A stretch of DNA of 64,000 nt from Physcia stellaris (taxonomy: Eukaryota; Ascomycota; Lecanoromycetes; Caliciales; Physciaceae), in NCBI GenBank assembly GCA_018902385.1, contig JABSSW010000027.1, positions 1 through 64,000 on the forward strand. The letters run 5' to 3'. How positions within the stretch are numbered: position 1 is the stretch's first letter; each line of letters starts with the position of its first letter. The notes beneath the pieces are model-generated. The model saw only the letters and a program-made list of their open reading frames with translations, searched no databases and was not told where the DNA came from. The position numbers and the translations under genes were made by a program. Positions 1 to 64,000 of the stretch are shown here, piece after piece.

Positions 1-1214
1 GTTGTCAAAATTTTTTTTTTCATTTTGTCATTATTAAAATTTTGATTTCAACACGATTTGATTGTTCGATACGAACGTTTTTAAATATAATTAATAATCG
101 TTGATTTTTAAATCAATTTTGTTGTCATTTTCGATATTTCAATCGAAAACATAAAAAAAAAATTCAAATTTTTTCGATTACGATATTGTGCGATTTTTTG
201 CGATATTTTCAACGAAAATCGTTATTTATTCATTCATCAAATGCTTTTTACGTTTCAAATTGCATTTATAATTTTTTTTCAATTTCAACAAGACGATTGT
301 TTTTATTTATTATTTTCAACGATTTCGCAATGAATAACAAAAACATTCGTGTTTTGAAATAACAAAATTTTACGTTTTTCAATTCGACAAATTCGTGATT
401 TGATTAATTGTTAATCAAAACACGTTAAAAATGTGACACGAACGATTGAATCGTTTTGAGCATTCAAAATATCATTCAAATGATTTATTAACATGATATT
501 GATTTTTCAAATTATTATCATCGAATTCGTGCATTTCTTGCGAAAAAATCAATGATAAAACGAAATTTTATCGAAAATTTATCAAATCAAAACGTCATTT
601 GACGATTTCATTCACGATAATTTGATGAATTTTTTTCAAAAAAACAAAATGATGTTTATTGAATAATGATTTGAATTGACGATTTAAATTCAAATGTTTC
701 ACGTAAACATTTTATACGACAAAATATTTTTCGAAATTTTGATTTCATTCAAGAAATTTTGAATATCATCAACACGATCATTTTCGTTGCGTTCGTTTAC
801 GAATTGACAACGATAATAATTTTTTGAAAATGTTTTTACGATTTATCGAAAAAAACGCGACATCATAATGAAATTTTTTATTGTTGAAAATTTTCAAATG
901 AACGAATGCGTTGAACGTTTTAATTAAATTATCATGCGCAAAATCAACACATTTTTGAAAAATTCAAAATTGTTCATAAAATGATAATTCGAATTTGTTA
1001 ATGTTGTCAATCATATTCGTAACGTTTTTATTTTCATTTTCGTAATCGACGACAATGATAAATTAATATTTTTTTATCAAAAATTTATTGATCATGTTTA
1101 TTTTATCGAAAAATTTCGTCGTATCGATCAAAAAAAAATATTTGATAATCAAATTCAATATTGATTGAAAAAAAATTCAAAATCATCGTCAACGTGAAAT
1201 TTTGATAAAATACG

Positions 1215-3322
1215 ATGAAAAATCATATATCGAATAATCATCATTTCGAACAACATTTATCGTTTTTTCAACGTCGAATGATTGAACAACAAACGATTTC
1301 ATTCAACGACAAAATCATTTGCGCAAACATTTACGAATCAAATCGACATTTTTTAGACAATTTGAACGTGAAATTCAAAATGACAATTATTGCATCGATA
1401 TCATTTTTCGTTTCACACAAATTCAATCGCAAAATTTTTTCAAAATAATGCGTTCGTGATTTTTGACACGTTCGATTTCGAAAACGATTTCGAAAAATCG
1501 CAAAAACAACGTCAATTTGTTTTTTCGTTTTTTATTTTGAAAAATTCAATTCGATCATTTTTTACGTTGTTTGATAATAATGTCGACGAATTGATTATCA
1601 ATATTTTTAATTTCGTTCAATTCGAAATCGTCAATATTGTCAATCAATTCGAAAAAACGTTGAAACAACATTTTTATTTGCGTTTTCGTCGTGATTTTTC
1701 AATGAATTTTTTGATTTTGTTGATTCAATATGTTTTTTCAAATTTTCACGAATTCAAAATTTACAATAAAACAATGACGAACGTTCAACACAAAATGAAT
1801 TGACAATTAAATATGAACAATAAAATGCAATTTCATAAAAACAATGACATTTGAAAATTCGTGTTTTTCGTGTTTCAAAATCGTAAAAAATTTTTTGATA
1901 AATGAATTTATAAAAAAAAAAATCAATGATGAAATGATCAAATATAAAACACGTTGATATATTCGAAATTTCGAACAAAAAAAAATTTTAATTATCACGA
2001 AACGTTTTCAATCGTGATTAAATTTATGAATTACAAAATTATTTTCGTTATCGTCGTTGCGAATAATTGAAAAATAAAACAAATGAATGTCAAAATCGTC
2101 TTTTTGTATGAAAACATCGATAAAAAAATTTATGTGAAATTTTTTTATGAATATATTGATTTTAAACGAAAAATGTATTGTCGTTTACGCAAAATTTTTT
2201 ATGAATTCAAACAATCGTTTCGAATTTGATTCAACATTTTAATCAATTTTTTTAAAAAACATGAATTTTTTTTTTGAATGCGAATCAAAATGTTTTTTTA
2301 ACAACAAAATCATTATTGTTATTTACGTGAACGATTTTTTTATTGTTAAATTTAACAAAAAATTCATTCGACAAATCAAAAAAAATTTCAATAAACGTTT
2401 TCAAATAACGAACATGAAATCATTTGTTTATTATTTAAACATAAACGTAACAAAAAATAAACAACAACGAATTTTTTGTTTCAATCAAAAAATTTATTTG
2501 AAATTTTTTTTCAAAAATCATGAAATATGAAATGTTAATTATAAAATCACATTTATGAACGTCAACATCAAATTTGAATTTATTGATTTTGATTACATTT
2601 GTTTCGTTTTCGACAAATTTCGTTATCAATTCGTCGTTGATTTTTTCATGTACGCGATATTTGAAATTCGTTTCGATATTGTATATGCGATATCAATAAT
2701 AAATCGATATGCATTTAATTTCACGAAAATTCATTGAAAAATTGTCATCAAAATTTTCAAATATTTTCGACATTTTTTCGATTTGTTTTTCATTTTTTTT
2801 GAATTTTTTCGTTTTTTGACAAATTACATCGATGTCGATTAAATTGACGACAAAAAAATTCGTCGTTCAATTTTCGATTACATTTTCAATTTCGATAACG
2901 AAATTATCAATTGATCATTCAAACGACAAATCATTGTAATTTTTTTTATTTGTGAAATCGAATATATGAATCAAATTCAAATTGTCAAAAAAATTATTTG
3001 ATTATCGAATTTGTTGAACGAATTGCAATTTTTCAATGCGATCAAAAATAATTTAATTGTTTATGAAATTTTTGTTTATTGTTTCGTTGTCATCATTATT
3101 TATTGCGACAATCAAAAAACACAAACGTTAATTCGTAATTTCAATCAACACGTTCGAAACAAACATATCGATATTCAACAACATTTCGTCAAAAACAAAA
3201 TGCAAAATAATATTTTGAATTTGCAATATGTTTTTAATGATCAACAAATTGTCGACGATTTAATCAAATTTTTGTTCAAAAACAAGTTTTTGAAGTTTCG
3301 TCGCGACATTGATTTGATGTAA
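1215..3322 (+). mobile_element. Ty1/copia retrotransposon fossil
   Basis: Decayed long terminal repeat element of the Ty1/copia superfamily on the plus strand. The reverse transcriptase palm and the following connection lie at about 2,261-2,737, and the copia-type RNase H segment, with the pattern around IYCDNQ and the KHIDIQ-HFV block, lies at 3,011-3,322. The order reverse transcriptase then RNase H at the 3' end is what separates copia from Gypsy. Open stretches at 1,215-1,803 may be older parts of the same element, but I do not recognise them. No matching LTR pair was found in the window, so the 5' end may lie outside it. The element is clearly broken at many sites and old. Confidence 0.75.
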
Positions 3323-6095
3323 TCGAAAAATGTTGCTATTTGACGAATCTAAATAGAATTTTCTTTTAAATAGTAATTCGTTCAATCGGAATTATTTTTG
3401 AACGATTAACACATTTTAATTCAAAACACATCATTTTTATTCAATGATTTTTTATTTTTCAAAAATGAATTTTCAACGAATCACGATTCAAATCGAATTC
3501 ATCAAAAAATTTTTGTTACATTAATTTAAAAATTTTCAAAAGAAATTTCAAAAGACTTCATCATAATAAAATTTTATTCAAAATTTTCAATATTCAAATC
3601 GAGTCGATTTTCGTCAAGAATTGATTTGAAAACGTTTCAAAAAAATCAAACATCAAAAATTCAAAAATCATCATTTTTTTCAATCAATGTTCAAATTCAA
3701 AAATCGTTATCGAAAAACTTTATTCGAAAAGCGAAACTCATACAATCATTTTTTTCGAAAAAATACATTAATACATAAAAAAAAAAAATTTTTATAATTT
3801 CACGTTTAATTCATCAAACAAAAACATTCGAACAATTTATTCAAATGTTTAATTCTCAAATCACATATCAAACATTGCATTATTTCGAGCAAAAATTATT
3901 TATTTTCGCATTTCAATCATTTGTGAAAATTATTCATTGTTTATTGTTAACGTTTGAATCATGTGAAAATTATTTATTCGTTTTTTCGAATCATGTGAAA
4001 ACATTATTCAATATTTTTTATTATTTACATTTATTATTTTCGTATTTTCGAAAATTTATCATTTGCATTTTTCATACGTCAATTTCATTCAACAACGAAA
4101 TCACATGAAATCATTCATATTTTTCATATATTTTTCGAGTTCATTTTTGATTCAAAACAATGAACATACGTTGAATTTCAAAAATAATTTTCAAAAATCG
4201 CGTTTTTGTCAAAAAAATACATTTTTTTTTATTTTCGCGCATTCAACAAAACGTTTTATCATCGACAAAAATTTGATTTCGAATTTCATATTGATTTCAT
4301 CGTCGTCGCAAAAAATTTTTTCGAACATAACAAAAAAAAAAAAAAAAAAAAAGAAAAATTCACAATTTTTTATTAACATTCACATCTCAAAAAAAATGTG
4401 AAAGTTGTGAAAATTGTGAAAACAAATTAAAAAATACAAAATGTTGAAAAAATAAATTTAAATGAAAGTGTCAAAATTCAAATTTCGAAATTAATTTTAT
4501 ATTTTTGTTACGTGATTTAAACAATCTTGACGTTTCAACATGTATATAACGAATTCAAATTTTTAACATTTTTAGCAATACAATGCGTTTCATTTTTTAT
4601 TTTTGACAATGTCGATCAAAAAACATGATTTTTTCAAATATTTTTTTTGAAAAAATTACGATAAAACATTTGAAATTTGATAAATTTGTACAAATATTGA
4701 AAAAAAAAATGTAAAAAAATAAATTTCGAATTGACATTCATACATTGCGAATTATATGAATTGAAAAATATCAAAAATTAACGATACGATTTTTTTCGTT
4801 TTTGAAAAATCGCGATTTTCGAAATGTATTTTTATGAATTTTATTATTTGCAATTTTTTATTAAATCAAATCAAAATAAATTATCAATGCAAATAAAAAA
4901 AATATTTTAATTTAACGATTTGTATTAAAAATTAACGTAACGAATTATAAAAACAATAGACTCATAATTTTTCAAAAAATCGATATTTTGCGATCAATTC
5001 GATTCAAAATATTAATTACATTAACGTCAATATCGTTATGTGAATCGTCGCAACAACGACGATTTTTCATTTGTTCAATTTTTTTCGTTTTCAATTTTTT
5101 TTTTTCAATTTTTTTTTTCATTTTTTGTTTTTAATTTGTTTTTCATTTTTTATCATTCGTTTTTAATTCATTTTTCGTATTCAAATCATTTTTTAATTTA
5201 TTTTTTTGTTTTTTTTTTTCATTGAAAATTGTTTTTTTTTTTTCACGATTTGTTTCGTTTTTTTCGATTCATAAAAATCGAAAACGAAAATTGCAAAAAA
5301 AAATTAAAATTCAATAAAATCAAAAAAATTGACAAAAATTGAAAATGTGATTGAAAACAAATTGAATTTAATGCATTTTTGATTCGATTTCAAACAATAT
5401 AAAATTTTTTGCAATTACGTCAATTGTGAAAATTTCGAAAATCGTATTCGAATGTTGAAAATTTTCGCGATCGCACGATTCATAAATCGTATTCAAACAT
5501 TGTCAATATTTATTTTTAACATTATTCAATTGTTGTTGAAATCATTGAACACGATCGAAAACAATTTACAAATGTTCAAATCGATTCAAATGCGATCGAA
5601 ATACGACGTGAATTGATTTGATTTTATTTCGAATATTTTGTTATATTTCGAATTTCAATTTAACATCAAAAACAATCATGTTGCGAAAATTTAAATTGTC
5701 GCGATCAAATGTTTGTGACGATTTATCAATTTTCGCAATTGTGTTTTCAATTTTGAATATTTCGAAAAACATCGCAAAATATAAATCATAAAAAACAACG
5801 ATTGCGATAAATGTTATTGACGTCGTTTCATTTATCGTTTATTGAAATTTTTGAATTCGAAATTTGAAAAAAAAATTATGTTAAAAAATGAATATCAATA
5901 TAACGAAAAACGATTTTCATTTTTTTTGTCGATATTAATCGTTATAATCGAATATTTCGATCGCAAAAAAAATCATGTTTGATATAAATAATAATTTAAT
6001 ATATTTGAAATTGTTTTAACAATTTATTTAATTTCTATCGCACAATTTTGCAAAATACAAACAATTAAACGAAAAATAAACAACACGTTCGTATA
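3323..6095. other. AT-rich stretch without recognisable feature
   Basis: Highly AT-rich DNA with short open stretches only (for example 3,845-4,401) that match nothing I know. It holds an A-run near 4,330-4,350 and a T-rich low-complexity patch at about 5,075-5,245. It may contain the 3' LTR of the copia element and an older, unrecognisable repeat. Confidence 0.6.
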
Positions 6096-6289
6096 TGTTA
6101 TGCGTAAAATGTAAATTGATTGATTTAAAAATTATGAACGACAAAATGTCAATTTATGTACAATAATTGCGAATCAATTGTTTGATCATCATTCATTTAG
6201 TATGAAATGACGACAAAATTCTTGTCAAATGTTTTGCAAAAATATTCGATTTAATTTCAAATCATTCAATTTGATTTTGTATCATAACA
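6096..6289 (-). repeat. LTR of outer Gypsy element (3' LTR on minus strand)
   Basis: This 194-bp copy is near-identical to 22,654-22,847, with TG...CA ends. It is preceded by GTATA, the left half of the proposed target-site duplication. The differences between the two LTRs that I noticed are transitions. Confidence 0.8.
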
Positions 6290-6510
6290 ATCTGTCAAAA
6301 AAAAAAAAAAAATCAATGTTTTCATTGAGTTTTCATGTTTTATCATTATGCGTAATCATATCATGTATCATTTTTTTTTTTCGTTTTTTGTTTGTCGTTG
6401 CGATCATCAAAATTTTGCGAATAATTGAATTCGTATTGTTCAATGAGATTTTGAAAATTCTGTAATTCGAAAATAAATCGTCATTCGTCATATTTCGATT
6501 CATAGTCGAT

Positions 6511-7843
6511 TTATCTGACTAAATATTGAATTACGAGAATTCTGTTGTATTTTCTGATACGTTTGTCGATTAACTTTTCAATTTCATAAAATTTGTACTG
6601 ATTCGTATCGTTTTCGATTTCAATAAAATCAAAATAATGAAAACGCGAACGATTGTAAAAATCAATTTCGACAAATGTTGATTCAAATTGTGCAATAAAC
6701 ACAACGAAATGAATTCGTCATGTTGATGACAATTTTAATCGATACGTTAAACGTTTGATGCGTTCAAAAATTCGAAATGATTCGCAACGTTGTTGAAATA
6801 GTTTCGAATTTGATTTGTCAAACAATTTGTATTTTTTGTTGAATTGTAAATAGATTTTTTCATTTTGTTTTAATCGAATAAAAATATGACGTGAATCATA
6901 ATATATTTTGATTTTGACAATTGCAAAATTCGTGACATCGACAATTTTTCGTTGATATTTCATGCGTTAAATTGACAAATTTTGTACATTTGTTATGTTA
7001 AATTCGATTAAATTTGATATCGCGTTTTTGATTTTGAATTCGTATATGATTTTCATTGAATGATAAATTTGTAACGATGTTAAACGTATTGTTTAACTGA
7101 ATTTAAATTGCGAAAAAAAAAATTAAAATGTAATCGATGTTCGAAAATTCGATGACGAAATATTTGATAACAATTTCAACAATTTGATTGATTCGTTTTG
7201 ACGAATCGTTCGTTTGCGAATGATATGTCATTAAAATTAACAATTTCGTGTTTAATTTGATAAAAAAATCTGTCAAAAATTCGACATGAATTTTGAATTT
7301 CGATTTGAAATTATAATTTCAAACATTTTTCAATCGATTATTGAAATTTGTTCAATAATGCGTTGATTCATTTTTTCGTTTCATAAATGTTTTTGTCGAA
7401 AATCAATGAAATTCGACGAAAATATTTACATGTTGCGAACATAACAATGTTCATTTCGTCGAACATAATTAAAATGAAATCAATCGCAATAATGTGAAAT
7501 GAACGCGAAACGAATGTGATAAACATGAATTTTTCGTACGATCGATAACGTTTGATTTGTGTTAATTGACAAATAAAACAATGCTCGATGTATTTTTTAA
7601 TTTTTCGCGAAAATCGAAATATGTATAACGTATTGAAAATTTTGTCATAACATCGATGAATTTTGAATGTTGATTTTGATCGTGAATTAAACGAAATATT
7701 TTTCGTTTCATTGTGACAAATATACACGATCGACGCGAATCAATGTCAACGTAATATATAATATCATTCGTATTTATCGCGAAATTGATTTTTGTTTTGA
7801 ATTTTTTTGATATAAATTTCGTATCGTCATTTTTTTTGTTCAT
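6511..7843 (-). mobile_element. Integrase and chromodomain remnant of outer Gypsy element
   Basis: On the minus strand 7,562-7,843 and 7,368-7,727 contain an integrase zinc-finger pattern (histidines followed by CFIC) and the start of the catalytic core. The stretch 6,718-6,963 resembles the integrase tail that in fungal elements precedes a chromodomain (YDSRHIFIRLKQNEKIYLQF). The stretch 6,511-6,702 ends in KYNRILVIQYLVR, which matches the start of a retroelement chromodomain. Confidence 0.72.
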
Positions 7844-8417
7844 TGACGTTTCGATTCTTTACGTTGTTTTCGAACGACGACGAAATTTGAAAATTTCGAA
7901 TCGACAAATTTTGTTTTTTTTTTCGTGCATTCGAATTGTCAGCGATTTTAAGCATTCTGATTATGTTTCGTCATTTTTTTTTTTTTTTGATATTCGTTTT
8001 TGATTTTTTTTTTTAAATTTTTCGACATGACAATAAAAATGTTTTGAAAAACGTAACAGTCGAAATTATTCGAAAAATCGATTATTTCGTCATGATATGT
8101 GTTCAAATCAAATTTATTTTTTGAATTTTTGTCGATTTGTTCATTTTCAGAAATTAATTTGATAACGCATTCGAAACGACATGATTTTTTTTGATTTATA
8201 TTTCATTTTCAATTTAAATTGTGACAAATAAATTGAAACACGAACAAAGACGAAAATTGAATTTATCGATGTTGTTCGAATTCATCGTGATTTGTTTAAC
8301 GATAAAAATATTGACGACATAATTCGTGAAAACGACAATGATATTTTTGATTGTTTTTATCATATGTCGAATTTTTTTGACAATTCATATTAAATTACAC
8401 ATTTCGAATTCGATCAA

Positions 8418-9147
8418 TCAATATTTGATTTCGATTTCGTTCAACATTTTGTTTAAAAATAAAATGAATTCGATGTCGTTACGCTTAAATTTGTTTGAAT
8501 TATTATTTGTTTTAAAATGATAAATCATCGCGTCGAATTCGCGTCGTTTAAACGCGTCGATGTCGATGTACAATTTTCGATCGAAATTGAAATATATCAA
8601 AAATGAAATTTTGCTAAAAGTTTTTTGCAATAATCGATATGATTTTAATTTTTCAATTGAAAAATTGTTCATTACGATTTTTTGCGAATAAATTTTGCGA
8701 ATAATGTTTTTTGTTGAAAAATGATTGACGTAAAAATAAAATTTTGCGACGTTGTAACGCGTTCGTTTTTTGAACATAAAACGCGACGAAATTTTCGTAA
8801 TCATTCTGTTAAATTTAAATAAATTTTCAAATTTTTCAGAATATATAAGAAATTTAATTTGATTATTGTTTTCAATTTATCGATTGCGATAATAAAATCG
8901 AAAACGTCAATTTTTTGATCAAAAAATACGATCGTAAAATAGTCGAAAAAAAATTTTTCGATGAAAAATTAATGTCATAAATATTCAATCGTTCGAATAT
9001 CGAATGTAAATGAACGATATGTTTTTCAAAAATATTGAAAAAAACAACAATATCATTTACGTAAACACGAGCAAATTCGCGAAAATTTCGAAAAATAAAA
9101 TCGATTCGTCGTTGTACGTATGATGATGAATTTTTGAAATTCATCAC
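8418..9147 (-). mobile_element. Reverse transcriptase/RNase H remnant of outer Gypsy element
   Basis: The minus-strand translation of 8,872-9,147 carries the reverse transcriptase palm box (YVNDIVVFF, a relative of YVDDIVVFS) followed by the expected HLHSIFERL-type helix. The stretch 8,418-8,804 resembles the fungal Gypsy RNase H segment, with LYIDIDAFKRREF comparable to the LYIDLDASK-type consensus. These are remnants of one polyprotein region and not a host gene. Confidence 0.75.
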
Positions 9148-9226
9148 GAATTAAATTGTTTTTGTTTTTTATGTGAAACGACGATAAATTTATATTTGTT
9201 TGCAAACTTTATCAATCATTAATGAA

Positions 9227-9403
9227 TGTCAAAAAGTCGTCGCATGTAATTAATTGTATTGAAATTGACGAATATATTAATTATGCAAAAATATTAATTA
9301 CATATTGAAAAGTTTTTTATTTGCGATAATCATTCGATTAGTCGTTTCGTTGATTCGCAAATTCGTTTTCGAACATGACAGAAATTCGAAATCAAAATCA
9401 TCA
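9227..9403 (-). repeat. LTR of nested Gypsy element
   Basis: Near-identical over its length to 16,516-16,693, with the shared internal core TCGTCGCATGTAATTAATTG. The distance between the two copies (7.29 kb) is what a complete Gypsy element would give. Confidence 0.75.
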
Positions 9404-10427
9404 CATTTTTTTTTTTAAGATTTCGCGAAATTTCGACGAGTTCGTTTCGTTGTTTTTTTTTGCATGTTGTCATAAACGATCGTTAAATGTATTAATTCAA
9501 CTTTTGAATCTTTTGAAGCAATGCATAATGTTCATTTGAAAACGAAATGTACGTGAAACAATCATTTTAATGCGTTTTCGTTTTTTCAATGATTTTACTA
9601 AACGATTAGAATTGATTTTCAGTAATTGCGTTCGTTCGTTTTTATTAACATTTCAATTGTTTCACTGAGTTCTTTGCTATTTTGTTAGTTATTTTGATGT
9701 TCAATTTTCAAATCGTACAAAAATTGCATTGAATTCGTTTTTTTGAATGTTTGTGATGAAAATTTGCTATCAAATGCGACGTTGTTTTCAAATCGATCGT
9801 CTGTGTATCAATCGAACGTTGTATTAAAATTATTTTGTTTTGATCATTTTATTCGATATCTCAAACAATTTTTAATTCTTGTGACTGAATCATTCATTTT
9901 TTTATCAATTTTGAAATTCAGAATTTCGTTTATTTTTCAGAAATCGTTATTGAATCGATTGCAACAAATGAAAATTGCACGTTCTGTTGTTCAAACATCG
10001 AATTTTCATCATCGAAATGTAAAAATCAAAAATAAAACATTGAAAAGCATTTTTTCATGATTTGCGACAATTTCAATTCGTAAACACAATTGTCAATCAC
10101 TCGTATGATTTTGAAAAAATTCAAATTTTTATAGTCGAAATTTTTGTTGAATCGCATGATTTTAATATATCGTGCATTCAACATGATCATGTTATTCATT
10201 TTAAATTCAAATGCAAATGTTCGATGTGCGTTAACATATTTTTTTTGTTTAATTTGAAATCATTTGAATTCGTTTTTCAAATATTTTTTTAATTTTTTTT
10301 GTTTAGAACAATGAATTTATCGACATTTTTCATTTTTCGTTGTTGTACAGATTTTTCAATTATTGAAGTCGATGACTTCAAGTCTGATTTAAAAATATAA
10401 TTTTTAGTGATTAAAAATGACTTAATG

Positions 10428-11658
10428 TCACTTGATGCATTTTTGTTGAAATTGTTTTCGAATTTTGCTATAAAAAAATAATCGTATCAGTCGTTTTGAT
10501 TGAAATTGACGTAAATTTTCAAATATTGTTTGAAATTTGCATTGACGTTCTCGATTTGATCGTTTGTTTCTGAATGTCAAACGATGAAAAACTTGAAATG
10601 AATTTTTATTTTTTCGCACAATCGCTGTCAGAAATAAAACACGAACTGAATGTTTCGATTTGATATTATTGAGTTTGAATAATTTTTTTTTTTTCATATT
10701 CATTTTATGAAGATCTGTATCACTACATTGATTTTCAAAAAGTTTAACGAAATATATTTTTTCTTTTTGAAAAATCTATTCACGATAATCATGATGTGTT
10801 CGTAATTTTTATCGTTACGTTTGCATATCGATAAAAATGTTATGAAATTTATTGATATGTTTTGAAAATAACGATTCGATATAAATAACGATTTCAACAA
10901 TTTTTGTTTATTTTTTCGATATGTTTTGATTTTTTTGCATTGATGACAATTTTTGACGTATCGAATTATCGTATCGATCATGCGTGATCAAAAATAATGC
11001 GTAAAAATTTTGTCATAAATTGTCGTTTTGTCGACATGTTCGTCAAATAATAACTCGTGTATTTGTTTAAATATTGTTGAAAAAACGTCATCATTGTGTG
11101 ATACGTAAAGTTTGTTTTTTATTCAAAATAATTCGTTTTTTATTTCGCAATTTTTTAATTTCAAACGTATTTCGATTTTGATAATGTTTGTCGATATTCG
11201 TTTTAAATCATTGCGTTTACTTTTCATTATTTTTTGTAAAATGATGTCATCGAGATATGTCGTTTTTATTTGTTTTATTATATCGAATTGAAACGTGAAT
11301 GAATCAATCATTGATTTTTTTTTGATTTTTCAATTGTTTTTTTTTTTTTTCAAAACACGTTTTGCAAACGATTTTTCATTGATTTTTCGTTTGCAAAAAG
11401 TTTTTTTTTCAATTCGTATAGAATAATCGCTAAGATAGTGACATTTTTTTGATTTTCATTCATCAGTAAAAGTGCGAGATTGATAACATTACGAATTTCT
11501 GTTTCAAGATAATGAGATTTAAGCAAAATGCGATGATTGAATTGTTGACGTTCGTCGTGTTGTTTTTTTGACAAATTTTGAAATTTTCGAATTAAATTAT
11601 TCGATTTAGTGTTTTGAACTTTTGATCGATAAATTATTTTAAAATTGAATTCGATCAA
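10428..11658 (-). mobile_element. RNase H end and integrase remnant of nested Gypsy element
   Basis: On the minus strand, 11,350-11,658 starts with an FNFKIIYRSKVQNTKSN-like block, the conserved end of the Gypsy RNase H region. The stretch 10,700-10,981 carries the CHQCKKIKTYR finger of an integrase followed by SINFITFLSI, corresponding to the start of the catalytic core. The stretch 10,428-10,703 would be the downstream integrase part. Confidence 0.75.
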
Positions 11659-12212
11659 GAATTCGATTCATTTGATTTGTCGACGATTCAATTGTTTAAA
11701 TGTTATGAAATGTTTCAAATTTTTGTGATCGATGAAAATTTTTATGAAATTTTTTATCGAAATTTTTGCACATTCAAATCGTCATTTTTCGAACGTTTTA
11801 ATTATCGTTAGCAATTTTTTGTCATAAATTTCGTAATTGCATTTCGTTGAAAACATTTTTTTGAACATGTATGTCATTGAATGAAATTTGTCGTTTGATT
11901 TTATTTGATTGAAAATCGTCGCAACAACGAAATCGAAAACATCGATTTTTATTCACGTTTCGTTATTTGAATTGAAATGTTGTAATATAAATGCAATTGT
12001 AAATGTCAATTTTAAAATTCGAAACGCGATTTTTTCAAAATCGTCGAAATTTCATGAAAATGCGAAATTTTTTTTTTCGTTTTTGATTAATTTATTCAAA
12101 AATGTAATTATTTTGAAATAATCAAAAATGAACTTTTTATAAAAATTAACGAAATCGAGAAAAGTCTGAACGTTTTTGACGCATTTAGAAAATTTTCAAT
12201 TGATTATGACAT

Positions 12213-12871
12213 TCATTTTTTGAAATTTATCGTGATTTCATCTGTTGTTATGATCAATTCGAGATATTTAATTGATTTCACAAAGAATTCAAATTTGTCG
12301 ATGTTCAAATACAATTTTGTTTTTTTCAATTTGATTAACATTTTAGACACGTGATTCACATGAGCGTTTTTAATATCGCTGTAAACAATGACATCGTCGA
12401 CATATTTTGAGCAAAAATCATCGAGATATTTTTTCAATGTGACATTGATAAATGTTTGAAACGTTTTCGAAACATTGCATAATTCGAAAAGCATGATCAC
12501 ATATTCGAATAATTCATAACGAATCAGAAACGTTGTTTTTTTTTTTTTTTGATGCGTATTTCGTTGAACGCAACTATGATATCGAATTTGCTGTAAATTT
12601 TTGTCGAGCACAATTTGATCAACGTTTTTCTAATCAACGAAAATGCGTTTTTATTTTTGATCGTCAACGCATTGAAAATTTTATAATCAACACACATTTT
12701 TAAGTTATTTTCGAATTTTTTCATCATCAAAATCGATGCGACATATTCGAAAAAATTAAATTTGATGAAATTTTTGCTCAACATATCGTCGATATATTTT
12801 TTAATTATTTTGATTTGATCGCGAAATAAATCGTATGTTTTTTTTGTTGACGATGTCGTTTCGAATTTCAA
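12213..12871 (-). mobile_element. Reverse transcriptase remnant of nested Gypsy element
   Basis: The minus-strand translation shows the usual order for a Gypsy reverse transcriptase: a helix containing YIDDMLSKNFI, then the KMCVDYKIFNALT box, then the palm motif YVDDVIVYSD and LELIITTDEI. Similarity to fungal Gypsy polymerases is obvious by eye. Confidence 0.8.
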
Positions 12872-13408
12872 ATCGATGCGATGATTTCATTTTTTTTTGA
12901 AAAACAATTTGTTGATTTCGACAAAATTGAAAATCTTGACGTATTTGTGAAATTTCATAAAAAAATTTTTTTCAATTGTTTTTTCGTGAGCGAAACTTTG
13001 TCAATTTTGTTGAAAAATTTCTCGAAATTTTCGACAAAAATTGTTGTTATGTTTATCGCAAAAGAATTCGTCAACATGTATTTATTTTTTTTTTTTAAAT
13101 TTATTCAACATTTCAAAGTGTTTCGAACACATTGTTATAATTTGATTTTTGTTTTGAATCGTCATTTTCATGAATGCAATAATTGTGATTTCGATTATGT
13201 CGACATCGATAAACGATTTTTTGTTCGACGATTTTTTGATATCGACGTTGTAAATCGTTGTTGATTGATAATTGTGAATGCAATTTTTTAAACAATGATC
13301 GAATGCGAAAATTATCGATTTATTTTCGCATGATATATTCATTGAATGTTGTTTCAATCAAAACATATTCAAAATCAAATCGAATTTTTTTAAAAATGTT
13401 ATCAAGCA

Positions 13409-15741
13409 TCATATTTCATTGACATGTTTTTTTAATTGAAATTTTATTCGAATCATGCGAATGATATTGAAAACAAATTTATCATCGATTAATCGTAATT
13501 TGATCGACTTGATAAAAACAATGATATTTAATTTGTGTCGTTTTACGAAATTGACATTCACGAAATTTAACGCAAAAATTTTTGTATTCGTTATAATCGA
13601 TGTTTTTTTGATTTCAAAAAAAATTTGAATTTTTTTTTGAAAATTTAATTGTCGTTCATTGTTTATTTTGAATTGCAACGCGTTTTGAATTAATGATAAC
13701 AATTTGACGATATTGAAATGCGAATCGATTATTTGTTCGAATTGTTTGATTCGTTTGCGTATTTCGTCAAAAAAATTTTGAACACGATTTTGTTCAAAAA
13801 TTTTTAATTTTTCGACTCATTTTTTGTAATCGATTCAAACTTCTTTTCAAACAAAAAATGATTTGATTTTGTTTTTATTTCATTTCATTCGATTTCAAAT
13901 TCTGCTAATTCAGTTATGATTTTTTTTTTTTAAAATTCGTTTTTTGATTTTTACAAGAAACATCTTGTTCATTGACTCGATAATCAAATTTGAAACATTT
14001 GTAACATTTATTTTCGATTTTTAGTTTGAAAACAATATGAAAAAAAAATCGAATTAAATTGTATTCGACATTTTTATTTTTAATTATACGATTGAAAACG
14101 AATGCGTCGACGATTTTATTTTTGATTATTCGAAAAAAAATTTTCGTGATTTTAATTTTGAACGTTTTTGTTGTTTTGAATTCGATGTATCGATCAATAT
14201 CGTTCAAAAAAATTTTTTGATGAATTATTGTTCGTATTTTTTTCACGAATTTATGATAATTTTTGCATTCGAACAAATGAATTATCGCGTTGATCAATCG
14301 TTTATTGATAATTTTGAACAATTGATTGACTTTCAAAACATTATTTAAATTCAATGATGTTATCAAGTTATTGAAACGATTCAAATATTGATCAAAAATT
14401 TCGTTTTTGTCTTTGAATTTCATAAAGAATTTGTCATCGAAAAGTTCATTTGTATGCATTGTTCATTTTGTCGAAATTCAAAAACACATTTTTCAAATCG
14501 TTTATTAGTTTTTCGATCGATTCGTAAAAATGTGAATTATTATAATCGATTCGATGTTCAATGATATTTCATGTCAAATTTTTGCAATGATTTCGTGCGT
14601 AATAAATTTTATTTTTTTCAATAAAAAATTGTCATGAATTCGATTCGAATTTGATTTTTAAATGAGTTTTTCATTTTTTTTATTCGTCATGATTTTCATA
14701 GAAGTTAAAAATGTTCTGATATTTAATTTTATGTTCATGAGAAACACGGGTCGCTAAAAATTGCTCGTTTAAAAAAATTGACTCGTGAGCATGTTCAAAG
14801 ACTCGTTTTTGAAAAAGAATAATGAATTTTCGTAAAAAATTTTTAAACAACAGTTCGATCATTTCGACATCGCGTTCAAAGTTTTGACGTTTAATTTCTG
14901 TTCGAAGATTTTTTTGATCGAAATCGTCAATGAAATCTGATTGACGTGATTGTTTATTGATGAATTTCAAAATTTTTTTTTCAAAAATTGTCTTGTCGAG
15001 TCGTAACGTTTTTATTTTTTCGATTAATTCATTTTTTCGAAATCGATGTTGATTTTTACAACGTTTCATTTTAGTTATTTTCATTTTTTGACGAGTTAAA
15101 TCATTGACAGCAATTTGATTGAATAACAATTGATTTTCGATATCGATCAATCGAAATTGTAAATCGAACATTTTTTGAGTTTGAACGATGTTTTGACGTT
15201 TTTGTTTTTTCAATTGTACAACAATTTTCGCATGTTTTTGTTGAACATTCTGTTTTAATTTTTTGATTACATTCATTTCATCAAAAAACATGAAAATGTT
15301 TTGCATTCAATTCGCTGATCGTTCAATAACATTTTTTTTGAATTTATCAATGTTTTTTATCATGAATGAAATTGATGATTTGACATTTTTGTCAATCAAT
15401 TTAAAATATAAATTCAATGTTTTTTTTTTCACGATGATAATTTTTTGATTCGCAAATTCGAATTTTATAATAAATCGTCGATGAAAACGTTTATGTCGAA
15501 ATTGATGTCGAATTTTAATGATTGAAAATGTTATTTGAAAATCATTTTCGCGAATCGATGTGTGTGAATTTAAAAACTCATTTTGTTGTGAATTTTTCAC
15601 ATTTTTTTTTTCGTTTTTCGTTTTTGAATTTGATATGTCATGCTTCAATAAAAAATTCGAAAAATTGAACACTTTGAATTCGTAAAATTTTTCTTGAATG
15701 ATTTGATTTTGAATGTTCAACATTTTCTTCATGCGATTCAA
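13409..15741 (-). mobile_element. Gag/protease side of nested Gypsy element
   Basis: Three long minus-strand open stretches lie upstream of the reverse transcriptase. The stretch 13,914-14,459 looks like the retrotransposon gag family (DKNEIFDQYLNRFNNLI pattern) and ends in a CYKC-type cysteine cluster. The stretch 13,409-13,702 resembles the protease-linked region before reverse transcriptase. The stretches 14,680-15,306 and 15,307-15,741 are rich in Lys, Gln and Glu and look like a long coiled coil; I cannot name a domain for them. Confidence 0.6.
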
Positions 15742-16157
15742 ACGCGTGCTGAAAATTGATTTTTTGAAAAATTGACTTGATTGCTTTGCAAAAAATTCGA
15801 ATATTTAATAAGTGAATGTTTTTTCGTCAAATAAATCAAAATAATGAATTGATTTTCGAATTCGACTGATACGTTCACGATTCGTCATATTGAAAGAGAT
15901 ATGTAGCGACGACATTTCAGATTCTGATTCTGAATGAATAAAAAAATTAAGTCGAGTCAGTTTAGACGTCGATGATATCGTGATTTTTCACTTTTTGTTT
16001 CAAGTATGTTTTGAATTCGTGAACTGATAAATAGTGAAAAATAATAATAAAAGTAAATGTCGTAAATTTCGTAACGTTGTTTGAATAATAAATAAATAAA
16101 ATTTGACATTTTAATGTAAATGTTTCGTGTAAAAAATAACATCGAAATCAACATTTT

Positions 16158-16450
16158 GATTTACAGTTCACGATATTTTCGTCAACATTGAATTTTTCAA
16201 TTCACGATATTTTCGTCAAAATTGAATAACATTCGTAAAATTATTATTGTGTCATACATTGATCACAATTTTCGACTCACGATATTCTCGTCAAAGTCGA
16301 ATAGTTTCGAAAATTACAAAATATTACATTGATATTTTCAATCGTAATTTTCAATTCACGATATTTTCGTCAAAATTGAATGTGTAATAATGAATTGAAA
16401 ATTTTTTTTTCTCGTTCGAAATTAAATAATTCGAGCACGATATTTTCGAA
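16158..16450. repeat. Array of about five imperfect hairpins with a shared core
   Basis: The core CACGATATTTTCG (once CACGATATTCTCG) recurs five times in this stretch (about 16,170, 16,203, 16,274, 16,356 and 16,436). It is flanked by inverted arms that differ between units but stay complementary: TTCAAT with ATTGAA in several units, TTCGAC with GTCGAA in another, and AATAATTCGA with TCGAATTATT in the last. The array lies just inside the LTR at 16,516-16,693, in the position of the leader of the nested minus-strand element. Confidence 0.75.
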
Positions 16451-16515
16451 TTATTGACGAATGATTACAATCGTTGAATAATCGTCGTTGTCAATCGATT
16501 GAATAATTAATATTG

Positions 16516-16693
16516 TGTCATAAAATCGTCGCATGTAATTAATTGTATTGAAATTGACGAAAATACTAATTATGCAAAAATATTAATTACATGTTGAAAA
16601 ATTTTCTATTTGCGATAGTCATTCGATTAGTCGTTTCGTTAATTCGCAAATTCGTTTCGTTCGAACATGACAAAAATTCGAAATCAAAATCAT
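16516..16693 (-). repeat. LTR of nested Gypsy element (5' LTR on minus strand)
   Basis: Partner of 9,227-9,403. It starts TGTCATAAAATCG and contains the same TAATTAATTG core and the same end block running through AACATGACA. Confidence 0.75.
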
Positions 16694-17822
16694 TTACAAT
16701 GAAAAAATTCGCAACGTCAAAAACGAATATGAATTTGCAATCGACAACAATTGAAATAATATCAAATTGAAAAAACATTGAATAAAAATCGATGAAAGTG
16801 ATTTTTTTAGTTTTCGTATATTCACGACGATTCGATTTTTGCGTTTTGAATTATTTGATTCAAATATTGTTTTTCATATTGCGAAAACAAAATAATCATG
16901 CGAAATGAATTGATTGATGTATTTCATGCGATTTTGAACGTGCAATTTATCGAAAATTTTATCAACAAATTTTCGATTTGCGAAATCGAAAAAATAAATT
17001 TTTGTTGTTTCGATTTTCGCGTCGAGTTTGAATTCAATTGATATTCATTCATTTTTCGAAATTCGCACGATAAATTCATTGTCGTTTCATAATTTTGAAT
17101 AATTTGTTACAACGTTTGCAAATTTAATTCGAACGTTAACGTCATCGTAAATTGTAATTTCAACAAACAATATTTTTTTCGCACTAATATTAACATTTGA
17201 CACGATAAAATTGTTAAAATTGTTTGCAAAATTGATTGAAAAATTGATCAAATTTGCGACGAAATTAATCGCGATCGCATCGTGCAAATTTTTATAATTA
17301 ATCGCGATAATCGCGTCAACGATCAAAATCGAAACATCAAATTTCATAATTTGTTTGAATCAATTGCGTGAAACAAATTTATGAACATTAACAATTAAAT
17401 GAAGCGTATTTCGAATCAATTAAATAACATTTTTTTTTTCGTATTTTTGTACGAGTTTCAAACGCGTATTTTTGAAAATGTAAACATTTTCAAAATTGAT
17501 GTTGTTAATTTGAATCATTTCTGTATGAACATCAATGATATGAAACAATACGTTTTCATTTGAATTTAATCGTTCAATTCGCGAAAACGTGAACATAAAA
17601 TCGCGTTCAATAAATAAACTATTCTTTTCACGTAATTTGAAAAAAATCGTAAAAATTGATTTAATTGAAATTTTAATAATTTCGTTGACACGAATCACGC
17701 GTTTGATCGACGATTCAACATTAATAACATTTAATTGAATTTTAATGTTTTTGCAATTTTCAATGATAATCATTTGTTTGTTTATATTTATATTTATTCG
17801 TTTTGAATTCAATATATCATTG

Positions 17823-18375
17823 TCAAAAAAATTTTGTTTTTAATTTTTTCATTATGTAAATTTGTCGAGTGAACGTGACAATCGCATTTTCGTCATTAAT
17901 TGAAATTTCGAAAATTCGAAAAATTAATGAAATATGATTCGTCGTGATTACGACGACGTTTTCGATATCGCGAATTTTGAAAAATTTTATGATTTGTTGC
18001 GCATGAATTCGATAATCAAATATTTTTTGCATCAGAAATTTGCGATCGATTAATGACGTATCGCATTCGATATCGACGCACATATCGATAAAAAATTGTT
18101 TTATGTTTGTTTTAAATCGTGACGTAACGTCACGAACGAAATTCGAAATTGAGTCGTGTATTTGTTTTGACGCTTGATTGTATAATAAATATTTGATAAT
18201 TATGAACATTTTTCGTCGACGATGTGTCAAATTTAATCGAAATTGTCTGACACGAACGCAAATGTCGATGAAATTTGTTATTAAAATAAAATTTCGATTG
18301 ACAACGTTTACATGAATAAATTTTCGTTTGTTTGACTGAAATATTCACAAAATATTCGAATGATTCATGAATCAC
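17823..18375 (-). mobile_element. C2H2-finger-bearing part of outer Gypsy element
   Basis: The minus-strand translation of 18,130-18,375 contains a C2H2 pattern, CKRCQSKF followed by NNKFHRHLRSC. A finger of this NNKLHxHLR type is known from fungal Gypsy polyproteins in the protease-proximal region. The stretch 17,420-18,230 continues as open sequence that would carry the protease region. I assign it to the outer element because it lies between its LTRs and outside the nested one. Confidence 0.55.
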
Positions 18376-18618
18376 ATAATTTTCATTAAATTTCTGAATT
18401 CGAAATGTTTTTCGTCATGATATTCGTCATTTATCATAAATATCTTTGACGCGTTTTTAATATTCATGTTGTGATCATTTTGATAATTTTTTTCATCGAT
18501 TGAATAATTGTTTTTTGTTTTTTTTTTTTTCGCAAAATACGTTCGTCGATATAATGTTTCATCTTGATTAAACGTTTCATTCTGATTAAAATAAATATCT
18601 TGTTTAGACGAAAACGAA

Positions 18619-18795
18619 TATTACGAGCATGTCTGAAATCTCGATTGAAAATTTATTTTATCAGCGAAAATTCATATGAAAACTAGCGCGATTTAGAATT
18701 TGACGTTCACAATCTACTTTTGACATTCGATTTTTTGTACATATTTGCTTTTTAAATCAAATATTTTCGTTATGTTATTTGTTTTCTAGACATGC
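18619..18795. repeat. Internal duplication, copy 1
   Basis: About 180 bases match 20,272-20,455 in the same orientation with small length differences. The shared part starts near TTACGAGCATGT and ends near AGACATG. The copies lie 1.65 kb apart within the outer Gypsy element and could be a duplication inside it or the trace of another insertion. Confidence 0.7.
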
Positions 18796-19019
18796 GTTTT
18801 ACATTATATTTGATTTTCATCGTGACGAACGATGTAAATTTCACATTCGTTATCGTGACGATCAACGAATAAAAAAAAACAAAATCGTTGTCAATTTCGT
18901 GACGATCGCACATTTTCAACACGAATTTTTCAATCAGCAATGACGATGACGAAATCATTTTCACGTTTTCAACACAGCAAATTTCTCGTACAAAATTAAC
19001 GAAATTAACTGTTACTCGA

Positions 19020-19240
19020 TCAAATTTTGTTTTTGTGAATTGCTCGTCGAAATACGCGAATAGTTAAATAAGATCGTCAATCTCGTAAAAATACGCGAAA
19101 TTAAAGAAAATCGTCAATTGTTCGTAAAGAAAGCGAATAGAAACAAAATCTTCATCGTTCGTAAAAATACGCGAATGTTTAAAAGAAAATCGTCAAATCG
19201 CTCGTAAAAATACGCGAATCAAAAAAAAATCGTCAACAAC
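19020..19240. repeat. Short tandem array, about five units of roughly 40 bases
   Basis: Units share the pattern CTCGTAAAAATACGCGAA followed by a variable A-rich spacer and ATCGTCAA. Starts are near 19,031, 19,082, 19,130, 19,158 and 19,200. Inside each unit CGTA and TACG can pair around an A-loop. It lies inside the outer Gypsy element, and no open reading frame crosses it. Confidence 0.7.
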
Positions 19241-20271
19241 GTGAATCAACGAAAATGATCGTGAGTTTGCGAAAATGACAATCAATTGTCGATTTTCTTT
19301 TTCGAATTTTCGACATCTAGTCAATAAACGATTTCTTTGCTCTTTCGAGTCAATCAATTCATTTCACAATTGATTTTTACAATATTCATTTTTTTAAGCG
19401 TTGAGACATCGCTTGATAAAAAAAAAAATAAAAATCACACACACACATCAAATCATTTATTTTTAACAAACAAATCAACATTCAAAACATCAAACAAAAA
19501 TTTTGAATTTCGTTTCGTTTCGTCAATTTCAATAAGTTTGTTTCAATGACGTCAATGAATTCGTTACAACGATTAGTGAATTTGTTTCAATGACGTTTTA
19601 TGAACGAATTCGTACATCGATTTCAATGAATTCGTTACAACGACATCAAAAACGCATGCGTTCGATTTTTTACATTTTCGCAATCAACATCAATGAAAAT
19701 GAATCTATTACATACAAACGATACGAAAACAATGACATGAAGAAAAAAATTGAAAAACATCGATTTAATAAATTTGTTACACGATCAAATCAATTCGTTT
19801 TTTTCGTAATTTTTTGTCGTCGTCAATGCGTCAATATTTTGTCAATCGATTTTTTGTTTTATAATTTGCAATCAATCAAAACGCGTCGATTAATAAAAAT
19901 TCGAAAAATTCAAATTCGAAAAGTTTGAAACAACACATGTTCGCGAAATCGATATCGTTTTGTTGTTTTTGTTTTGTTCGAAATATCGATCGTTTCATCA
20001 TATTAATTTGCAAATATTTTCGCGAACAAAATTTTCAACAAAATTTTCAACAAAATTTTCAACAAGATTTTTATTTTTCTCGTCGCATATATTTATCTTT
20101 TTTTTTCGCACATTTTTTGTTTTCGAATTTATTTTTTCACATTTATCGCATTTGTTTTGAAATTTTCAACGTCAATCATGATTAAACGAATATTTGAATT
20201 ACAATCAACGAATTTTTGCAATGTCGATCGATAGAAAAAATGAATATTTTTTCGAAACGAAATTTGAAAAA

Positions 20272-20455
20272 GACGAAAAATAATGTTACGAGCATGTTTA
20301 AAATTCGATTGAAAACTTATTTTATCAATCAAAATTACATGAAAATTAGCGCGATTTAGAATTTGACGTTTCAATTTATTTTTACATTCGATTTTTTGTA
20401 CATATTTGTTTTTAGATCAAATATTTTCGTTATGTTTTGTTTTTTAGACATGAAC
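20272..20455. repeat. Internal duplication, copy 2
   Basis: Partner of 18,619-18,795. Around it, at 20,129-20,374, a minus-strand open stretch runs through the repeat, so part of it was probably coding in the element. Confidence 0.7.
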
Positions 20456-22653
20456 AACGAAAATGAATTTGAAAAATCAACAAAATAATTATTAAAACGT
20501 AAAGATTGCGAATATTGAAATCGCGAATCGAACGTGTTTCGATTTTTTTGAATTTCGTTTTGTTGCGTTTGTTGAAATCGATATTGTTGATTTGCGTATA
20601 AACGTTTTTGCATATTTTGTGTCGATTGTTGTCGATTTGAATAATTTGATTAATACGAACGTTATTGTTGTTGAAAAACGTAAACGTTATTTTGTTTGTC
20701 AAATTGATACGAAATTAAATATTGCGTTTGTCGTGATTGCGAAAAAAATTCATTGAAATTTTCGTAATCATTACGTTCATTAATGAAAAAAAAAATATTA
20801 TACGAATCGAATGAAATTGAAATTTGAAAACGATAAATGAATTGAAAACGACGATCGTTTTCGAATGAATAATAAAAACGATATTTGTTTTCGATGTTTC
20901 ATTATATTTTCTTTTTATTATCAAGTTGTTGTAAAAACTCGTTCATTGTAGTTTTTCTGTCGATTTAATTAAATTTCGTCGAAATTTCAATTTCAACTCA
21001 TTGTAAATCAAATAAAATTGTAAATAAATTGACATCATAATCGATTTAACATTTCTGATTATTATTTTCGCGAAATTGAATAATTTTTTGTGTTTGCGAA
21101 CATTTTTCATAATGTATTTTTTTCGTGATATCGTCAACGTCGTGAACGACGATTTTTTATAACGTTTTACAACAAACGTTTTCATTTTTTTACGTTTTTT
21201 TAATTTGATCAATTTTTTTTTGATTGTCATTGACGATTTCAATATATTATCGTAATGCATGATCACGCATGCAATTATAAAAATTTGTTCGTATCACATC
21301 AACATTTTTGAACAATGTCATATTTTTAATTTTTTCAATATAGAAATGAATATTTCGAAAATATGTATTTTTGTTCGAATGCTCGATCGAATTGTCGATA
21401 ATAACGTTTTTTTTTTCGTATCACGAATCGAAAAATTTTGTTTTTTGAATATTTCATTTGACGTTATCGTCATTGTCAAAAAATTCGATTGAATTTGATA
21501 ATTCGACAGAATTTTGAAATTTTGTTTGAACATCGTTTCAAACATTCGTAATCAATATTTGAAAAATTTGTCATTGTTGTTGCGTGAATTTCGTATTTTG
21601 TCAATTGTTATTTTCGTTTGTCATGTTTGAATTGAATGCGAAAATAAATTCGATATTTTTGTGTTTCGAAAAATGATGTTCAACGAAATTATGATATTGT
21701 TTCGTCGTTGAAAAAACGACGTCGACGAAATAATTTGAAATTTACGACGTAAATTTTTCGAAAAATGAACGTAAAAAATATCAAAAAAATATTTGCAATC
21801 GTCGATTTTAAATCAAAAATGAATGATGTAATTCGATTATTAATTCAATCGAAAAATGATTGATTGTTTCGATACGTTTCGATGACGATCACGAAAATTT
21901 TAAAATTTTTGCGAAAACGAATTTTGTCGACGATTTACTTTGCTAAATAAACAATGTTTGTCGAAATTAAATAATTAATCATTAATAACGATATTGATTC
22001 AAAACAATTAATTATAATATTATTTACAATAAATTTTGTCGATATATTAAAAAAATTAATTCGATTAATTAAATCGATATAATCGAATAATTCAAACGCA
22101 ATGCGAATAATTTTTGATGTAAAAACAATCAAAATGATTTAAATAAAAATAATGTGTCGTATTGAAATCTGAAATAAAATGATGATAAACAAACAAAAAA
22201 AAAAACGAATTGAAATTTTCAAATTTGTTGAAGCAAATTATTGTTGATGAAAAAACAAATAAAATCGTTAAATTGAATTGTTCGAATCAAACAAAAAGTT
22301 CGATGATAATTGACATTCAAATGCGTCGTCATTGAGCGATGACAATGCGAATTTTCACGAAAAATCGAAATGTTTTGAATATTTGAATGAAAAATCAATC
22401 GTTTTTGCTGAAAGTTGAAAAACGTTGAAAAAATATGATTGAAATTTTCATTTTCAATTGATTAAATGAATTGATTGATCGTCGAAATCAATCAAAAAAC
22501 AATAAAATTTTCGATTGCGACAACGAGAAAAATATTGATGAACAATTGATTTGTATACAAAATGCAAAATTGTTCGAAAATTGATACGTTAAAAAACAAA
22601 AAATGATGTCGTTTTGTTTACGTACAAATCATCGTTTGAATGATGTTATCAAT

Positions 22654-22847
22654 TGTTATGCGTAAAATGTGAATTGATTGATTTAGAAATTATGAACGAC
22701 AAAATGTCAATTTATGTACAATAATTGCGAATCAATTGTCTGATTATCATTCATTTAATATGAAATGACGACAGAATTCTTGTCAAATGTTTTGCAAGAA
22801 TATTCGATTTAATTTCAGATTATTCAATTTGATTTTGTGTCATAACA
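22654..22847 (-). repeat. LTR of outer Gypsy element (5' LTR on minus strand)
   Basis: This 194-bp partner of 6,096-6,289 is followed by ATATA, the right half of the proposed target-site duplication (GTATA on the other side). Confidence 0.8.
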
Positions 22848-23459
22848 ATATATTTGATAAAATACGTTAAAAATTAAATAAATTTAAATTTTCGCGAAAC
22901 ACGTTAAACAACAAAATAATTTGACGATTAAAACAAACAATCGTTGTTTTAATCGACGACAAAAATTTTGTTCAATCAATTTCGTCAATTACAATAAAAA
23001 CGTTTCGCGTTAAATTGCATTGTTTTTTGATACATATTTGATTCGCGTTGATTGTAATACATTTATTTTTTCAATTTTTGTGTTTTTATATTAAAATTCA
23101 ACATAATGTTTTCGATTTACGATTGATTCGATTGATTAATTCAATGATTTCAAACAAATTAAATCGAATCAAAAACGCGAAAATCGACAATGCGAAATTT
23201 TATATCATTCACAATCGATATTCGAAATTGTTTTTTTTTTCGATAATCAATGTTGCAATTAATTGTTCACGAATTAAATTATTCAATCAAATGATATTGT
23301 TGATTTAAAAACAAATTCATTATTTACACGCACATAGCAAAATACATTTAAATACAACAACAAAAAAACGTACAAAAATCATTCAAAAAACGCAAAATTA
23401 TTTCGAATAATTTCAAAAATATATCGAACGACGAAATCGATACAAAAAACGACGACAAT
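22848..23459. other. AT-rich spacer between two Gypsy elements
   Basis: Part of the site into which the two neighbouring LTR elements inserted. It holds only a short plus-strand open stretch (23,048-23,308) that I do not recognise. Confidence 0.5.
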
Positions 23460-23656
23460 TGTAACGAAACGAAATCGATCAAACGAACGTTAAAACGTTG
23501 CGAACTTAACTGTCGCATTTCGTGCTTATATACTCGAAATTTCACGAATTTCTTTTTGTTTTTTTAGCAATTAATTCTACTATGTGTTTAACATTTATCA
23601 TAGCAATTCATATTATTATTCGCACATTCTAGTCACGCAATGTTTACATTTTTACA
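23460..23656 (+). repeat. 5' LTR of plus-strand Gypsy element
   Basis: This 197-bp copy has the same length as 30,701-30,897. It begins TGTAACGAAACG, contains the GTCGCATTTCGTGCTTATAT block and ends in TTTACA. It is preceded by ACAAT. Confidence 0.87.
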
Positions 23657-24031
23657 ATTTTAATTGCTTTACATCAAGAATTGTTCGATTAAAAATGTTT
23701 AATTCAACAAATGCGTTTCGTCGTCGCGAAATTCGTTCGCAAATTCGTGATCGTGCGATCGTATCGATTGTATCACAATCAAACATTATTTCATCAAACA
23801 ATTTTTTTATGTTTTTTTTTTATCGATCGAATTATTGAATTGTTTGATGATATTCAATTCGAAAATTTTGATAAAAACAATGATTTTGTCGATTTTGATA
23901 ATATCGACGTTTCAATTAAACACATTTTAATTTTCGAATTTTTGATTTCAAATATTAATTAATTTTTCAATTCAACATTTGTTACGCATTTTAATCAAAA
24001 TGAAACACAACGAAAAAACAATTTTGTTTCG

Positions 24032-25280
24032 TTGTCGTCAAATAACGATGTCGTTGTGTTTGTTGTTGTCGATTCAAACGTGATTTTCAAACAAATAAAA
24101 ATGCGTATCAAAATGTTAAAAATTGAATCAAAATTCAATAATTTTAAAATATTTTTGATCAAAACGAAAACGAAACGTGATCGAAATCGTCGTCGTTGTC
24201 GCAACAACGATAATCAATATAAAAATTCGTTTTCGCATATCAAAAAACAAATCGCACGATCAAAAATTTCAAACACGCAAAAATGTGAAAATTGAAACAA
24301 TTTGAAAAATTGATTGCGTAATTGCGAAAAATATATCGTTTTCGATTTTGTTAATTTTCAAATAAAAAAAATGAAAACAAATTGATCGACGTCGTTTTTG
24401 ATAACGACAAAAAAAAATCAATAACGTAATTATGTTGATGTTCAATTTGAAAAACAAACATAAAAACAATATAAAAATTATTTGTTGACGTTATTTAACA
24501 ATTCGATAATTCGTGTCATGAACATAATTATTATTATTGAAAATGTTAAACAATTGTTTCGACAAAACATTGTTACGTTTAATCAATATTTAATCAAATT
24601 GTAAAACAAATTGAAACGTCACGTTTCGAACGAAAAACGACAAAAAAAATTGTTGATCAAAATTCATGTTTTCATTCGTATCAAATGTGTAAAAATGCGA
24701 AATCATGAAATCGATTTTTATTTCAAATTAATCGTCAATTTGTTGATTGCGAAACAATTGTTTGTCGACAATAATACGTTAAATAAATCGTCGAACAATG
24801 TTACGAAAACAAAACAAAATAATGAAAATAATCAAAAAAATCAAAAAAATAACAATGACGACGATAAAAATAAAAACAAAAAAATTTCGCATAACAAATT
24901 TGTTGAATTTGACAACGTTCAAAAAAACAATCAAAATCAATTTTCGAAATCGCAACAGCATCAACAAAATAAAAAAAAATGAAAATCGAAATCAAAATCA
25001 AAATTTCGCATTTTCAAAATTCGAAAAACGCATATGTTTTTCATGTCACAAATCGAATCACATAACAAATGATTTTATGTGTGAAAATTATGCGCAAATT
25101 AAAAAAAAAACGCAATCAAAATCAAAATCAATCGTCGAAAAAAAAACGAATTTAATATTTGTCGTTAAAATATTGAAAATAAATTTGAAACAAAATAAAT
25201 TTCGTGTTTTAATAATTATGTTATTAATCAAAACATTTATTATTCAAACAAACAATATAACAATTATTTTGTTTGATTGA
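24032..25280 (+). mobile_element. Gag remnant with CCHC zinc knuckle
   Basis: Overlapping open stretches on the plus strand end in a Lys/Asn/Gln-rich segment and a CCHC knuckle of the form C-x2-C-x4-H-x4-C at about 25,035-25,082. This is the standard end of a Gypsy gag. It belongs to the element at 23,460-30,897. Confidence 0.75.
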
Positions 25281-28017
25281 TTTTAATGTCGAAACGAATT
25301 TTATATCACAAATTTTTGTTAAACAAATGCAATTGTTTGAATTCAAAAAAATTGTTAAACAACATATAAAAATTGTTAACGATCGTGTAATTCAAATATA
25401 TGAATATTATGAAAACGTGCATATCATGACACGAAATAACGAAAAACATGTAAAAAAACAAAATGTTGATTTTTGAACGATTGACATGCGTGAATACGAC
25501 ATGATTTTTGAATATTCATGATTGAATGTTGTCGATTTTGACATTCGTTAACATAATCGTCGTTAATTATATCGTGATGATAATTATGAAAAATTCAAAC
25601 AAATTTCAATCAATTTTTGTTTTGCGAAAAATTCGTTGATTTAATTATAATTGTCATTGCGAATCGCGATCGTGTTTATGTCGCAATGTCATATCAAATG
25701 TTTTTTTAACACAAAATTATCAATATCGAAAACGAAATATTGTTCGTTGTGATGTTTTACAAATAAATCGCAACGATTACATTTTTGATGTTATTAAAAA
25801 AATAATCGAAATATTTTTCAAAACGTTGTCAAACAATTTGAATACGTATGATCAAATCGAACATATTATTGATTTGCAATCAAACAAAAAATCGCGTTTT
25901 GAATTTATATACAATATGTCGCATGACGAATTTATTGTTATACGCAATTATTTCGAAAAAGCGTTGACGAAAAAATGAATTCGTTTTTTCAACGCATTTG
26001 CGAAAATATTTGTGTTGTTTGTCAAAAAATCAAATGACAATTTGCGTTTATGTGTGAATTATCGAAAATTCAATGAAATTACGATCAAAAACAATTATTC
26101 ATTGTCGTTGTTGTTTGAAACGTTAAAACGTTTCGCGAATATTAAACATTTTATCAAAATAAACATTCGAAATGCGTATTATAAAATTCGTATTCGTCAA
26201 AAAAATGAATGAAAAATTGTTTTTCGTATTCGTTATAAATAATACGAATATCAAATTATGTTTTTCGATTTTGTTAACGTTTTTGTTATTTTTCAATTTT
26301 ATGTTAATGAAACATTAAAATCATACATTGACGTTTTTTGCGTGATATATTTGAATGATATGTTAATTTATTTCGAAAATAAACAACAATATTGAAAACA
26401 TATTCGTTTAATGTTCAAAACGTTATTACGTTATCGTTTGTATGTTAAATTGAAAAAATGCGAATTCAACAAAAAAAATCAATTTTTTAAATTTCGTTGT
26501 TGAACGCAATGATATTCAAATGAAACGTTCGCGTATAAACGCAATCGTCGATTGATTTGAATTCGAAAATGCAAAAATATTATGATTTTTTTAAATTTTG
26601 TTAAATTTTATAAACGTTTTGTTAAAAATTTTCGCAAATCGTAACATCATTTACGAATTTGACGCGTAATGCGAAAAAAAAAAAAAATCGTTTTTTATTT
26701 GATATGACAAAAAAATTAAAATTACGTTCAACGAATTCAAAATTAAATTCACGATTGTTTTTATTTTTACGCATTATGATTGAAAAACGAAATTACGTAT
26801 GAAAATTGATGTTTTTAATCGCGAAATAAATGATGTGTTCAATCAAAAAACAAAAACGATCAATGATATTTCATTGCGTTTTTCAATTACAAATTCAAAA
26901 ACAAAAATTAATTGAAATACGCATGACAAAAAATTGTATGCGATAATGTTTGATTTCAAAAATTGAAAACATTATTTGCAAAATAACAAACATTTCATTC
27001 GCGTTATTTTTGATCACAACAATTTTCGATATTTTATGACAATCAAAAAATTCAATGCGAAACAAATTCGTTAAATTGAAAAATTAATTGCGTTTGATTT
27101 CAATATAAAATATCGTAAAAACAAATTGAATTTTGCGAACGCGTCGTCGAAAAAATTTGATATTATAAAATCGAACGATAACGACAAAAACAACGATAAA
27201 TTTTTGTTTATTTTGCGAAACAAATTTCGCAATCAAAATTATCAATTTGATTTGCAAAACGATTAACGTGTATTTATTTCAATCAAATTTGCAACATCGA
27301 CAACGCGATTGCGTAACATTGTTACGACAAATATTCGAAATATTGTTTCGAATGAAAAAGTTTTCGATAAATATGTTTGCAAAATTTTAAACATTGTCGC
27401 ATTTCGATTTTTAATTCATCAAATTATGAAATCGAAAAAATTTTATTTGAAATTGCGAAAATCAATAATTGCGTGATTATTCAAATTACAACAAAAAAAC
27501 GTTTTTGTTGTTGAAAAACAATGACGTCAAAAATACGCAAACAAACAAAACGAATTTTCGAAATAAAATGTTGAAAAAAATAAATTGTTTCGTCGTGATT
27601 TCGCAATTTATGTGTTTGAAAATTTCGTTACAAAACAAAAAATTTTTATATAAATCATGACGATTCAAATATTGAACATTTTGCGCAAACAAAAATCGAA
27701 AATGTTGTGCAACGTAAATATTTTTGATTTGACATAATTAAAAAATAACAAATTATATACGTATTTGTTCAAATTGTCAACGAATGCGAATTCATCGACA
27801 TAAATTTTACGACGATATGATAACAATTTCGTCAAAAAAACAATTATTCGATACAATTATCATGAATTTCATTACAAATATGTTTTTTGTTAAAAAATTT
27901 TACATTGAAAAAATTAACGATTCAATATTAATATTGATAAACAAATTGACAAAATACGCAACGTACATAATAATCACAAAAACGTTAAACGCGATAAATT
28001 TTGCGAATTTGTTATAA
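25273..28017 (+). mobile_element. Pol remnants (protease, reverse transcriptase, integrase)
   Basis: The stretch 26,012-26,212 carries the LRLCVNYRKFNEITIKN box of Gypsy reverse transcriptases and the following IKINIRNAYYKIRI block (normally K-DLRxAYxxIRI). A palm-like segment (IYLNDMLIYF) lies near 26,340-26,370. The stretch 27,784-28,017 contains MRIHRHKFYDDMITISSKKQ and a following LTKYATYI block, as in the integrase linker and core. Confidence 0.75.
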
Positions 28018-30700
28018 CGAAAATTCGTATGTCGTCATGAAATGATGCGTAACATTATTTCAAATCGAAATTTTTTTTCACAAACAATTTTTGATTTATT
28101 TTGTGTTGAAATTTGAAAACGAAACGTAAATTTAACATTGTTTTTCATTCACAAACAAATAAACAAACAAAAAAACAAAATGTTGTGTTCGAACATTATT
28201 TGCGAATGTATTGTAATTTCAAACAAAATAATTGATCAAAATTGTTATTCATGACACAATTTGTTTACAATAATAACAAACATTCAAACATTGATCAAAA
28301 TTTTCAAAAATTTTGTTTGAATACGTTGCGATTTTAAACGACGATTTTGTGAACAATTTTCAAAAAAAAAACATTTGCAACAAACAAAACAAAAACGTTG
28401 CGAAACAATCGAACGCATTTAATGAATTTGTGAAAAACGATTTTCGAACAACAAATCAAATATTATAATGAAAATCATATAATGAAAAATTTTGAATTTA
28501 AAAAAAAATGTTGTTGCGTGATGTAAATATACGCACATTGCGTTTCAAAAAAAAATTGATCATAAACAATTGAATTTTTTCGAAATTGTCAAAAAAATAA
28601 ATACGCAAATTTACGAATTTGATTTGTTTAAACAATATGAATTCATACATTTTGTGTTTCATGTTTTTTTATTCGAATTTTGATATAATCGTGACGACGC
28701 AAATTCAAAATCGCAATCAATATTAATGAAAAACGAAAAAAAATGAAAAATATCGCAAATGCTAGACAAGCGCATTAAAAAATCAATTTGAATATTTTAT
28801 TGCATGAATAAATTTATCGTTATATGAAAATTCGTGAAAATCAACGTAAACATTTCGAAAATGCGAAAAACGCAATTGTCAAATTCGAAAATGCGCGCGA
28901 ATTACACAAATTTGAAAAAATTGCGAAACGTCGAAAAACAGACAAATTTAAAACGAAATCGAACGAAAAATTTTCAACAAAAAAACAAACACGTCAATTT
29001 TTAAAACTGAAAAAACGTAAACGATTCAAAAAGCAAAAATAACAATAATTGCGACGCAAAAACACAAACAATAAAATGATATTGTGAATTGTTTTTGATT
29101 ACATGCACAATTTGCATACAGCAAACAAACAACAAAACAACACGTTACAACAGAAAACAAAATTCAACACTCAACGAAAAAACACAACAACAAACAAAAT
29201 CACGCGATCATTAAATCGAAAAAACACGAAAATGTAAATTAACGCGTCAATAAATTTATCAATCAAAATTCATATCACAACAATCAAATCGATTTCGATT
29301 GCGTCATGTTAATTGTCGTCGTGTTTAATGAAATTTTGTTTATTATTGATTACGCGATTTGATTGAATCGAAATCGACGCAAAAATAAACGCGATAACAA
29401 ACGAATTTGTTTGCGATGCAAACGCAACGAAATCAACAAACGAAACAAACGCAAACGAAAACGAAAAAAAAAATAAAAAAAAAACGACGCGAAAATCGAA
29501 AAGCGAAACAAAAAAATTCGAATTTTTTTTCGAACAAGAACAAAAACAAACGAAAAAAAAAAAAGTAACAAACAAAAATGATTTTTTCAACGAATTTTGA
29601 CGTGACAATTAACGCAAATTTGCGAAAAAATCTTAATAAAAAACAACGAATTTTTTTTATGTCATTTTGTTTTATGTTAATCACGTTATGTATCAAAAAT
29701 CGTATGTTATTATTTTTCAATGTTGAAAAATCAATTTCAAATTGTCGTTATTTTTGACAACGAAAATGCGAACATTGTTTTGCAATTTGTAAAAAGCATT
29801 GTTTTTTTCACAATAATGAAAATTTTTGTTGCAAAATTCGCATTTGTTTCGTTTGTTTTCGTCAAAAAAAAAAAACGTAAACGTGTTTTGAATTATAACG
29901 AAATTTTCGAACGCAACGTTAACATTACATATGAATTGATTTTGTTACGCGTCAGATTGATATGAAACAATTATATATGTTTGTTTATTGAATTTGATTA
30001 CAATGCGATCGCGAACATCGCGATTCGAATATATGTTTGTCGTATTGATTGTATTCAACAATTCGAACGTAAAAATTTTTCAATTTAATACGCGTCAACA
30101 ACGTCATCGTTATTTACAATACATTTACAGCAAAAACAACAAATTGCGTGTTTTTGCGAAACGTAACAAACAACGACGAAAAAAAATGAAATTATGATTT
30201 ATCGCATCGTTAACATACGCATTGCATTGTCGACGTTCGAAAATCAATTTCGTCGTCATTGAAACATCATTGCGACAACATCATCATTTGCAAAAACGAT
30301 ATGATAATTGTACAAAGAACGATATATCATGTTGACATCATTGTCGCAATAATTGTTGTTATCGCAAAAACAAAAAAAAATCAAATGAAATATTTATCAT
30401 GTTATGAAATAAAAATGTTAAAAAAAAATTGAAAAAATAAATTGAAAAATTGAAATAAACATTCATCAACACACGACGCGATTTATTTCGATTCGATTTC
30501 ACAACACGAACGCGATATTTGAAATTGCATTGCATTGTTATTGTTATTGTTATTTTTATTTATTGAATTACAATGTTTCAAAATTACACGTTGAAAACAC
30601 GATGTTACATACAAAACAACGTTGTTGCGACGCATTATTGATATATTGCAAAAACATTGATATTTGACACGAAAAATCGATCATTAAAAAAAAAAACAAT

Positions 30701-30897
30701 TGTAACGAAACGAAATCGATCAAACAAACGCTAAAACATTGCGAATTTAATTGTCGCATTTCGTGCTTATATATTCGAAATTTCACGAATTTCTTTTTGT
30801 TTTTTTAGCAATTAATTTTACTATGTGTTTAACATTTATCATAACAATTCATATTATTATTCGCACATTTTAGTCACGCAGTGCTTACATTTTTACA
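30701..30897 (+). repeat. 3' LTR of plus-strand Gypsy element
   Basis: 197-bp partner of 23,460-23,656. It is followed by ACAAC, matching the ACAAT in front of the 5' LTR apart from one transition. Confidence 0.87.
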
Positions 30898-31384
30898 ACA
30901 ACAATAAAAATTCAAAAAAAAAAAACATAAATATTACATCAAAACGACGTTTGACAATTGTTGTAAATTAAATTATTCGTGAATGATTCAACAACATATT
31001 GAATTATTTATCATTTAAAACAAGTTTGTTCGGAATTTTTTAAAAAAAAATTTGCTGAGTGATTTTCAGAGTTAAAATCAAATCTGATAAGATTGCGAAA
31101 ATCTTCGCATCGAAATCAGAATTTCAATGATTTTGCATTCGTTTTGCGATTTCATCGATTTCGCATCTTAATAGCATTTGCACTTAATAAATAAAACATA
31201 CAATCGAAAATTCATTTTGAAATTTGAAGTGAGTTCTATTCAAATAATCAAAAATATCGAAAATTCATCGTTGTCGCATTGAGTTGTGATGAAAATCGCA
31301 TCATCGCATTGCAAACATTGCGAAAAATTGAATTATTCGCAAAATGCGAACACAAATTTGACAAAAACATAATTTTTCAAATTT

Positions 31385-31730
31385 CACAACTATTGCGATA
31401 ATGAGTCGATTTTTATCATTTTTGCAACGTTAAATTGCGCTCATTCTGCTTTACAACTTTGACTAGTTAATTGTATATCATGTGTGATTGTTGATTGAAA
31501 TGCAAAATGCGAAATAATTGTACAAACGACGAAACGTTGAACGAAATTTTTTCGCAAACATTTCAATTGACGATTTGACACAAATTTGACAACGACGAAA
31601 TCTTCGAAACTTCAAAACTATTGCGATAATGAGTCGATTTTAATTATTTTTACAGAGTTAAAATGCGCTGATTTTGCTTTACAATTTTGATTAGTTAATT
31701 GTAAATCATATGTGATTCTTGATTGATGTA
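31385..31730. repeat. Left subterminal direct repeats of the TIR element
   Basis: Two copies of a block starting ACTATTGCGATAATGAGTCG, then a run through GCGCTxATTxTGCTTTACAA, then TAGTTAATTGTA-ATCAT-TGTGATT, begin near 31,389 and 31,619 (about 230 bases apart). The reverse complement of the same block occurs near 32,545-32,640 and 33,950-34,095. Copies of the left pair also occur at about 45,310 and 45,541. Confidence 0.75.
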
Positions 31731-31902
31731 TAAGATGTGAAATAATTGCACGTCGCTGAAGCGTTTTGAGATGATCTTGACGTATGTTTCGATTGGAAAC
31801 GTGAATTAAATATTGATTGAATTTATCGACTTTAAGCAACGAGACTCTCGTATTGATCAGAATTCTTCTCGGTCGATCACTCGCGTTAAACGAATATACT
31901 GA

Positions 31903-32149
31903 ACATTTTTTTTTTATAGATTGTGTTCTATTTGAATATCAATCGATATTTTTAACATTTTTATATTAATTGTGAAAAAACAATCAACATTAAATCGAAA
32001 CAAATCAAACGATTTCATTTTTTTATCAAAAACGAACAATCGAAATATCGACGTGATATAAATCGACATTTTTTCGACAAAATTTTTTGTTACATGAACG
32101 TTCGAAAAAATATCGATTATAGTACACAATCTATAAAAAAATGTTCAGT
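31903..32149. repeat. Inverted-arm insert (MITE-like, about 247 bp)
   Basis: ACTGAACATTTTTTTTTTAT followed by AGATTGTGT at the left is mirrored by ACACAATCTATAAAAAAATG then TTCAGTA at the right. The 185 bases between the arms are far more AT-rich than the sequence on either side. This looks like a small insertion with its own terminal inverted repeats, or an internal palindrome of the larger element. Confidence 0.55.
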
Positions 32150-32707
32150 ATTATTCTTATTTGACTTTTTGCCGAATCAGGAAGTCAACTTTCTCGAGGC
32201 AGAAACATCAACTTTCATCGCATTTTCAACCACAGTCATTCCGTGTGCACACAGATTCATGAAACTATCAAATTGTAAAGTTAATTGAGCGCATTTCAAC
32301 GCATTAACAATCGCATTAATTCGAGCAATACTGAGTTTGTTATGAGGTTTGAAAGTAAAATGATTTTCGAGCTCGTCGAGTCTACTCCGCAAATCAGGAT
32401 TTTTTCGTTAAATTCGATGTTTTCATCAATTGAGAATTCAGATTTCCAAAGAGGAAATATATCATTGCTTATTGAGTTTAGCACGAACATCGAAATTTTT
32501 ATGATCATACAATTGCTTTGCATTTTGTACATCAAGCAACAATCACATCTGGCGTTGATCTGCTGAAGTCAAATTATAGAACAGAATAAGCGCATTTCAA
32601 CGCATCAAAAATAACGAGAATCGGTTCATTATCGCAATAGTTACGATTTATGTAAGTTATTTGATTTGCTGAAAAGTCTGTCAAAATGACTCACTTTCTG
32701 CAGAGTC

Positions 32708-32770
32708 TCATTTGTTTATTTATTTACTCATTTATCTATTTATCTATTTATTTATCTACTCATTTATTCA
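32708..32770. repeat. ATTT/ATCT tetranucleotide microsatellite
   Basis: About 60 bases of imperfect TTTA/TCTA repeats inside the TIR element. Confidence 0.85.
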
Positions 32771-34186
32771 CGCGAAATTGAAGTCTCTCAAACAGCTGCA
32801 CGTTCGTCATGAAAAGTTTTTTCGATTTCGATTTATGCAACAATGTTCGTTTTCGAAAACAAATCAACAAACACGTCAAAAAACGAGAAATTCGCGAGAA
32901 ATATCGAAAACGAATTATTTTTTCTTTTTTTTTCTTTTTTTCTTTTTTCTGTTTTCGACGATTCAAATCATTTTCACGAAAATTCTTTTTTATTGTTCGT
33001 AAACAGTTTGCTCAAAAGCATAATTTTATTCAATACACATACGATATGAACAATGTCGACAGAAATTACGATGTATCATTTTCAACTCGACGTTTTACAG
33101 AAAACATTTTTTCATTGAAGAGATCGTTGAGAGATCGACAGCTAACGTTTTGCAAGATTATTCAACATGAAATTATTGAACAAGATCGAAAGTGACTAGA
33201 AGACACGATTGACGAACATCTCGAGATTTTCGATCGCATCAAAAGATCACGATATCAAGACATTCGAAGTCATTTGCTCGATGTTTTGCAAAAAGACACT
33301 TTTCGTCGATTCGATTCATCATATTTTCAAACATTTCACGACGACAACGACGAGAACGTCGAAGCAAACATTCGTTCTTACATCGAAAATTTTCGATCAA
33401 TATTTGAATTCGAAACAAGAAAAAAATAACATCGATTGAGTGTTTCTAAAACGTTTCAAGAAACGTAAAAAATGAATCATGATTGATTTTTTCAAAAAAT
33501 CGTTCGATCATGAGATGAAATTGTTGAAGAAATCGAGAACGTTTTCAGTCATTTCACGTCTTCTGCAGGAAATACGCTCAGATTTGATCAATATTGTTGT
33601 TTTTCGCAGGAGAAACACAGATAATTTCTGTTTGCAGACGTTGTTGAAAATCATCGAGAAGAAAAATCATATTGCAGTCTTCAGAAGTCAGCATTTGTAC
33701 ATAGAATTCAGAATGACCGATATTAGAACAAATAGATTTTGATATTTTATTGCGTTATATTCAATCGAGAATCATGATATGCTTCGAAGATGTGATCAAA
33801 TGACTGCAATTTTTGCAATCATGTCTGATATCGAGACTTTCAACATGTTGATTTGCGACATTCTTTCCAGATTTGGCTAGTTCAGAGTCTATTTGGCGCT
33901 CAATCATCGAATTTATTGCGTCGTACAGTTCTTCGCATTTTGCATTCCAATCAACAATCACTTATGATTTTCAATTATTTAGTCAAAATTGTAAATCAAA
34001 ATGAGCGCATTTCAACGTCGCAAAAATAACAAAAATCGATTCATTATCGCAATAATTCTGAAATTTCGAAAATTACGTCGTTGTCAATTTTGTGTCCGTT
34101 TCGGATATTGCAATTTTATCAGATTTGGCTCTAATCCTAAGAGTTTCCGACAAAGTTTTTTTTAAAAAAACTTCCGGATCTACTTG

Positions 34187-36640
34187 TACGATAATATTGA
34201 AAAATCATTAAACGACGAAAAAACAATTTTTTTAATAATGAACATGCATATTTGATAAAACAAATTTTTTTATTTTTAAACATTATTATTCAATAATGCA
34301 TCAAAATCAAATTAAACATTTAAACAAAATATAATTTCGATACGATCAACGATTTTATTTTGAAAATGTGAAAAAATGCAAACGAATGTTTGAACGCAAC
34401 ATAAAACGATATTCGAAAATCATGAATGTATCGTAAAATTTCGAAACGCGAATCGTAAAATTATTTATTTAAAAAATATGTAAATACATTAACGTCAACA
34501 CAAATATACGATTCAATCGACATTTTTCGATTTAATGCAATTTACAAAATCAAAAACACAATGATTTCGTATTATAAATTTGAAATCATTGTCAATTTTC
34601 ATCAATTGATTGCGAAATTGTTACACAATCATGTTTTCATTCGTTTTAATTACGAAAATTTTGAATCGAAAATAAATAAATGTGTGTCAATTATTATAAT
34701 AAAAATTAACAAATGTTGTGTAATTTATTTCATTTATTGTCGATATTATAATCATCGCGATTTACGACATATTTTTTAAAATTTTCAAAAATAATTTCGA
34801 TTTTCAAATGTATATCAAAAACATATTCAATAAATTTCGTTTTGTTATAATATTTTTTGTGATCACAATCATACATTATGCGATTAAAAAATATTTTGCG
34901 AATGTTAAAAAAACAAACATAACGTTCGAAAATTTAACGATAAAAAATATGTTACGTGTTATTTCGATTTTTTACATTATTAATATACAACAAACAATTA
35001 CGAATTTTACATGTTAATTTGAAAAAATTTGAATTTTTTTATTCAAAACGAAATTTGTAAATATTTTCAAAACAAAATCAAAAATCGAATCACAATCAAC
35101 GCAAAAAACAATGAAATTTCAAAAATTATTTCATTGAAATGTAATTATTTCATCGAAACGATCAAAATTTTGCGAAACAACAAAAAAATTGTTTTACGCG
35201 TTTTTACATCAAACAATTTTTAAATTGATATTAATAATTCGAATATGATCGATGAATTCGTTAATCGAAAAATTAATATCAATTATAACAATATCATATC
35301 ATGTTTTTTGAAAAAAAAAATTTGACACGATTTCGAATTTTCGTTTTGTTTTTAAATTTTTTACAAACAATGATCACGTGACATCAATTGTCGAAAATTC
35401 GAATATCGATTTATTGAAAACAAAAAAACAACGAAAAATAAAAAAAAACAAATTTAATACGAAAACGAAACAATTGAAAAACGTGTCGAAAAATTGATAA
35501 ATCGAATTTACACATGCGATATCAATGTGTTTATTGTTCAATCATAAATAACAAAATATAAAAAACGCAAATTTTGAAATCGAATTTTCGAAAAAAATAA
35601 AATTTATCATTTTATTGAACAATAAAACGATCAAAAATGAACGTTTATGTACGATTTGAATTGATAAACATAATGTAAAAAAATAAATATACAAAACGAA
35701 AAAATATTTGAATATATTTTGCATCGAAAATTCTGATTTATCAAAACGAATGAAAATTACAATTCAATGAAAAAAAAAATTGCAAATGAATTATAAAAAA
35801 CGTTTCGAAAAATCAATAATGATGCAAAAAAATGTGATTACGAAAACGATTTAATATATATTGAATACAAATTTTGCATTTCGTGTTTGATAAAAACAAT
35901 CAATCAAAATTTAATTGATAATTTAAGACAAATCGATAAATTTGATAATAAAAATGTCGTTAATAATCATTTTAAAACAAAAAATTCAAAACATACGCGA
36001 AATGAAAAAAATAAAAAATATTTGATACGACAAAAATAATACAAATTATCAATGAATTTGATATGTAAAAAACGATTTGAATGTTCAAAACAAAAAAACG
36101 AAATAAATGAAAAAATCATCATAAAAATATAATGATTTTTTGAATGCATGATGCGCACGAACAACAATCAACAAAAAAAAACATCAATCAAAAAATATGC
36201 GAAAAAAAATGAATTTATTTAATGCGTTTTGAAACATTTTAAAACAATTCAATGTTTTTTAAATAAATTTTAAATCAACAATGAACGATTTGAAACAAAT
36301 TTCAATTGTTTAAAATTTGTTTTTGACGAAACGTTGTTGATTTGAAACAATGAAAAACAATAATTTTGACTATTTGATTAAACGATTCGAAATGAATTTC
36401 AAACGTCAAAATCAATCGAATATTTTTTTCGACGAATATATTCAAACACGTATAATCATGATATCACGAGTTAATCGATAACGATGATGAATTATTAAAA
36501 TCGAAAAAATCGATTTTGTCGATTTAACATGCAGAAAAAAAAATGCATTCAAAATTTCGCGCGAACGCGAAAAGATGCAAATCGAAATACTCAAATTTCG
36601 TGAAAACGATGACGAAATGATTTGCGCGTTGCGTAATATG
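34187..36640. other. AT-rich stretch without recognisable feature
   Basis: Strongly AT-rich decayed DNA from the right end of the TIR element to the edge of the gene-bearing half. The open stretches (34,561-34,779, 34,808-35,017, 35,029-35,223 plus; 35,967-36,167 minus) are Ile/Phe/Asn-rich, as expected by composition alone, and match no family known to me. Confidence 0.6.
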
Positions 36641-36947
36641 TGTCTGAAAAAAAAATTGAATTCTGAATAGATGAAAGTCTCATCAAAATCGATTCGCGAG
36701 TGTTTACTAATGAATCTCGCGTTGCGGTCGTACCTCGCGCTTCCCAGACATCCCAGCTAACCACCCGCTGTGCTAGGAGACTGTATCTTTGATCAAGGAA
36801 GGATCCCACTCGTATTTTCGACGAGCGGTCTTATAGAACTAAGATCTCCAATTCAGCGAGATCGTGATCCACGATTTATCAAGGGCAGCTTAAGAGAGTA
36901 GGAACCAAATCACTATTTAAGAAATCTGCATTTGTTCTAGGTTCTCA
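36641..36947. promoter_or_regulatory. Compositional border and upstream region of the sirtuin gene
   Basis: Within about 100 bases the sequence goes from AT-rich with no CpC/CpT to ordinary composition (CCTCGCGCTTCCCAGACATC appears by 36,733-36,752). The last 200 bases before the sirtuin ATG at 36,948 must hold its promoter; I see no specific motif. Confidence 0.6.
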
Positions 36948-38164
36948 ATGGCTTCCAATTCCGGAACCATAGCTACATCCAGGTCGAAGCGGAACTCAAA
37001 GGCCGCGGCAGAAGTGCGCAAGCAGTATGCGAAGCAGCGAAAGCGCAGAATTCCCACAGGCACGTTGCCATCCCCGACCCTCAACATTCCCCTCGACTCA
37101 TACACGTCCTTCGTGAAGCATCTTGCTAGTTCCACACGCATTCTTGCTCTTTTGGGAGCAGGACTCTCCGCGGCGTCAGGTGTACCAACTTTTAGGGGCA
37201 CTGGCGGCTTCTGGAGGAAGCACGATGCCACGCAATTGGCGACGCCAGAAGCTTTCGCTCAGAATCCCAGTTTACTTTGGCAATTTTACAATCATCGAAG
37301 ACACATGGCCTTAGAAGCAGTACCTAATAAAGCACATATGGTGAGAGCGTTCAGGAGTTTTCCTTTCCTCTTCCAAACACGAGTCGCGAGGCATGCTTGG
37401 CATGGCTTTCAATATGATAGCTCCAGAGTAATTCCCCATCTCTGTACATTATGTGGATTCGAAGCAGTTGTCTATTTAGACGATGCTGACCCCAATCTTG
37501 ACCCAAGGCGCTGGCAAAGTTAGCGGCGAAAAGGCCAGAATTTCTTGCCATTAGTCAAAATATAGATGGTATGCAGAAGTGCCCGACATACGGTCGCAGT
37601 ACGTTAAAGCCAAGGACAGGTCTCTCTCAGCGAGCAAAGCACCCTTCAGAAAACATTCAGCTCGTACATGGGTCTCTGTTTGACGTGAAATGCACGAAGT
37701 CTGAGTGCACCTATTTCGAGGCCGATAACTTCGCTGATCCAATCGTACCGGCTCTCGAGCTAGCGGCAAACCACAATGTTTCGGATGCTGAGTTCCCGCT
37801 CAGGGACATCCCCACAGATGACCTACCCCATTGTCCTCAGTGTAACTCAATTCTTCGGCCCGCTGTGGTATGGTTTGGAGAACCTCTACCGAGGCCTGCT
37901 ATTGATCGAATCCACCACTGGTTGGACGGCGGCAAGGTTGATCTCATGCTGGTAGTCGGAACTACTGCAACAGTGTGGCCTGCCGCAAATTACATCCACG
38001 CTGCAAGAATTGCCGGAGCTAGGATTGCGGTGTTCAATATTGAGAAGCCTGATGAGGAGGAAGATCCTGTGACAGGGCTAAGGGAGCAAGACTGGTTTTT
38101 CGAGGGGGATGCTGCAGCTATGATACCTGATCTGTTCAAGGAGGTTATAGGCACTTTTGGCTGA
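36948..38164 (+). CDS. NAD-dependent protein deacylase, sirtuin class III (SIRT5-like)
   Basis: Three exons (36,948-37,340; 37,508-37,568; 37,620-38,164) encode 332 aa. Sirtuins transfer acyl groups from lysine to NAD. Visible motifs are the NAD-binding GAGLSAASGVPTFRG (residues 70-84), QNIDG (148-152), catalytic His168 in VHGSL, zinc cysteines C176/C181 and C223/C226, and VVGTTATVWPA. The segment FYNHRR keeps Tyr114 and Arg117, equivalent to the Tyr102/Arg105 pair that lets human SIRT5 bind succinyl- or malonyl-lysine, so desuccinylase activity is likely by inference. A basic 35-residue N-terminus could be a nuclear or mitochondrial signal. The introns (167 and 51 nt) are GT-AG and restore the reading frame (NKAHM/ALAKLAAKRPEF and NIDG/LSQR). 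It is the first gene after the AT-rich block and could feel position effects. Confidence in family is high; cellular location is uncertain. Confidence 0.93.
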
Positions 38165-40189
38165 AACGGACAACCATAGTAATCCCTTCTATGCTGCTGC
38201 TATTATTACATTTCAGTGGCATATCATTCTAGCGGAAGGACACAGAAACCTCCACCTCTTCACTGATATCGAGGTCTAGGGGAGAAGCATGATTGAACAA
38301 TGTAGCTGGCGCCCATATATTTTGACCAAATCAGATTTGGATTTTCGTCAGTGTTCAAGGCTCCGGGCGCAAACCAAATTCAGGAAATCGGATACGTGTG
38401 GTCTGATCCCGCCAAAAATCCAAGCATCAATTGCGTTCTCACCCTTGGACGCGGTAGAAACCATGCACCGAGGTAGCTCGGCCATTCTCCCTTCATAACT
38501 GGACTGGCCTTGTGCAGGGAGAAAGCACTCCAGAAACAGCGTAGCTGAATACCCTCGAATTCGCCGACGGCTCGAGACTAGCAGTCGCAATGTACAGTAA
38601 TTAAAGGAGCCTTAAGGAACAAGGGCATGTATAATGCCTCTCTTGCATTTACGCTCTGTATCAAAGGGAATGATTGGGCATATAGCGAGTGGAGCACAAA
38701 TAATCATATAGTATACAGGACAAATCAGTCATGCCGTTGGAGTCATGAGCATGTACATCCCGTTTTGTTAGCATTAGGTCAACCTCGCCTTCATGTAGGA
38801 CTAGTTTCCGTACAACGTTCAGTTGGGTGTCTACCGTGGTGATGGTACAAAGATTATGAATACTGCTGAGCTTGAAGCGTTGGGGAGCTACACTGGCGGT
38901 AGAAGACGACTTGTCATGTTTCACGGAAAACAGCGACAGATGCCGATATCTCCTTAGCCGGTTGTTAAATGAGTTTCCGTACCTTGGAGACCATGTAGTC
39001 AGATAGCCTGTTGCTGAGCCTATGCTAGTGGACGAAAATAAGGAGATCTAAAAGCTTAGTCACTCTCTACGTTACTGCTAATTCCCACGCTTGATATCCA
39101 TCCTAGAGGTGGCGAGCGGTTGATTCCAGTACGTATCATAGACTATTTGAGAGGCACTTGGTACAAAGTCAAAATTGTCCCAAGGGCCACTATGATTATG
39201 GACCCAGAAGATAATTCTACAACAATACTGGTCCAGGTGAGCGGCGATGGGTTGATGTCAACATTTAGATTAGGGCCGTTTACTCTCGAATTTTGGGCTG
39301 GTTGATCTGAAGTTGTAGCAAAGCGACAGCATCTCGAGCGTCCATTAGACCATCCTCTTCGACAGCTCGTCCAGGCGAGTCCGAAGTGCACCTGCTACTT
39401 CATTCAATGGATGATGGTTAAGTATTTGCAACGATCCGTAGAGCCTTTAGCCTGTGCTTCTTGCTGAATAGACTGTAAAATGGGTAAGGTACCTTGGTAC
39501 TGTAAAGCCGCGTAAGAAGTGATGAACAAGTTATCGACGAGCAATCTGACCTGAGCTGCCATTATTAAATTGTCCTCCAAGACGTCGGTGATAGACGTAA
39601 TAAAAGTATCCAGTGACTGGACTTCGAATTGCTTTCGCATTCTAGGCAATTGATCGCGTGTTCGATATCAATCCTTAGATATATACTATGGCCCAGACGC
39701 AGGGCCTTAGACCTGCCTTTGAGTGCCCACCTTTTGTACTGACTTTTCTGAGGGTCAAGTATCATAGGACTTGAAACAGCACGGTGCAAAGTTGAGAACT
39801 GAATTCGAATGTGGATCAAAGAAATCCATCATCATTTCATCATCACCGTAACAAATCGAAAACACTCAACGAGAAATCGAAGAGTACCAAATTGGGAAAA
39901 TCGTAAGCAGATGATTATTCGAAACAAAATGATTGGACAGATACTAATTAGTCAGAACCTTATTTCGACAATTTTCCTGGATTCAGCCCCTGGAGCCGCT
40001 GCGCTGGGCAATAAGCGCGCAGAAGTCTTCCGCCGCTTACGCACCATTGTGCCCGATTCCCGCGAGAACGTTTCACGATGCCAAGACCATGATTTGTCCA
40101 GAGGATTATGATGGAAATCGTCGTTACTGGCCCTTCGTGGTTGAGGTCGATGAACTAGGTCTTCCTGCCAGTCTACAATTTACAGCAAA
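38165..40189. other. 2-kb intergenic region, no well-supported gene
   Basis: Ordinary-composition DNA between the sirtuin and mannosyltransferase genes. Open stretches are short. The only one that looks coding is the minus-strand one near 39,400-39,640, listed separately at low confidence. The last 150 bases should hold the mannosyltransferase promoter. Confidence 0.5.
39404..39640 (-). CDS. Possible small uncharacterised gene (minus strand)
   Basis: From ATG at 39,640 the minus strand reads MRKQFEVQSLDTFITSITDV and on through VLEDNLIMAAQ with normal-looking amphipathic helices. A GT-AG interval of 51 nt (in frame, GTCAGA...TTTACAG, about 39,500-39,550) could be an intron joining AAQ to YQGTLPILQ. 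Further along the minus strand, LRTRLDELSKRM and, in another frame, DARDAVALLQLQINQ also look helical, so the gene might extend to about 39,265 with further introns. I do not recognise the family and cannot build one uninterrupted model. It may be a small complex subunit, a decayed gene, or chance. Confidence 0.2.
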   Translation of the reverse strand: MRKQFEVQSLDTFITSITDVLEDNLIMAAQVRLLVDNLFITSYAALQYQGTLPILQSIQQEAQAKGSTDRCKYLTIIH

Positions 40190-41535
40190 ATGGTTTTCTC
40201 CAAGCCGATTCGCGTGCTGGCTGTGTTTTCAGCCTTCTTGCTCGTCTTCCTTGGCTTTCAGGCTGTTCGCTCGCCAATGCCCTTGACGCCGCCAAAAGGC
40301 ACAGGCGACGAGAAGCCAGAGTTTGCCGATGATCCTAGTAACCATCGTTCGTCGACCTCGAGCGTATCGTAAGTCTCAGACTAATTGCAAGTAGCGACTG
40401 GTGAACCTTCAGGCAAACTGTGGAGAGCGGACGATTATGCAGCGGAAAACCCTAACGCGCCTCGGATCAATGCTACTTTACTGTCGCTTGTACGGAATGA
40501 GGAGGTTGATGGTATGGTGCAGTCGATGATCGACCTAGAGAGGACCTGGAACTCCAAATTCAACTATCCTTGGAGCTTTTTTAACGATGTGCCCTTTACC
40601 GAGGAATTCAAGAAAAGGACACAGGCTGTGACCAAAGCCAGGTGTAATTACTGTACGCTCTTCTCCCCTCGTGTCCAGCATAGTGGTTAGCTGACGGATC
40701 CCGAAAGATGAAATCCCGAAAGATCATTGGGATGTCCCTAGTTGGATTAACAATGATCTCTTCGAGGAGTCCGCTGAGATCCTGAAAGAACAACAGATTC
40801 AGTATGGAAATATGGTTTCTTACCACCAGATGTGTCGGTGGAACTCTGGCCTATTCTACCACCACCCTGCCCTGAGAAACATCCGTTACTACTGGCGTGT
40901 TGAGCCCAAGGTTCATTTTTTCTGTGATGTCGACTACGATGTCTTCCGCTATATGGACGACCATAACAAGACATATGGGTTCACCATCAACCTTTACGAT
41001 GCGCCGCAATCCATCCCCACCCTTTGGCCGGAGACACTCAAATTCCTGGCGGCACATCCAGAATATGAGATCCAGCACAATGCCCGAGAATGGCTGACAG
41101 ACAGCAAGCGACGGCCGGAACACAACATCAAGGCTAACGGGTATTCGACCTGCCACTTCTGGAGTAATTTTGAAATAGCCGATATGGATTTCTGGCGAAG
41201 TAAGCCCTACGAAGACTACTTTGCGCATTTGGATCGAGCTGGTGGGTTCTTCTACGAAAGATGGGGAGATGCCCCAGTGCATTCAATAGCACTAGGTTTA
41301 TTTGAAGATGCGAGTAAAATTCATTGGTATTGCCTTGCTCGTCGGATCGAGCGATGAGGGTTGTTAATCATTTTACAGGTTCCGTGATATAGGCTATCAG
41401 CATATTCCATATTTCAATTGCCCGAATTCACCAAAATGTAAGGGTTGTGTCAAGGGTCGCTTTACCGATGGCGAAAGATTCCTCTTCAAAGAAGACTGCC
41501 GGCCTAATTGGTTCAAATTTGTTGGGATGGGCTGA
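40190..41535 (+). CDS. Alpha-1,2-mannosyltransferase, GT15 (KRE2/MNT1-KTR family)
   Basis: Four exons (40,190-40,337; 40,392-40,643; 40,708-41,326; 41,379-41,535) encode 391 aa. The family adds alpha-1,2-mannose from GDP-mannose to O- and N-linked glycans in the Golgi. A hydrophobic signal anchor near residues 8-28 fits a type II membrane protein. The lumenal domain contains FNYPWSFFNDVPFTEEFKKR, SYHQMCRWNSG, the metal-binding region FFCDVDYDVFRYMD, TYGFTINLYDAP, GYSTCHFWSNFEI and DAPVHSIALGLF, all hallmark GT15 blocks, and ends CRPNWFKFVG. Introns 2 (64 nt) and 3 (52 nt) are well supported by the reading frame. Intron 1 is less sure: a perfect GTAAGT at 40,369 would make an intron of only 23 nt, so I prefer GTAACC at 40,338 with AG at 40,391. 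The stem between anchor and catalytic domain is short. Confidence 0.93.
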
Positions 41536-41926
41536 CGTCTCAGGAAGGCCTCATATCTCTTTGCATTTGAAGCGTTTAAAGGTGCATGGCGTTTAGCGAT
41601 CCAGATCTTTGGTTATATGTATATATGGGTTTCCAGAAGGTTTGATTGCCTCAGACCTCTGTGTTTGACGCGGTACCGCTACTGTAGGATGCATACCGCT
41701 CGACGGTCCTACACAAGCGAACCTGATGACGCCAGTGCAGAGAGTCTTTCACTGACCATTTCTTATTAGGCTAATCAGAGATAGACGTTTGGATATTTAC
41801 TATGGGCAGCAATTTCAATGGGCGAAAGTCTTTGTGGAGATGGGCAAAAGGTGCTTGTGTTTGTACACATCTTAAACGTTACAGACTTGGTGTTCTGTCT
41901 TTCCCTTCAACCTCGCAACCGGTCTC
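41536..41926. other. Convergent 3' region
   Basis: Downstream of the mannosyltransferase (+) and of COX6 (-). It holds both 3' untranslated regions; no gene or terminator motif was recognised. Confidence 0.6.
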
Positions 41927-42830
41927 TCATGAGTTTTTGGTTTTCTCACTTTCCGGAAGCCAGTCTTCCTTATCACGATTCGAAGAGAAAACGATCCCAG
42001 GATAGAGGTCTTCTTTCAGGTTCACGCCTAGCTCTTCCCGTAAAGACTTCAATTCGCCGAGATACTCCTGATATTGGTGCTTGTTCTCGACTTTGACCTT
42101 GATGCCTGATAAAGGAAAACGCGTTAGCTCCTATAATTAGTCTACCGACCTGCAGCTTGCCATAAAATCTTTGACTGATACAAAATGGCAACGGTACATC
42201 TGCGCGGTAAAGGTTCCGCCGAATCTCAAGGGTATCGCTTCAGGGTAGATATGGGATGGGATGATACCTTCAAAGATTCGGACCGCGGTTGGGAAGTCGT
42301 TCACTCTCCGAGCGGCCTTGAGTGCTGCAGCTATCACAGAAACGGAAGGAACAAGATCGTAGGCAAAGGCGTTATTTAAGTTGCGCTGTGCATGAAAGGC
42401 CATGATCAGCCCAGCCATCGAGAGTGAAGTCCGCCTTTAGAGGCGCCAATGGGGGGTGATGCACCTGTAATTCGAAGACATCTTGTACACCATCGAATTC
42501 CTTTTCGTATCTAAGAAAAGAATCGAGGATGTTAGCCAACTGCACGATCCTTGAGTCTTGACGGGCATTGGTCTTCAAGACCAGAGCAATGAGCGAGCAA
42601 AGCTCCAGCTACGAGGACGAGACCACTTGCCGTGCAGTGAACTCTTCGAAGCTCTCTTCCTGGTCTCCCTCACCACCTGACAGCCTACCGGCACTGGTGC
42701 TAAACTTCTGGCATGCTATAGTCGCTTTCCTGCCTTTAAGTAGTGGTAAACGTCGCGCTGTGGGTTGCGACCTGCAGGTAAAGGAGGACTGTGTGCGCGC
42801 AGCGACTCGAAGTAGGGCAGCGGATGACAT
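41927..42830 (-). CDS. COX6: Cytochrome c oxidase subunit VI (COX6 / COX5A family)
   Basis: Four exons on the minus strand (42,830-42,631; 42,510-42,465; 42,385-42,268; 42,105-41,927) encode 180 aa. The product is a nuclear-encoded matrix-side subunit of respiratory complex IV. The first 45 residues are basic and Ser/Ala-rich and end in ACQKFSTSA, a typical mitochondrial presequence. The mature part contains EESFEEFTARYEKEFDGVQD, FELQRNLNNAFAYDLVPS, ALKAARRVNDFPTAVRIFEG and LREELGVNLKEDLY, all diagnostic of the family. Intron 1 has a GC donor (GCAAGT); the other two are GT-AG (79 and 162 nt). The C-terminus runs about 23 residues past the usual end (PGIVFSSNRDKEDWLPESEK and on), which may be real or hide one more intron. 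It is divergent from the elongase gene. Confidence 0.92.
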
Positions 42831-43332
42831 TGGAGCGTTTCTGGAACGATGTGGAGCTTCGAACACAAGAGGCTAAAAGTGAACATATATCTAAAACTAT
42901 CACTCGGTAGTACAGTATCAAAAACGAGTAGCTTCCGTTTATCTGCAGTCGCGGGTTTTGGTTCCTGGAGTCTTGGCATCCACGCCCGCTTGTGCCCGTC
43001 CAACCATTTCAATCCAAGCTACTGTATTAATATTGCTATTTGTACAGATCAATTTCCCCTGGACAAATCTAATGACAACAAACCATAACTCTTTCCCTTG
43101 ACATACTGCAGATACAGCCATGGACAGCTGATCGCCCCCTCACTTCTCCACTGCACCGCTTGCCAGTCTTTGGTTGCCGAATCCGCCTTCTTTTCGCTTG
43201 CTCCTGTCCGTGCTCTCGCGGATTCCTACTCGTAGGCCTAAGCAATATCTTCAGGACCCATTGAATCGAGCCATCCACCACTACAGGACGACTCTGAGGC
43301 ACTAAACTACTCAGAAGCGTTTGAAGCTCAGC
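42831..43332. promoter_or_regulatory. Divergent promoter region, COX6 / elongase
   Basis: 502 bases between the two start codons, serving genes on opposite strands. CT-rich stretches lie near 43,150-43,210. No known binding site could be called with confidence. Confidence 0.5.
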
Positions 43333-44454
43333 ATGGCTTCCGACGCCCTGAAGACCATACCTTTCCCGCTTCCTTCCATCGACCAGCCGCTTGGAGTCGA
43401 ATTATGGCCAATCTTCGACAAATTGTTCTCATCCGTCAGAGGTTATTCGCCCCAGGATTTCAAGTTTGTACCCGGCCAGACACCCATGTCAACCTTCCCA
43501 GCAACTGCGACTATGCTTTTGACATACTATGTTGTCGTATTGGGCGGACGGGAGCTGATGAAGAACCGGCCAGCGCTCAAGTTGAATACACTGTTCATGG
43601 TACACAATCTGAGCCTCACGATCATAAGTGGAGGGCTTCTGGCTCTATTCATTGAGCAATTGGTGCCGACGGTGTGGAGGAAAGGAGTGTTCTTCGCCAT
43701 ATGTGCCCACGCTGGTGGCTGGACACCACAATTGGTTACATTGTATTATGTCTGCAGACCCCGCCTGACGGTGTCGTGTACATGTAATAGCTGACTATTG
43801 AATCAGCTCAACTATCTAACCAAATACCTCGAGCTGGTCGATACCGTTTTCTTGGTTCTGAAGAAGAAACCCCTGACCTTTCTGCATACCTACCACCATG
43901 GTGCCACCGCTTTACTTTGCTACACCCAGCTCATCGGTCTAACCTCGGTGTCTTGGGTGCCAATAACTCTAAACCTACTGGTACACGTTGTCATGTATTG
44001 GTATTATTTTCAATCCGCTCGGGGCATTCGCATCTGGTGGAAAGAATGGATTACGCGTCTTCAGATTATTCAATTCGTCATAGATCTAGGGTTTGTCTAC
44101 TTTGCCTCCTATACTTATTTCACCAGTACCTATTTCACATATATGCCCAGCATGGGTAGATGTGCAGGGGAAGAATTCGCGGCATTTGCAGGTATGGGCA
44201 TATTGAGCAGCTATCTTCTACTATTCATTAGCTTCTACGCCGCAACTTACAAGAAGGAGGGGAAAACTCTCAGAGGGAAGGGCAGGAGGAGAAGCAGTAC
44301 GGCCACGGCGAGGAAGGCCGCCATTGACATGGCGCATCTCGAGGTTCCAACTGTGGAAAGTGCAATTGGACATGGTGGCGCTGTGGCACACGGCAGCGCC
44401 ATCATGAATGGCAATGCAAGCAAGGGGACTACGATAAGAAATAGGAAAGCCTGA
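43333..44454 (+). CDS. Very-long-chain fatty acid elongase (ELO/GNS1-SUR4 family)
   Basis: Two exons (43,333-43,749 and 43,807-44,454; intron 57 nt, GTCTGC...ATCAG) encode 354 aa. ELO enzymes condense malonyl-CoA with an acyl-CoA in the ER membrane, the first step of fatty acid elongation for sphingolipids. The active-site HTYHH box is at residues 166-170, preceded by [21 protein letters not shown] and followed by [13 protein letters not shown]. Several hydrophobic segments fit a 6-7-helix membrane protein. The tail is Lys/Arg-rich ([14 protein letters not shown]) and then Ala/Gly-rich; a basic end is usual for ER retention, but this tail ends RNRKA and not KKxx. ATG at 43,333 is the first in-frame start. 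Fungal Elo2- and Elo3-type enzymes look alike here, so chain-length preference cannot be stated. Confidence 0.94.
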
Positions 44455-44942
44455 GAAGGTTGGGAAACCCAGGTTAGCGGAAAGTCGCGGTTATTGCTAC
44501 TGCAGGCGGTAAGCAGACGGGACCGCGAGCGTCGGTTGTGTCGCTTGGACAGCCACGCAAGCATCCCGTATTTTGCAGCAAAGATGCCACCATTGCTCGT
44601 CTGAAGCACCTTTCGATTGCATAGGAATGAGCCAACTAGCTCTATTCAAAGGTCTCAGCGGCAGTGTGTTTTGCATATTGTGGCAGGTCCTGAAAGTGAA
44701 AGGACATTTGTAAGTATTCATCGGGGATGTTTCTTAGTTCATAAGTGCTTCGTTCTAGCTGGTGGTGCTTATCGACACATCTGAGCACGGCTTCCTGTTA
44801 TCTATTATCTATTGAGGTCACTAAAGCTTTGTTATAAGAAATGCACGAAGGTCACTGATTATGGTGGTGCTGTGGAATGACATCAGTGTAAGATAATGCG
44901 ACTGTCGGGGAGATCAGGAATTACTCAATTAATCATGATATA
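44455..44942. other. Intergenic stretch downstream of the elongase
   Basis: Ordinary composition, presumably elongase 3' untranslated region followed by spacer up to the TIR-element fragment. No gene was recognised. Confidence 0.6.
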
Positions 44943-45853
44943 CAAGTTTGCCCGTGAATTTTTTTTTAAAAAAAATTTGCGGAGTGACTTTCAGGGTTAG
45001 GGTCAGATCTGATAAGATTGCGAAAATCTCCGCATCGAAATCAGGGTTCCAATGATCCCGCACTCGTTTTGCGATTTCATCGGTTTCGCATCTTAATAAC
45101 ACTTGCACTCAGTAAGTAAAACATACAACCGAAGGCTCATTTTGAAGCTTGAAGTGAGCTCTATCCAAATAATCAAAAATATCGAAAATCCATCGTTGTC
45201 GCATTGAGTTGTGATGAAAATCGCATTATCGCATTGCAGGCATTGCGGAAAGTTGAATTATTCGCAGAGCGAAAACACAAATTTGACAGCAACATAACCT
45301 TTGAAGCTTCACAACTATTGCGATAATGAGTCGATTTCTATCATTTTTGCAGCGTTAAATTGCACTCATTCTGCTTTACAACTTGAGCTAGCTAATTGTA
45401 AATCATGTGTGATTGTTGATTGAGATGCAAGTTGCGAAGTAATTGTACAGACAACGAAGCGTTGAGCGAAATCTTTTCGCAAACATCTCAATTGGCGATC
45501 TGGCACAAATCTGACAGCGACGAAGTTTTCGAAGTCTCAGAACTATTGCGATAATGAGTCGATTTTCATTATTTTTACAGAGTTAGAATGCGCTGATTTT
45601 GCTTTACAATTTTGGCTAGTTAATTGTAAATCATATGTGGTTCTTGATTGGTGTGTAAGATGTGAAGTAATTGCACGCCGCTGAAGCGTTTTGAGGTGGT
45701 CTTGACGTATGCCCCGATTGGGAACGTGAATTAAGTATTGGTTGGATTTATCGGCTTTAAGCAACGGGACTCTCGTATTGGTCAGAATTCTTCCCGGTCG
45801 ATCACCCGCGTTAAGCGAATATACTGGACATTTTTTTATAGGTTGTGTTCTAT
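44943..45853. mobile_element. Left-end fragment of the TIR element, lightly mutated
   Basis: This 911-bp stretch aligns base for base with 31,021-31,932: the same CAAGTTTG start, the A/T palindrome, the TCTGATAAGATTGCGAAAATC block and both left subterminal repeats (about 45,310 and 45,541). Almost all differences are C-to-T or G-to-A in the copy at 31,021. The fragment is preceded by TA. It stops within the left arm of the inverted-arm insert (…TTGTGTTCTAT), after which the sequence is unrelated, so the right end is missing. A minus-strand open stretch at 45,543-45,764 overlaps the subterminal repeats and so may not be coding. Confidence 0.85.
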
Positions 45854-48311
45854 CAGTGGACCCAGACAGTCACCCAGACCTCCATGTTGACAGTCGGTTT
45901 TGGGTGGTCTTTGTAAATAACCCTCTTCCTCGAAAATGGTACTCACTTTGAACGCACCATAAACATCGATGATCTGGGAACCGGTACTCTACTGCACGGG
46001 GTGGCGAATGAACCAACTAGTACCTTACAATCATTCGAGCCGTACTGGGACTTTGCGTAGAGCCTCCAGAGACGGAAGAGTACCATCATGCCAATGAACG
46101 AACTTCACTATTCAAGGGAGATGGGTCGTCGACCGAAGCCCAATACCTATCACTTGATCTATGGACTGTTGTCGCGGAAGGCTTAATACCGAGCTGATCC
46201 CCAACTGCTAGGCACGAAACATGATGTTCTCTGCAAAGTATAATTGTTGAAATGAGTAAAGGCACATTGTCACCTGAAAGAGAGATGTGCTTAACAGTTT
46301 GCTCTGATAATGAGCTTTTTGTATTTCTTGACCCGCTCTGTCCTTGATAGTTTCGTGACTTATCTCCATCCGGCTTGATCCCTTCCATGCTGGAAGATCC
46401 TTCTGGAACTACTTGTATAGGACGGGCGAGTAGTTGCCAACCCGTCTATTGTGGCCTCATACATCTCACGAAGGCGAGTATATTTCCAGTTTTTCGCTTA
46501 GAATCTTACAATTGTGCTGAGTCAGGGTCGACCATCTGTCCTCTTGATCAGTCGAGACGGAAGGCTTCGACGACTGTTCACGCTTTCGAGATAGGAACTT
46601 TGAACTCAAGATCAACTGTCAATTCAAACAAATGATAGTGGGATGCTGATTTCAACCTTGAAGACCAGGGACTGTATATGCAGAGTGTGAATGCTACTGG
46701 AATCTAGGCTAAGGTTATTTCTCGCGGAGCTCCTTCGCGAGTCCTAAGGTTCGTGAGCTGAGGAAAACAACAGTTCAGATACCGAAAGCATTGAATGACG
46801 GACTTAACAAGTTTTGACTGGAGAGGCACCCAGCTCACGGGGCTAAGCAGGTCGTTCACGTCTGTGCCATGATCCTCTAGATCAATAAGATACTTACTAC
46901 CTTCACCAAGCGGAGCCCAATCCACACTGAAGCACGGCCGTCAACACAATTCTTTGGTTATCTGAACACGCGCATATTTGCAAAAACGTTGATTGTTTTT
47001 TTAGCGACATGATTATCCGAGCACAAGGAAGGCGTACCTACTGATTAGTAGGTAAAAGGGTCGAGCGTTGAATACTGGATGATGGGTCTTCAAGATGCAC
47101 GTTCCCTGGTCTCCGATATGCTTTAGTGAGCCGTTTGACCACGTGCATGAATTAAGATCCGAGGACGGCTGTCGGAAGATGTCGCTCGCGAGTCAAGAAT
47201 GCCAATGATGAGGAGCGCTCTGCATCTTGAACTGCGGGGGGCTGGTTTCAGAAAATCGAAGAAAAGTAACATGTTACGGTACTAGTATCCCTCTACCTCA
47301 AAGTATCGATCACTGGATAAACCAGGTGTGTCGCTGTGCCCTTTTGCAGATTGCGCAACCGCATTGCAGAAGAAAGCAGACCGAGTAGACATATGAATAT
47401 TGTTATTCTGTCCTCGTGAATCGTGATTTTGGTCTAAGATCCCTAGATCATCAAGTCTACCAGCTTAATAAACTATCTGCCGTCTTTTTCCTCGATCTGA
47501 GGTTCCAGGATGAGCGATACCTACTGATCTGCCGAGGGGCTGACAACTCGCGATCTCACCGGCCAACGTGGGAGCATGAATAGGTATATCGAGCACAGAT
47601 GGCACTGTGGGATTTGCAGTCCAGTCGATGAAATCCTGGGGTAATAATAATAATCCGCCAGAGATCAGCGGTGCAGGACAAATGGTCGGATAATTAAATC
47701 CTTAAAGCCAAGGGAGGCTTGGGGCTAAGGTACTCGTACAGGGTGCGGTTGAGGCGATCCCAAACGACTGGTGCTCTTGATACTTGCGAAGATGTTCTCG
47801 TAAAGCGAATCATCAGGCTGAAACACGTCCACACCACGACCCCAAGTCCAATACTTTGCTCCGTACTCCATGATCGCCATAGCAGACTACTGCCAGACAT
47901 CGCGCAAAGGAAAGAGCTTCGCTTGTTCCCACAACGGCTAGTCATGCCTACCACACCGACTCACACCGTCACACTGGCCTTTCGAGAGTGAGATTAACCC
48001 TGCGCGCTGATGCATGAAATGCCTACACAATTCCTAATAGCGACCCGATGACCACACCTTCCCTCCGCTCCCCACAAGCCCGTTGTTGTGCCGCAACAAG
48101 CCCATCTCCCGATAGACATAGCTGTGCATCTGTTATAGATACTGTCGATCCTCAGACCTTTCTTCCATCTGTTTGCGGACCTTCTTGAAGTATTGCGAGC
48201 ACGGCAGCCTGGTGCGCCCTATTATACCTTATATCGTTACCTCCCTCATCTCCATTTACAGCGGCAGTGGTCTAGTGCAACAACACACACTCTACCTACC
48301 TTGTCCACCCA
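45854..48311. other. 2.5-kb stretch with no gene I can support
   Basis: Ordinary composition. Several open stretches read protein-like for 35-50 codons (plus strand 45,910-46,060; minus strand 46,704-46,925; minus strand 47,718-47,880) but none extends, splices convincingly or matches a family. It could be non-coding, a decayed gene, or hold lineage-specific small genes. The last 300 bases are CT-rich and probably form the promoter and leader of the gene at 48,312. Confidence 0.5.
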
Positions 48312-49313
48312 ATGTCTGTTCTTCAGCGTCGTCCCGCTATGCTAGGTTCCAGGCGGAACATGAGCGCTCGGGACAGTACCGACAGCAATGAAACCTTGAG
48401 GGAGCAGGTTGTCATAGTGGGAGAGGATTACGAGAGCCCTCAGAAGGAGATGGACTTCCCTTACACCAGTTTCGCTAGCATGTCGGGGAGAGCTAAACCT
48501 AGGATCGATCTCCGTATTAAAACCTCCAAGACTGAGCTGCATGATCGTTATATGTCAAGCGAGGAAGAACCGTCGCCGAGCGCCGACGGTCACCAAAGTC
48601 ATGATGAGGAGCTCAGGCACAAGCCATCTGTTAGATTCAGTGACGAAGCTAGCCACCTCATGAGAGCTAACTACAGTAAAGCGGAGATCGCCATTGCCGT
48701 ACCAATTTTTTCCCTGGGCCGCCCGAAGCTGATTGATATCACCAACATAGCGCCTATCCAGAGACGCAAGCAGCGAATTCCGAAGTCGCAAGCGCAACAT
48801 AGTGCGTTCAAAATCCTAGCGACCCGTCTACCTGCAGTCGTTAACGAGAATCTCCCGTTTCTTGCCAACGAGGCCGCTGAAGTGGTCACGTCTCCAGCCA
48901 GCATTCAGCCCGTCCCGGCCTCTAATCGCTCAGAGAATCGGCACGTTCTCACGGCCCCAGACTCCTGGCTTCCTAGCGACGAACCTGTTCCGTCGGAGGA
49001 TGAACGTTACATCTCTGACCTTGACGTTCGACGAACCCCGAGCTATCATGATTATGATCCCTACTCGTTGGAACCACCTCGTCTTGTAGCTTCTGCTAAG
49101 CAGTCACGTGCCAGGGGAAGCTCCGGGTCCGGGGCGCCACACGCAAACACATCTGGATGGAAAGGGTTGACGCGATCGCTGAGTTTAGCAAAGAAGCAGA
49201 ACTCGCATCAGCAAGCTGCCAAAAAGCCTAAGATGATCGCGAGAGGGGCAAATGCAAGAGAGGAGATGCTAGTTGTCCCTCCATTCCCATTTGAGAGCGG
49301 CGACACAAGATAG
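48312..49313 (+). CDS. Uncharacterised, mostly disordered fungal protein (333 aa)
   Basis: Single exon, ATG at 48,312, stop at 49,311-49,313. I recognise no enzyme or binding domain. The sequence is hydrophilic and rich in Ser, Pro, Arg and Glu, so it is probably largely disordered. Short motif-like islands look constrained: KPSVRFSDEASHLMRA, IAVPIFSLGRPKLIDITNIA followed by PIQRRKQRIPKSQ, RRTPSYHDYDPYSLEPPRL, WKGLTRSLSLAKKQ and EEMLVVPPFPF at the end. RRTPS and RSLSL resemble basophilic-kinase sites, and KPSVRF resembles a PP1-docking (RVxF-like) motif; both are inference. My impression, from memory only, is that similar proteins occur across Pezizomycotina without assigned function. The neighbours give no hint. 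Confidence 0.75.
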   Translation: MSVLQRRPAMLGSRRNMSARDSTDSNETLREQVVIVGEDYESPQKEMDFPYTSFASMSGRAKPRIDLRIKTSKTELHDRYMSSEEEPSPSADGHQSHDEELRHKPSVRFSDEASHLMRANYSKAEIAIAVPIFSLGRPKLIDITNIAPIQRRKQRIPKSQAQHSAFKILATRLPAVVNENLPFLANEAAEVVTSPASIQPVPASNRSENRHVLTAPDSWLPSDEPVPSEDERYISDLDVRRTPSYHDYDPYSLEPPRLVASAKQSRARGSSGSGAPHANTSGWKGLTRSLSLAKKQNSHQQAAKKPKMIARGANAREEMLVVPPFPFESGDTR

Positions 49314-50069
49314 GGACGGCGTGGTACTAGTACTGAGGTCGCAGGATCGCGAACGTGTTTGTTGAACGACTGTTACGATATGACTGCACAGATATTGGAT
49401 TTTGATGCGTCGTTGCAATGACCGCGGCAACCGGATTGTTGAATTACACTCTTTAACTTTTGAACAACAGTATCGATTGAAAGCTTGTTGATATACTTTT
49501 AGCAAGAAGCGAGCAATCTCTGCCGTGTATTTGATTTGATTTGATTTGTACTGAGTACTGAAATGTCCTTGCAAAGTAAGCTGCGTGATCAATTACAACT
49601 GGCAACGTCATTGTCACAATCATGCGAGAAAGGGCCAATACAAACGGCTTTGGAATAAGTTATTTACGGCGTGTCTTGACAATGTTCCTAGAATAATACT
49701 CGCTACCTCACGATTCGACATGCTTCCCTTGTACTCGTACAAGACGCCAGCTCCACCAGGCTCTGTACATACATACCACTTTGGGATAAGATACGGGAGT
49801 CGTGACTAGCACCGTTTCAGATTAGTTGAGAAGTAGGCGAGCGTATTAGCTTGAGTCACTGATGAAGGGTACTTCAGTTGAGAACGGCAATGAGTATTAA
49901 TTTTCAAACGCACGGCTTTAATTCTAGTCATTCCTTACTTCCCTCGATCTCTTGATTTACTTCAATATACTGGTATTTAGATACTTCAGCAGGTCGAAAT
50001 CTTCACAGCTCAGTGAGCAAGATCTTCATCAAAAGCCGGTCCTGACCAGTCCTAATAAAACAACGAACA
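49314..50069. other. Intergenic region upstream of the asparaginase gene
   Basis: Ordinary composition with a short GATTT repeat near 49,530-49,550. No gene was recognised. The final part is the asparaginase promoter. Confidence 0.6.
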
Positions 50070-51930
50070 ATGACACAGACGGATGTATCACACGATTACT
50101 TACACAGCCAAGCGAAGATCGCAGAAGCCAAGGTAGCCCCTGAAGCTCGGGTACTAATAATCATGACCGGTGGTACGATATGTATGCGAAGGAGCTCTAA
50201 TGGGTTTGTGCCTGCTCGAGGCTTTCTGGAGTCTGGGTTGGCCCCTAGACCTTCGTTCAATGATGGTTCAAATCCGAAGAGCATACATGCCCTGGCAGAC
50301 GACCACAACAGTGTCCTGCTTCCGAGTCTAAGAACACCGATCAGCACTTACGGAAAGCATGTTCGATATGTTGTGCTGGAATTTGACAAGCTTTTGGATA
50401 GTAGCTCAATAAACGCTGACGGCTGGACAGAGATAGCGCAGACGGTATATCGAAATTACACTCTTTTTGATGCATTTGTGGTCTTGCATGGGACCGACAG
50501 CATGGCCTATTCGTGTTCGGCTTTGAGTTTCATGCTCCAGAATTTGGGGAAACCTGTAATATTGACCGGTTCTCAGACCCCAATGCTAGAGCTGCAGAAC
50601 GATGCGACGGATAATCTTTTGGGGTCGCTGATTATCGCAGGCCACTTCATGATTCCAGAGGTCTGTTTGTTCTTCAATTACAAGTTGTTTCGCGGTAACA
50701 GAGTGACCAAAATTTCCGCTAGTGATTTCACAGCGTTCGCGTCTCCAAACTTTCCGCCGCTGGCCGAAATCACATCGTCAAAAACCAATGTTCATTGGGA
50801 GCTCATCTACAGACCTACGCGTATTAGGGCTTTCAGTATCCAGACCAATCGCGATATAGGCCATGTCGCATGCCTCAGGATTTTTCCTGGCATCAGACCA
50901 GAAATGGTTGAGGCTGTGCTTAAAGTTGAAGCATTGAAAGGCCTCGTGTTGGAAACTTTCGGTGCCGGTAACGCTCCTGGAGGTTCTGACGGCGCGCTGA
51001 CCAGGATATTCGGGCAAGCAATCCAGAAGGGGATCATCATTGTCAATGTCACTCAGTGTGCGTCTCTGAACAACGATAAGAGTGCCACAACAGCTGATAT
51101 CAGCAGGCATGACGGGCACAGTCAGTCCCCTATACGAACCAGCCATGAGGTTGAAACGGGCCGGGGTATGTATCACGATCTTGCAGTATTTTAATTCCCC
51201 CAACCTCCGCTAGGGCGTTTCTCCTGGGGAAAATGAGAGATATGGGTTGTCAAGTCCTCAAAAGTTCTAGTAATACTTTCATGGAACAAACGACACTGAC
51301 TCTCCATCATGGTTGTAGGTGGTACCAGGGCATGATCTTACCTCCGAGGCGGCTCTTGCAAAGCTTTCCTATCTCCTTGCCCTCCCAGATCTCACGGTTG
51401 AAGACATTACTCGGCAGATGTCTGAGTCCCTACGTGGAGAATTGACCGAGCAGACACAGATGGCCTTTGAACATCCAAAAAGTCACTTGTCCACCCCAGT
51501 CGCAGAATTGACAGCTCTTGGTTATGCGATCTCACGGGGAAGCCTGGACGAAGTTCAAGAGTGCGTCAAAGGCAATATTGAGTGGATGCTGAACGAAGGT
51601 GACTATTCGGGCAACACGCCCTTGGTAAGTGCAGGATTGCTCTATCGGCGGCATGCAAAGCCACGTGTCTGCTTCTGACGGATGATATTACCACAGCACA
51701 TCGCGGCCACAGGGCCTTCGCTTGAAATCCTACGATTGCTGCTTCTCAAGGGTGCTTCGGTGCATCTACGCAACAATGCGGGCAGGACACCTCTGTTCTT
51801 AGCAGCCAGTGCGGGATTGATCGAGCAGGTATATTTGCTCCGCCAGTCGGGCGCCCATCTTCATACCGATGAACTGGGAGATGCGAGACTCCAATCCAGG
51901 AGCCGCACGTGGCAAGCAGCAGGTGTCTGA
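50070..51930 (+). CDS. Cytosolic L-asparaginase with C-terminal ankyrin repeats
   Basis: Four exons (50,070-51,057; 51,107-51,165; 51,319-51,624; 51,697-51,930) encode 528 aa. The enzyme hydrolyses asparagine to aspartate and ammonia. The N-terminal catalytic Thr lies in TGGTI (33-37) and the second active-site block is HGTDSMAYS near residue 140, then ILTGSQTPM; this is the bacterial type I/60-kDa lysophospholipase-asparaginase fold. A linker (LTVEDITRQMSESLRGELTE) leads to ankyrin repeats with GNTPLHIAA and AGRTPLFLAASAG. No signal peptide is seen, so it should be cytosolic. The introns (49, 153, 72 nt) are GT-AG and all restore known family sequence (NVTQC/MTGTVSPLYEP; RAGV/VPGHDL; TPL/HIAATGP). 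The start at 50,070 gives a short, polar N-terminus. Confidence 0.94.
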
Positions 51931-53154
51931 TTTGACGTCGATCGAGTAGTTTGGATGAGCGTGTCCAGTACGCATCAAGATCCTTCTCGAAATCGAATCG
52001 CCTCGACTGGCAGCTGATGAAGAGGTCAAGCCATGGCAGCACGGCCCCGGTGCCGAACAAAGAAAGCATGGCACTGAAGGCGTCATTGCCAGCTTTCAGC
52101 CTCTCATACTTACGTGATCGAGTGGTGAAAATTCGCCGGGCTGGGTTTCCCCAGATTTTGGCCAACTCAGTGAACTCACCCCGCAAAATCCAATCCAACC
52201 TCCAGGCTAAGGGGGCACTAAGGTACTCGTCTGTAAGGTAGACCCGTCCTGGGTAGAAAAGGCAAATCGTTGCAACACGAGAATATTAATTGTTGAGGAC
52301 CTTCTTCATCGACTCATACTGTGCTTCACTAATCGCCGCTAGGGCGAAAAGTCGTCGACGGTGGCTCGCTGAGGTTAGCCTGCTGCGACTGTTGTACGTA
52401 AGAATGTGCAATTCAGGTAGAGTAACAGCCGGCACTCTCGGCCGCTTGATGCCCCTTCCTCATCACCACAATCTGTCCATCACCAGGCTGATTCGCATTC
52501 GTCGCTTGCAAAGGCGCCTACAAGCGGTGAGTCGTTTCGATAAATACCCATCCTCTTCTCCGCGGATGCGGCCCATTTATCGTTGCACAGCGGACACCTG
52601 CCCGCCCCAACAGACAGCTCGCTGGTGAAAGGGACCTTTGACGCTCCACACGCGCATCTGTCCTACCCGGACCCCTCTCCGAGAGCAGAACAGTCACACG
52701 CTATCTCGCTCAATTTCTTCCCCCCTTTGTCCTTTGTCGCGCAAGCTCCACAGCTCCGTCAACTATAGTTTCGCTGCTTGCGCTCTTGGCTGCCATCATG
52801 CTTGCTAGAGTGGCCACTACTGCAGAAATCGTCATGTCTTTTCTATCAGATAGCAATCCGCTCCTGCTCCTGCCTAATTCCGTGGCAGCAAGCCCGTTGG
52901 GAAACGCCTTCGACTTTGAGCGCTTTCTTTCCCTAGAATTGCTCACAGATCGCTCGATAAAGCTCCACGGTCTTTGTGCTACACACATGCAAACTACGTG
53001 ATCTCGACATGGGAGTCCCTTGCATCGAATAATTCGTCGTCAATTGCATTATTGAACCTTGGTTTTTCCAAGCCATCTCATCCTTTCCTTCCAGTCTAGT
53101 CAACTTTACCTTCATTTACATCCTTTCCTGTTTGCCGCACTTCGTCCTCCGCAC
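51931..53154. promoter_or_regulatory. Upstream region of nmrA
   Basis: 1.2 kb with no gene that I can support. The minus strand is open from 52,198 to 51,746 but matches nothing known. CT-rich tracts before 53,150 suggest a leader. A palindromic pair of GATA sites lies at 52,843-52,853 (listed separately). Confidence 0.5.
52843..52853. promoter_or_regulatory. Palindromic GATA-site pair upstream of nmrA
   Basis: CTATCAGATAG reads as AGATAG on the plus strand and TGATAG on the minus strand, so both halves fit the HGATAR consensus of AreA/NIT2-type GATA factors, which are known to prefer closely paired sites. It is 302 bases upstream of the nmrA ATG. A regulatory role is inferred. Confidence 0.4.
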
Positions 53155-54228
53155 ATGCCAAACAAAATCGTTGCCATTGTCAACACCACTGGCAGACAAG
53201 CAGCTTCGGTTGCGCGGGTTGCATCCGCGGTGGGCTATCAAGTCCGAGCCCATGTCAATGCGACGAATGGCCCTGTCGCTCAGGAGCTGCAGGACCTGGA
53301 CAATGTGACCGTGATCGAAGGATCTCTTACCGACGCCAGCCTTATCGCCAGGCTCTTTAGTGGCGCACAGAGAGCTTTCGTGAATACAATTCCGTGGGGA
53401 GATGAGATAGCCATAGGAAAGTCATTGGCCGATGCAGCGAAGAAGGCCGGGGTACAGCATTACATCTATAGCAGCATGCCTGATCACGGCATTTATGGCC
53501 AAGGCTGGCCGAGCTTGCCCATGTGGAGTGTGAAATTTGCCGTGGAAAACTATGTTCGCCAGGTCAGCATCTTATCTGCTCGACTAGCCTACATATTATC
53601 TCACATTAGTACAGATTGGCCTTCCAGCTACCTTTGTCTATACAGGAATCTATAACAATAATTTCACTAGCTTGCCTTATCCCTTGTTCTGTATGGAACT
53701 ACAGCCAAATGGAAGCTTTGAATGGACGGCGCCTTTTCACCCAGATAGTCCTCTACCATGGCTTGACGCTGAGCACGACGTCGGACCTGCCGTCTGGCAA
53801 ATCTTCAAAGACGGACTCAGAAAATGGTCTGGACACAGGTAGGCGACGCCATCCAATCTTGACGGTGTGAGGATGGCAGGGGCACAAGCAACGAGCGTTT
53901 GGCTGATCAAGCCGATAGGATTGCTCTCGCCTTCGAAGTCATGACACCGCGACAAGCGTGCACTGCATTCTCTAGAGGTGTTGGCCGTGCGGTCCGCTAC
54001 AGACAAGGCCCAATCAAGATAGAAGTGTCGATCCCAAACGGCTACCGGGAGCAACTTGAAGGGATAGAGACGCTGTTTGGGAAATTCGATGCGCCTTATT
54101 TTGGGCCCGACCTCGCAGCGCCTGGTGAAGCCCTGACATTATGGGAAGGTTGTCGGGGGATGGAAGAGTATGCACGGGAGGTCTTCCCTGTTGAAGAGGC
54201 CGCAAATGGGCTCACCTGGATGAATTAA
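53155..54228 (+). CDS. nmrA: Nitrogen metabolite repression regulator NmrA (NmrA/NMR family)
   Basis: Three exons (53,155-53,562; 53,615-53,838; 53,919-54,228) encode 313 aa. NmrA is a dehydrogenase-like NAD(P)-binding protein that has lost catalysis and holds back the GATA activator AreA/NIT2 when nitrogen is plentiful. The N-terminus IVAIVNTTGRQAASVARVA is the NmrA variant of the Rossmann dinucleotide loop (N-x-T-G-R-Q-A-A-S). Further family blocks are HYIYSSMPDH, FAVENYVRQ, GLPATFVYTGIYNNNFTSLP, PLPWLDAEHDVGP, PNGYREQLEGIETLFG and MEEYAREVFPVEEAANGLTW at the end. The two introns (52 and 80 nt) restore VRQ/IGLP and GHR/IALAFE. The MPNK start at 53,155 is chosen because upstream codons read as leader and not as conserved protein. 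A loop of about 30 residues before the C-terminal block, present in Aspergillus, is shorter here. Confidence 0.95.
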
Positions 54229-55011
54229 ACACAGCAAAGAGACAGCAGGAATTTGGAGAATTAAGGTAGCTCATCGCGGAGTTGGGCTCCCAGGGACGTT
54301 GTAGATACAAAACCGGGCGAAGAGAGCTTGACCGTGATGTGAGTTTCCCACGGATGGGCCATAAGCGATCCCAGATAATCGAAATGCATATCTTTCGCGA
54401 AACTCGCCCTTTCGGACGATTAATTATTGAGGTCGAATATCTTCCCGATTGTGCGCGTCGATGCTTTAGCTCATGAAGCGGCATGGTCGATCATCCGCTC
54501 CTTGTGGGTGCTCCTTTTCTAGCGTGAGATGACGTGCGGGATCGTTTAGTCTTTCCCTGCAATACTGCATTAATAGTTGATACTTCGTACAATACGAAGC
54601 ACGTTACGTTATCCTTTGCAACCCCGAATCCGAATCGGATACGCACCCATACTTGATCGTGACGCTTATCCCTTCAGTGGAGCATTGGATCGCTTGAAGT
54701 CGAGCACGATTGCTCCGAGCTTGGCAAAGTTGACATCATACGGCACAGTTGGACATGTCCGTCGAAGGCTCGCGTGGCTAGGTACGAGTACGCAGACACT
54801 TGTGGTACTATTCGCTTAAAAAGGTTGATCCACGCCGAGTTGGGGCGGTTTCGTCTGAAGGATTGTAGCACCTCTTTGACTGTTTGGGGGCGGGCAAAGC
54901 TGCCCACTATGCCCAGAATATCTACGAGTCTACTTCACTGCCATCACCACAGACGTCTCACCTTGTCAGAAGGCCTCGAGTATTCCGGGTTTGCTCCTTA
55001 TTGATGTTCCA
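54229..55011. other. Intergenic region between nmrA and the YIH1 homologue
   Basis: Ordinary composition. Both strands carry short open stretches (for example 54,577-54,819) with no recognisable product. The distal part is the promoter of the next gene. Confidence 0.6.
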
Positions 55012-55896
55012 ATGTCTGAAGATCTACTAAACGAACAGGAGGCGATCAACTCAATCTACGGTGAACATACCTTTGGAAGGTCCGGAGATCAAGGTTCGAC
55101 TGATTATTTCCTTGTTGTCCCCTGTCACAATATCAAACTCCGCCTTTGTGTACCTTTCTGTTATCCTGAAGAAAAGCCGCAAATCCTTGGAATCGAGACA
55201 GCAGGCGACAGGCTCCAAAAGGGCCACGCCACCACTATCCTTGCCTGTGCTCGTGAGGCTCTGAGTCGAGTTTTCAGTCACGGAGTAGTATGCATGTTCG
55301 ATCTCCTGCAGGAATTGGACGTTGACAATGGAAAGACCTCCCTTCCCAATCATACTCACGGTCTGTCGCATCTGGACGCCGAGTCCGCAGCCGACGTTGA
55401 CAACGGTACACAGCTCAATGAAAATAGCCAAGGCTTCGTTGAATTAAGCACGGATCCACCACCTCAGTGGTTCGTTTCCTCTACTGTAACTATGAAGAAA
55501 TCCGTGTTCGTGGCTCGCGCGTGTCCAGTCACTGCACCTTTACAAGCCAAAGCTGCGCTCGATCACCTCGTAGCAAAAGACAAACGTGTCGCAAAAGCTA
55601 CCCATAACATCACCGCGTATCGAATTTGCAAGGCATCTCGCTCGACTACAGGTGCTGCTTCAACCAAGCTTATCTACCAAGACTGCGATGACGACGGCGA
55701 GACAAATGCAGGAAGCCGATTACTACATCTCTTGCTAGCCATGGATGTTTGGGATGTACTCGTCGTAGTGACTAGGTGGTATGGAGGGGTACAGCTCGGA
55801 CCCGACCGCTTCAAAATGATATCCCAGGTTGCACGGGAAGCCGTCGTGGAGGGCGGATGGTTGAGAGGTGGAGGCCGCAAATCGGCCAAGGCCTAA
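55012..55896 (+). CDS. YIH1: IMPACT/YIH1 homologue, inhibitor of GCN2 activation
   Basis: Single exon, 294 aa. YIH1/IMPACT competes with GCN2 for GCN1 through its RWD domain and so dampens the general amino-acid control response. The N-terminal half (about residues 3-105) is the RWD domain, with LLNEQEAINSIYG and LRLCVPFCYPEEKPQI (the YPxxxP signature). After an acidic linker, the C-terminal UPF0029 domain (about 155-285) shows KKSVFVARACPVT, ALDHLVAKDKRVAKATHNI, and DVLVVVTRWYGGVQLGPDRF, the family signature. I place the start at MSEDLLNEQ (55,012); an in-frame upstream codon would add only hydrophobic residues not seen in the family. It is convergent with the AIG2-like gene, 165 bases apart. 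Confidence 0.94.
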   Translation: MSEDLLNEQEAINSIYGEHTFGRSGDQGSTDYFLVVPCHNIKLRLCVPFCYPEEKPQILGIETAGDRLQKGHATTILACAREALSRVFSHGVVCMFDLLQELDVDNGKTSLPNHTHGLSHLDAESAADVDNGTQLNENSQGFVELSTDPPPQWFVSSTVTMKKSVFVARACPVTAPLQAKAALDHLVAKDKRVAKATHNITAYRICKASRSTTGAASTKLIYQDCDDDGETNAGSRLLHLLLAMDVWDVLVVVTRWYGGVQLGPDRFKMISQVAREAVVEGGWLRGGGRKSAKA

Positions 55897-56061
55897 GGCT
55901 AGAACCCGCGTTCGCCTCGGCGGTTGAAGAATTACCCTGTGCTTGAACAACTCAGTCGCCATTCCTTACATACGATTTAAACAGCATACTAAATACCCAC
56001 GACTACTTTGGTCAGTCTCAGTGTTACATGCGGGAAGAGCTGAAAAGCCATGGTTTGAAAC

Positions 56062-56840
56062 TTATACAGCACTTGGCAACGCCCCGTCAGCGTTCCTCGC
56101 ATCTAGCTGCTCCGTAATACTACCCGATGCGCCTCTACCTCCTGTCGGGTCCTTTCCATTGTTCCTGACTGCCTCGTCCACCTCTAAACCATGGTCACTT
56201 GCTTCAGCTGGCAGACATGGGAGTGGAGATAGACCTTGGGTTAATGGTCTTAACTCACCATGATAAAACCCATTTCCTCCGATCCATCGTGGCAACTTCT
56301 CCTGGCGGAATGCGGCAAAGTCCCATTCACCTTCCTCCAACCTCTCTTCGTCATCCGCCCATACATATGTCTCGGCCTCTATCTCCTCTCCTTCTACGTT
56401 TCCATTGCCCTTTTCGTCACCGATCTCCAGTAGTACCTTTACACGGACCCTCTCTCGGGTGTACTCATCTCCTTCGAAAAGATCAAGCCTCCACAGGTCT
56501 CCATCTGTTAATCCTTCCACCAAAGTGCCCCGCACAGACGAATTGGCTGATGGGACTATGCAAGGGTACTCGCAGCCCCGGATTTTATGGCGGCAGTAGC
56601 AGTGCAAAATAGAGGGACGTATCTTGAGGAGAGATCGTTGAGCTGTTGTGGGATGAGGTGAGCCATAGCAGACGCGGTAAAGGACTTGAGGTGCCATCTG
56701 AGTAGCCATCTTAGCACATGAAACCTGATAGGATGATTCTCTGCATACCAAGGTCCCTAGAGGTTACAGTCAGTGGCAGATACAGAGAGAAAGGAAAAGT
56801 GAAGGCAATCACCGTAGAAGAAAGCAACGCGATCACCCAT
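56062..56840 (-). CDS. AIG2/gamma-glutamylcyclotransferase-like protein
   Basis: Three exons on the minus strand (56,840-56,813; 56,756-56,749; 56,697-56,062) encode 223 aa. The fold is that of gamma-glutamylcyclotransferases and gamma-glutamylamine cyclotransferases; fungal members are of unproved substrate. The substrate-loop signature FFYGTLMAPQVL spans all three exons and is only restored if an 8-nt exon (GGACCTTG) is spliced in, between introns of 56 and 51 nt. Later blocks are YPCIVPSANSSVRGTLVEGL, DGDLWRLDLFEGDEY (catalytic Glu in LFEGDEY) and AETYVWADDEERLEEGEWDF. The last 60 residues are Gly/Pro/Ala-rich and extend beyond the usual end of the family. It shares a 429-base upstream region with the divergent ANY1-like gene. 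Confidence 0.9.
56749..56756 (-). other. 8-nt microexon of the AIG2-like gene
   Basis: GGACCTTG on the minus strand, preceded by CTCTAG (acceptor) and followed by GTATGC (donor). With it, TAC-G joins to GG-ACC-TTG and ATG-GCA, giving YGTLMA; without it the frame and the conserved YGTL motif are lost. A two-exon alternative that retains the second intron reads VCRESSYQVSCAK in the middle of the conserved loop and is less likely. Confidence 0.75.
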
Positions 56841-57269
56841 TATTGGCAGACAAAATCGTTATTCCTGAAGGGCTCAGAGTAGAGCCTACTCAGGATGCCG
56901 CAAGCAACTCCGCACATGATGATGATATTGATGATACGATAGAGAATGTGTAAACGGCGGCTTGACGATAAGATAAGAACCATGACGTAGTGCGCGCCTA
57001 CTACTGTAAGGGGATCGTCGCGGTTGAAATCCTAAGCGCGCTTGATACTTGTAGTTCCGAGGCTTTCTGGTGCCAGATTGCAGATGATCGCTTCAGAAGG
57101 TTTTTGACAAGCCCGACCGTCCCGTCAACAGTCTCTACTATTGATCCTGATAGAATTAATGTCAATCGCTTTGCCATGCTGTCATCGGTCATTCCCACAG
57201 TTGTCATCCCTTCAGTTGGGTGAATATGCAGATGGAATCTCCTCGCATTCTCCCATCAATTAGGCCAGA
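56841..57269. promoter_or_regulatory. Divergent promoter region, AIG2-like / ANY1-like
   Basis: 429 bases between the two starts. No recognised binding site and no coding stretch that I can support. Confidence 0.5.
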
Positions 57270-58153
57270 ATGACCCTACTAACATCCTTGATTTCGGCCT
57301 TTGCGCCGATCTTGTATGTAAGTTTTCCTTGATACATGAGTGAGCCGATATTGACTCTGGAAGCCTTATCCTTTCTCCGATCACCTCATACACAGATCAG
57401 ATCCTCTCAATACACCGTACTCGTACTTCGGCCGGATTTTCCCTCGACATCCCTTTCATTATGCTTACCGCATCGATCCTCAAGATATTCTACTGGCCTG
57501 GTGCTCGTTATGATGTTGCCTTACTTATTCAAGCTATGATCATGATTATTGTGCAGATGATACTGCTTAAGGTTGCCCTGGACAACCGGCCCAGTTGGAG
57601 AGGGGAAGGTCCCTTTGCTCCTACGGTCGACGGGAGGCCGTTCCATTTTTGGCGGTGGAGATTACAGCGACCGTAAGTTCAATCCGACGATTATCTTGAA
57701 ACACAAAGCCTGACAGCTGGAGCTAATTCGTCGCGAGGGAACAGCTACTGGGAATATCTTCTGGCTATCACCCTTGTTCTCCTGGTCATTCATACGTTCA
57801 TACAACCAACTATCGCTTCGTCATATACCAAAGTCATTGGTTACCTTGGCCTTGCCATTGAAGCAACCCTGCCGCTCCCCCAGATCCTCGCAAATTATCG
57901 CGCGCAATCTTGCAAAGGCTTCCGAGTCTCTGTGCTCGTGAATTGGTTGATGGGGGATACCATGAAGATCTCTTATTACCTTGCTTCTGAGCCCGGAAAA
58001 GTGCCCTGGGCATTCAAGATGTGTGGCATATTTCAGGCATGCTGTGACGCGTGTCTGGGAGCACAATACTTTGTCTACGGCAATGGACAGGAAGATGTAT
58101 ATCGGCCGGATGAAGCAGAGAAGAGCTTAAGAAACAGCGTAAGACGAAGCTGA
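57270..58153 (+). CDS. PQ-loop membrane protein, ANY1/PQLC1 (SLC66A2) family
   Basis: Three exons (57,270-57,317; 57,401-57,672; 57,745-58,153) encode about 242 aa. Yeast Any1 and human PQLC1 are Golgi/endosomal PQ-loop proteins; recent work links them to phospholipid scrambling that counters flippases. Two PQ-loop repeats are visible, one around ILSIHRTRTSAGFSLDIP and one with LPLPQILANYRAQSCKGFRVS followed by VLVNWLMGDTMKISYY. About seven hydrophobic segments are present. Intron 2 (72 nt) is certain (QRP/YWEYLL). Intron 1 is the weak point: donor GTAAGT at 57,318 and acceptor at 57,400 keep the frame but lose the usual DQ before ILSIHR, so a different junction or another tiny exon is possible. 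Confidence 0.88.
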
Positions 58154-58345
58154 CCTAGATATCATGGTTTTGACGTGTTCAAGATAGAGCCTTATAAACA
58201 CAGTCGGCTTTAAGATACACAGTGCTGCGCCAAATAAGACAATCGCAATCCCTGCAACTGAGTTAAAGTGCAGCCTCAGGTACCATCCAGCCTGCAATTT
58301 CGAGGTGGTTGTCAACGCCTTCCAGTACTCAATGTCTGCCCTGAG
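58127..58345 (-). CDS. Possible exon of an unknown membrane protein
   Basis: The minus strand reads RADIEYWKALTTTSKLQAGW, then a hydrophobic segment (VAGIAIVLFGAALCIL) and KPTVFIRLYLEHVKTMI before a stop. The start is preceded by CCTCCTCAG, a usable splice acceptor at about 58,346. The amino acid make-up is that of a real protein, but no upstream exon, start codon or family was found. It overlaps the 3' end of the ANY1-like coding sequence on the other strand by 27 bases. Confidence 0.2.
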   Translation of the reverse strand, partial: LRADIEYWKALTTTSKLQAGWYLRLHFNSVAGIAIVLFGAALCILKPTVFIRLYLEHVKTMISRSASSYAVS

Positions 58346-58904
58346 GAGGATCGGTCCTTAGGTTCCAGGAAAGCACTACACAGGGGTGGCGTTATATGCA
58401 GTAATGATTTTTCACATCTCCCCGTGTGAATTTTCCAGCAATGATAGTATAGGCACTTTAAGGCGATGGATGCTGCATCCGAGAATCATTCGCCCAAAAT
58501 TGTTGTCTTTTCCAATGTTCACTATACTTGCAGATATAGAAAAGGTGCTTGATGGTTCGGTGGTCGACGTACGTATCTTGTATGTTGTAGATCACAAAGA
58601 TAGCTAAACACTTGGAGGATTTGAAATCTCAAGGTATCAGGGTCGCCTGGGATTTTGCACAGGGAATAACACACGTTTCTGAGTGGTAATTTCGACCAGC
58701 CGTACGTGGCCTATTCTTTCGAGTGCGTAAGGGTACATTACATCCAACTATAGCAAGCCTTCAGCGAAAACCCTGCCATCTGACGCTTTCATGCTTCTGC
58801 CACTTGTTCTTTCGTGCCGTATTCGTACCGCATTCGTACCGCATTAGTACAAGTCGGAAGGCCAGCAATGCTTGCTTCTCACGTAGGAAGAGCTGTGAGA
58901 GCAA
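58154..58904. other. Intergenic stretch, with one doubtful minus-strand reading frame
   Basis: Downstream of the ANY1-like (+) and SHP1-like (-) genes, so mostly 3' flank. A minus-strand frame at 58,127-58,345 (listed next) is the only coding-looking part. A short direct repeat of CGTACCGCATT lies near 58,825-58,850. Confidence 0.5.
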
Positions 58905-60259
58905 CTATTGCCACTTCTGTACCACCACTCCTCCGCGCTTAAGTTCCGAAAGGTCGCTGAGAACTTGCCCCTTGTCCTTCAGTTCCTTGCTTGGGAAAGT
59001 AGTCATAAGAACCCAAGCACGTTCACGGCTGGATGAAGAGGATGCATTGATGAAGTCATATACGTCGCCAATAGTATGTGTGGTGTTGAAGCGCGATACC
59101 AAGCGAGTGCCATCACCGAGTCTGATCTGCAGAGATAGGGTAGGCTGGGACTCATTGACATCAACCGCTGGCGCCACAGGCTCGGTGGAAGCGGTCATTG
59201 TATTAGAAGCGGCCACAGCAGGGGTAGATGTGGAAGTCAGCGAATCGCCAGGATTTGGACTGCCCAGTCGTTGTCCACCGCCAGAGAATGGCTTGTACTT
59301 CTTCTTCAGCTGCACGTACTTCTCGTCATGCTGTTCAAGCTTGACGTCTACCTCCTGAGTATGCTCTACATTCATTATGTTGAGAGGAGCGCGTCCCTGG
59401 CGGATCATTTGGAGGATCTCAGCATTGGCAGGATCATCCGTACGATACAAAGGTCCATCGTCGACTGAAAAGCCATCCTGCCAAAAGTGGAGGTGGCGCT
59501 CGACAAGTACGGGCCGATGAGGAGCGGAGGCGGCAGGGTCCTCAATGACACGACTGGGAACGTCATCACCACCAAGAGTGCGCGCCGTGCCTGTAAAGCG
59601 CGATGACGGGGCTCTAGGCTCATCCCCGCCTGGCCGAGCAGCGTCTCTAATCACATGGTTATCAGCAAATCCATGGAGACGGAACGAAGCCATACCTCTG
59701 TGCTCGCTCTATAATCTTTCGCTTCAAGTCATCGGGGTTTTGTACGGCTAGACCGGACTTTTCGCCTCCTGCAAAAAGGTCTTGATTCTCCTCCTCGGAT
59801 TCATCTCCATCGTCGTCGTGGCCATGTCCGGCATGCGACGGGCCGCTACCGCCTAGATCTCCGAGGGTTGCAAATTTCTTCTTGGGTGGTTGGGTTGCGG
59901 AAGAAGAAGGGGCTGGAGGCATGTTGGAAGTTGTCGGGATAGGTTGAGGTGCTGGACTGCCACCCAGGGTGCGCGAACCTGATGGAGTTGGTAGTGTGTC
60001 TTGTGGATTGAGGTCTGTGCCTGAGGTTTCTTCCTGGTTTGCAAGATCCTCAAGTGAGGTGTAGTACTCGGTAGCGGCGCTTGAAAGGTCCCACTGGTTT
60101 GCTTCAAGGTACTGTTGCGCCTAGATAGCGTGAGTTTGCATTGTTGTTCGTTGCAAAGCTCTCACGAAAAAGAGAATTTACCTCTTGCGGTGGGATACTG
60201 GTTAAGTTGCTTAGCTCAGCGATGAGTGCGTCGTGATCAGGCGTTTCTGCTGATGACAT
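58905..60259 (-). CDS. p47/SHP1-type UBX-domain cofactor of Cdc48
   Basis: Three exons on the minus strand (60,259-60,182; 60,120-59,696; 59,646-58,905) encode 414 aa. Shp1/p47 brings ubiquitylated substrates and protein phosphatase 1 regulation to the AAA ATPase Cdc48/p97 and acts in membrane fusion and ER quality control. Domains in order are a UBA-like domain (residues 1-45, EAQQYLEANQWDLSSAATEYY), an acidic/disordered linker with QPPKKKFATLGDLGG, a SEP domain (about 217-280, LHFWQDGFSVDDGPLYRTDD, GRAPLNI) and a C-terminal UBX domain (about 332-414) with the FP turn (TTFPSKEL) that contacts Cdc48. The introns (61 and 49 nt) restore PPQE/AQQYLE and ERAQR/DAARPGG. It is divergent from MIM1 with 316 bases between starts. 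Confidence 0.94.
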
Positions 60260-60575
60260 ATTATCGGAGAAAAAAGTATGACATGGAGTGTAAGTACTGT
60301 AGGGGACTCGAAAGAATTATCATATTCTAGGTGCCATCTGTCTGTGTCGTGATGTGTCGAGCTTTCTGATTTCGCAAGGACCACTCGGTCCAAGCTTCAT
60401 CCACCCCCATCCACCCTTCACCCATCACACATCAGACTTCCAAGACTCAACACCGCTACACGCTGCTATGAGTCATACCCAAGACCATTGAATTGCTTCC
60501 ACGTCGCTATGACATCCTACAACTGATTGCTAGCGTAAAGCGCAAACTCGTCGAGAAACGCATCTATCCTCGACA
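60260..60575. promoter_or_regulatory. Divergent promoter region, SHP1-like / MIM1
   Basis: 316 bases between the start codons. No specific site was recognised. A leader with CCACCCCCATCCACCC-like pyrimidine-rich sequence lies near 60,400-60,430. Confidence 0.5.
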
Positions 60576-61113
60576 ATGGCTGGCGATATTCCTGGGAGTG
60601 GTCAAGATTTGGCAGAATCATCCGCGACTTTTCCCTCTGACAGCGAAAATTACTCATCCGGCAACAATGACCTCTCCCCGTCCCCGCCCAGCTCTTCGAG
60701 CTCACCAATCATCTTATACTCGCCACCTACCATATGGGGTCTGCTTCGGGGCGCGGCGATCAATTTGTTACTTCCGTTCGTCAACGGTCTTATGCTGGGG
60801 TTCGGGGAACTATTTGCCCATGAAGCAGCTTTCAGGTTGGGTTGGTCAGGGACAAAGGTACAGCCCAGCCCCCTACAACCCTCATGAGAGTCTTGATTAC
60901 GAATCGTTGTGGCTTTCAACTATCCCCAACTACTTAGAATACAGATTTTGTGATTACCCTGCATTGATCGAGCTGACACTGCTGTGCTCGGGGCAGGTGT
61001 TTCCAAGCGGGCGAACTTCTAGACCAGTAGGTCCAGGTATAGAGATGAGAGACGGTCCTGTCAAAAACGAAAGACCCGATGGTGACCTTGAATACATGAC
61101 TGCGTTAGAGTGA
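60576..61113 (+). CDS. MIM1: Mitochondrial import protein Mim1 (outer-membrane insertase subunit)
   Basis: Two exons (60,576-60,857 and 60,997-61,113; intron 139 nt) encode 132 aa. Mim1, with Mim2, forms the outer-membrane MIM complex that inserts alpha-helical proteins and helps assemble TOM. The diagnostic single membrane segment is at residues 62-83 (INLLLPFVNGLMLGFGELFA), with the GxxxG-type glycines G71, G75 and G77 known to drive oligomerisation, followed by HEAAFRLGW. The first 50 residues are acidic and Ser-rich, as expected for a cytosolic N-terminus. The second exon (VFPSGRTSRPVGPG...) is poorly conserved in general, so its acceptor at 60,996 rests on frame and the CAG consensus. 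A short unannotated family such as this is easily missed by automatic annotation. Confidence 0.9.
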
Positions 61114-61491
61114 AACCGGAATACTCGGAACCAGGAGGTGCTATGAGCTGATCGGGCGACAGTTTGTCGAGAATGCTCGATCACAGCTTGTGGATATTTA
61201 TCTCGTTTGGATGTCGGTCAGCTCCATCTAAGAGCATAGCATGGCGTCTGTGGGCACAATGGATTTGGTCTACTGGCATAGCGGGGTAGAATTGTAAATA
61301 TAAGCCCTCAAAAGAAGATGTCTATCGTGAAAGCTTCAAGATGTCGTGGGTTTTCAACTATGGATGTATATAATTATCGATTTCGAGGTTGAGAATTGGA
61401 AGTGGGAGCTTGGCGACTTGCTACGCTCTTTCAAGCGCAACTTCAGGATGCCTTCGTGAATCGCATCATTCTTTCTTCCAATCTCCTGAGT
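61114..61491. other. Spacer between MIM1 and OXA1
   Basis: 378 bases of 3' flank of MIM1 and promoter of OXA1. No gene was recognised. Confidence 0.6.
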
Positions 61492-63031
61492 ATGATGTTG
61501 TCGAGAGGTCTAAAGCCTCCGCACTGCATCTCTCAGACTCCTATCCGCAAGCCTCATAGCGCATATCGGTATCGAAAAGTATGCATTTTGTTGAGTAGCT
61601 CTGTAAAGTCACTGACTTCGGGTTCCAGATCGCACTGTCACCCCCCAGGTCATTTTCAACACGGTCTCATTTCCAATATTCTTTACAGATCAAGACGCCA
61701 TGGAGGCCCTCGTTCGTTATCTCCCGTTCGGGTTTGAACCCACAAGCAGCTCGATTCGCCTCAACAGAGTCTGCAATCGACAAAAATACCACTACTTCTG
61801 ACTCGTCTGAGCCAGTGCCAATCACCACAGACGAGTTCAGCACGCCTTCGATTGGGGATATCACTTCTGATCTACCCCTTGTTCCCGAGACGATCGGGTA
61901 TCTAAAAGGATTGGGCCTAGATTTTGGCTGGGGCCCAACCGCTTTGGTGGAGTACTTGCTCGAGCACGTTCACATTTACACAGCCACTCCATGGTGGGCA
62001 TCCATCGTTCTGACAGCGCTTGCTGTTCGGATTGTGCTTCTCAAGCCATATATCGATGCAGCGGATGTCTCGGCTCGAATGGCAACCATCGCGGAGCTGC
62101 TGAAGCCCATCAAAGAGCGCATAAATGCTGCTAAAGCAACAAGAAATCAAGCAGCCCTAACGCAAGCGGCTCAAGAAATGAACAGTTTGTACCGAGATGC
62201 AGGCATCAAATTGTGGAAGCTAGCCGTACCGTTGTTACAGATACCCATCGGATATGGGACGTTCCGACTGTTGAGAGGAATGGCAGCCTTGCCAGTCCCA
62301 GGCCTGGAGGATGGCGGATTCCTGTGGCTGAAAGACCTTACAATTAGTGATCCTCTCTGGATACTTCCTGTGCTCACTGGCCTAGGGATCCACTTGACGT
62401 TCAAGGTACGTGACGCTGATTGCCTGAGGAATTGGACTGATGTCTGACATGATTGTAGGCAGGCGGTGAATTAGGAAATACTACCACAATGGCCCCAGCA
62501 TTTGCCAAATTTGCACTATATGGTATGCCGGTGGTTGGAGGGGGTTTCATGCTGATGTATCCGGCATGTTTGCAACTCACCTTTGGCTTCACTGCTGCCT
62601 TGTCGCTTATTCAAGCGTATCTACTTCGCCAGCCCTGGGTGAGAGAACGTCTCGGTATTCAACCATTACCCAAACGTAATCCAGAGTCCAGTGCATCCAC
62701 ATTAATCACATCTACACTTAACATATATCAACAACCCTCACAAGCACCACCAACGCCTGAGATGAAAAGTGGGATCGCCAACAAGGCAAGAGAAAAGATG
62801 TCGGATGCCAAAGGCTCGGCATCGGAATTAGTGAAAAGTGTGAAGTCCTTCACAGGATCAACGAACAAAGATCCTCGAAAAATGTCGAAGTTGAATTTGG
62901 CACTTGGTAAAGCTCAGGCACTTCAGGGGAGGAGACTGGACCGAGTAGCCCAAGCTCGATCCGAGGCCGGCCAGAAAAGGAATGAGACAGCAGCAGAAGG
63001 ATGGAGAAGACCGAAAGGAGAACGTCACTGA
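61492..63031 (+). CDS. OXA1: Mitochondrial inner membrane insertase Oxa1
   Basis: Three exons (61,492-61,578; 61,629-62,405; 62,459-63,031) encode 478 aa. Oxa1, of the YidC/Oxa1/Alb3 family, inserts mitochondrially encoded and some imported proteins into the inner membrane. The N-terminus is basic and hydroxylated with a PPRSFST cleavage-like site, a matrix presequence. The insertase core (about residues 130-340) holds LGWGPTALVEYLLEH-like start (here FGWGPTALVEYLLEH), VRIVLLKPYIDAADVSARM, the amphipathic loop with LYRDAGIKLWKLAVPLLQIP, a GFLWLKDLTISDPLWILPV block and YPACLQLTFGFTAALSLIQAYLL. Five hydrophobic helices are visible. The last 100 residues are Lys/Arg-rich and helical, the known mitoribosome-binding tail. 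Introns of 50 and 53 nt keep the frame. Two adjacent ATGs (61,492 and 61,495) could both serve; the exon 1 choice is less certain than the rest. Confidence 0.93.
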
Positions 63032-64000
63032 CGATGAGTCTGTCAAGCAAAGGGTCGTAAGCGGAGTCTCTGGCCCAAGGGCTGGAGCGCAGATGTACTA
63101 AGTCACAGTAAGCACATAGGCTCAAATCTTAGAATGAGAAAGCTCTACTCTGATCCCAGTCGTTTGAACTTTTTACTCAGTGCAGATTGCATCACGGGTG
63201 CGTACCCGCACAGCAGGACTCGGATTGATTAACAGTTGGGGGTGCTGAAGCACATTTGCATTCGCTATCGCCGTCCCCTTCCTCGATAGCAGGGAGTGAA
63301 TTCTACATCTTGGAGATTCCAAAGATTTGCACATCCCACAGAGAGGCTAACCAGATGGTCCTCAATCATCGCTTTTCTATAGTCTATCACGTCTTCCCGT
63401 CCTCTCCGAAATCTAGGCAAATGTAGTGGCGGTTATTTATCCTTTCTGGGTCCGATCAAGCTACGCTTCAATTTTACCTTCTACACGTCATTGTAGGAAC
63501 GATGATTGGAACGTAGACTTACCCCAATGCCTAGCTGAAAACAGGATTAAGAAAGGCGACCGCCACCTCCTCCTTGAGTTGGTTGTGGAATTCAATTGAC
63601 TCTGTGTTCAGTACTCACGCTGGGACCGAAACTGCAAGTCGTACAAAGCTGGGCTTCTGCATTAAAGAGGCAAAACGCCATCTGAGATCATCTGCAGTTC
63701 TATTTCTGGCCGTTTTGTGTTCCAACTACTCGCAGCATGCACCACCACTCTTCCACTCTGACTGTGTCGTGCCATCTGCTTTGTCCTGCAAAATTCCATC
63801 CTGCTTTCTGAAGCTCGTGCATAGTCTTCAACAATCCTGAACAGATTGTTGAGAGTTGCTCGTTTTTTTCTCTCTCGCTACCCAGTAGTCTCGAGCGAAT
63901 CGCATTAGTATAGTTACATGTATTCACAAGATCACACGCCGCGATAGCAACGTCATCAGCTCTCCAGGCTCAATTTGCTCCAGCGCCTTTGACTATTCGA
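63032..64000. other. Terminal stretch with no recognised gene
   Basis: Begins with the OXA1 3' flank. Short open stretches (63,574-63,840 plus; 63,700-63,927 minus) overlap on opposite strands and match nothing I know. It may hold the promoter of a gene beyond the window. Confidence 0.55.

Follow-up and report, generated by a model that had tools for sequence, protein, structure and literature searches.

The window analysed here, a 64,000-nucleotide stretch of the Physcia stellaris genome, falls into an AT-rich half and a gene-rich half (36701..64000), the latter serving as the composition reference for the rule tests. Of 18 open frames scanned in the gene-rich half, 12 had a Pfam match. The gene set there comprises SIR2, a GT15 mannosyltransferase, an ELO elongase, an asparaginase, NmrA-like, UPF0029, GGACT, PQ-loop, SEP/UBX and OXA1/YidC-like genes; its GT15, ELO, SIR2, NmrA-like and OXA1-like members point to a fungus. 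Searches of the window for tRNAs (bacterial settings) and for Rfam families at gathering scores gave no match.

The AT-rich half contains retroelement remnants. Fifteen of the 18 frames of at least 200 aa read with code 4, and two of the six standard-code frames, were scanned with Pfam; five of these 17 frames had matches at 0.001 or better, one of them below Pfam's cut-off. A Ty3/Gypsy-type pol remnant on the minus strand (7341..8876), with TGA read as Trp, shows an RNase H-like domain (PF17917, E 2.2e-7) and an integrase H2C2 domain (E 2.4e-4, below Pfam's cut-off). A second Ty3/Gypsy pol remnant, also on the minus strand (10292..14020), spans four code-4 frames with protease-like, reverse transcriptase, RNase H and integrase H2C2 domains, and lacks CCN, GGN and TGG codons altogether. 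Six frames rescanned with a loose Pfam cut-off gave only weak and unrelated further matches. Because frames on opposite strands overlap at 14.7-15.8 and 33.2-33.9 kb, an open frame by itself says little about the presence of a gene.

Dinucleotides were recounted in both halves. The preliminary description had reported CpA 10, CpG 8 and neither CpT nor CpC in bases 1-180, with no ApG or GpG, and these counts proved exact. Its wider claim, that CpT and CpC are erased and CpA and CpG spared in the AT-rich half, is confirmed and even stronger than was stated. Positions 1-36,640 contain CC 12, GG 20, CT 276, AG 336, CA 2281, TG 2282 and CG 1982, corresponding to observed/expected ratios of 0.02 for CC, 0.03 for GG, 0.16 for CT, 0.20 for AG, 1.35 for CA and 3.45 for CG. 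The ratios for positions 36,800-64,000 are CA 1.13, CC 0.94, CG 0.88 and CT 1.05. Purine/pyrimidine step frequencies agree between the halves within 0.002, as a pure C/T and G/A exchange predicts.

A set of 481 one-base neighbour rules (some of them equivalent) was applied to the normal half, and each result was scored by its trinucleotide distance to the AT-rich half. The best rule turns C before C or T into T, on both strands and after any 5' base. Its distance of 0.116 is similar to the scatter inside the AT-rich half (0.115), and the runner-up among different rules scored 0.269. Applied to the normal half, the best rule yields a GC content of 0.245, compared with 0.247 in the AT-rich half, and a trinucleotide correlation (r) of 0.995. 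Classical CpA rules of RIP were rejected by the same tests. Any 5' condition added to the best rule made the fit worse; the 3' neighbour alone decides, and such a context suits recognition of the C5-methyltransferase type better than a deaminase reading the 5' side.

The decay is graded along the AT-rich half. In positions 1..31000 it is near-saturated, with a GC content of 0.247 and survival values of 0.001 for CpC, 0.10 for CpT, 0.89 for CpA and 1.02 for CpG; this last value is not the CpG depletion expected of methyl-CpG decay. Within this zone, 24001..28000 is a very complete stretch, with no CpC and three CpT (both strands) left among 1977 YY/RR steps. The half is not uniform: 31001..34200 forms a younger or less-hit island that was converted only in part (CpC 0.08, CpT 0.50, CpA 0.95 and CpG 1.00 of expected survival). 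A near-saturated zone then adjoins the genes at 34201..36400 (no CpC and three CpT on both strands; CpA 0.85, CpG 0.79), followed by an edge at 36401..36700, where CpC is 0 and CpT 0.26 of expected (10 sites left). Composition is about normal from approximately 36,700. The boundary is sharp, since CC+GG is zero in all eight 50-bp bins of 36,300-36,699 and reaches 0.83, 1.18, 0.76 and 0.49 of expectation (small counts) in the next four.

The partly decayed stretches indicate that CpC was lost about 2.5-3.7 times faster than CpT. CpC is below CpT in the island, in the Gypsy zone, at the edge and in the milder copy of a dispersed element at 45 kb taken whole, although in one third of that copy (45,543-45,842) CpC, at 0.74, is not lower than CpT, at 0.69. 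The order of preference, and of rates, in the window is CpC > CpT >> CpA > CpG. CpA/TpG survival is 0.86-0.92, i.e. below 1, which leaves room for a slow loss of CpA or for another ancestral composition.

The dispersed element links the two halves. Its more decayed copy lies at 31006..31931 and its milder copy at 44928..45853, both on the plus strand. The preliminary description labelled it a TIR element; this label is not supported, as the repeats of at least 14 nucleotides in 44,900-45,900 are a single direct repeat, which is internal, and two inverted pairs, of which none is terminal at both ends. What had been said of the changes between the copies, mostly CpT to TpT, CpC to TpC and the complements with rare CpA or CpG hits, was borne out. 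With sequence context taken from the 45 kb copy, C-to-T changes in the 31 kb copy affect 40 of 48 CpC, 44 of 88 CpT, 5 of 129 CpA and 2 of 96 CpG sites (CpY versus CpR, Fisher p ~5e-37), and only 8 such changes are found in the reverse direction. Both strands were changed: of the 113 substitutions from the 45 kb to the 31 kb copy, 36 are C-to-T and 55 G-to-A, 91 in all. A point against a RIP-type process is that changes of one strand do not cluster into runs (42 runs versus 44.5 expected, P 0.34).

The milder copy itself is affected, with CpC 0.46, CpT 0.73, CpA 0.98 and CpG 0.97 over 44,943-45,853. By BLAST matches of at least 50 bp, no part of the gene half other than 44.9-45.9 kb is repeated within the window. 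This part is also the most CpY-depleted stretch of that half (CpY survival 0.61, versus at least 0.84 in 243 other overlapping windows of about equal length). Its 300-bp flanks are about normal (CpC 0.69 and CpT 1.01 on the left, CpC 1.22 and CpT 0.87 on the right). Three of 179 300-bp windows have CpC below 0.45: two belong to the dispersed element, and the other is a non-repeated spot at 49,350 (CpC 0.40, CpT 0.78), a smaller dip. Counting copies within the window, the link of decay to repeats is observed on one element, a single dispersed family with two full copies. For the decayed half as a whole we infer that the process was repeat-directed, most of this zone having no partner within the window. 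Ten short diverged repeat pairs differ at 15 CpC per 13 mean sites, 93 CpT per 104.5, 58 CpA per 264.5 and 44 CpG per 198, together with 127 transversions; three of these pairs involve the 45 kb copy, and the pairs are not independent. CpY leads again, yet the diverged copies also differ at CpA and CpG, which makes the short pairs weaker evidence than the main pair.

The usual RIP indices were predicted to call the region unmutated, and none of 71 one-kb windows indeed passes either threshold. The signature of classical RIP (CpA preferred, TpA/ApT index raised, CpA index lowered) is absent, with CpA/TpG survival at 0.89. Indices built on the steps lost here separate the two states: (CpC+GpG)/(TpC+GpA) is 0-0.10 in decayed and 0.45-1.10 in normal windows, and (CpT+ApG)/(TpT+ApA) is 0-0.29 and 0.48-1.45, respectively. 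CpA-based indices can thus miss even near-complete decay.

The decay was compared with known systems, all papers being cited here from excerpts. Classical RIP (Neurospora crassa, RID) shares with it C-to-T change on both strands, a transposon target, a link to repeats and a decisive 3' base. The order in Neurospora is CpA > CpT > CpG > CpC (PMC5496416), nearly the inverse of the one seen here, although in Tad1 copies from Neurospora RIPCAL found CpT changed more than CpA (PMC2621366). In Magnaporthe, Botrytis and Sclerotinia (PMC4352252) and in Anisogramma (PMC10998396), as here, CpT ranks among the main mutated steps, but CpA, spared here, does so too. Van Wyk et al., whose screen used CpA-based indices, found CpT to TpT dominant by alignment in their control fungi (PMC7882544). 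CpC, the fastest step here, is named as a main step in none of the excerpts of these last three papers. Trichoderma reesei RIP also has an altered preference, with CpA ~ CpG, then CpT, then CpC (PMC5496416). CpG-type decay, clearest in Microbotryum and accompanied by CpA in Tuber, likewise changes C to T in transposons outside a CpA-only rule, but targets the CpG that is spared here (PMC4352252). Dim2-linked mitotic C-to-T change in Zymoseptoria tritici is dinucleotide-specific and found in transposons, as here, but at CpA (PMC8016269). In the literature searched, we found CpT alongside CpA and no case of RIP restricted to CpC and CpT; Clutterbuck 2011 could hold a precedent.

The window directly shows the mutation rule and how close to completion it ran, the ranking of the steps by rate, and retroelement remnants as targets. 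We consider it likely that the transposons of this fungus were hit by a repeat-directed C-to-T mutator of RIP type, with the order CpC > CpT >> CpA > CpG. The preliminary description had offered either a RIP-type enzyme that prefers C before a pyrimidine or a different cytosine deamination process; the former is favoured because context, completeness, action on both strands, transposon target and repeat link fit it. Such a mutator would, over one or many rounds, have converted nearly every C before a pyrimidine to T on both strands, leaving C before a purine almost untouched. RIP itself works before meiosis in a cross and depends on a methyltransferase of the RID/Masc1 type, with DIM-2 serving for old repeats. 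The mutator may likewise act in the sexual cycle, and its catalyst would be a C5-methyltransferase of the DNMT1 family, a relative of RID/Masc1 or DIM-2 that reads the 3' base differently from its counterparts in known species.

It is unlikely, but deserves consideration, that a DIM-2-like enzyme instead methylates CpY in heterochromatin, followed by mitotic C-to-T change, which would not be RIP proper. In its favour, Zymoseptoria Dim2 promotes such change in a fixed dinucleotide context, there CpA (PMC8016269), a review gives CpT as preferred by Neurospora DIM-2 (PMC13297926), and the loss is graded from stretch to stretch. The mild 45 kb copy, in gene-rich DNA with nearly normal flanks, argues against it, although repeat-confined methylation could give the same picture; so does Zymoseptoria itself, where CpT is hardly methylated (PMC8016269).

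An APOBEC- or DddA-type deaminase acting on repeat DNA would account for C-to-T change on both strands under a strict neighbour rule. These enzymes read the 5' neighbour, and here the fit worsens once a 5' condition is imposed, making this very improbable. An artefact of assembly or conversion, or a join between foreign DNA and the fungal genes, could explain the sharp edge at 36.7 kb, but hardly the same element with the same change pattern in both halves, the retroelement domains and the change on both strands; we give it scarcely any credence. UV-type dipyrimidine damage, which is known to produce C-to-T at TpC and CpC (5' pyrimidine), or a general AT-biased mutation without selection can practically be dismissed: TCA and TCG are spared, being 1.60 and 1.71 times denser in the AT-rich half than in the other, rules with a pyrimidine on either side or on the 5' side score 0.655 and 0.799, and a uniform loss of C, tried at five levels, comes no closer than 0.61, versus 0.116 for the best rule.

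A RIP-type mutator of C before pyrimidines thus remains the preferred reading. Under a CpY rule, CCN and GGN codons are lost, and nonsense codons come from TGG turning into TGA. According to a 2025 screen of 1,239 fungal genomes, RIP-like defences have a preference for CpA in common (PMC12543289); the window speaks against this for at least one fungus. There is probably a fungal lineage with a repeat-directed C-pyrimidine mutator that takes CpC first, spares CpA and CpG and escapes CpA-based RIP indices, whether by a re-specified RID/DIM-2 relative or a separate enzyme. A repeat mutator can use a context nearly inverted relative to textbook fungal RIP, and if a natural enzyme prefers a different 3' base, comparisons or swaps of recognition domains could test how RIP chooses its cytosine.

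The gene-rich half (36.7-64 kb) has a GC content of about 49%, against about 25% in the decayed half (1-36.6 kb). The preliminary description held that CpT and CpC had been erased from this AT-rich half and CpA and CpG spared, and that the two copies of a dispersed element differ mostly by changes at CpT and CpC. Both statements held. Top-strand counts in the decayed half were 12 CC and 276 CT versus 2,281 CA and 1,982 CG, with similar counts for the complements, and purine/pyrimidine step frequencies agreed between halves to within 0.002. Across 27 one-kb windows of the gene half, from 37,001, observed/expected ratios were 0.98-1.27 for CA, 0.75-1.07 for CC, 0.69-1.24 for CG and 0.81-1.21 for CT. 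In the comparison of the more decayed copy (31,006-31,931, forward strand) with the milder one (44,928-45,853, forward strand), 91 of 113 substitutions were C-to-T or G-to-A in the 31 kb copy, at 40/48 CpC, 44/88 CpT, 5/129 CpA and 2/96 CpG sites (CpC above CpT, p 1e-4; C-pyrimidine above C-purine, p 5e-37). The 5' base had no large effect, either at CpC (ACC 12/15, CCC 10/11, GCC 9/9, TCC 9/12) or at CpT (ACT 12/28, CCT 4/8, GCT 16/26, TCT 12/26), and no strand clustering of changes was found between the copies. Ten shorter, more diverged repeat pairs were less clean: C-pyrimidine differences led, and CpA and CpG differences were present too.

The context of the change was modelled with 481 rule settings, some of them equivalent, in which C becomes T on both strands given a set of previous and/or next bases. 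Each rule was applied to the normal half (36,701-64,000), and the resulting trinucleotides were scored against bases 1-31,000. The best-fitting rule was next base C or T, previous base any, with a trinucleotide distance of 0.116; the runner-up different rule scored 0.269, and the decayed zone, split in two, differs between its own halves by 0.115. GC after conversion of the normal half was 0.245, and that of the actual decayed sequence is 0.247. Under this rule, pyrimidine runs become all T bar the final base, which is mostly unchanged.

Survival of each step was scaled to steps immune to the process, on the assumption that the gene half represents the original state; intervals come from a block bootstrap. 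Values for 1-31,000 were 0.0008 (0-0.0022) for CpC, 0.096 (0.074-0.119) for CpT, 0.89 (0.86-0.92) for CpA/TpG and 1.02 (0.95-1.10) for CpG; with non-ORF DNA alone as reference (9,462 bases) they were 0.001, 0.096, 0.93 and 1.10. Derived from the counts, the share of TpA among pyrimidine-purine steps there is about 1.3 times that expected, which may reflect a slow loss of CpA or a starting composition that was different. In partly converted stretches CpC is lost faster than CpT, with CC/CT rate ratios of 2.5-3.7: CC and CT survival was 0.08 and 0.50 in the island at 31.0-34.2 kb (ratio 3.7), 0.003 and 0.17 at 9.2-15.9 kb (3.4), and 0.47 and 0.74 in the 45 kb element (2.5). At the edge of the decayed half (36.4-36.7 kb) no CC remained and CT survival was 0.26. 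Within the 45 kb element, one third (45,543-45,842) had CC (0.74) not below CT (0.69). CpT survival was 0.006 at 24,001-28,000 versus 0.17 at 9,201-15,900 with CpC near zero in both, and these zones may therefore be of different ages or have gone through different numbers of rounds. The boundary at 36,700 passes from near-saturated decay to near-normal composition over about 50-100 bp, about 220 bp ahead of a stop-to-stop frame (36,921) matching SIR2.

The normal half was searched against the window by BLAST (E 1e-3, matches of at least 50 bp), and within the window it matched only at the 44.9-45.9 kb element and the element's own internal duplication. C-pyrimidine survival was 0.61 in this element versus at least 0.84 in the 243 overlapping windows of similar length elsewhere in the gene half. 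CpA and CpG survive normally in the element, and the flanking sequence is close to normal. Among the 27 gene-half windows, the one holding the element has the lowest CC, the lowest CT and the highest CG. At the 300-bp scale, CpC fell below 0.45 in 3 of 179 windows, two in the element and one in non-repeated sequence at 49,350 (49,350-49,650; CpC 0.40, CpT 0.78). The C-pyrimidine loss of this one element suggests that the process follows repeats, and is the window's best evidence for it. Inside the dispersed element lies a direct repeat of about 173-190 bp (45,276/45,504); additional diverged copies of it are at 32.5 and 33.9-34.1 kb. The sole tandem array listed at score 50 in the gene-rich half is a short 11-bp repeat of 3.6 copies at 58,811-58,850.

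Frames of the decayed half were translated with TGA as Trp; TGA is expected in them, since the rule turns TGG into TGA, and CAA and CGA cannot become stops. Bases 1-31,000 hold 15 frames of at least 200 codons; 20 Markov sequences averaged 2.35. Matches to Ty3/Gypsy pol comprised RNase H-like (1.3e-15; a second, 2.2e-7), integrase H2C2 (2e-10; a second, 2.4e-4, below Pfam's cut-off) and protease-like (1.3e-4) domains, and a reverse transcriptase among solved structures (7.1e-5); the RNase H frame's top solved-structure match was Ty3 Gag-Pol (1.9e-6). Matching frames numbered 4 of 10 in one scanned set (six had none) and 1 of 6 in another. Six pol frames (1,732 codons; two partly overlap) contain 39 TGA, no TGG, no Pro and no Gly, and retain 58 CAA and 40 CGA. 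Across 1,787 residues, six normal-half ORFs contain 116 Pro and 104 Gly; the absence of both residues from the pol frames follows from that of CC and GG and is not separate evidence.

The order of preference in the decayed half differs from those of known repeat-induced point mutation (RIP) systems. Neurospora follows CpA > CpT > CpG > CpC, whereas here CpC is fastest and CpA is spared, and in T. reesei CpA is about equal to CpG, followed by CpT and then CpC (PMC5496416). CpT is already known as a strong RIP step in several fungi: it dominates when RIP-capable control fungi are examined by alignment (PMC7882544), exceeds CpA in Neurospora Tad1 copies (PMC2621366), and occurs alongside CpA in Anisogramma (PMC10998396) and in Magnaporthe, Botrytis and Sclerotinia (PMC4352252). 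Monacrosporium haptotylum has a weaker preference for CpA (PMC3828140), and Monilinia shows CpA plus some CpC-to-TpT double changes (PMC8959702). Across 1,239 genomes, Badet and Croll describe CpA preference as common to RIP-like defences (PMC12543289). A limited search, covering parts of the sources, found no precedent for a system in which CpC mutates fastest and CpA is left alone. The classical indices are built on CpA loss, with thresholds of TpA/ApT ≥ 0.89 and (CpA+TpG)/(ApC+GpT) ≤ 1.03 (PMC3828140). As had been anticipated, the usual indices miss the region: 0 of 71 decayed windows reached either threshold. Of 53 normal-half windows, 3 passed TpA/ApT and none the CpA+TpG index.

Target choice depends on the 3' neighbour (CpN) in RIP and C5-methyltransferases, and on the 5' neighbour in deaminases of the APOBEC and DddA types. 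The rule in the decayed half carries a 3' condition only, and a methyltransferase is therefore favoured over a 5'-reading deaminase. An engineered bacterial enzyme shows that the target of a C5-methyltransferase can be shifted to CC (PMC10899764). The putative catalyst is most likely a relative of RID/Masc1 or DIM-2 with altered recognition of the 3' base, which would mutate repeats in a RIP-like way.
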